From NCBI GenBank assembly GCA_903904335.1, contig CAIVCF010000134.1, positions 1 through 33,586 on the forward strand: a DNA stretch of 33,586 nucleotides, written 5' to 3'. The translations under genes were made by a program, and so were the position numbers. Position 1 is the first letter of the stretch; each line of letters opens with the position of its first letter. The DNA comes from an uncultured Chitinophagaceae bacterium (GTDB lineage Bacteria > Bacteroidota > Bacteroidia > Chitinophagales > Chitinophagaceae). The notes under the pieces are model-generated. The model worked only from the letters and a program-made list of their open reading frames with translations. It was not told the DNA's origin and ran no database searches. Shown piece by piece: positions 1 through 33,586 of the stretch.

Positions 1-114
1 CTGAAGCAAAAAATTTTCAGGGCTTGATAATTTTTCAATCTCATAAGTTGTCACACTTTGCGAAAGAACTTGTTCTGAAAAAAGCACTAAAAATATTACA
101 GCAATTTTTTTCAT
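1..114 (-). CDS. Exported protein, N-terminus only (cut by window edge)
   Basis: The frame opens with ATG at 114 and stays open to base 1, giving 38 residues. It starts MKKIAVIFLVLFSEQVLSQS: a short basic start, a hydrophobic core of about ten residues, and a plausible signal peptidase I site after the Ser-Gln near residue 18-20. This is a Sec signal peptide, so the product is probably periplasmic or outer-membrane. There is no Cys for lipidation in the visible part. Nothing in the remaining residues identifies a family. A TAnnTTTG-type box lies 32-39 bp upstream, so the gene probably has its own promoter, separate from the upstream ftsZ unit, which ends in a terminator. Confidence 0.6.
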   Translation of the reverse strand, partial: MKKIAVIFLVLFSEQVLSQSVTTYEIEKLSSPENFLLQ

Positions 115-145
115 TACAATTATATTTTCTCAATTAATTGCTTTA

Positions 146-153
146 CAAAAATA
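146..153 (-). promoter_or_regulatory. Possible -7 promoter box (TATTTTTG)
   Basis: On the minus strand this reads TATTTTTG, a full match to the Bacteroidota -7 consensus TAnnTTTG, about 32 bp ahead of the ATG at 114. A TTTG lies upstream, but with only 14 bp between the boxes instead of about 19, so the -33 element is not convincing. The rest of the 115-288 gap is AT-rich and shows nothing else I can name. Confidence 0.35.
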
Positions 154-288
154 TATATAATTAAATTCAAACGGCAGTACTGTTTTAGTTCATTGCAAAA
201 TTATTTTCAAGCCTTTACAATAAGATTTAGTCACTGCCTGCTTGAGTTTATAGCATCTTATTCAAAAAAGAACTACAAAATTCTTCAC

Positions 289-320
289 AAAAAAATCCCC
301 TCAATTTTCATCGAAGGGAT
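289..320 (-). terminator. Intrinsic terminator of the dcw cluster after ftsZ
   Basis: Read on the minus strand, ATCCCTTC (320-313) pairs with GAGGGGAT (302-295) across a 10-nt loop, and seven Ts follow. One position is G-U in the minus-strand RNA but a C-A mismatch on the plus strand, so the structure is built for minus-strand transcripts. It lies about 30 bp after the ftsZ stop and closes the cluster. Confidence 0.85.
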
Positions 321-348
321 CCAGAACTAAAAAGCAATTGAAAAAATA

Positions 349-2208
349 TTAATCCGGTTTTTTACCATCCAAAAAAGTATTGATGGTAGAAATATGCGTG
401 TTATTGTTTTCATCCTTATTCACCGTGTACTTGCTGTAAAAATTTTCAACAGAAGTCAATGTGTTACCGAACAATTCCATGTTGCGACGAATGTATGCAG
501 GAACACTGTCGAATTCGTTATTAGGATCGGAAGTGTTCATGTTAAAAGAAAGGTTGCGTAATTTTTGAATACGCTCTGCTGCCCTTCTTCTTTGTTCTTC
601 TGCTTCATCCAATTCAACATCCTGCATGCTGATAACAGGTGCCTGTATTTTTTCTTCTTTTTCAGTTATTTCAAAAGTCATTTCGGTAACTGATTCTTCT
701 TTTTCCACAATATGTAGTTCATATTCTGTTTCTTCAACAACAGGTTGTACAGGCTGAATCGCTTGTTCCTGCTGCATTTCAGGCTCTTCATAGATCTTTG
801 AAGGCTTGGAAAGAAAACCGTGAGAAGTAACTGACGTAATTGTTTTTCCCGTCAATGTAATACTGTTGATGTTTTCTTCAGCCACCGCTTTAGGAATATT
901 TACTTCTGCTTCCTGAACCGGTTCCGGTACAATTATTTCTTCTGTTATCTCGGTGCTTAATTCAAAATGTAAAATTTCATTTCCTTTCTCATCTAAGATC
1001 GTTTCTTCTTCATCAAGATCCATTGAACCGGTATTGAAAATTTGAATAGGCTCTTCTTCAATAACTGTTTCCTTTAATAAAGGTGTAAAAGAATATTGCT
1101 CTTCAACAGGTTCTATTTTTTCTTCAATTGGCTTTGGTTGTTCGGTTAATTTTTCTTCTTCACCTTCCATGCCCAAAGTCATAACGATCTTTTCAAGTTT
1201 CGGTTCAGGTTTTTTGACTGCCACCGGTTTTGCAAAAGGATCTTTTGCATCAAATCCTGTAGCAATTAATGTGATGCCGATCTTTTTATCCAATGTGCTG
1301 TCGAAACCCATACCTACTATCACATCCGTATTTTCGCCAGCCTGCATGCGCAGATAATTGTTGATCACTTCCACTTCATCCATCGTACATTCATCATCAC
1401 CTTCTGCACTGTTGATATTGATCAAAATCCATTTAGCGCCTTTAATATCATTATCATTCAACAAAGGAGAAGCGAGTGCTTCTTCAATGGCACGTATAGC
1501 ACGATTCTCACCTTCTACTTCTGCTTTACCAAGAATAGCCACACCGCCATTTTTCATTACGGTACATACATCTGCAAAATCAACGATGATATGTCCGCGG
1601 CTGTTAATAATATCAGTGATACACTTTGCTGCAGTTGCTAAAACATTGTCAGCTTTGCTGAAAGCTTCTTTCATTTTTAAGTTGCCGTATTGCATGCGCA
1701 ACTTATCATTGCTGATAACAAGCAATGTATCTACATAAGGTTTCAGTTGTCTGATCCCTTCTTCAGCCTGTTGCATTCTGCGCGGACCTTCAAAACCAAA
1801 CGGCGTAGTTACAATACCAACGGTTAAGATGCCCAACTCTTTACAAATGTTTGCAATGATAGGTGCACCACCTGTACCGGTACCACCACCCATGCCTGCA
1901 GTGATGAATGCCATCTTGGTATTTACTTCCAGAATACTTTTGATTTCTTGTAAGGACTCTTCAGTTGCAGCTTTCCCAACTTCGGGATTAGCACCTGCGC
2001 CAAGTCCTTGTGTTAAATGCGGACCTAACTGAATTTTGTTGAGGACTTTGCTTTGCTCAATAGCTTTCGCATCGGTATTACAGATAATGAAATCAACACC
2101 TTCAATGTTTTGAGCATGCATGAAGTTAACGGCATTGCTGCCACCACCACCAACACCAAGAACTTTGATGATTGATGATTTCTGCTTCGGTAAATCGAAG
2201 TGAATCAT
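349..2208 (-). CDS. ftsZ: Cell division protein FtsZ (long C-terminal form)
   Basis: Tubulin-like GTPase that forms the Z ring at midcell. The GTP-binding glycine signature GGGTGTGGAP is at residues 107-116 and an N-terminal GVGGGGSNAV is at 18-27. The GTPase and C-terminal subdomains run to about residue 325. An acidic, Glu/Pro/Val-rich linker of roughly 230 residues follows, then the conserved C-terminal peptide VPAYIRR at 569-575, which in the family docks to FtsA. A further 44-residue tail ends the protein. At 619 residues it is much longer than the 383 of E. coli. The T7 loop reads IIVDFADV where the family norm is NVDFADV, so the usual Asn is Ile208; both catalytic Asp residues (210, 213) are present. 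It is the last gene of the dcw cluster, 125 bp after ftsA. Confidence 0.97.
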   Translation of the reverse strand: MIHFDLPKQKSSIIKVLGVGGGGSNAVNFMHAQNIEGVDFIICNTDAKAIEQSKVLNKIQLGPHLTQGLGAGANPEVGKAATEESLQEIKSILEVNTKMAFITAGMGGGTGTGGAPIIANICKELGILTVGIVTTPFGFEGPRRMQQAEEGIRQLKPYVDTLLVISNDKLRMQYGNLKMKEAFSKADNVLATAAKCITDIINSRGHIIVDFADVCTVMKNGGVAILGKAEVEGENRAIRAIEEALASPLLNDNDIKGAKWILININSAEGDDECTMDEVEVINNYLRMQAGENTDVIVGMGFDSTLDKKIGITLIATGFDAKDPFAKPVAVKKPEPKLEKIVMTLGMEGEEEKLTEQPKPIEEKIEPVEEQYSFTPLLKETVIEEEPIQIFNTGSMDLDEEETILDEKGNEILHFELSTEITEEIIVPEPVQEAEVNIPKAVAEENINSITLTGKTITSVTSHGFLSKPSKIYEEPEMQQEQAIQPVQPVVEETEYELHIVEKEESVTEMTFEITEKEEKIQAPVISMQDVELDEAEEQRRRAAERIQKLRNLSFNMNTSDPNNEFDSVPAYIRRNMELFGNTLTSVENFYSKYTVNKDENNNTHISTINTFLDGKKPD

Positions 2209-2300
2209 AGTTTACGGTTTAACGGTTAGTAAGTAATGAACCGGTTTTCTATCGGTATCGGATTATATTTTCAAAGCTTAAAGCATAATACAAAACACTA

Positions 2301-2329
2301 AATGCATTAAGCCTTATGCGTTAAGCATT
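2301..2329 (-). other. Imperfect hairpin between ftsA and ftsZ
   Basis: AATGCATTAA (2301-2310) and TTAAGCATT (2321-2329) pair over 9 bp with one bulged A and a loop of about 10 nt. No T-run follows on the minus strand, so it does not look like a terminator. It might be an RNA-stability or processing structure that adjusts ftsZ expression relative to ftsA, or it may be chance in AT-rich DNA. Confidence 0.25.
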
Positions 2330-2333
2330 CAGC

Positions 2334-3701
2334 CTATTTAATAACCTGATCTTCTTCTTCCTTGAACAAGTCGATCAAATTGTTTTTGAACTTGTCCCAG
2401 AACTTTCCTTTTCTTTCTTTCACATCCACAACAACCTTTTCTTCTGCTTCAACTTTTGTTTCTTCTTTTTCTACAGTTAATTTTTTCGGCACTTCCACTT
2501 TCTTAAATCTGTCAGCAAAATCTTTATACTTATGTTCGTAATCACTGTATCCTTTTAATATCAATCCCAAACAAGTTGAATACATCGGTTTCTTCAATTC
2601 ATCGATATGATTAGGAGCCAGATGTTCGTTCGGTAAACCAATTCTTGCATTTAAATGTGTGATATATTCAGTCAACTGAATTAAATGTTTCAGTTGAGAA
2701 CCGCCACCGGTAAGGATGATACCACCATTCAATGCTTTATTATCCAGGCCGATTTGTTTCAAATGATAATCCACAAAATCAAGTATCTCAGTCATTCTTG
2801 CCTGAATGATCTGCGCCAAATTTTTAACGCTGATTTCTTTTGCAGGCATTCCTTTCAATCCGGGAATGGTGATGTATGCATTCGCTTTTGCTTCTTCGGC
2901 CAAAGCACTGCCAAACTGTACTTTCATTGCTTCGGCCTGACTCTTTAATACTCCCAAACCCATCCTGATATCGTTAGTAATATTTTCGCCACCGAAAGGA
3001 ATTACAGCTGTATGTTTTAAAATGCCTTCATAAAAAACTGCAAGATCACTGGTGCCACCACCAATATCTAAAATAGCAACACCTGCTTCCATATCAATAT
3101 CACTCATCACTGCGCTTGCACTTGCCAATGGTTGCAGAACCAAATCTTTTGTTTTTAATCCACTCTTTTCAACCGCACGATTTATATTTCTGATCGCATT
3201 TCTGTCTCCGGTGATGATATGAAAATTCGCACCAACTTTCACACCATTAAAACCGATGGGTTCTTTGATGTTCTGAATATTATCAACATGAAAATCCTGC
3301 GGTATCACATCAATGATCTGATCGCCTGCAGGAATAAACGTTTTTCTTTGGTTCTCTACCAACTGATCAATCTCCCATGCCTGAATTTCATTATCAGGTT
3401 CCTGACGAACCATATCACCACGTGTTTGCAAGCTTTTGATATGATGACCTGCAATTCCAACATACACTTCATTTATTTCCAGATCGGGATTACTGTCGTA
3501 ACAATTTTGTAGTGCTGCCTGAATGGCTTTGATGGTTTGATCAATATTCAACACTTGTCCGTGTTGTACACCATTACTGTTTGCACGACCAAAACCCAAT
3601 ATCTCTAATTTACCATGCTCATTTTTTCTTCCGGCAATAGCAGCAATCTTGGTTGTACCAATATCTAAACCAACAATAATAGGTGCTTCATGTAAACTCA
3701 T
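2334..3701 (-). CDS. ftsA: Cell division protein FtsA
   Basis: Actin-like ATPase that tethers FtsZ to the inner face of the membrane. Phosphate-1 motif GLDIGTTKIAAIAG is at residues 11-24, the second phosphate motif LDIGGGTSD at 211-219, and the adenosine motif LTGGGSQ in the C-terminal third. The family-specific 1C insertion replaces subdomain 1B of other actins. After about residue 395 there is a Lys/Glu/Val-rich linker, and the protein ends in an amphipathic helix (FWDKFKNNLIDLFKE) that fits the membrane-targeting sequence. Length 455 is in the normal range for the phylum. It lies between ftsQ (124 bp upstream, with a dispersed repeat in the gap) and ftsZ, the standard order. Confidence 0.97.
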   Translation of the reverse strand: MSLHEAPIIVGLDIGTTKIAAIAGRKNEHGKLEILGFGRANSNGVQHGQVLNIDQTIKAIQAALQNCYDSNPDLEINEVYVGIAGHHIKSLQTRGDMVRQEPDNEIQAWEIDQLVENQRKTFIPAGDQIIDVIPQDFHVDNIQNIKEPIGFNGVKVGANFHIITGDRNAIRNINRAVEKSGLKTKDLVLQPLASASAVMSDIDMEAGVAILDIGGGTSDLAVFYEGILKHTAVIPFGGENITNDIRMGLGVLKSQAEAMKVQFGSALAEEAKANAYITIPGLKGMPAKEISVKNLAQIIQARMTEILDFVDYHLKQIGLDNKALNGGIILTGGGSQLKHLIQLTEYITHLNARIGLPNEHLAPNHIDELKKPMYSTCLGLILKGYSDYEHKYKDFADRFKKVEVPKKLTVEKEETKVEAEEKVVVDVKERKGKFWDKFKNNLIDLFKEEEDQVIK

Positions 3702-3770
3702 AAAATGCTTTTAGTTGTTATTCGAGGATACGGTTTTATTATTTTCCAATCTTTATATCTTAACTCATCA

Positions 3771-3820
3771 ACTGTTGCCTTCGATTCTTTCAGTGAAAGA
3801 ATCGCACACTTGTACGTTCT
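3771..3820 (+). repeat. Dispersed intergenic repeat copy A, with hairpin insert
   Basis: Starts ACTGTTGC and ends TCGCACACTTGTACGTTC, matching the family core, but a hairpin interrupts the core. CGATTCTTTC (3782-3791) and GAAAGAATCG (3795-3804) form a perfect 10-bp stem with loop AGT. It fills the gap between ftsQ and ftsA. No T-run follows on either strand, so it is not a standard terminator. The closest relative is copy B at 21271, which differs by a paired change in the stem. Confidence 0.75.
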
Positions 3821-3825
3821 GTTCT

Positions 3826-4908
3826 CTATTGATCTTTTCCCATCACTGCCTTCGGTTTCTCGTTAGTTACAGGCAGTTTTTTCGGCTGAACTGTAACATG
3901 ACTAACAGATAACGATTTATTGTTCACTTTATTTTGTTTGCCATCAATAACATTTTTATTACCCTGCATGACCGTTTTCACCTGTTTTGATGCTGTATCT
4001 TTTACTGCATTATTTTTTGTTATTGCCGGCAGCTTTACTGCAGAATGTAAACTGTCGGTGCTTCCTGTCATTGTGTTTTGTTTCATCAATTCTTCAATGG
4101 CTTGTTTAGCTCTTGCCGAATCAATCAAAGCCTTTTCCACACCGCGTTTCACAGCCACTACCTGATTATTGAACTGTACATCTATCTTCTCATATTTATT
4201 AAGGCCGTTCTGCAACCATGCCTGTTTATAAAAGCTGTACAGCCTGTTAAATTTATTTTCCAGATCATCTGCATTTCCTATTTCAATCACCTGATCGCCG
4301 ATGGTTGGAATGATCTCAAAAGTGGCAGAGGGTGTAATATCAATTTGTGCCACTTGTGCCATCCAAAAACTATCAGCAAGAATAAATTTTCCGATCACCA
4401 CCACATTTTTCAGCATGATACTATCTGATTGGGTCAAAACTTCCTTATCACTCGGAAAATTTGTAAACACCGGAACCCTTGCGCTCAACTTATCACTCAA
4501 AGGCAAACGAATAGCTGAACTATCAACATAAAAAGAACTTCCTTCTGCACTAAAAACTCTTGCCACAGGCTGTCTTTCTTCAATATTCACATGCAACAGT
4601 TGATTATTATCAAAGAACATCTCTGCATTCTTGACCCATAAATTTTTCTCCAATGCAGATTCCAAAGCTTTCAGATCGATCTTCGATAGATCCTTGCCAA
4701 TTATATTTCCCGGACTGTTGATCAGATCCAACACATCTTTTTCATCAATGAAAACATCTTTCTCAGCTCCTGTTATTTCTATTTTCACATCGCTGCAAAG
4801 CCTTTGATCTTTTTTTTCCATCGCTGCACCAAAAAGAACTATCGTGCCTGTTCCTATCAACAGCCATAAAGCTTGCATGATTCTTTTTTTCCAGTTAATA
4901 TTCTTCAT
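3826..4908 (-). CDS. ftsQ: Cell division protein FtsQ/DivIB-like
   Basis: Bitopic membrane protein of the divisome that links FtsA/FtsZ-side and periplasmic factors. It has a short cytoplasmic start rich in Lys/Arg, one membrane helix at about residues 12-29 (LWLLIGTGTIVLFGAAM), and then a periplasmic POTRA-like region (EITGAEKDVFIDEKDV...) and a beta domain to about 260. The last 90 or so residues are a Lys/Asn/Thr/Val-rich, low-complexity tail with no recognisable fold, so the 360-residue protein is longer than the usual 250-280. The identification rests mainly on position between murC and ftsA plus topology, since the family diverges strongly. The ATG at 4908 is one base after the murC stop, indicating coupled translation. 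Confidence 0.88.
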   Translation of the reverse strand: MKNINWKKRIMQALWLLIGTGTIVLFGAAMEKKDQRLCSDVKIEITGAEKDVFIDEKDVLDLINSPGNIIGKDLSKIDLKALESALEKNLWVKNAEMFFDNNQLLHVNIEERQPVARVFSAEGSSFYVDSSAIRLPLSDKLSARVPVFTNFPSDKEVLTQSDSIMLKNVVVIGKFILADSFWMAQVAQIDITPSATFEIIPTIGDQVIEIGNADDLENKFNRLYSFYKQAWLQNGLNKYEKIDVQFNNQVVAVKRGVEKALIDSARAKQAIEELMKQNTMTGSTDSLHSAVKLPAITKNNAVKDTASKQVKTVMQGNKNVIDGKQNKVNNKSLSVSHVTVQPKKLPVTNEKPKAVMGKDQ

Positions 4909-4909
4909 T

Positions 4910-6268
4910 TCAGTTACTCAGTATTTCTTTTATGGGCAAAACCAAAGCATCAATATCGCCTGCACCTGCCATGATCAATAATTTTGGTTGATGTTCTTTT
5001 ACCCATTTTTTTAATTCTTCTTTGCTCAATACTTCTTTATCCTTCAATTTCATTTTATTTAATATCAATTCACTCGTTACCCCTTCTATCGGCAATTCTC
5101 TTGCAGGATAAATAGGTAACAAGATCACTTCATCGGCCATATCTAAGCTTGTTGCAAAATCATCAGCAAGGTCATTTGTCCTGCTGAACAAATGCGGCTG
5201 AAAAACGACAGTCATTTTTTTATTTGCAAACAAACTTTTTACCCCTGTGATCAATGCTTTTAATTCTTCTGGATGATGTGCATAATCATCGATCAAAACA
5301 TGATCATCATTCTTCAGCACATATTCAAACCTTCGTTTCACACCTTTAAAATTTGCCACTGCCATTTTTATTTTTTCATCCTCTATCTTTAAATACTTTG
5401 CAACAGTGATGGCTGCAATGGCATTTTCAATATTGTGCAACCCGCCCATGTGCAATAAAATATTATTCAAACACCATTCTTTTGCTACAATATCAAACAG
5501 ATAAGAGCCTTGCTGTAACTGCATATTCGCCGAATGAACATCAGCACGAACATCATCATAACTATAAGTACAATGATGGTCGGCTTTTAATTCACTGTTT
5601 CTTTTCAAACCATATTTACTCACCAAGCAGCCACCGGTTTTTATTTTTTGTGAGAACTGAATAAAAGCGTTCTCCACTTCATCAGAAGTTCCGTAAATGT
5701 CTAAATGATCTGCATCCATTGCAGTGATCACTGCTACATCGGGAACTAATTTTAAAAAACTTCTGTCATATTCATCTGCTTCCACCACCACAACATTTTT
5801 TTCATTACTCCAAAAATTCGTGTTGTAATTGGCAGCAATACCACCCAAAAAAGCATTACAACCAAAACCTGTATCTCGAAGTATATGAGCGATCATTGAT
5901 GTTACAGTCGTTTTGCCATGTGTTCCGCCTACACAAACATTAAAAGAACTTTCAGTGATCCATTGCAACACATCACTTCTCTTCACTACTTTATAATTGT
6001 TTTGCTGATAATACAGCAACTCCTTATGATCTTTTGGAATAGCAGGAGTATAAACAACTGCTTCCACTTCTTTGGGTATCAGATCAATTCTTTCTTCATA
6101 ATGAATATTGATATCCAATTTTTCTAACTCTTTCGTTAAAAGGGTTTTCGTTTTATCGTAACCACTTACCTCATATCCTTTCGACACAAAATATCTTGCC
6201 AATGCACTCATTCCAATACCACCGATACCGATAAAATATATTTTATGTATGTTTTCTAATTTGCTCAC
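4910..6268 (-). CDS. murC: UDP-N-acetylmuramate--L-alanine ligase
   Basis: Cytoplasmic Mur ligase that adds the first stem-peptide residue, L-Ala, to UDP-MurNAc using ATP. The N-terminal UDP-binding motif GIGGIGMSALA is at residues 14-24, the ATP-binding GGTHGKTT at 114-121, the EADEYDRSFL segment at 163-172, and DDYAHHPEEL in the middle of the C-terminal half. Length 452 is normal. The start codon is GTG (6266-6268), and it overlaps the murG stop in a GTGA of 4 bp, so the two are translationally coupled. One base separates it from ftsQ downstream. Confidence 0.97.
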   Translation of the reverse strand: MSKLENIHKIYFIGIGGIGMSALARYFVSKGYEVSGYDKTKTLLTKELEKLDINIHYEERIDLIPKEVEAVVYTPAIPKDHKELLYYQQNNYKVVKRSDVLQWITESSFNVCVGGTHGKTTVTSMIAHILRDTGFGCNAFLGGIAANYNTNFWSNEKNVVVVEADEYDRSFLKLVPDVAVITAMDADHLDIYGTSDEVENAFIQFSQKIKTGGCLVSKYGLKRNSELKADHHCTYSYDDVRADVHSANMQLQQGSYLFDIVAKEWCLNNILLHMGGLHNIENAIAAITVAKYLKIEDEKIKMAVANFKGVKRRFEYVLKNDDHVLIDDYAHHPEELKALITGVKSLFANKKMTVVFQPHLFSRTNDLADDFATSLDMADEVILLPIYPARELPIEGVTSELILNKMKLKDKEVLSKEELKKWVKEHQPKLLIMAGAGDIDALVLPIKEILSN

Positions 6269-7389
6269 TTAATATTTTTCAAAATTTCTAATGCTATAAT
6301 TTCATCTGCATTGCTAACAGCTAATAATCTTATATTTTGCCGCAATTCTCTCTGTTTGCTTTCATTAAATAATAGATCGATGGCAACAGTAAATAGGTTT
6401 CGTTTTGCATCTGCATCTTTTACCATCAATGCAGCATTTTTATCAACCAAACTTTTAGCATTTCTTGTTTGATGATCTTCGGCTGCATGTGGGAACGGAA
6501 CAAACACCACTGCTTTTTCTGATACGCATAGTTCCGTTACCGACATCGCTCCTGCTCTTGATATCACTACATCTGCTGCTGCATAAGCTATTTCCATTTC
6601 TTTTATAAATTCATTTGCCCAAACATTTTTATATCCGACTGCTTTGCTGATATATGCACTGGAATTATTTTTTCCAGTCTGCCAGATGAGTTGCACTTGT
6701 AAATTCTCACTATCCAGTAAATGCGCTGCAATCACTTCATTAATGCTTTTTGCTCCAAGGCTTCCACCAACAACCATCAATGTTTTCTTTGTTTCATCCA
6801 AACCAAAAAATCGAACCGCTTCATTTCTTTCAATATTCGACTCGACAATTGCTTTACGAACTGGATTTCCGGTAACAACAATTTTGTCATTTGGAAAAAA
6901 TTTTTCCATCCCTTCACTTGCAACAAAAATCATCGTTGCTTTTTTCCCCAAAAGAATATTCGATTTACCGGCAAATGAATTGCTTTCATGAATAAATGTT
7001 TTTATCCCTTTTGATTGCGCATAACGTAATACAGGAAAAGTTGAGTATCCACCCACACCAATTACAGCAACCGGTTTAAATGCATTTATTATTTTTCTTA
7101 CCTCAAAAAAACTTTTGATTAACTTAAAAGGCAAGCCTAAATTTTTTATCAAAGAACTTCTGTTAAACCCGGCAATATCAATTCCTTTAATTCTGTACCC
7201 TGCCTGCGGTACTTTTTCCATTTCCATTTTCCCTTTTGCGCCCACAAACAAAATATCGACTCCTGTTTGCAATTGTTTAATGGCATTTGCAATGGCAATG
7301 GCAGGAAAAATATGCCCGCCAGTTCCTCCTCCTGCAATGATCATTTTTACAGGTTCGGAAAATCTATTACTAATTTTTATTTCGCTCAT
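6265..7389 (-). CDS. murG: Undecaprenyl-PP-MurNAc-pentapeptide GlcNAc transferase
   Basis: Peripheral membrane GT28 glycosyltransferase that converts lipid I to lipid II on the inner face of the cytoplasmic membrane. The acceptor-side glycine loop GGGTGGHIFPA is at residues 20-30. The donor-side region contains SRAGAMSVTELCVSEKA and FPHAAEDHQTRNA in the last third, as expected for UDP-GlcNAc binding. The ATG at 7389 gives about 12 residues ahead of the usual start; an internal Met16 would give the typical length, and I cannot choose firmly. The 45-bp gap upstream to ftsW is almost wholly a dispersed repeat (copy C). Its 3' end overlaps murC by 4 bp. Confidence 0.97.
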   Translation of the reverse strand: MSEIKISNRFSEPVKMIIAGGGTGGHIFPAIAIANAIKQLQTGVDILFVGAKGKMEMEKVPQAGYRIKGIDIAGFNRSSLIKNLGLPFKLIKSFFEVRKIINAFKPVAVIGVGGYSTFPVLRYAQSKGIKTFIHESNSFAGKSNILLGKKATMIFVASEGMEKFFPNDKIVVTGNPVRKAIVESNIERNEAVRFFGLDETKKTLMVVGGSLGAKSINEVIAAHLLDSENLQVQLIWQTGKNNSSAYISKAVGYKNVWANEFIKEMEIAYAAADVVISRAGAMSVTELCVSEKAVVFVPFPHAAEDHQTRNAKSLVDKNAALMVKDADAKRNLFTVAIDLLFNESKQRELRQNIRLLAVSNADEIIALEILKNIK

Positions 7390-7405
7390 TGATCAATATT
7401 GTTCT

Positions 7406-7433
7406 GAACGTTGAAGAGTGCGACGCAACAGTT
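7406..7433 (-). repeat. Dispersed intergenic repeat copy C
   Basis: On the minus strand it reads AACTGTTGCGTCGCACTCTT and continues CAACGTTC, an uninterrupted form of the family core. It starts immediately after the ftsW stop and takes up most of the 45-bp space before murG. It lacks the hairpin insert of copies A, B and G. Confidence 0.75.
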
Positions 7434-7434
7434 G

Positions 7435-8754
7435 TTACATAGCAGCACTAACGTTTGGTACATTATTATTTAGTACACCTGTATTATTTACAACTGCCGG
7501 AAGAATATCTTTTCCTTCCATTTGTTCTACGTTTCTTGCAACACTTAAAATAATTCCAATAGCGCCGCAAGTAAATAAAAACGAACTTCCACCCATACTA
7601 ACTAACGGCAATGTTACTCCTGTTACCGGAAGGAGATTTACGTTTACTGCCATGTTGGCAATAGCCTGAATAACCAACGTAAAACTCAATCCCAGTGCGA
7701 GAAAGGCTCCGAATGCATAAGGGCATTTTCGAAAAATCCGGATGCATCGAAATAAAAAGATCAGATAAATAAAGATGATGATTGCACCACCTAACAAACC
7801 GTATTCTTCAATGATGATGGAATAAATAAAATCGTTATAAGCCTGTGGCAAATAATTTCTTTGGCGACTATTACCCGGGCCCAAGCCCATAAAAATATTT
7901 CCATTAGCAATAGCAATTTTTGCCTGTTGTACCTGATATGGCACTTCAGCATCTTTTGCATACCTGAAATCCTGCACACGTTTTACCCATGTACCGAAAC
8001 GACCGAATGATTTTATCTTTTCGGAAGTTGTTGAAACAGTTGTTGTTTCCTTTTTCTTTCCGTCATAAGTCAGTACAGCAACTGACACAATGATACCAAT
8101 TGGGATCATTGCAATTAATATCAACAACAAAATATGTTTGATACTTATTCTTCCAATGAACATCAGCAACAAAGAAGTGGCGCCTGTTAATAACGCGTTC
8201 GATAAATTAGCCGGCATGATTAAAGCGCAGATCACCACCACAGGAATCAATGCAGGTAAGAATCCCTTTTTAAAATCTTTGATCACTTCCTGTTTCTTGC
8301 TCAATATTCTTGAGAGATACATGAATAAAGCAAGCTTGGCAAAATCACTTGTTTGGAATGTCATGTTGATGATGGGAAGCTTTATCCATCTGCTTCCTTC
8401 ATTAATTTTGGCACCGAAGAATAAAGTATAGATCAACAATGGAATCGAAATCAAAAATAATATTGTTGCTACACGAGAAAAGATTGTATAATTAATTCGA
8501 TGTAAAAAATAAATGATGAACATGCCCACCATCATAAATGCTAATTGTTTGAACAGATACACCTCATTATTCCCTCTGTTCATTTTATATGCCAACGAGC
8601 CTGTTGCACTGTACACCACCAATACTGAAATAATTGCAAGCAATATCACAATACCCCAGATATATTTATCACCTCTGGTGCGTTGCATCAGTTGCGATCG
8701 CATTCCTTCAACTGAAGGAATTTGAGAAAATAATTTATCTGTGGTTTCTAACAT
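7435..8754 (-). CDS. ftsW: Septal peptidoglycan polymerase FtsW (SEDS family)
   Basis: Polytopic SEDS protein that polymerises lipid II at the septum with FtsI. About ten hydrophobic helices are visible. The family segment IFMGLGPGNSRQRNYLPQAYNDFIYSI lies in the large periplasmic loop region, followed by EEYGLLGG, and VNLLPVTGVTLPLVSMGGSS near the C-terminus is diagnostic. I start it at ATG 8754, one base after the murD stop, giving 439 residues; a longer frame would run back into murD. Even so, about 25 residues precede the first helix, partly encoded by a perfect 9-bp palindrome at 8702-8721 that resembles the dispersed repeat hairpins. Confidence 0.95.
   Translation of the reverse strand: MLETTDKLFSQIPSVEGMRSQLMQRTRGDKYIWGIVILLAIISVLVVYSATGSLAYKMNRGNNEVYLFKQLAFMMVGMFIIYFLHRINYTIFSRVATILFLISIPLLIYTLFFGAKINEGSRWIKLPIINMTFQTSDFAKLALFMYLSRILSKKQEVIKDFKKGFLPALIPVVVICALIMPANLSNALLTGATSLLLMFIGRISIKHILLLILIAMIPIGIIVSVAVLTYDGKKKETTTVSTTSEKIKSFGRFGTWVKRVQDFRYAKDAEVPYQVQQAKIAIANGNIFMGLGPGNSRQRNYLPQAYNDFIYSIIIEEYGLLGGAIIIFIYLIFLFRCIRIFRKCPYAFGAFLALGLSFTLVIQAIANMAVNVNLLPVTGVTLPLVSMGGSSFLFTCGAIGIILSVARNVEQMEGKDILPAVVNNTGVLNNNVPNVSAAM
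8691..8721 (+). repeat. Repeat-like hairpin inside the ftsW 5' coding end
   Basis: GTTGC (8691-8695) is followed by ATTCCTTCA (8702-8710) and TGAAGGAAT (8713-8721), a perfect 9-bp inverted repeat with a 2-nt loop. The left flank and arm sequence resemble copy A (GTTGC, then ATTCTTTC/GAAAGAAT), again with a paired base change. It encodes the IPSVEG stretch of the FtsW N-terminus. Chance cannot be excluded. Confidence 0.4.
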
Positions 8755-8755
8755 C

Positions 8756-10096
8756 TTATAATTCTTTAACTGCTTCTTTAAATTGTTTGCCTCTGTCCTC
8801 ATAATTTTTAAACAGATCAAAACTGGCACAAGCGGGACTTAATAAAACCACATCACCTTTTGTTGCTAATTTAAAACTTGCAGTTACTGCTTCTTTAGCG
8901 CTTTGTGTTTCAACAATAGAAGGAACAATATCTTTAAATGCAGCAATGATCTTTTTGTTGTCAACACCCATACAAACAATGGCTTTTACCCGTTCTTTTA
9001 CCAGATCAGCGATCAACGAATAATCATTACCCTTATCCGTTCCGCCCAATATCAACACGGTTGATTTGTTCATACTCTCCAGAGCGAACCAGGTACTGTT
9101 TACGTTGGTTGCCTTACTGTCGTTGATGAATTCAACACCGCGTACCGACGCAACGAATTCCATTCGGTGTTCGAGGCTCTGAAAATCCTTCACAGCTTCA
9201 CGGATTTTTTCTTTGCGGATGCCAACGGTGGTGGCTGCAATGCAGGCTGCCATAGTGTTGTAGTTATTGTGCTTGCCTTTTAAAGCAAAATCATAAATGC
9301 TCATGCTTACTCTTTCTTCTTGAATACGGAGCATCATCTGATCGCCTTTGATGTAGCCGCCTTTTTTAATTTCATGTTTCATAGAGAATGGTAATGGGTT
9401 AGTATGGGTGGTTAGTAAATCAAAATTTTTTGTGACTATCTCATCATCATCATTGTAGATGAAATAATCGTTTGCTGTTTGGTTATTAATAATCTTAAAC
9501 TTACTGTTGACATAGTTTTCGAATTTGTATTCATATCTGTCGAGATGATCTTCAGTTATGTTTAACAACATCGCTATGTCAGCACGAAAAGTTTTTATAT
9601 CGTCTAATTGAAAAGAACTGATCTCGGCTACATACCAATCTTTCGGATCTTCTGCCACTTGCTTTGCAAATGAGTAACCTATGTTTCCAACTAATGCACA
9701 ACTCAATCCCGCTGTTTCTAAAATGTGATACGTTAATGCAGTGGTCGTACTTTTTCCGTTACTTCCGGTAATAGCAATTATTTTGCTGTTGCCTTTAAAC
9801 CTGTATGCCAGTTCAATTTCACTGATTACTTCAATTCCTTTAGCACGAATGGCTTTCACCATTTCATTTTTTTCAGGAATACCCGGACTCTTCATCACTT
9901 CAGTCGCATTCAAGATTTTTTCAGAAGTATGTTTGCCTTCTTCAAATTCAATTCCATTTTCAATGAGCTCTTGTTTATATTTTTCCTTTATCACACCAGC
10001 ATCGCTCACAAATACTTCGTAACCTTTTTGCTTTCCTAATAATGCAGCACCAACTCCACTTTCACCTCCGCCAAGTATTACTAATCTGTGTTTCAT
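8756..10096 (-). CDS. murD: UDP-N-acetylmuramoylalanine--D-glutamate ligase
   Basis: Cytoplasmic Mur ligase that adds D-Glu to UDP-MurNAc-L-Ala. The N-terminal nucleotide-sugar domain begins RLVILGGGESGVGAALL (residues 4-20), the ATP loop ITGSNGKSTTTA is at 109-120, and DSKATNVNSTWFAL in the C-terminal half matches the family's N-x-x-S/A-x-x-x-A/S region. Length 446 is typical. The ATG at 10096 is preceded by an A-run that belongs to the head of repeat copy D, so this gene's leader is supplied by the repeat. It is separated from mraY by 163 bp and abuts ftsW by one base. Confidence 0.97.
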   Translation of the reverse strand: MKHRLVILGGGESGVGAALLGKQKGYEVFVSDAGVIKEKYKQELIENGIEFEEGKHTSEKILNATEVMKSPGIPEKNEMVKAIRAKGIEVISEIELAYRFKGNSKIIAITGSNGKSTTTALTYHILETAGLSCALVGNIGYSFAKQVAEDPKDWYVAEISSFQLDDIKTFRADIAMLLNITEDHLDRYEYKFENYVNSKFKIINNQTANDYFIYNDDDEIVTKNFDLLTTHTNPLPFSMKHEIKKGGYIKGDQMMLRIQEERVSMSIYDFALKGKHNNYNTMAACIAATTVGIRKEKIREAVKDFQSLEHRMEFVASVRGVEFINDSKATNVNSTWFALESMNKSTVLILGGTDKGNDYSLIADLVKERVKAIVCMGVDNKKIIAAFKDIVPSIVETQSAKEAVTASFKLATKGDVVLLSPACASFDLFKNYEDRGKQFKEAVKEL

Positions 10097-10152
10097 TTTT
10101 TGTTACCAGCTTTTGTTTTTCATGTCATCTTAGTTGCGTCGCACTCTTGTGC
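10096..10152 (+). repeat. Dispersed repeat copy D1 with head module at the murD start
   Basis: The first 20 bases (T6 followed by GTTACCAGCTTTTG) form the head module shared with copies E and G, and its first T is part of the murD start codon. The core GTTGCGTCGCACTCTTGTGC is at 10133-10152. Read on the minus strand, the head encodes ATG-AAA-AAC-AAA-AGC-TGG-TAA (10123-10103), a mini-ORF that ends 6 bases before the murD ATG. Confidence 0.8.
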
Positions 10153-10172
10153 TTTTTGTTCATTTATAATCT

Positions 10173-10205
10173 GAACGTACAAATGAGTGACACAACTTCA
10201 GTTCA
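10173..10205 (-). repeat. Dispersed repeat copy D2, inverted relative to D1
   Basis: On the minus strand it reads GAACTGAAGTTGTGTCACTC and continues ATTTGTACGTTC, a diverged family core with the palindromic GAAC/GTTC ends seen in copy F. Together with D1 it makes an inverted pair about 20 bp apart in the mraY-murD gap, able in principle to fold into one long stem-loop. The rest of the gap up to 10259 is AT-rich with no other feature seen. Confidence 0.65.
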
Positions 10206-10259
10206 TTTTTATTCAATCGCTTGCTGTATAATCAAATAACTTTCATTTCACTATTCACT

Positions 10260-11573
10260 TTATCGAATTTTCAATGTCATAATACTTGCTACTACCAATA
10301 AAATGGTAATGATCAAAAAACGTAATGAAATTTTATTTTCATGAAAACCTTTCTTCTGATAATGATGATGCAACGGGCTCATCAAGAAAACCCTTCTTCC
10401 TTCACCAAATTTTTTCTTGGTGTATTTGAAATAACTCACCTGAATCATTACACTTACTAATTCAACTAAAAACACTCCGCAAAAAATCGGGATCAATAAT
10501 TCTTTTCTAACAATAATGGCTAATGATGCAATTATGCCCCCAATCGCTAAGCTTCCGGTATCGCCCATGAAAACCTGCGCCGGATAAGTGTTGTACCAAA
10601 GGAAGCCGATACATGCACCTACAAATGCCCCAACAAAAATGGAAAGCTCACCAAGATTTGGTATGTACATAATGTTGAGATAATCCGCAAAAATGTAGTT
10701 ACCGCTTACGTACACAAATATTCCCAAGCCTGCACCAATGATGGCACTTACACCGGCAGCTAATCCATCAATTCCATCGGTCAGATTTGCTCCGTTACTT
10801 ACAGCAGTAATGATGAATGTGACAATTAAAATATAAATGATCCATGTATATTTTTCTGCATCTGTTCCCATCCAACTGATCAACTTGCTGTAATTGAATT
10901 CATGATTCTTTACAAAAGGAATTGTTGTAATGGGGGTCTTTACTTTTCTGAAATAATGTGTTGTTCCGTTATTTGTTCTAACAACAATATTTGAATCTTT
11001 TGCAAGCTTTTCTCCCTTTTGTAAATAGGTGCGTGCATCACTTGAAAAAATCTCTCTTTCTACTGTTACAGCTTCACTAAAATAAAGTGTAACACCGATG
11101 ATTATTCCCAATCCAACCTGACCAATTATTTTTGAAATGCCTGCTAAACCATCGCTGTCTTTCTTTTTATATGCCTCACCTTTTTCTTTTGCGATCCTTC
11201 TTGCACGTATTTTAAAATAGTCATCTAAAAAACCTATGATACCCAACCAAACTGTACAAAGAATCATTAGTCTGATATAAACCTTATGTAGATTGGCAAA
11301 CATTAATGTTGGTATCAATATGCTCAACAAAATAATGATGCCGCCCATTGTTGGTGTCCCTTTCTTTTGCATCTGTCCTTCTAAACCAAGATCACGAACG
11401 CTTTCACCTATTTGTTTTTTCTGCAAGAAAATAATCATTTTATGACCATAAATAGTTGCTATCAATAACGACAATACAATGGTCATTGCAATTCTGAAAG
11501 TCAGGTATTGAAATAATCCTGCTCCGGGAAAATTGTAATGCTCTTGCAACCATGTGAAAAAATAATACAGCAT
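10260..11573 (-). CDS. mraY: Phospho-MurNAc-pentapeptide transferase
   Basis: Polytopic membrane enzyme that transfers phospho-MurNAc-pentapeptide to undecaprenyl phosphate, making lipid I. The family marks are [11 protein letters not shown] at about residues 70-80, the paired Asp FLDDYFK at 115-121, [12 protein letters not shown] at 263-274, and the C-terminal [12 protein letters not shown] histidine motif. At 437 residues it is about 75 longer than E. coli MraY. The extra length is a hydrophilic insert at about 170-240, between the LYFSEAV helix end and the next helix. Related Bacteroidota proteins are also long, so this is probably a lineage trait. It lies 3 bases after the murE stop. Confidence 0.97.
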
Positions 11574-11576
11574 ATA

Positions 11577-13040
11577 TTATTTGCTTAATGATTCAAACAT
11601 TTGTTTTAAAATAGCTTTGTCGTCGAAAGGATGTTTTATACCATTGATGTCCTGATATTTTTCATGCCCTTTTCCTGCAACTAAAATGATGTCTTCTCCT
11701 TTTGCCAAACTGACAGCAGTTTTAATTGCTTCTTTTCTATCAACGATAGAAATAAATTTTCTTTTTGCTGAACTACTTAATCCGGCTTCCATATCTAACA
11801 AAATTTGATTGGCGTCTTCTGTTCTCGGGTTGTCACTTGTGAAGATGGCTTTATCACTTAAGTCGCAGGCTGTTTGTGCCATTACCGGGCGTTTCGTTTT
11901 ATCCCTATCACCACCACATCCAACAACTGTTATTATTTGTTCGTGGCCTTTTCTTAATTTTTTTATTGTTGATAAAACATTTTCCAATGCATCTGGAGTA
12001 TGAGCATAATCAACTATTCCAATGATCAAATGACTACTGATGATATAATCGAATCTTCCTTCTGCGCCGGTCAATAGACTCAAGGCCGTTAATACTTCTT
12101 CTTTGTTTTCATGCAAACAAATAGCTGCACCATAGACCGCAAGCAAATTATATGCATTGAATTCACCAATCAATCTGAAATGCACTTCTGTATCATTCAC
12201 CAACATTTGCAAACCGGTAAGTGCGTTATCTAAAATCTTTCCCTTGAAATCGGCAACAGTTTTTAAACTGTAGTAATATTTTTTAGCATTGGTATTTTGC
12301 AACATCACTTCACCTCGTTTATCATCACGATTAGAAACAGCAAAGGCAGAAGATGGCAGGCAATCGAAGAAACTCTTCTTTACTCTGATGTACTCATCAA
12401 AGGTTTTGTGATAATCCAGATGATCGTGAGTGATGTTGCTGAAAATACCTCCTGTAAACTGTAAGCCGGTTATTCTATGTTGATGAATGGCATGACTGCT
12501 GCATTCCATAAAAACATGGGTGCAACTTTCATCAAGCATTTGTTTTAATAATGCATTCAAACTAATTGCATCAGGTGTTGTATGTGTTGATGGAATGATA
12601 TCACTCGCAATTTGATTTTGCACTGTACTGATCAATCCACATTTGTAACCCAATTGCGTAAATAGTTTGAACAGAACTGTTGCAATCGTTGTTTTGCCAT
12701 TTGTTCCGGTAACACCAACCAGCTTTATCTTAGTTGATGGCTCATCATAAAAATTATGAGCAACATAAGCAACAGCTTCATGTGTGTTATTCACTTGAAC
12801 ATAAGTAATGCCTTTAACAAGTTCTACAGGCAATGCTTCGCACAAAATTGATTTGGCGCCTGATGCAATTGCTTTATCGATGAATTGATGTCCATCTGCT
12901 TTTTCACCGTGAATAGCAACAAACAAAGTCCCTTCACTCACTTTGCGTGAATCGATCTGCACATCTCTCACTTCTACACTTGTGTTTCCCTGCACTTGCT
13001 TGAGATGAACTTTGTATAATATGTCCAGTAATTTTTTCAA
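11577..13040 (-). CDS. murE: UDP-MurNAc-tripeptide synthetase (meso-DAP type)
   Basis: Cytoplasmic Mur ligase that adds the third residue of the stem peptide. The UDP-binding start has DSRKVSEGTLFVA at about residues 30-42, the ATP loop GVTGTNGKTT at 109-118, and HTTPDAISLN at 153-162. The DNPR motif at 403-406 marks meso-diaminopimelate specificity rather than lysine, so the peptidoglycan should be DAP-type. GKGHEKYQ lies near the end. Length 487 is normal. The start codon is TTG (13038-13040), one base after the ftsI stop; the N-terminus then aligns with the family's usual start, and no suitable ATG is nearby. Confidence 0.96.
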   Translation of the reverse strand: MKKLLDILYKVHLKQVQGNTSVEVRDVQIDSRKVSEGTLFVAIHGEKADGHQFIDKAIASGAKSILCEALPVELVKGITYVQVNNTHEAVAYVAHNFYDEPSTKIKLVGVTGTNGKTTIATVLFKLFTQLGYKCGLISTVQNQIASDIIPSTHTTPDAISLNALLKQMLDESCTHVFMECSSHAIHQHRITGLQFTGGIFSNITHDHLDYHKTFDEYIRVKKSFFDCLPSSAFAVSNRDDKRGEVMLQNTNAKKYYYSLKTVADFKGKILDNALTGLQMLVNDTEVHFRLIGEFNAYNLLAVYGAAICLHENKEEVLTALSLLTGAEGRFDYIISSHLIIGIVDYAHTPDALENVLSTIKKLRKGHEQIITVVGCGGDRDKTKRPVMAQTACDLSDKAIFTSDNPRTEDANQILLDMEAGLSSSAKRKFISIVDRKEAIKTAVSLAKGEDIILVAGKGHEKYQDINGIKHPFDDKAILKQMFESLSK

Positions 13041-13041
13041 A

Positions 13042-15156
13042 TCAGTTCAATAAAATATTTATGATCTGCCCTTTTGCAATTGGTGTTCCCGCTGCGATGG
13101 ACTGATCTTCTACTCTCCCTTTTCCTTTTATATTTAATTTCAATCCAATATTTTCACACAGAAACACTGCATCTTTTAAACCCATTCCTTTTAATTGAGG
13201 CATGGTACCTTCATTTATTTTTCTGTTGATCAATACAACAGAGCCTTTATTGCTGCTCATATTTACCCAATCGTCAGTAATAGAAGTGGAATCGCTATAA
13301 TGCAGTTGCATTGTTTTCATCACTTGTTTCACATCCTCTTTCAATCCAACATAATTGAAATAGCTGCTGTCATTTTTATTGGATGAATTTTTAGTGTAAT
13401 TATTCTGGCGTACATAATTCAAATACAATCTGTCTGAAATTTCTTTAAACACAGGACCGGCAACATCTGCGCCGTGTCTCTTTAAAGCATGTGGCTTATT
13501 TTTTATCACAACCAGACAAGTATATTGAGGATCATCCGCAGGAAAATATCCTACAAAAGATGCCTGATAAATTTCATCAGTATACCCTTTGCTCCCATTT
13601 GCCACCAATGCAGTTCCGGTTTTGCCTGCAACTTTATAGGTTGCATTTTTGAAAATTCCTTTTGCAGTTCCTTCTGCACAAACTCCCTCCAAACATTCTT
13701 TCAATTGATGTAATACTGCATCATTACAAATCTTTTCATCAATTATTTTCGGTTCGATTTCTCTGATCAATTCTCCTTCTTCTTTTACAGCACTTACCAG
13801 ATAAGGACGCATCATCTTTCCATTATTTGCAATGGCATTATACAGTGTGATGGTTTGCAATGGTGTTACTTCGATATTGTAACCAAATGCCATCCAGGGC
13901 AATGTTGTAGAGCTCCAGTATTTGGTACCTGGTTTATAAATCACAGCATTTCTTTCTCCTTTGAGATCGATACCTGTCAAAGTATCTAAATGCATCTGAT
14001 GCAAATGGCGGATGAATTGATTGGGATTATTCCCGTAATTATTCCAAACCAATTTTGCCATACCTACGTTTGAACTGATTTCAAATGCTCGCTTTACAGT
14101 TACATCCAAATTTTCTTCATGCTTCTCACTGTCAAAAACAGTTTGGCCATTTATTTTCCAAACACCGCCTTCCAGATTAACTGTATTATTCAGAGAAATT
14201 TTTTTGTCTTCTAATAAAGACAACATCGTTGCCAATTTGAAAGTTGAACCCGGTTCTGAAGGGTTAATGGCGTAATTATAATCCTCGAAATATGAACCAT
14301 CATTTCTCTTACCAAGATTTGCAATGGCTTTTATCTTTCCGGTCTTTGTTTCCATCACTAAAGCACATCCATGTTCTGCTTCATTTTGTATCATCATCTT
14401 CATTAAAGCATTCTCCGTTATTTCCTGCACAAAAACGTCGATCGTTGTAACTATGTCTTTGCCGTTCTCTGCTTCTGTTTCAAAACCTCCTTCCACCGGA
14501 ACGCTTACCCCACCTGCAATGTAGCGCACCAACCTGCTGCCGCTTTTCCCTTTTAATAAACTGTCGTATGTTAATTCCAAGCCCACTTTAAAAGAATCCC
14601 TTGCCAATCCAATGGTTCGAAAAGCAAGCATATTGTAAGGATTCAAGCGCTTGCTTTTATCCACAGCAATAAAACCACTTTTATTTTTTCCTAATCTTAC
14701 CAATGGAAATGTTTTTAATTGTTGATATTCTCTGTATGAAATATTTTTTCTCAAGAAATAAAACCTGTCTTTATTTTTAAATCCTTCACTCAATATTTTT
14801 TTATACTCTCCTTCTGTTTGGTCTTTAAAAAGATCTGATAAATCGTAACTCAATGAATCCAGATTATCTTTAAACCTTTTCCCGTTTTTCTCCTGCAAAC
14901 CATCCGCACCAAAATCAATGTATATGTCAAACTGCGGAACACTGGTGCTTAACATTTCTCCATCTTCGCTGTAAATCGTTCCACGCTCTGCTTCCGTCGC
15001 TTCAGGTTTTATGTGCAGACTATCACTAATGTCACGCCAATGTTTGCCTTCAACCTGTTGTATGTAAAACGCTTTGCCGATAATTACAAATCCGACAATC
15101 ACTACTGCGATATAAGCCAGATACACTCTCCATAATATGTCGCGTTTTACATCCAT
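13042..15156 (-). CDS. ftsI: Division transpeptidase (class B PBP, FtsI type) with PASTA end
   Basis: Septal DD-transpeptidase that cross-links strands made by FtsW. There is one membrane anchor at about residues 11-29, a PBP dimerisation domain, then the transpeptidase domain with SxxK at 304-307 (GSTFK, Ser304 nucleophile), SSN at 361-363 and KTG at 512-514. The last 55 or so residues (GTMPQLKGMGLKDAVFLCEN and on) form one PASTA domain, common in PBPs of this phylum and absent from E. coli FtsI. Length 704. It follows ftsL by 12 bp and is one base from murE, so it is clearly in the operon. Confidence 0.96.
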   Translation of the reverse strand: MDVKRDILWRVYLAYIAVVIVGFVIIGKAFYIQQVEGKHWRDISDSLHIKPEATEAERGTIYSEDGEMLSTSVPQFDIYIDFGADGLQEKNGKRFKDNLDSLSYDLSDLFKDQTEGEYKKILSEGFKNKDRFYFLRKNISYREYQQLKTFPLVRLGKNKSGFIAVDKSKRLNPYNMLAFRTIGLARDSFKVGLELTYDSLLKGKSGSRLVRYIAGGVSVPVEGGFETEAENGKDIVTTIDVFVQEITENALMKMMIQNEAEHGCALVMETKTGKIKAIANLGKRNDGSYFEDYNYAINPSEPGSTFKLATMLSLLEDKKISLNNTVNLEGGVWKINGQTVFDSEKHEENLDVTVKRAFEISSNVGMAKLVWNNYGNNPNQFIRHLHQMHLDTLTGIDLKGERNAVIYKPGTKYWSSTTLPWMAFGYNIEVTPLQTITLYNAIANNGKMMRPYLVSAVKEEGELIREIEPKIIDEKICNDAVLHQLKECLEGVCAEGTAKGIFKNATYKVAGKTGTALVANGSKGYTDEIYQASFVGYFPADDPQYTCLVVIKNKPHALKRHGADVAGPVFKEISDRLYLNYVRQNNYTKNSSNKNDSSYFNYVGLKEDVKQVMKTMQLHYSDSTSITDDWVNMSSNKGSVVLINRKINEGTMPQLKGMGLKDAVFLCENIGLKLNIKGKGRVEDQSIAAGTPIAKGQIINILLN

Positions 15157-15168
15157 TCTTTCAAATAC

Positions 15169-15498
15169 CTATTTAGTTTTCTCTGCTTTTAATCTTTGCG
15201 GGACTTCGCTGCTTATCTTCAAACCCAATGGCTCTGCAGCTTTCAGCACTTGCGATTCTTCGCTCTTAAACATTACTTCACTTTTTAGTGTTTTATATTC
15301 GTATTGCAATTCTTTTAATTCATTTTGTGTTTTATTGATATTGCGAATGGTTTTATCAGCTGTATGACCATTAGCGATATATAAAACTGCCAACACACTC
15401 AGAAACAAAAAGAAATTCATGTTACCGGTTATCCATTGATAGCGGAATACTTTCTTCAATTGATTTTTTGATACTGTATTTGTTGTTGTTTCAGCCAT
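15169..15498 (-). CDS. ftsL: FtsL-like division protein
   Basis: Small bitopic protein of 109 residues. It has a basic N-terminal tail, one membrane helix at about residues 27-43 (MNFFLFLSVLAVLYIAN), then a heptad-like coiled coil (IRNINKTQNELKELQYEYKT) and a short C-terminal domain (LGLKISSEVPQRL). This is the layout of FtsL, which forms a complex with FtsB and FtsQ and activates FtsW-FtsI. The call rests on topology and on its place between rsmH and ftsI, because the family has little sequence conservation. The ATG at 15498 is preceded by the head module of repeat copy E. Confidence 0.88.
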   Translation of the reverse strand: MAETTTNTVSKNQLKKVFRYQWITGNMNFFLFLSVLAVLYIANGHTADKTIRNINKTQNELKELQYEYKTLKSEVMFKSEESQVLKAAEPLGLKISSEVPQRLKAEKTK

Positions 15499-15501
15499 TT
15501 G

Positions 15502-15559
15502 TTTTTTGTTACCAGCTTTTGCTTTTCATGTAATCGAGTGTTGCGTCGCACACTTCAAC
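15502..15559 (+). repeat. Dispersed repeat copy E with head module at the ftsL start
   Basis: The head (15502-15521) is identical over 20 bases to that of copy D1, and the core GTTGCGTCGCACACTTCAAC is at 15540-15559. On the minus strand the head encodes ATG-AAA-AGC-AAA-AGC-TGG-TAA (15529-15509), ending 10 bases before the ftsL ATG. It fills most of the 88-bp rsmH-ftsL gap. Confidence 0.8.
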
Positions 15560-15586
15560 TTTCATTTATCACTCAATATTTGTCAT

Positions 15587-16540
15587 TTATAATTTTTCTG
15601 CCACTCTCAACTTTGCACTTCTGCTTCTGTTATTTTTTTTCAATTCAACATCTGTTGCAGTAATGGGTTTCTTTGTTATTATTTTAAACACAGCATCTTT
15701 CGTTTCAGACATGAAAGGGTTATCAGGCATTTCGTCGAAACTGCCCTGGCGAAAAAAATTCTTTACCAACCTATCTTCTAATGAATGAAAAGTGATGATA
15801 GCCGCTCGACCACCTTGTTTCAATACAGCGGGTAACTGCTGTAACATTTCTTTTAATACCCCCATTTCATCATTCACTTCAATTCGTAAAGCCTGGAACA
15901 CTTGCGCCAAGTACTTGTTAGGATTGCCTTTCACCACTGGACTGATCAGCGATTTGAATTGGATAATATTTTGTGCAGGCAATTGTTTACGTTGCTGAAC
16001 AATATGCTTGGCCAATGTTTTGGAGTTAGTTACTTCGCCATACTGTTCAAATAATTTGTGCAGTTGTGGTTCAGTATAAGTGCGGATAATATCCGCAGCA
16101 CTTAACTCCTGACGCTGATCCATTCTCATATCCAAAGGGCCATTAAAGCGAATAGAAAAACCACGATCACCTTCATCAAACTGATGTGAGCTTACTCCGA
16201 GATCAGCTAAAATGCCATCTACCTGTTGCACTTTATGCAACCGTAAAAAACGTTGCAGGTGGCGAAAATTTTGCGGAACAAAGATTACCCGTTCATCAAC
16301 AGGTACATTTTTTTGTGCATCAGCATCCTGATCAAATGCAAATAATTTTCCATTCGCATTTAATTTTTCGAGTATCCCTTTGCTATGACCACCACCACCA
16401 AACGTGCAATCAACATAAACTCCATCCGGTTTAATATTAAGCGCATCGAGTGTTTCATGAAAGAGGACAGGGATGTGATAATTAGAATTTTCTGATTTGA
16501 GATTTTTGATTTGAGATTGATTTTCTTTTTGATCACTCAT
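15587..16540 (-). CDS. rsmH: 16S rRNA (cytosine(1402)-N(4))-methyltransferase
   Basis: Class I SAM-dependent methyltransferase (formerly MraW) that modifies C1402 in the ribosomal P site. The SAM-binding motif VDCTFGGGGHSKGIL is at about residues 43-57, GILADLGVSSHQFD follows in the first third, and ITFHSLEDRLVKNFF and NNRSRSAKLRVAEKL are in the C-terminal part. The family usually begins right at the YHIPVLFHETL segment, here residues 21-31; the first 20 residues are a polar extension with no alternative start inside it. Part of that extension is encoded by two copies of the 10-mer AATCTCAAAT (minus strand). It lies 20 bp after mraZ. Confidence 0.96.
   Translation of the reverse strand: MSDQKENQSQIKNLKSENSNYHIPVLFHETLDALNIKPDGVYVDCTFGGGGHSKGILEKLNANGKLFAFDQDADAQKNVPVDERVIFVPQNFRHLQRFLRLHKVQQVDGILADLGVSSHQFDEGDRGFSIRFNGPLDMRMDQRQELSAADIIRTYTEPQLHKLFEQYGEVTNSKTLAKHIVQQRKQLPAQNIIQFKSLISPVVKGNPNKYLAQVFQALRIEVNDEMGVLKEMLQQLPAVLKQGGRAAIITFHSLEDRLVKNFFRQGSFDEMPDNPFMSETKDAVFKIITKKPITATDVELKKNNRSRSAKLRVAEKL
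16495..16518 (+). repeat. Tandem ATTTGAGATT pair inside the rsmH start
   Basis: Exact copies of ATTTGAGATT are at 16495-16504 and 16509-16518, a period of 14. On the minus strand they encode part of the QSQIKNLKSE segment of RsmH. The same 10-mer pair appears ahead of the OmpA-family gene and, with one mismatch, ahead of scoB. Confidence 0.55.
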
Positions 16541-16560
16541 AATTCTTAATTCTTAAATCA

Positions 16561-17016
16561 TCATTCATTGTTTTTTCCTGCCATCACTTCCTTGGCTAAA
16601 TCGCTAAATGCATCCGGTGAAAAATCCTCAAAGAGCTGTTTGTACTTACTAGCATCCCAGATTTCGAATCGATCGAGTGCTGCAGCAAGAATTATATCCT
16701 TGCCTAATCCTGCAAATTCCTTCAGTGAAGCCGGTAACAACATTCTTGAAGCTGAATCCAGTTCAATTTCTGTGGCACCTCCTAAAAACTGACGACGGAA
16801 TTGGCGTACTTTCGGGTCGAAATCATTCAACTGACTAATCTTGGCAATTATGAGTTCCCAACTTTTGATCGGATATAGTGTGAGGCACTTTTCAAATCCA
16901 CGACTGAGGATGAAACGCGTTTCCCCTTCAGGCAACTGTTTTTTCAGTCCGCCCGGAAGCAGGAAGCGACCTTTCGCATCAACTGTAGCCTCATATTCGC
17001 CGTGAAATCCGTTCAT
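16561..17016 (-). CDS. mraZ: Transcriptional regulator MraZ
   Basis: First gene of the dcw cluster. It has two tandem SpoVT/AbrB-like (MraZ) folds: the first carries GEYEATVDAKGRFLLP near the N-terminus, the second ELDSASRMLLPASLKEFAG. The family forms ring-shaped oligomers and binds direct repeats upstream of its own gene. I use the ATG at 17016, giving 151 residues, because the family begins just before the GEY motif. The longer frame would begin with GTG at 17055, inside the putative MraZ boxes. It is 20 bp ahead of rsmH and divergent from queA. Confidence 0.95.
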   Translation of the reverse strand: MNGFHGEYEATVDAKGRFLLPGGLKKQLPEGETRFILSRGFEKCLTLYPIKSWELIIAKISQLNDFDPKVRQFRRQFLGGATEIELDSASRMLLPASLKEFAGLGKDIILAAALDRFEIWDASKYKQLFEDFSPDAFSDLAKEVMAGKNNE

Positions 17017-17041
17017 TGTTAATAAATATTGTTCAAGATTA

Positions 17042-17078
17042 CCACTTGTTGACACAAAATAACACTTTTTCCCACTTT
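17042..17078 (-). promoter_or_regulatory. Four MraZ-box-like direct repeats upstream of mraZ
   Basis: On the minus strand four 7-mers lie exactly 10 bp apart: AAAGTGG (17078-17072), AAAGTGT (17068-17062), TTTGTGT (17058-17052) and CAAGTGG (17048-17042). AAAGTG[T/G] repeats with 3-nt spacers are the described MraZ box in Mollicutes, and E. coli MraZ uses 10-bp-spaced TGGG repeats. A TTATTTTG box (17062-17055), one base off the TAnnTTTG -7 consensus, overlaps the array, so binding could block the cluster promoter. The -33 element is not clear. Confidence 0.7.
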
Positions 17079-17115
17079 AAATCCTAATTTGAAGTGATTG
17101 TATTTATCCACAGAT

Positions 17116-17123
17116 TATATTTG
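17116..17123 (+). promoter_or_regulatory. Possible queA promoter -7 box (TATATTTG)
   Basis: TATATTTG fully matches TAnnTTTG and points toward queA, 188 bp away. TTG is 15 bp upstream and TTTG is 24 bp upstream; neither is at the usual 19 or so. The remaining divergent region (17079-17310) holds only a small AAGCC/GGCTT hairpin near 17213. Confidence 0.3.
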
Positions 17124-17310
17124 TCCGAAACTCAATACCAGAAAGAGTTTGAGATGATTTTAAAGAAATAAGCTGTGATTTTGATGTGAATTATTGTGGA
17201 TAAGCAGGCAAGAAGCCTTTTGGGCTTGAATTCCAGAGAAAGATTTTAGTGAGTAGTGCTGCATTTATAAATAGAAATTATCTAAAACCGAATAAGAATT
17301 TTGAATTGAT

Positions 17311-18558
17311 ATGCTATCGAAAAATTTATTTATCAAAGACTTTACCTACGATTTATCTGATGAGAAGATTGCAAAATATCCATTACCGCAAAGGGATGAA
17401 AGCAAACTTTTGATTTATAAAGACAACCTTATTTCTGAGGATATTTATTACAATCTGAATAACTATTTACCTGAAAATTCATTGCTCATTTTTAATAATA
17501 CCAAAGTTGTTGAAGCAAGATTATTATTTCAGAAATCTTCGGGTGGAATAATTGAAATTTTTTGTTTAGAACCAGATGAACAATATGCAGATATTACTTC
17601 TGCCATGTTGCAAAAGGAAAAAGTTTTATGGAAATGTTTAGTAGGTGGTGCAAAAAAATGGAAAGAAGGGTCATTGATTAAAATGATTAATTATGATTCA
17701 AAAGAAATTATTTTATCTGCCACCATAGTGAAAAAAAGAACCGATCATTTTTTGATTGAATTAAGTTGGAATGATGATAGAATATCCTTTGCTGAAGTAT
17801 TGCATCATGCAGGCTTAATTCCTTTGCCTCCTTATTTAAACAGGGAAGCAGAAAAAAAAGACAAAGAAACGTATCAAACAATTTATGCAAAACATGATGG
17901 TTCTGTTGCTGCACCAACAGCAGGATTACATTTTACGGAAAGGTTGTTTGAAAAATTAGCTCAGAAAAATATTCAATGTAATTTTGTTACACTGCATGTT
18001 GGAGCAGGTACATTCAAGCCGGTAAAAACAGAAACGATTCATGAACATGAAATGCATGCCGAGTTTATTGATGTTTCTTATTCTTTCATTCAAAATTTAA
18101 TCGAGAACATTGATAAAACAATCGTTGCAGTTGGAACAACTTCTTTAAGAACATTGGAAAGTTTGTACTGGATGGGTGTGAAAATAGAAGAGAGTAGAGA
18201 GTCTATAATCGGGAGTAATCCGGATATTGAAGATATTTCAGTTCATCAATGGGATCCGTACAATGCAGAAAGAACAAGTATTTCAGTAAAAGAGTCTTTA
18301 GAAAACTTATTGCAGTGGATGAAACAAAACAATTTAGAAAGACTGATCACTAAAACACAGATCATCATTGTGCCCGGATATAAATTTAACGTCATCAAAG
18401 GATTGATCAGTAATTTTCATCAACCGCAATCAACTTTACTATTATTAGTTGCCGCTTTAGTAGGTGATGACTGGAAAAAAATATATAGCTATGCACTTGA
18501 CAATTATTTTCGATTCTTGAGTTATGGTGACGGAAGTTTATTATGGAATAAAAGTTAA
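17311..18558 (+). CDS. queA: tRNA preQ1(34) S-adenosylmethionine ribosyltransferase-isomerase
   Basis: Enzyme of queuosine synthesis that transfers and rearranges the ribose of SAM onto preQ1 at tRNA position 34, forming epoxyqueuosine. Family marks are FTYDLSDEKIAKYPLPQRDESKLL at residues 11-34, LIFNNTKVVEARL at 59-71, VAAPTAGLHFT at 199-209, VTLHVGAGTFKPV shortly after, and NFHQPQSTLLLLVAAL near the end. At 415 residues it is longer than the 356 of E. coli, with extra sequence at about 75-150. Its stop shares the 4 bp TTAA with the stop of the convergent sensor kinase gene. Confidence 0.95.
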   Translation: MLSKNLFIKDFTYDLSDEKIAKYPLPQRDESKLLIYKDNLISEDIYYNLNNYLPENSLLIFNNTKVVEARLLFQKSSGGIIEIFCLEPDEQYADITSAMLQKEKVLWKCLVGGAKKWKEGSLIKMINYDSKEIILSATIVKKRTDHFLIELSWNDDRISFAEVLHHAGLIPLPPYLNREAEKKDKETYQTIYAKHDGSVAAPTAGLHFTERLFEKLAQKNIQCNFVTLHVGAGTFKPVKTETIHEHEMHAEFIDVSYSFIQNLIENIDKTIVAVGTTSLRTLESLYWMGVKIEESRESIIGSNPDIEDISVHQWDPYNAERTSISVKESLENLLQWMKQNNLERLITKTQIIIVPGYKFNVIKGLISNFHQPQSTLLLLVAALVGDDWKKIYSYALDNYFRFLSYGDGSLLWNKS

Positions 18559-19880
18559 GGAATATCCAATGGCATTTCAACAGTAAAGATGGTGCCTTTA
18601 CCTAAGGTACTGTCCACTTTTATTTTTCCTTTGTGAGCATCAATCACTGTTTTTACATAACTCATACCCAAACCAAATCCCTTTACATTGTGAACATTAC
18701 CAGTATGGGCTCGGTAAAATTTTTCAAATATTCGTTTTGCGTTTTCTTTTGTCATGCCAATACCATTATCCTCCACACTGAGGACTACTAATTTATTAGA
18801 GCTATGTGTCGTGACTTTTATCACAGGATTATCTTTTGAATATTTAATTGCATTATCAATGAGGTTTGAGATCATATTCGTGAAATGAATTTCATCTGCA
18901 CTGATTAGATCATTTTTAGCGTTCAGTAAAAAAACAACCCTCCCCATTTTCTCTTTTAACTGTAATTCATAGTTATCCAATACATTTTTTACAATATCGT
19001 GCATGTGTAATTTTTTAAAGTTTAATTGCAACTCCTGTTTTTCCATCAAAGCAGCCTGCAGAATGGTTTCTACATGCTTATTCATTCGCTTGTTTTCTTC
19101 TTTGATGATTCCTGTAAAGTATTGGAACTTCTCTTTATCATTATACACTTTTTCATTTCTTACTGCATCTATTGCCAAAGAGATAGTAGCCAAAGGTGTT
19201 TTCAATTCATGCGTCATATTATTAATGAAGTCACTCTTGATCTCACTTAATTTTTTCTGATTGAGTAAGGTTTTGAGAGTTACATAAAATGCTGCAAGTA
19301 TGATAAGCATGAAAATGGCAACTGCTGCGATCACCCATTTCAAAGAATCCCAGACTTGTTTTTTATAATCGGGAACAATGATGATCAGATTTTCAATAGC
19401 ACTCATGTTTTCAATATCTGATGCATTTCCTGATGTGATAGGAATAATCGTTCTGTGATTATTAGTGGTTTCCATCAACTCCTCCTCAAAATTTCGGGAA
19501 TGCATTGCGACTTCTCCCTGATCATTCACAACAGCAAAATCGAAACTTAGTTTTTTTAATCCTTCTTTTTCAAACGAAACTTCTAATTTTTTATAAATAT
19601 CCTGTTGAGAAAATCTGTCTGCAATAGAAGGTGGTTTTGCAAGTTTTGATAAATCGAATCCAAACCTGAAACCCGGTTTACGTGTAATATTTAATGATGG
19701 TGAATTATGAACAGATTTACTTAAATCATTCGCAACACTTGTTCCCGCATCACTCACTTTATGGAATAACTGAACCTCTCCCACTTCCAAAATATTTTCA
19801 AGCCATGAAGCCTGTAACCAAATAAGGCCTAACAGCGAAAGTGTGATCAGTATAACAATGAGGGGTAATGTTCTCTTCAT
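18555..19880 (-). CDS. Sensor histidine kinase, membrane-bound, orphan
   Basis: Two membrane helices (about residues 5-26 and 183-202) frame a periplasmic sensor region of about 155 residues with no recognised fold. The HisKA domain has phospho-acceptor His224 in FINNMTHELKTPLATISLAID. The HATPase_c domain has N-box NLIDNAIKYS (339-348), G1 DNGIGMT (371-377), an F-box FEKFYRA and G2 GFGLGMSYVKT. All catalytic boxes are intact. No response regulator is adjacent, so its partner is unknown. I start at ATG 19880; the open frame reaches GTG 19886. A TATATTTG -7-like box at 19893-19886 lies directly before the ATG, which would give an almost leaderless mRNA if used. Confidence 0.92.
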   Translation of the reverse strand: MKRTLPLIVILITLSLLGLIWLQASWLENILEVGEVQLFHKVSDAGTSVANDLSKSVHNSPSLNITRKPGFRFGFDLSKLAKPPSIADRFSQQDIYKKLEVSFEKEGLKKLSFDFAVVNDQGEVAMHSRNFEEELMETTNNHRTIIPITSGNASDIENMSAIENLIIIVPDYKKQVWDSLKWVIAAVAIFMLIILAAFYVTLKTLLNQKKLSEIKSDFINNMTHELKTPLATISLAIDAVRNEKVYNDKEKFQYFTGIIKEENKRMNKHVETILQAALMEKQELQLNFKKLHMHDIVKNVLDNYELQLKEKMGRVVFLLNAKNDLISADEIHFTNMISNLIDNAIKYSKDNPVIKVTTHSSNKLVVLSVEDNGIGMTKENAKRIFEKFYRAHTGNVHNVKGFGLGMSYVKTVIDAHKGKIKVDSTLGKGTIFTVEMPLDIP

Positions 19881-20000
19881 CAACACAAATATAATGCTCT
19901 CATAAGCTTACTAAGAAGCATGTCTCAGGTTTATCAACCTTTTAACGAAGAAATTATAAAATATGCATTGAGATTTGACTGAATATCTTAATTTTCATTT

Positions 20001-20552
20001 ATGATTGATCTGTCAGCAGGCACTTTACTTATCTCCGACCCATTTTTAAAAGATCCCAATTTTTTAAGAACGGTAGTGCTTTTATGCGAACATCAGTTCG
20101 AGGGAAGTTTCGGTTTTGTATTGAATAAATTATATGATCAGAAAATTGGCGATCTTGTTGAAGATCTTGCAGGTATTAAATTTCCTGTTTATTACGGCGG
20201 GCCTGTGCAGGTTGACACTTTACATTTCCTGCATCGTTGTCCTGAATTGATTGATGGCGGCATTTTAGTTACAGATGATACTTATTGGGGTGGCAATTTC
20301 GAAACCGTAAGTGCATTACTGAAACAAAACGGTTTACAACAAAATGATATTCGTTTTTATATCGGTTATAGTGGTTGGGGACAAGGACAATTGGAAGATG
20401 AATTAAAAACAAAAAGCTGGATTACTTCTGCTGGTACCAGTAAATTAATCTTTCATCGCTATGCAAATATGATCTGGAAAGAAGCATTGAAAGATTTGGG
20501 TGGCGAGTACGAACAAATGATCAACTATCCTATCGATCCGCAATTAAATTAA
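20001..20552 (+). CDS. yqgE: YqgE/AlgH family protein (UPF0301)
   Basis: Conserved protein of 183 residues with no settled biochemical role. The family marks are all present: [20 protein letters not shown] at residues 7-26, [14 protein letters not shown] just after, [15 protein letters not shown] in the middle, and [17 protein letters not shown] in the last third. There is no signal peptide, so it is cytoplasmic. It is single, divergent from the sensor kinase (about 120 bp gap with no clear promoter seen), and convergent with scoB with a 4-bp overlap of stop codons. Confidence 0.93.
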
Positions 20553-21205
20553 ACTTTCATTTCAGGAATATCCCCGTTAATTATTATTCTTCCTGCTGTT
20601 TTATTTTTTATTTCTTCAACAGTTACGCCGGGTGCACGTTCTAATAAAACAAAACCATCTTCTGTTACATCTAATACTGCTAATTCTGTTACAATTTTTT
20701 TTACGCATCCAACACCAGTTAATGGCAATGTGCATTGAGGTAATAGTTTGCTTTCGCCTTTTGGATTGGTATGCATCATGGCAACAATAATATTTTTTGC
20801 ACTTGCAACAAGATCCATAGCACCCCCCATTCCTTTCACCATTTTTCCGGGGATTTTCCAATTCGCAATATCTCCTATGTCGCTTACTTCCATTGCTCCT
20901 AAAACAGTGAGATCAATTTTTCCGGCTCGTATCATTCCAAAACTTTCTGCACTGTCAAACAATGCAGCTCCTTTAATTAATGTAACAGTTTCTTTTCCTG
21001 CATTAATTAAATCGGCATCTACTTCTTCTTCTGCAGGATAGGGCCCCATTCCCAGAATTCCATTTTCGCTTTGCAATATCACAGTCATCTCTACAGGAAT
21101 ATAATTCGCAACTAAAGTTGGAATGCCAATACCAAGATTAACATACATGCCATCTTTCAATTCCTGTGCAATGCGTTTCGCAATTCCGTATTTATCAAGC
21201 GGCAT
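20549..21205 (-). CDS. scoB: 3-oxoacid CoA-transferase, subunit B
   Basis: Beta subunit of succinyl-CoA:3-ketoacid CoA-transferase, which moves CoA between succinyl-CoA and acetoacetate in ketone-body or butanoate metabolism. [15 protein letters not shown] at residues 22-36 is the family glycine segment, and SENGILGMG at 46-54 holds the catalytic Glu47 that forms the CoA thioester. [14 protein letters not shown] is the conserved mid-protein motif. Length 218 is standard. It lies 131 bp downstream of scoA, a wide gap for this pair, with repeat copy B between them and a tandem ATTTGAGATT/ATTTAAGATT pair just ahead of its ATG. Confidence 0.95.
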
Positions 21206-21210
21206 AAATT

Positions 21211-21234
21211 ATTTGAGATTTATTATTTAAGATT
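21211..21234 (+). repeat. ATTTGAGATT / ATTTAAGATT tandem pair ahead of scoB
   Basis: ATTTGAGATT at 21211-21220 and the one-mismatch ATTTAAGATT at 21225-21234, period 14. The first ends up about 6 bp before the scoB ATG on the minus strand. It is the same motif as at 16495 and 26244. Confidence 0.45.
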
Positions 21235-21270
21235 TGATGAACCCAACTTCCATTACTTTATTTAACTATT

Positions 21271-21316
21271 GTTACATTCGATTCTTCCAGTGGAAGAATC
21301 GCACTCTTCTACGTTC
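21271..21316 (+). repeat. Dispersed intergenic repeat copy B, with hairpin insert
   Basis: Same arrangement as copy A: GTTACATT, a perfect 10-bp stem CGATTCTTCC (21279-21288) / GGAAGAATCG (21292-21301) with loop AGT, then CACTCTTCTACGTTC. Relative to copy A one stem pair has changed from T-A to C-G on both arms together. It lies between scoA and scoB. Confidence 0.75.
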
Positions 21317-21336
21317 TTCACTTTATTCTACTATTA

Positions 21337-22035
21337 TTAACTACTAATTCTCACCGTTCTTTTTTCAATTCTTTTTTCATAATTAATTCCCTGAAAAATT
21401 CGATGAACATACACACCGGCAACATCAACTGCATCAGGATTTATTTCACCGGGCTGTACCAATTCTTCCACTTCAGCAATGGTAATATTTCCAGCTTTTG
21501 CCATAGAAGTTGAAAAATTTCTTGTTGTTTTTCTGAAAACCAAATTGCCTAACGTATCACCTTTCCATGCTTTTACAATGCTGAAATCCGCATGCAGTGC
21601 ATATTCCATCAAATACTTCTTTCCATTAAATTCTCTTATTTCTTTTTCGTTTGCAATTTCAGTTCCAACACCTGCCGGTGTAAAAAATGCAGGAATGCCC
21701 GTACCCGCCATTTCAATTCTTGTGGCTAATGTTCCTTGCGGAACGAGATCCACTTCTAATTCGCCGCTTAATAATTGACGTTCGAATTCTGCATTCTCTC
21801 CAACATAACTACTGATCATTTTTTTGATCTGTTTTGTCTTCAATAACAATCCCAGTCCAAAATCGTCAACGCCTGCATTATTAGAAATGCAGATCAAATT
21901 TTTAATCCCTTTTTTTACAAGTGCTGCGATACAATTTTCAGGAATGCCGTTTAATCCAAAACCACCAAGCATAATGGTAGCACTATCTGCAATATCATAT
22001 ATTGCTTCATCAGCCCCGGAGAAAATTTTATTCAT
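21337..22035 (-). CDS. scoA: 3-oxoacid CoA-transferase, subunit A
   Basis: Alpha subunit partner of scoB. The N-terminal segment IMLGGFGLNGIPENCIAAL, the ICISNNAGVDDFGLGLLL strand-loop, and FFTPAGVGTEIANEKEIREF in the middle are typical of the family. FNGKKYLMEYALHADFSIVKAWKGDTLGNLVFRKTTRNF is the conserved CoA-binding part of the C-terminal half. I start at ATG 22035 (232 residues), not the upstream in-frame TTG at 22044, because the family begins at the NKIFSGADEAI segment. It is the upstream gene of the pair. Confidence 0.95.
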   Translation of the reverse strand: MNKIFSGADEAIYDIADSATIMLGGFGLNGIPENCIAALVKKGIKNLICISNNAGVDDFGLGLLLKTKQIKKMISSYVGENAEFERQLLSGELEVDLVPQGTLATRIEMAGTGIPAFFTPAGVGTEIANEKEIREFNGKKYLMEYALHADFSIVKAWKGDTLGNLVFRKTTRNFSTSMAKAGNITIAEVEELVQPGEINPDAVDVAGVYVHRIFQGINYEKRIEKRTVRISS

Positions 22036-22077
22036 ATAAATCAATCGTTAGTGTGCTGTTCAATTCATTAGAAATTA

Positions 22078-22437
22078 TCATTCGGCTTTACCACTCATCT
22101 TGAATCTTTGCCTTGGACCGTAAGAAGAAACAGAGTCCATTAGTATCTTGAATTTATCGGGATGCTTTTCATAAAATTGATAACTGTAATAAAACTGCTC
22201 TTTTGAAATATGGTGCAAATAAAAAACCTGTTGATATAATAAAAGATTATTTTTTGTCTTTAACAAGGCAGAATCTTTTAAGATCAGCAAATTGTTTAAC
22301 TCCTCTGCATTTAGGAGGTCCCACATTACCACTTTAATGGTATCCAAAGGCAGTACTTCCATTTTTTTATTTTTTCCGTTACAGGAAAAGATAAAGGATG
22401 TTAAGACCACAAAAAAACAACAAATAAACATCTTCAT
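22078..22437 (-). CDS. DUF4296 lipoprotein
   Basis: Small lipoprotein of 119 residues. A signal peptide ends in FIFSC, so Cys19 would be lipidated and the protein anchored to the outer membrane or inner membrane. The body (VVMWDLLNAEELNNLL, then a region ending FYYSYQFYEKHPDKFKILMDSV) matches my recollection of the DUF4296 pattern of Bacteroidota, whose function is unknown. The ATG overlaps the stop of the upstream DUF4835 gene in ATGA, so they are translationally coupled and may work together. An alternative is an unnamed lineage lipoprotein. Confidence 0.75.
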   Translation of the reverse strand: MKMFICCFFVVLTSFIFSCNGKNKKMEVLPLDTIKVVMWDLLNAEELNNLLILKDSALLKTKNNLLLYQQVFYLHHISKEQFYYSYQFYEKHPDKFKILMDSVSSYGPRQRFKMSGKAE

Positions 22438-23354
22438 CGCAGTTCATCTTTATATCGTGATGCATTGGCAACGTCCAACTGACTCAATATTTCGACTGCC
22501 TTCGCTTTTTCATCACTTGATGCATTTTTAAAAATACCGATCAACTCAATAAGCTTTGTCTGTAATAAGAATTCGACAACCATTGTATTAGGCACTTCTT
22601 TGTTGAATGCCTGTAATTGTGTTAAAGCCTGCAATATATTACTTCTAGCTTCTGTTTCATTATCATACAGCTTATCTAATCCTGCACGATAATATGTATA
22701 AATGACATCGTGCACAATATTGTTTCTGCTGTTGCTTAAATTGCCTGAAAGCCAATATCTATTTCGCAACCCGTCAAATGCACGCCATCCGCTGATATTA
22801 TTTCCTTCGGGTGCATTGTTAACGATATTTTGTGTTTTTTGATAATACGCATCACCGCCTTTCGGTGAAAAGGAATCATAATCCAATCCAAGAATTATGT
22901 TCACATAATAAGCGAACATGGCAGTTAAATTAGCAGCCAGTGCATCTGTTCCTTGTACGCGATTCTCGTTAAATTCAATCGGTTGATACTCGATATATTT
23001 AAACGTGAAATCCTGATCCTGAAAATTCACTAATGCTGTTTGATAACTAGCATTGTACACTGGTCTTGCTGCCTGAATAATCAGGGTTGCATGATATACA
23101 TTGGGTTCTACAATAGACTGAAGATTTAAGAGGAAACTGCATTGTATCTTTTCACTTTCATTAAACTGATCGTTGGTCCATTTACGGCTGTTGATAAAAT
23201 TGATCAATTGGTTTTGTAAAGTGACAAAAATTTTTTTATCGACTGTTGTGTTAATACGGCTTGCATTGACTGTTACTTTAGCCTGAATTTCCTGAGCATT
23301 TGTACAGAAAGAAACGAATAATACTAAAAATAATATGTAGAATGTCTTCAGCAT
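22434..23354 (-). CDS. DUF4835 family protein (PorD-type, T9SS-associated)
   Basis: Exported protein of 306 residues with a signal peptide (FYILFLVLFVSFCTNAQ) cleaved after the AQ near residue 21. VNASRINTTVDKKIFVTLQN, FINSRKWTNDQF and the YPFNF-like CSFLLNL region match the DUF4835 pattern, and FAYYVNIILGLDYDSFSPKGG is its most conserved segment. Members are often labelled type IX secretion protein PorD; the role is assigned, not shown here. It follows rpoZ after a strong hairpin and is coupled to the DUF4296 gene. In many Bacteroidota coaBC and recN flank this gene; neither is here. Confidence 0.82.
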   Translation of the reverse strand: MLKTFYILFLVLFVSFCTNAQEIQAKVTVNASRINTTVDKKIFVTLQNQLINFINSRKWTNDQFNESEKIQCSFLLNLQSIVEPNVYHATLIIQAARPVYNASYQTALVNFQDQDFTFKYIEYQPIEFNENRVQGTDALAANLTAMFAYYVNIILGLDYDSFSPKGGDAYYQKTQNIVNNAPEGNNISGWRAFDGLRNRYWLSGNLSNSRNNIVHDVIYTYYRAGLDKLYDNETEARSNILQALTQLQAFNKEVPNTMVVEFLLQTKLIELIGIFKNASSDEKAKAVEILSQLDVANASRYKDELR

Positions 23355-23377
23355 GTTTTATTATACTGCAAGTAACA

Positions 23378-23411
23378 AACAAAACGACAGTAGTAGTACT
23401 GTCGTTTTGTT
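23378..23411 (-). terminator. Perfect 15-bp hairpin between rpoZ and the DUF4835 gene
   Basis: AACAAAACGACAGTA (23378-23392) and TACTGTCGTTTTGTT (23397-23411) are exact reverse complements with a 4-nt loop. On the minus strand the stem's right arm ends in a T-rich stretch (CGTTTTGTTTGTTAC), so it can work as a terminator or attenuator for the bamD-rpoZ transcript. It could also act from the other side. Confidence 0.6.
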
Positions 23412-23431
23412 ATTTTAAATAATTCGTATGA

Positions 23432-23776
23432 TTATCTGAACAGATCGTTCTCGTTGTTCTTACGATAGTAGATTTTATTTTCTACAAACTCTTGAGTAGC
23501 AAGGATAGCAGGATTAGGCATTTTTTCATATGCTTTAGAGATCTCTATCTGCTCTTTATTTTCATGGATTTCTTCAAGACTGTCTGTGTGACTTGCAAAT
23601 TCTTCCAGTTTATTGTGCAGTTCTTCTCTTAAAGAAATGTTGATTTGATTGGCACGACGCGAAACAATAGCGATCGATTCATACAAATTGCCTGTCTGAG
23701 ATTTGATATCAACAAGGTTTTTAGTCTCCACCACATTGGATGTATTTCCACTAAGGTGCCTTCTTAATTTGCTCAT
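23432..23776 (-). CDS. rpoZ: RNA polymerase omega subunit (Bacteroidota type)
   Basis: Small RNA polymerase assembly subunit of 114 residues. NLYESIAIVSRRANQINI at about residues 30-47 is the RpoZ core (the RR-x-x-QI helix), and the acidic C-terminal half ends in a short extension (FVENKIYYRKNNEND). The gene order bamD-rpoZ is conserved in the phylum, which supports the call despite low similarity to E. coli RpoZ. Its first 26 bases overlap the end of bamD in another frame, an unusually long overlap. Confidence 0.85.
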   Translation of the reverse strand: MSKLRRHLSGNTSNVVETKNLVDIKSQTGNLYESIAIVSRRANQINISLREELHNKLEEFASHTDSLEEIHENKEQIEISKAYEKMPNPAILATQEFVENKIYYRKNNENDLFR

Positions 23777-24605
23777 TTTTTAAATTTTTAAGATAATTAG
23801 TTGATTGAGATTTATATTTACTTACTTCATTTAACAATTTACTGTCTGCAAATCTTTCAGAAAAATCACTGCATTCTGCCAACACTTTTTCAAATCTTTC
23901 GGTTTGTTTATCTTCAGTACTCAGTTCAGCATATTTATAATACGACTTGATAACCTGTAATTTATATTCATCTGCTTTCTTCGAATCCGGAAAATTTTCC
24001 GATACGAGTCCAAATGTAATTGCAGCAGCTTTATAATATCCCAAATTATAATACAGTTGGGCATTATTATAATCTTTCATTTCTAACTTTTCTCTGCCCT
24101 TATCAATAATAGAGGTTGCTTCAGCAACCCTTGTTGAAGTCGGGTGAGTATTAATAAAAGCCTGCATCAAAGAAATTGACTTGGTTGTATTGGTTTGATC
24201 CAGATCAACCTTCGGTGATTGTTTATAGAAACAATAGGCCCGCATATATTCACATTCTTCTGTTTTATTACTTCCGGGAAATGTTTCTGTAAAATTTTTA
24301 AAATAGTTTTCTGCGTTAAGATAATCTTTTTGATAATAATAACAGAAAGCTATTTTATAATACATATCCTCAAAACGGGGAGTACCTTTTACAAACGAGA
24401 TCATGTCTTCAAATAATATCTGGGCATTATTATACTTTTTTTCCGCATAATATTGCTCAGCCATCGAATACTTATATTCATTATCATGGCTCTTCAGTAT
24501 TTGGTTAAACGACTTGCCATGCCCCTTCGCAAACAATTTCTCAATCTTATGAAAACAAGAGGTTAACGTTACAATACAGAAAATAAAAAGTACAACTTTC
24601 TTCAT
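23751..24605 (-). CDS. bamD: Outer membrane assembly lipoprotein BamD
   Basis: Lipoprotein component of the beta-barrel assembly machine. A signal peptide ends in LTSC (lipid Cys17 counted from the ATG at 24605). It is followed by TPR-like helical repeats, such as EYKYSMAEQYYAEKKYNNAQ, DMYYKIAFCYYYQKDYLNA, LYYNLGYYKAAAITFGLVSE and DEYKLQVIKSYYKYAELS. The longer frame would start with TTG at 24617; the ATG gives a proper signal peptide of 284 residues in all, which I prefer. The absence of an adjacent bamA is normal for the phylum. The stop lies inside rpoZ. Confidence 0.93.
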   Translation of the reverse strand: MKKVVLFIFCIVTLTSCFHKIEKLFAKGHGKSFNQILKSHDNEYKYSMAEQYYAEKKYNNAQILFEDMISFVKGTPRFEDMYYKIAFCYYYQKDYLNAENYFKNFTETFPGSNKTEECEYMRAYCFYKQSPKVDLDQTNTTKSISLMQAFINTHPTSTRVAEATSIIDKGREKLEMKDYNNAQLYYNLGYYKAAAITFGLVSENFPDSKKADEYKLQVIKSYYKYAELSTEDKQTERFEKVLAECSDFSERFADSKLLNEVSKYKSQSTNYLKNLKNEQIKKAP

Positions 24606-24692
24606 AGAAGTGCGCAAAGGTAGTTATTTCGTGGCAATTTATACACTCAAACAATGTAAACAGATTAGTTGTAGTTAAGATTAATATAAATA

Positions 24693-24725
24693 ATAAAGCC
24701 CCACCTTAATCAGGCAGGGCTTTAT
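24693..24725 (-). terminator. Intrinsic terminator of the OmpA-family gene
   Basis: On the minus strand AAAGCCCTGCC pairs with GGTGGGGCTTT across a 7-nt loop; with outer A-T pairs the stem is 13 bp. Two pairs are G-U on this strand and mismatches on the other, so it is built for minus-strand transcripts. A T-rich tail follows. It begins 24 bp after the stop. Confidence 0.75.
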
Positions 24726-24748
24726 CATTTATTTCAGAAAATCGTAGA

Positions 24749-26236
24749 TTATCCTTTAGTTTTTAAGTTTGGGTGAGGAGAAGGCACTGTATTAGGGCCA
24801 TCTTCAGTTGTACCCTGAAGGTCAATAGTGCTTGCATCACCGGTTCCACCATCATAATTGAAGATGAACCTATTTTCAGCAATACCTTGTTTTTCTACTA
24901 AATATTTAATCACCGCACTAACTCTTTCATAGCTCAATTGCTGTGCAGCTTTGCTTGCAGCAGGATGACCAATTACTTTTACTTTACAATTTGGATTTGC
25001 TTTGATCTTAGTTGCAGCTGCAGCTAATAATTTTTCAGCATCTTTTGACAACTTAACTCCGCTTTTAAAGTTTACGCTTGGTAAATCAGACAAAGAACAT
25101 TCCGCAGCAGGAGCTAATTTCAAATTAGCGATCTGATCTCTTAATTCTTTGCAACAAGCAGGTTCTGGGCATGTTCCAACACCGTCATTGTTTACTGGGA
25201 AGCAATTTCTTGGAGTAAGCGGTTCTTTATCTCTGTAATCAGGAACGCCATCGCCATCAGTATCTTTAGAAACACCATGGCTGTCAACAGGAGCACCTGC
25301 TGGTGTATTTGGCTCAAGGTCAAATTGGTCTGTAACACCATCGCCATCTGCATCAGGTAAAACAACTTTTGGCAACTTCATGTGCTTTGGAGCATTCAAC
25401 TCGCTGTAACCATAGTTGTTTGGATTGATCCACCATAAAGGCTGAACATTTTTAGCTTTGTTTCCTAAATTGATATTCAGCTTAACGCCTGAATAAAACC
25501 AAGCATCATTAGCATTGCTGTATGGGCTTGTATAAGTGTCCAGATAATCATTATTAGTAAATGTTCCTTTAGATTCAATAGCTAAATTGACTGTGTTGCT
25601 GATTTTGAAAGCAACGCCGCCACCCAAATTAACACCCACTTTATTCATCGAACCGTTATTACCACCGGCTGTAAAAGAGTTATAAGGACCGTTATTTTTA
25701 CTTTGTGTTAAAGTTGTAGAAAATAATTCTAAGCCAGTGATCAGGTAAAAATTAACTGTTGGGTTCCCTCTGTAATAGCTCGCAGTATTTAAAGAAGTGA
25801 TTAAATCTGCACCCACATGGAATGAATTGTTTTTGTAAGCGTAAGTAGCACTTGTACTGTTTAACAAATTGTTTGGATCGTTATAGCCTGTTCCGCTTCC
25901 GCTATTAGTATAATAGGAGACATAAGGGCGAACTGAGAATGTATGGCTCAATGATTTCCTCAAGGTTAAAGTAGCACCGAAACCCGCAGAATTGTTTAAA
26001 TCACCTGTTAAAACAGGCACTCCCAATCCTATACCTAATTCCCATTGATCGCGGGGTTTAGCAGGGTATGGAAACTGATTGTTTAAAAACTCATTGTATT
26101 GAGGCATACGTTGTGCAGGGACTTTAGAACTGTCTTTCCAGTTCCAACCCCAATCTGCATTGGTTTGGGCAAAACTGACTGTTTGAAATAAAACAACCAG
26201 AGAAGCCATTAAAAAAACATACTTTTTGCTTGCCAT
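24749..26236 (-). CDS. OmpA-family outer membrane protein with TSP3-like repeats
   Basis: Exported outer membrane protein of 495 residues. There is a signal peptide ending SFAQ (about residue 24) and an N-terminal beta-barrel with alternating strands and Gly/Asn/Tyr-rich loops to about 280 (ELGIGLGVPVLTGDLNNSAG, FSVRPYVSYYTNSGSG). Two calcium-binding thrombospondin-3-like units follow, DADGDGVTDQFD and DTDGDGVPDYRD, then an OmpA-like domain (NFKSGVKLSKDAEKLLAAAA, then KVKVIGHPAASKAAQQLSYE) that should bind peptidoglycan. The usual OmpA acid/Arg pattern is looser than in E. coli: LSYERVSAVIKYL is the R-containing helix. It is a single gene with its own promoter and terminator. Confidence 0.9.
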   Translation of the reverse strand: MASKKYVFLMASLVVLFQTVSFAQTNADWGWNWKDSSKVPAQRMPQYNEFLNNQFPYPAKPRDQWELGIGLGVPVLTGDLNNSAGFGATLTLRKSLSHTFSVRPYVSYYTNSGSGTGYNDPNNLLNSTSATYAYKNNSFHVGADLITSLNTASYYRGNPTVNFYLITGLELFSTTLTQSKNNGPYNSFTAGGNNGSMNKVGVNLGGGVAFKISNTVNLAIESKGTFTNNDYLDTYTSPYSNANDAWFYSGVKLNINLGNKAKNVQPLWWINPNNYGYSELNAPKHMKLPKVVLPDADGDGVTDQFDLEPNTPAGAPVDSHGVSKDTDGDGVPDYRDKEPLTPRNCFPVNNDGVGTCPEPACCKELRDQIANLKLAPAAECSLSDLPSVNFKSGVKLSKDAEKLLAAAATKIKANPNCKVKVIGHPAASKAAQQLSYERVSAVIKYLVEKQGIAENRFIFNYDGGTGDASTIDLQGTTEDGPNTVPSPHPNLKTKG

Positions 26237-26242
26237 AACTAA

Positions 26243-26275
26243 TATTTGAGATTAAAAAATTATTTGAGATTAAAA
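26243..26275 (+). repeat. Tandem TATTTGAGATTAAAA pair in the OmpA leader
   Basis: Exact 15-bp copies at 26243-26257 and 26261-26275, period 18, within the untranslated leader of the OmpA-family gene. Both contain ATTTGAGATT, the motif also found at rsmH and scoB. Confidence 0.6.
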
Positions 26276-26317
26276 TAAATTCAACAGCGTAAAATTATTA
26301 CAAAGCACATGAATTAA

Positions 26318-26346
26318 CAAAATAAAATACTATAAAAGTGGTTCAA
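26318..26346 (-). promoter_or_regulatory. Probable promoter of the OmpA-family gene
   Basis: On the minus strand TTG (26346-26344) lies 18 bp ahead of TTATTTTG (26325-26318), one base off the TAnnTTTG consensus. Transcription would begin near 26311, giving a leader of about 75 nt that contains the tandem ATTTGAGATT repeats. Spacing fits the Bacteroidota -33/-7 pattern. Confidence 0.45.
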
Positions 26347-26431
26347 CCTCTGCTTTAAGACAGATATTTGTCGATTAACGTTGCTTCTACTACATTATTG
26401 TGAAGGGATTGTTATATTGCAACACATTTTT

Positions 26432-27394
26432 ATGAATTTAGCACGCCAAGTAATAAAAGACGAATTAAACCATTTTGAGCAGCACTTTCGTGATGCTGTA
26501 AAAAGCAGAGTTCCTTTGCTCGACAGGATCATGCAATACATTGTAAAAAGGAAGGGTAAACAACTGAGGCCCATGTTTGTACTTTTATGCGCCAAATTAG
26601 GTGGCGATATCAACGATTCTTCTTATCGGGCCGCTTCTATTGTAGAACTTTTGCACACAGCTTCTCTTGTCCACGATGATGTTGTTGATGATGCAATGGA
26701 ACGAAGGGGTTTCTTTTCAATCAATGCTCTCTGGAAAAATAAAATTGCAGTTTTAGTGGGTGATTATATGTTAATGAAAGCTTTGCTGCTTTCTCTTGAT
26801 AAAAAAGAATATACGATTTTACAAATCCTTGCTGCCGCCGTGAAGGAAATGGTTGAAGGAGAATTGTTACAAATGGAAAAGTCAAGGAATTTAAACTTGA
26901 AGGAAGACGTTTATTATACAATCATCAAAGGCAAAACAGCTTCTTTATTAGCATCGGGTTGCGCATCAGGTGCCGCTTCTACTTTTAAAGATGAAGCATC
27001 TATTGAAAAAGTGCGATTGTTTGGAGAAAATGTTGGCATCGCATTTCAAATTAAAGATGATCTGTTTGATTACGGCAGTGCCGATATCGGGAAACCTACG
27101 GGCAATGATATCCGAGAAAAAAAATTAACGCTTCCGCTGATCTACACTTTAAATAATTGTGATGCCGATACCCGTAAAAAAATTATTTATATCATCAAGA
27201 ACCAAAACACTAAAAAAGACAAAGTGAAATTTGTGATTGATGAAGTTAAAAAAGCCGGTGGAATCAAATATGCAACTGAAAAAATGTTTGCATACAGGGA
27301 TGAAGCATTGTCTCTTTTATATGAATTTCCTGATACTGAATACAGACGAGCTTTAGAAGAATTGGTGCGTTACACTACCGACAGAAATTATTAA
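26432..27394 (+). CDS. Polyprenyl diphosphate synthase
   Basis: Trans-isoprenyl diphosphate synthase that lengthens allylic diphosphates with isopentenyl diphosphate, probably for the menaquinone side chain. KGKQLRPMFVLL is at about residues 41-52, the first Asp-rich motif DDVVD at 82-86, GDYMLMKALLL at 110-120, FQIKDDLFDYG with second Asp motif DDLFD at 209-213, and IGKPTGNDIREKKLTLPLIY after it. All catalytic residues are intact. I start at ATG 26432 (320 residues); the frame upstream reaches TTG 26381 but adds no conserved sequence. Chain length cannot be read with certainty; octaprenyl synthase (IspB-like) is the usual label. Confidence 0.92.
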   Translation: MNLARQVIKDELNHFEQHFRDAVKSRVPLLDRIMQYIVKRKGKQLRPMFVLLCAKLGGDINDSSYRAASIVELLHTASLVHDDVVDDAMERRGFFSINALWKNKIAVLVGDYMLMKALLLSLDKKEYTILQILAAAVKEMVEGELLQMEKSRNLNLKEDVYYTIIKGKTASLLASGCASGAASTFKDEASIEKVRLFGENVGIAFQIKDDLFDYGSADIGKPTGNDIREKKLTLPLIYTLNNCDADTRKKIIYIIKNQNTKKDKVKFVIDEVKKAGGIKYATEKMFAYRDEALSLLYEFPDTEYRRALEELVRYTTDRNY

Positions 27395-27447
27395 TTTTTA
27401 TTACCTGTTTTATCAAACCTTCATTAACTTTAATGTGTTGAGTAAAG

Positions 27448-27486
27448 AATGAACTGTACAAGTGTGCGACGCAACGACAGTTCATT
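27448..27486 (-). repeat. Dispersed intergenic repeat copy F, with perfect inverted ends
   Basis: AATGAACTGT (27448-27457) and ACAGTTCATT (27477-27486) are exact inverted 10-bp arms around a 19-nt core that on the minus strand reads CGTTGCGTCGCACACTTGT. The result is a compact element with inverted termini, in the gap between the polyprenyl synthase and recJ genes. Its arms match those of copy D2. Confidence 0.75.
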
Positions 27487-27527
27487 AGTATCAATACAGT
27501 TTAGTCAATAAAAATTCGATCAGATTC

Positions 27528-29225
27528 ATGCAAAAAAGATGGAAGATATTAGAAGCAGATGAATTGAAAGCACAAGCTTTGTATGAATCTTTGAAAATCA
27601 ATAAAACGCTCTGCAAAATTTTAGTGCAGAGAGGTCTTGATGATTTTGAAAAATCAAAACAGTTCTTTCGTCCGCAATTAACAGACTTACATTCGCCATG
27701 GTTGATGAAAGACATGCGAAAAGCAGTGGACAGGATTTTAACTGCATTCCACAAAAAAGAAAAAATTTTAGTCTTTGGTGATTATGATGTTGATGGTACA
27801 ACAAGCGTGGCAAGCATGTTTCAGTTTTTACAAAAAATTTATCCTGCTGTTGATTTTTATATTCCGCACCGTTATCGAGAAGGCTACGGCATTAGTAAAT
27901 TAGGAATTGATTTTGCAAAAGAAAATAATTTCAGTTTAATTATTTCGCTCGACTGCGGTATAAAAAGTGTTGAATTGATCACTTATGCAAAAACTTTGGG
28001 CATTGATTTTATTGTGTGTGATCATCATCTTCCCGATAACGAATTACCCGAAGCTGTTGCGATATTAAATCCCAAACAAAAAGATTGTAATTATCCTTAC
28101 AAAGAATTGTGTGGATGCGGTGTTGGTTTTAAACTGATGCAGGCATTGAGCGAAGAATTAAAATTAGACGACGCCTATTATTTGCAATATTTAGATCTGG
28201 TAGCAACAGCCATTGCTGCAGATATTGTTCCCATCACCGGAGAAAACAGAACGCTGGCATTTTATGGTTTAAAAAAAGTAAACGAAAATCCTTGCGCAGG
28301 AATTAAAGCATTAATGAAGCTGGCTGCTGTAGAAAAAGAAATGCATATTGTAAATCTTGTTTTCATCATCGCACCAAGAGTAAATGCTGCAGGAAGAATG
28401 GATGACGCAAAAAAAGCAGTGCAATTATTTATTGAACAGGATGCAACGAAAGCGATGGAATTTGCAGAAATGCTGCACAGTGACAATACTGACAGAAAAG
28501 AAGCTGACAGCAGCATTACAGAAGAAGCGCTCGCCATTATTGAAAGTGACGTTACATTGATCAACAGAAAAACAACAGTCGTATTTCAGGAACACTGGCA
28601 CAAAGGTGTTGTTGGAATTGTTGCCAGCAGGTTGATTGAAAAATATTATCGCCCAACAATTGTATTAACCAAAAGCGGTGAATATGTCGCAGGCAGTGCC
28701 AGAAGTGTGGCGGGATTTAATTTGTACGAAGCCATTCACGCATGCAGAGAACATTTGATCGGATACGGCGGACACTTTGCAGCTGCAGGTATGACTTTGA
28801 TGCCGGAGCATGTTGATGCGTTTAGTGATGCATTTGAAAGTATCGTTGCTGCAACAATTGCCCCCGAATTATTAATTCCTGAAATAATCATTGATTCAGA
28901 AATTTCTTTTGCTGAATTAACTCCCATTTTTTACAGCATACTTTCTCAGATGGAACCTTTTGGCCCGGAAAACATGAAGCCTATTTTTATAGTTAAAAAA
29001 GTGATAGATACCGGTTTTTCTAAAATCGTGAAAGAACAACATATCCGTTTTTCAGTAAGACAAAATAAAATCGCTTTTACCGGAATCGGATTTAATATGG
29101 CCGAAAAATTTTCTATTCTGCAAATGCAACAACCAATCGACATTGTTTTCACTTTAGATATGAATCAATGGAATGGTGAAAAGAATCTGCAATTGAAAGT
29201 GATTGATATAAGATTGAGTCAATAA
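27528..29225 (+). CDS. recJ: Single-stranded-DNA-specific exonuclease RecJ
   Basis: 5'-3' single-strand exonuclease of recombination and repair. The DHH phosphoesterase domain has FGDYDVDGTTS at residues 83-93, SLDCGIKS at 140-147 and VCDHHLPD at 163-170. The DHHA1 domain has KGVVGIVASRLIEKYYRPT near 359-377, GSARSVAGFNLYEA at 389-402 and GYGGHFAAAGM at 412-422, with GGH at 414-416. The C-terminal OB domain has QMEPFGPENMKPIF. All metal-binding positions I can check are present, and the length of 565 is normal. It follows the polyprenyl synthase by 133 bp, with repeat copy F in between, and ends at a bidirectional terminator. Confidence 0.96.
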   Translation: MQKRWKILEADELKAQALYESLKINKTLCKILVQRGLDDFEKSKQFFRPQLTDLHSPWLMKDMRKAVDRILTAFHKKEKILVFGDYDVDGTTSVASMFQFLQKIYPAVDFYIPHRYREGYGISKLGIDFAKENNFSLIISLDCGIKSVELITYAKTLGIDFIVCDHHLPDNELPEAVAILNPKQKDCNYPYKELCGCGVGFKLMQALSEELKLDDAYYLQYLDLVATAIAADIVPITGENRTLAFYGLKKVNENPCAGIKALMKLAAVEKEMHIVNLVFIIAPRVNAAGRMDDAKKAVQLFIEQDATKAMEFAEMLHSDNTDRKEADSSITEEALAIIESDVTLINRKTTVVFQEHWHKGVVGIVASRLIEKYYRPTIVLTKSGEYVAGSARSVAGFNLYEAIHACREHLIGYGGHFAAAGMTLMPEHVDAFSDAFESIVAATIAPELLIPEIIIDSEISFAELTPIFYSILSQMEPFGPENMKPIFIVKKVIDTGFSKIVKEQHIRFSVRQNKIAFTGIGFNMAEKFSILQMQQPIDIVFTLDMNQWNGEKNLQLKVIDIRLSQ

Positions 29226-29226
29226 A

Positions 29227-29256
29227 AAAGGATAGCAACTTTTGCTGCTATCCTTT
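29227..29256. terminator. Bidirectional terminator between recJ and htpG
   Basis: AAAGGATAGCA (29227-29237) pairs with TGCTATCCTTT (29246-29256) over 11 bp with an 8-nt loop. T-runs follow on both strands (AGTTTTTAAAATTT on plus, TTTTTTATT on minus), so it serves both convergent genes. recJ stops at 29225 and htpG at 29287. Confidence 0.85.
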
Positions 29257-29286
29257 AGTTTTTAAAATTTATTTTTTTCTAAAATT

Positions 29287-31125
29287 TTATTTCATCAAAT
29301 CAACACTTCTGTTGATAAAGTTAGTCAACTCGGCTCCTTTTAATAATCCTTGTGACAATAAAGCTAAGTCAGCCAAACTTCTGATTTGTTTTCCTTGCTT
29401 GTCAACATCTGTTTCTTTTAATAAAGATTGATAGATAGGATGATTGCCGTTTACTGTCAACGTAACTTCATCAGGCATGGTTGCGTAGAAGGCAGTCATT
29501 CCTCCACCAACCCCGGCCATGTCTTTCATTCTGCGCATAAATTCAGGGCGTGTGGCAACAACCGGCGGAGCATCCGTGCTCAAGCCTTTTACTTCAACAG
29601 TAACATGTAATTCAGGAACAGGGAATTCAAATAGTTTTTTTAAATTTTCTGTTTCATCTTTTGACAGAATACTTTCACTTGCTTCTTGCTTGTCTATCAA
29701 ATTATCAATGATATCTGCATCCACTCTTACAAAATGAACATTCTCCCATTTCATTTCCATATTATTGATAAAAGCAGCATCCACCAAGGTTTCCATCTTA
29801 ACCACCACATATTCTTTTGCAACAGCAGCTTGTATAAATGCATCCTGCTGTACAGGATTTGTTGTGTAGATGATTACTTGCTTTCCTTCTTTATTTTTCT
29901 GCAGCACTTCCGTTGCAAGTTTATATTCATCAAGTGTATAGAATTTACCTGAGGTATCTTCCATTACCAAAAATTTATTCGCTTTTTCTAAAAATTTATC
30001 ATCAGTCATCATTCCGTACTTCACGAACAAACCAAGGCTTTCCCATTTCTGTTCAAATTCAGCTCTCTCTTTATTAAATATTTCTTCCAATTTATCCGCA
30101 ACTTTCCTCGTAATATAGCTATTGATCTTTCTCACATTAGGGTCTCCCTGTAAATAACTTCTACTCACGTTCAATGGAATATCCGGACTGTCGATCACTC
30201 CGTGCAACAGCATTAAAAATTCAGGAACAATTTCTTTCACTTCATCCGTTACAAAAACCTGATTGCTGTATAATTGAATTTTATCTTTTTGAATTTCATA
30301 ACTCTGTTTGATCTTAGGGAAATATAAAATACCGGTCAAATTAAAAGGATAATCCACATTCAAATGGATCCAGAATAAAGGCGTTTCTCCAAAAGGGTAT
30401 AATTCTCTATAAAATTTTTCATAGTCTTCTTTGGTTAATTCACTTGGCTTTTTAACCCAGATTGGATTGGTATTGTTAATCGATTTATCTTCTTCGTCTT
30501 TTTTCTTTTCTTCTGCAACATCAGTAAAGTAGATCGGTATCGGCAAGAACTTACAAAATTTTTCCAAGATACTTTTTATGCGATGAGCTTCTAAAAATTC
30601 TTTGCTTTCTTCGTTGATATGCAAAATAATTTTGGTGCCTCTTTCTTTCTTTTCAACTTCATACAATTCAAATTCGGGGCTACCATCGCAACTCCAGTAA
30701 ACAGTTGCCGCATCTGCATTATAACTCTGCGTTAAAACTTCTACTTTTTCACTCACCATGAATGAGCTGTAAAAGCCCAAACCAAAATGACCAATGATAT
30801 TGGCATCTTTATATTTTGTCAAAAATTCTTCTGCACCGCTGAAAGCCACCTGATTCAAATATTTATCAACTTCTTCTTTCGTCATCCCAACACCTCTGTC
30901 CGAAATGGTCAAAGTCTTTTCTTTAGCATCCAATAACACGTCAATTCTCAGATCACCAATCTCACCTTTGGCTTCACCAATCCCTGTCAATGTTTTTAAT
31001 TTCTGCGAAGCATCAATGGCATTACTCACTAATTCGCGAATAAAAATTTCGTGGTCACTGTAGAGGAATTTTTTAATGATGGGGAAAATGTTCTCTGTTT
31101 GAACACGTATCTGTCCTTTTTGCAT
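29287..31125 (-). CDS. htpG: Molecular chaperone HtpG (Hsp90)
   Basis: ATP-dependent Hsp90 chaperone of the cytoplasm. The GHKL ATP-binding domain has ELVSNAIDAS at residues 31-40, ISDRGVGMTKEEV at about 74-86 and GHFGLGFYSSFMVS at about 116-129. The middle domain (YPFNLTGILYFPKIKQSYEI, VSRSYLQGDPNVRKI) and the C-terminal dimerisation domain follow. Length 612 is typical for the phylum. Its ATG is 9 bases past the head module of repeat copy G. No heat-shock operator (CIRCE-like) is visible upstream. It is transcribed alone, with a terminator downstream. Confidence 0.97.
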   Translation of the reverse strand: MQKGQIRVQTENIFPIIKKFLYSDHEIFIRELVSNAIDASQKLKTLTGIGEAKGEIGDLRIDVLLDAKEKTLTISDRGVGMTKEEVDKYLNQVAFSGAEEFLTKYKDANIIGHFGLGFYSSFMVSEKVEVLTQSYNADAATVYWSCDGSPEFELYEVEKKERGTKIILHINEESKEFLEAHRIKSILEKFCKFLPIPIYFTDVAEEKKKDEEDKSINNTNPIWVKKPSELTKEDYEKFYRELYPFGETPLFWIHLNVDYPFNLTGILYFPKIKQSYEIQKDKIQLYSNQVFVTDEVKEIVPEFLMLLHGVIDSPDIPLNVSRSYLQGDPNVRKINSYITRKVADKLEEIFNKERAEFEQKWESLGLFVKYGMMTDDKFLEKANKFLVMEDTSGKFYTLDEYKLATEVLQKNKEGKQVIIYTTNPVQQDAFIQAAVAKEYVVVKMETLVDAAFINNMEMKWENVHFVRVDADIIDNLIDKQEASESILSKDETENLKKLFEFPVPELHVTVEVKGLSTDAPPVVATRPEFMRRMKDMAGVGGGMTAFYATMPDEVTLTVNGNHPIYQSLLKETDVDKQGKQIRSLADLALLSQGLLKGAELTNFINRSVDLMK

Positions 31126-31133
31126 AATAGAAA

Positions 31134-31213
31134 TTTTTTGTTACAAGCTTTTGATTAAAAATGACACGATGGTTGCGTTGTTCCGAAGGAATCCCATTGG
31201 GACACACTTGTAC
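31134..31213 (+). repeat. Dispersed repeat copy G with head module and hairpin insert
   Basis: The head (31134-31153) matches copies D1 and E at 19 of 20 bases, but the mini-ORF start is lost. The core GGTTGCGT is split from CACACTTGTAC by 24 bp holding two adjacent 4-bp hairpins (TTCC-GAA-GGAA at 31181-31191 and TCCC-ATT-GGGA at 31192-31202). It lies between the DUF5689 and htpG genes. Confidence 0.7.
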
Positions 31214-31290
31214 TGCAACAACCACTTCAGCATGTCAAACACAATACCAAGCCTGCTAATGCTGACATGATGGCAAGTTATTTAAACCAA

Positions 31291-31315
31291 AACTGCCCGT
31301 ATTGCTACAGCAGTT
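31291..31315 (-). terminator. Possible terminator after the DUF5689 gene
   Basis: On the minus strand AACTGC (31315-31310) pairs with GCAGTT (31296-31291) around a 13-nt loop, followed by TTGGTTT. The stem is short and the loop large. Another 7-bp inverted pair (CATGTCA/TGACATG) lies just beyond, near 31233-31269. Confidence 0.35.
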
Positions 31316-31336
31316 AGTTTAAATTTTAATTATTTT

Positions 31337-33364
31337 CTAATGTGTGTTTCCGATAATATTAACACTGTTCAAACTGAATGTTCCGCTGGTCGATTCGGCA
31401 TTAAAGCCGTAAAAACGAAGTTTAACGGGATTGGTCAAATTAGTATGATTGCTGCCAAATGCAATACTGCAGCCTGTTTGGGCAGTCGTGGTTCCACGGT
31501 CAACCACTTGAAATATATTATTTGAATTTGCAATGATGGCATTATTTGCCGGACTGATGGATGCTATAAGATTATTGGCAAAATTGTCAATGCTTGAACG
31601 GACAGCCCATTGCCTTACACCGGTTGCAGAACGCTGGATAGTGAATGAAAGGGCATTTAAATCCAACTGATAACCTGATGCAGGAGTGATCGTTACTTCA
31701 AAATACTGTGTGCCAGATAATGTTCCTGTAAAATTATTCGAACCGTTTGTTGCACCCAAAGGCCAAGATGAAAATGAAAACCTCCCTGCTGATGAAGAGT
31801 TTGATCCCACACCAACAGCGAGAAAAGAACCAAAAGTTATTCCTTCTGCAGCTGGCACTTTTGTCGGGTCAGTTGTTCCCGATGTTGTGGTAACATCAGA
31901 AAAAGTATAAGCAGCAGTAAAGCTTTTATTCAGGATGCATCCTGTTGCTGCAGTAACATCTTTTGTACTTCTGGTCTGAAATTGAAGGGTTGAATAAATA
32001 TTGGCATAACCTATCCAGTTTTGACAGCTTGTTGGCAATACACTTGCTGCAAAAGAAGCAGATGGAGCAGTAAACAATGTTGTATTTCCTGTTGCATCAG
32101 CCAATGTTTTATAACCACTGTAAGTTGTACCTGAAGTTGAGGAAGCTGTTGCATTATTTATTTGTATCAAAGTATTTTCGATCGCTGAAATATTATTGAT
32201 GAGTTGTGCAATGGTTACAACTTTAGGCGTAATAATCTTATTTATTCCTGATGCTTTGCTAGGCAAAGAAGTAGCCGGTAAATTCACTTCCATCATGCCT
32301 TTATAATTGGTAAGTGTTCCTCCTGTAAGATCAATAAAAACAGAATCGCCGGGATTAAATTTTGCTGTGGACGAAGTACTTCCAAAATAAAGATCAATGC
32401 CGCTGTTTCCATCCTGAATGATCATATTTCCTGCTGCAAGATTGGATGCATTGGAAATAACAATCCCGGTGATTGCAACAGATCCCAATAAAATATCGGT
32501 ACCGGAATAAAAGTTTCTTAAAGTGGCAATACTTATTTTACTTGCCGCACAACGTTGCGCAATAAACTTTGCATCACTTGTATCTCTTAAAATCAATTCA
32601 GGCGTTGTTTTATAAACAAAATAAAGCGCTGTGATCAGTCCTTTACCCTTTGGTGTTTTAACACCAGCAAAATTTGCATACCCGCTTGTATAAACAACAG
32701 TTTTATTACCTGAACAATCAATGATCGTTCGGTTTACAGAGCTTTTAGAAGCCGAAACATCAGCATAGGTCAAAGCAGTATCTGTTGCAGCAAATTGCAC
32801 ACTGTCTTTTATTTGTATCAGCATACTTTGCAAACTGTCGCTTAACTGATTAATTGATATTGGTCTCGGGATGATGGTATTTCCTAAACTTCCTTTCACA
32901 AGAAAAGTATCAAACAATGTTGTTGGAATTGCAGTCAAAGACGGACTGGATGGTGAACTATTGTCAATCATCCCGATTTGAATTAAACGGTTATAATCAC
33001 TTATGTATAGCCCTTTACATTTAATAAAAATTTTTCTACCCACCGGATAATCAACATATAAATTACTTCCACCTAAATTAACAGTAATGCCTCCAGTAGA
33101 ATCCTGAATACAAATTTGTTTATAAAGATTACTTGATTTGTCATCCCCAACAACAATCCCCGAAATAATCATATCGGTATTGATTTGTTCCAAGCCCCCC
33201 ATGGTGTGCATTGCTTTTAATGCTTTGATAGAATTATTGGCAGAAATATTTGGTGCAATAAAAGCTGGTGGTTCATCAAATTTCCTTTGGCAGGAACTAT
33301 TTCCTGCCAAAATTAAACTGATAGTAAAGGTTCCCGCCATAAAAAAATTCAAGTCCTTTTTCAT
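31337..33364 (-). CDS. DUF5689 surface lipoprotein
   Basis: Lipoprotein of 675 residues; the signal peptide ends GNSSC, with lipid Cys25. Residues about 45-265 form a DUF5689 unit (IISGIVVGDDKSSNLYKQIC, IQDSTGGITVNL), and residues about 275-480 repeat the layout more loosely (VAITGIVISNASNLAAG, MIIQDGNSGIDLYFG). These look like two OB-fold-like units in tandem. The last 185 or so residues are a Ser/Thr/Asn-rich beta-sandwich region (FEVTITPASGYQLDLNALSF). No type IX sorting domain is seen. It follows the TonB-dependent receptor by 18 bp, so the pair is probably one outer membrane uptake unit; the substrate is unknown. Confidence 0.85.
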   Translation of the reverse strand: MKKDLNFFMAGTFTISLILAGNSSCQRKFDEPPAFIAPNISANNSIKALKAMHTMGGLEQINTDMIISGIVVGDDKSSNLYKQICIQDSTGGITVNLGGSNLYVDYPVGRKIFIKCKGLYISDYNRLIQIGMIDNSSPSSPSLTAIPTTLFDTFLVKGSLGNTIIPRPISINQLSDSLQSMLIQIKDSVQFAATDTALTYADVSASKSSVNRTIIDCSGNKTVVYTSGYANFAGVKTPKGKGLITALYFVYKTTPELILRDTSDAKFIAQRCAASKISIATLRNFYSGTDILLGSVAITGIVISNASNLAAGNMIIQDGNSGIDLYFGSTSSTAKFNPGDSVFIDLTGGTLTNYKGMMEVNLPATSLPSKASGINKIITPKVVTIAQLINNISAIENTLIQINNATASSTSGTTYSGYKTLADATGNTTLFTAPSASFAASVLPTSCQNWIGYANIYSTLQFQTRSTKDVTAATGCILNKSFTAAYTFSDVTTTSGTTDPTKVPAAEGITFGSFLAVGVGSNSSSAGRFSFSSWPLGATNGSNNFTGTLSGTQYFEVTITPASGYQLDLNALSFTIQRSATGVRQWAVRSSIDNFANNLIASISPANNAIIANSNNIFQVVDRGTTTAQTGCSIAFGSNHTNLTNPVKLRFYGFNAESTSGTFSLNSVNIIGNTH

Positions 33365-33382
33365 AAACCTGTTTTATTTTTT

Positions 33383-33586
33383 TTAAAATCTGATAGTAGT
33401 GCTGAATATAAAATTCAGTCCATGGTAATAATAAAATTTAGGGGGGTATTTGCTTGTGTTCAGTGTGCTGAAGTCAAAACGTAACTGCTCTGATGCACTG
33501 GATTCGATATTTTGATTGTTAAATAAATTATTTATACTTCCATGCAGGAATAAAAATATTTTATGTTTATTTCTTTTTTTAGAAAC
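33383..33586 (-). CDS. TonB-dependent receptor, C-terminus only (cut by window edge)
   Basis: The minus-strand frame is open from base 33586 to TAA at 33383-33385, giving 67 residues. LHGSINNLFNNQN, then a short loop, SEQLRFDFST, KYPPKFYYYHGLNFIF and a final Phe (IRF) match the last strands of Bacteroidota TonB-dependent receptors, including the C-terminal aromatic needed for barrel assembly. The remainder lies outside the window. It is 18 bp upstream of the DUF5689 gene and probably co-transcribed with it. Confidence 0.7.
   Translation of the reverse strand, partial: VSKKRNKHKIFLFLHGSINNLFNNQNIESSASEQLRFDFSTLNTSKYPPKFYYYHGLNFIFSTTIRF

Follow-up and report, generated by a model that had tools for sequence, protein, structure and literature searches.

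A hairpin with covarying arms is an optional, exchangeable central module of an intergenic repeat in Chitinophagaceae

The window analysed here is a stretch of 33,586 nt from an uncultured Chitinophagaceae bacterium (GenBank assembly GCA_903904335.1, contig CAIVCF010000134.1, positions 1 to 33,586). It contains several copies of a repeat of ~85 nt located between genes, and two of the copies, A and B, hold a hairpin at the centre. Below, G000 is the window's own genome and G001–G004 are its comparison species; the features are as follows.

3746..3830, plus strand: repeat copy A, between ftsA (2334-3701, minus strand) and a gene without family match (3826-4908, minus strand)
3782..3804, plus strand: type-1 hairpin of copy A, 10-bp stem, loop AGT
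7385..7470 (ends approximate), minus strand: short-centre repeat copy lying between murG and an FtsW-like gene; the left half of the copy runs over the end of the latter's coding sequence (final codons and stop)
10096..10172, plus strand: repeat copy lying between mraY and murD, with GTTGCGTCGCAC as its short centre; in G002 a type-1 hairpin occupies the orthologous copy
10160..10226 (ends approximate), minus strand: inverted second unit of subtype GTTGTGTCACTCATTTGTACG, facing the 10096..10172 copy head to head
15502..15590 (ends approximate), plus strand: repeat copy with short centre
20540..20560, no strand: repeat-free site with conserved flanks; a whole copy is present in G001 (type-2 insert) and G002 (short centre)
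21243..21327, plus strand: repeat copy B, between two CoA-transferase subunit genes (20549-21205 and 21337-22044, both minus strand)
21279..21301, plus strand: type-1 hairpin of copy B, carrying the paired T-A to C-G change
27430..27520 (ends approximate), minus strand: repeat copy with short centre
31134..31240 (ends approximate), plus strand: repeat copy holding a different central insert and lying upstream of htpG (29287-31125, minus strand)
31181..31202, plus strand: type-2 insert TTCCGAAGGAATCCCATTGGGA, folding no better than shuffles (p 0.153)

A sequence-only reading of this DNA had described perfect 10-bp stems with an AGT loop in copies A and B, and we located both directly: hairpin A is CGATTCTTTC-AGT-GAAAGAATCG (3782-3804) and hairpin B is CGATTCTTCC-AGT-GGAAGAATCG (21279-21301), while 100 shuffled windows yielded no match to the hairpin pattern. 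As that reading had also noted, the stems differ at a single pair, T-A versus C-G, altered on both arms; the surrounding repeats are 74% identical across 85 nt. Its statement that copies C, D1, E and F have nothing at the hairpin site needs amending. The copies at 7429 (minus), 10133 (plus), 15540 (plus) and 27475 (minus) indeed have the short centre GTTGCGTCGCAC, within which lies a small palindrome, TGCGTCGCA, but the hairpin is not a pure addition, since the type-1 insert substitutes for one G of GTTGCGTCGCAC, for a net gain of 22 nt. Two further units had gone unmentioned: the copy at 31134-31240, with the different insert TTCCGAAGGAATCCCATTGGGA at the equivalent site, and the second inverted unit at 10189 (minus; subtype GTTGTGTCACTC), which adjoins the 10133 copy and is missing in the orthologous intervals of G001–G004.

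The repeat is a long-standing resident of intergenic DNA in the family Chitinophagaceae. G000 holds 80 places with a long core pattern and 109 with a shorter one (the backwards control of the shorter pattern finds 6), and there are 91 core places in G001. The ends of the repeat bear T and A runs, units also occur in head-to-head pairs, and CGTC sits in the centre, where it abuts type-2 and type-3 inserts and not type 1. Phage and plasmid collections searched with copy A gave no match. Literature searches did not find the core and stem strings of the repeat, save one string printed in two unrelated plant papers, and among the papers listed for Chitinophagaceae repeats none, judged by title and opening of the abstract, deals with this element.

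The hairpin is optional in the centre of the repeat, whose occupant varies among orthologous copies while the remainder of the copy persists. At locus A the hairpin is present in G000 and G002 and missing in G001, G003 and G004 (2/5 species); at locus 10133 it is found in G002 only; and the G001 orthologue of the 31134-31240 copy carries a type-1 hairpin in place of the type-2 insert. Mixed centre states were seen at 9 of 18 orthologous loci, a proportion that is not a rate, since some of the loci were retrieved on account of a hairpin in one of the genomes; the L076/L167 pairing has weak flanks. One clean 22-nt difference separates G002 (short) from G001 (type 2), the adjacent sequence being identical. 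Several unrelated inserts share this one spot in G000–G004 and likewise in G028, G030 and G008, genomes of three other genera; in the window's genus the insert is usually a hairpin. Inserts are ~16-30 nt long, mostly 20-23, and occupy a minority of copies. The insert lists required exact flanks and hence cover part of the copies.

The insert types differ in their distribution. All 21 type-1 places in G000 lie inside a recognisable repeat copy, a few of them degenerate. The type-3 family occupies 13 places there, of which 6 are in this repeat (5 of those 6 central), and also occurs outside it; the binomial estimate for these places assumed an intergenic fraction of 10%. Tandem copies of one insert were absent from the insert lists of G000–G004, G028, G030 and G008. 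In copy L225 two different inserts adjoin each other. Folding was better than in shuffles for 13 of 30 inserts and not so at p 0.05 for the other 17, which include all 5 listed G008 and G030 inserts; these 30 were hand-picked from the insert lists, with the repeated type-1 stems mostly omitted. The repeat centre might be a dedicated docking site, at which unrelated small mobile palindromes insert, get replaced and get lost, making the copies family-wide intergenic sockets; we regard this as a tentative idea, with the odds somewhat against it.

The whole repeat could instead be a MITE moved by a DDE transposase, with the hairpin and short forms as separately inserted subfamilies. TTAAT can be read in the strings on both sides of the repeat in two filled/empty pairs, and the T and A runs at the ends would suit such an element. 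However, 5- to 8-mers shared between the flanks of 175 copies show no significant excess over shuffled partners (5-mers, 127/175 versus 127.5; 7-mers, 27 versus 22.6, sd 4.2), and at loci A and 10133 it is the centre that differs, between orthologous flanking halves. We regard this explanation as very improbable. TTAAT as a MITE target duplication at the two sites was rejected on the negative target-duplication test.

A single-strand mechanism would likewise leave no target duplication, which suits a different proposal: that an HUH/RAYT-type transposase recognises the hairpin and that the paired changes preserve recognition. The head-to-head unit pairs fit this as well, and there are precedents in the portions of the literature considered here, where GTAG REPs are hypothesised to be RAYT-mobilised and an IS element hits the REP symmetry axis (PMC3733652, PMC1525189). 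Yet the sole Y1 match of G000 has ends that bear other palindromes and not the repeat (flanks inspected in G000), G001 has zero Y1 matches despite its core places, and the long hairpin is missing from most copies. Nor is there a clear relation across genomes, with a Y1 match in 12 of 14 genomes that have the core versus 33 of 45 that do not. No enzyme is linked to the hairpin, and we consider recognition by such an enzyme, an idea that the sequence-only reading had also raised, unlikely. RAYT as the mover of the repeat was rejected, Y1 matches being widespread in relatives and the single one in G000 unlinked to the repeat.

Paired changes in a hairpin are customarily taken as the mark of a selected RNA structure. 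The covariation test that the sequence-only reading had proposed for the stem came out positive in a shuffle-based form that ignores relatedness: among 44 distinct hairpins there are 37 double-changed cells versus 7.8 in shuffles (0/500), paired cells make up 94.1% versus 86.0% (0/500), and the covariation score is 0.293 versus 0.137, reached by none of 500 shuffles. Two further measures were unremarkable, namely the number of pairs with a double change (5; 59/500) and of further pair types (12; 108/500). Shifting the partner columns by 1-3 leaves 42-59% paired. At pairs 3, 4 and 9 taken together, double changes account for 29 cells, 6 cells are unpaired and none is a one-sided standard pair. 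The hairpins were collected by hairpin-shaped patterns and a filter of at least 7/10 stem pairs and a repeat-like right flank, which inflates the percentage paired; double changes are not favoured by the filter because each costs two mismatches. Twelve of 99 candidates were dropped, 10 as chance matches outside the repeat, plus L150 and L181, which are real hairpins that failed the right-flank filter.

As for whether unpaired stem changes are as frequent as paired ones, the former are no rarity, but the latter greatly exceed the chance level. Measured against the commonest hairpin, the 86 copies contain 69 pairs altered on both arms that are still Watson-Crick, 55 altered on one arm and 2 altered on both and unpaired; for G000 alone the numbers are 16, 9 and 0. 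Of the 55 one-arm changes, 29 come from a pair of variants frequent in G002: T.G at pair 1 (18 copies) and G.G at pair 2 (11 copies). Perfect stems are found in 41 of the 86 copies.

This strong covariation could indicate that the hairpin belongs to an RNA (a terminator, a 3' UTR stabiliser or a regulator) maintained by selection on RNA pairing. The gene context offers some encouragement: of 75 classified copies, 48 lie between co-directional genes, 17 between convergent and 10 between divergent ones, and for 17 of the 34 copies whose T-run-side gene is oriented the same way, that gene ends 34-42 nt away from the centre (orientations follow a greedy ORF choice, with a few doubtful core hits included). 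Wobble pairs bear on the strand. Among 45 distinct hairpins, G.T (11 cells) and A.C (9) show no strand preference; counted per copy, G.T exceeds A.C (24 versus 9), so that a strand preference is not fully excluded, although the excess comes chiefly from one variant, TGATTC..GAATCG (18 copies). The 87-row wobble set contains an antisense duplicate of L030; the 86-row set is without it, and the doubtful L176 is kept. Against an RNA role, copies face genes in both orientations, the consensus fold of the short form is limited to a 3-bp stem (57 short copies, both strands), an Rfam scan of the window found no match, the stems of A and B have no unbroken T run downstream, and the hairpin is dispensed with in most copies and swapped or lost in orthologues. 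We therefore judge an RNA role to be quite improbable. The earlier suggestion of a structured RNA is unsupported, there being no wobble strand preference among distinct hairpins, no conserved fold elsewhere in the repeat and both gene orientations; and of its alternatives, selection for a paired structure or copying of one, copying is well supported by double changes far above shuffles, while selection on RNA is not.

The reading that we prefer, with a probability of roughly 0.55, is that the hairpin is an interchangeable module at the centre of a non-coding interspersed repeat of the REP/BOX kind, with arms homogenised by template switching and hairpins exchanged among copies; such homogenisation and exchange appear to fit the data better than selection on RNA. 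Small mobile palindromes of types 2 and 3 would insert into the palindromic centre, while type 1, which in G000 is confined to this repeat, may arrive by short-patch recombination with an already occupied copy. After arrival, template switching (quasipalindrome correction) would keep the arms alike at the DNA level, converting in one step a one-arm mutation to a paired change; the T-A versus C-G pair that distinguishes A from B could be one such change, or could reflect two pre-existing variants. Homogenisation at the DNA level draws on the excess of double changes, on the pattern at pairs 3, 4 and 9 and on the similar numbers of G.T and A.C cells among distinct hairpins. We infer the template-switching step from the pattern of changes, not from its observation, and with 41/86 perfect stems the correction, if acting, must be slow or incomplete. 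The loop adds a weak signal: its middle base has changed from G to C in 7 of the 86 copies, to A in 4 and to T in 1, and one loop is ACC, the inverse of GGT, as expected from spacer inversion, but AGT becomes ACT by a single base change, and L176, one of the seven rows, is of doubtful membership.

As to exchange, where both species have a hairpin at a locus, 0-1 differences were seen in the 3 measurable of 6 pairs, so that exchange is not constant, hairpins sometimes being nearly identical between species; those of locus A (G000 versus G002) and of L171/L150 differ more. Hairpin differences amount to 6.52 within genomes versus 6.91 between them (38/2000 shuffles; records found by exact pattern included), a weak indication of concerted evolution inside genomes.

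Several known systems resemble parts of this arrangement. As portrayed in the relevant parts of Di Nocera 2013 (PMC3733652), REPs and REP dimers nested in other palindromes are known from A. variabilis, T. roseum and H. neapolitanus, and GTAG- and CGTC-tagged REPs share with our repeat the short length, high number, extragenic location, mainly co-directional or convergent contexts and head-to-head pairs; REPs bear GTAG or CGTC at one end of the stem, and in our repeat CGTC is part of the centre. Unlike the REPs of that account, the ~85-nt unit described here has conserved outer blocks without being a long palindrome itself, and one centre accepts several unrelated inserts, the occupant differing between orthologues. 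The likeness to pneumococcal BOX, going by the layout outlined in PMC3049150, lies in outer modules with an optional central one gained or lost at a given locus; BOX may carry several boxB, whereas here there is usually one insert of several possible sequences. REP-targeting IS elements (IS1397, ISPsy8 and others), in the description drawn on from PMC1525189, also insert into palindromic repeats, ISPsy8 at the symmetry axis, but the inserts here are ~20 nt and non-coding. Template switching, as presented in the part of PMC8604942 that we rely on, likewise makes inverted-repeat arms alike and possibly inverts the spacer; it concerns yeast genes, whereas here the process is proposed for an interspersed bacterial repeat.

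Taken as a large natural set, these copies display a covariation signal in DNA repeats that occur on either strand, with disposable hairpins present or absent among close relatives. This calls for caution in covariation-based RNA discovery in bacterial repeats. It also makes the repeat a ready system for studying how 20-nt palindromes move, a question raised by REP-like sequences without a linked transposase.

The hairpins of copies A and B were found where the sequence-only reading had placed them, and their pattern is unmatched in shuffled sequence; over 85 nt, the repeats around them share 74% identity. The features of the window are as follows.

3746-3830: copy A, intergenic repeat with a type-1 hairpin at 3782-3804
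21243-21327: copy B, intergenic repeat with a type-1 hairpin at 21279-21301
7429(-), 10133(+), 15540(+), 27475(-): short-form copies, centre lacking a hairpin
31181-31202: variant of the type 2 insert
2334-15156: cluster with ftsA, murG, murD and mraY, above NCBIfam cut-offs, and an FtsW-like gene below its own

In the orientation of copy A, 66 aligned copies share a T run, then a block close to GTTACCAGC, ~22 nt of variable spacer and the centre GTTGCGTCGCAC; after these come (A/T)CTTGTACGTTC and, more weakly, a TTTATTCAACA block. In G000, the genome to which the window belongs (261 contigs, 3.1 Mb), the type-1 hairpin occupies 21 distinct places and the hairpin-less core GTTGCGTCGCACTCTTGTACGTT 80 (both at ≤3 mismatches), while a shorter core pattern is found at 109 places versus 6 for the reversed pattern. 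Among 59 genomes searched in the order, the core (≤1 mismatch) is present in 14 (10 of 54 genera), all within the window's family. The hairpin is present in five, those of the window's genus (G000-G004), and also in named records, namely metagenome bins that carry the label Chitinophagaceae or Bacteroidetes. At three loci (L067, L016, L054) another repeat, near ACCACAGAGTTAAAGAGAAAAAGAGTTAAC, is found next to copies or in between them.

The single paired change between A and B had been read as a sign of selection for, or copying of, a paired structure, and covariation supports this in part. We compared 86 type-1 hairpins (44 distinct) with 500 shuffles, ignoring relatedness. The copies had been gathered by hairpin-shaped patterns and a filter of 7/10 pairs, which inflates the share of paired cells without adding to the double changes. 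Paired stem cells (94.1% versus 86.0% shuffled), double-changed cells (37 versus 7.8) and the covariation score (0.293 versus 0.137) were each reached by 0/500 shuffles; the counts of doubly changed stem pairs (5; 59/500) and of further pair types (12; 108/500) were unremarkable beside the shuffles. Sliding the partners along the stem left 42-59% paired. Relative to the commonest hairpin, unpaired changes are not as frequent as paired ones, with 69 paired double changes against 55 one-arm and 2 unpaired double changes across the 86 copies; pairing is nevertheless imperfect, 41 of the 86 stems being perfect.

Were pairing selected in RNA, one-sided steps would be expected to favour G-U on the transcribed strand. 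Among 45 distinct hairpins, wobble-type cells number 11 G.T and 9 A.C; the excess over all 87 copies (24 versus 9) is due chiefly to a single variant, TGATTC..GAATCG, present in 18 copies. Stem pairs 3, 4 and 9 show 29 double-changed cells, no one-sided standard pairs and 6 unpaired. The consensus fold of the short form has ≤3 bp on either strand, Rfam gives no match in the window, and most repeat copies have no hairpin. Template switching is described for short inverted repeats, whose arms it homogenises, with inversion of the spacer as another possible outcome (PMC8604942). Such switching would make the hairpin arms alike, with which the wobble, stem-pair, fold and Rfam results and the scarcity of the hairpin are consistent. 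The middle loop base (G to C in 7 of 86, G to A in 4, G to T in 1) is no more than suggestive of spacer inversion. The sequence-only interpretation holds in part: a paired structure is maintained or copied, with its basis most likely at the level of DNA.

The hairpin is optional, and the occupant of the centre changes at fixed loci. At the orthologous sites of copy A, one unusual left half is common to all five congeneric genomes; hairpins, with different stems, are present in G000 and G002, and G001, G003 and G004 have none. At the 10133 copy a hairpin is found in G002 alone, G004 lacks the repeat and G003 retains a degenerate remnant. The 18 orthologous sets recovered comprise 9 mixed, 5 all-hairpin and 4 all-short, a split that does not represent rates since the sets were partly chosen for hairpins. 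The sequence beyond the repeat averages 83% identity on its left side and 69% on its right. The blocks of the repeat are more alike between orthologues (73-83%) than between unrelated copies (55-71%), so most copies are inherited in place.

A search anchored on the flanks alone (GTTG N6-36 CACNCTTGTAC) revealed other inserts in the same centre. The window's genus has type 2 (GTTGCGTCG[TTCCAAAGGAATCCCTTTGGGA]CAC), type 3 (GTTG[TCCGAAGGACTCCTTTGGAG]CGTCGCAC) and type 4 (GTTGCG[TCTGCCTGCCGGCAAAGGCAGG]TCGCAC). In other genera, G028 has TCCCGATGAATCGGGA and CCCCGA...TCGGGG, and G030 has AAGTTTATCCTGAGCTTGTCGAAGG, with similar strings in G008. Folding is better than in own shuffles (p ≤0.05) for 13 of 30 listed inserts, and for 0/5 of those listed from G008 and G030 (p 0.05). 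On our reading of the strings, type 2 is close to an inverted type 3, each abutting CG(T/A)CG. One copy (L225, G000:C163:12369) has a type-3 hairpin left and a degenerate type-2-like insert right of CGTCG. At one locus G002 and G001 differ by a clean 22 nt, the adjoining sequence being identical. The type-3 family occupies 13 places in G000, 5 at the repeat centre, 1 in the repeat spacer and 7 elsewhere; 6/13 within the repeat has a probability of 1.8e-6 if the repeat is assumed to form ~3% of intergenic DNA, and 9e-4 at an assumed 10%. Outside the repeat (L219, L220, L221, L223, L224, L226, L073) the type-3 hairpin (GTCCRAAGGACTCCTTYGGA) is often preceded by T and often lies within other palindromic strings, e.g. 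CCCCTTTAGGGG in L219.

Two filled/empty pairs bear on movement of the repeat as a whole. Around window position 20549 G000 lacks it, G001 and G002 carry it, and the flanks are conserved; in the second pair, G001 locus L200 is set against G000 locus L032. TTAAT stands on either side of the repeat in both. Between L032 and L200 the flanks are near-identical and the ~22-nt spacer strongly diverged, as if it too had been replaced. Across 175 copies, shared end 5-mers show no excess indicative of target duplication (127 versus 127.5 with shuffled partners). The sole match in G000 to a Y1 (HUH/RAYT-type) transposase has other palindromes at its ends and is not linked to the repeat, and a PF01797 search for Y1 in G001 gave no match. 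In G000 this Y1 (RAYT-like) gene lies at L185 1760-2340 (G000:C75); the palindromes on its two sides, among them CCGGCCTGAAGGCCG and GGCTTTAGCC/GGCTAAAGCC, resemble a REP family of their own.

By simple ORF assignment, 75 copies lie between co-directional (48), convergent (17) or divergent (10) genes, in both orientations. Where a same-direction gene lies on the T-run side, its end falls at the T run, 34-42 nt away from the centre, in 17/34 cases. An FtsW-like gene (TIGR02614, E 5e-79, under the curated cut-off) takes its C-terminal codons and its stop from the left half of copy 7429(-) (window 7385-7470); of the five congeneric genomes, G003 has this stretch in altered form, and it is conserved in the others (G000, G001, G002 and G004). 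Four repeat units lie between genes of the division/cell-wall cluster.

In how its parts work, the repeat resembles a modular BOX/REP element. BOX is described as a modular repeat whose central unit is optional (PMC3049150), nesting of REPs inside other palindromes has been documented (PMC3733652, section 7) and IS insertion at the REP symmetry axis is known (PMC1525189). We place the repeat in no named family, because neither a RAYT link (G000, G001) nor target duplication (175 copies) was found. Within the literature searched, both the repeat itself and the use of one centre by several unrelated inserts that differ between orthologues seem to be new.
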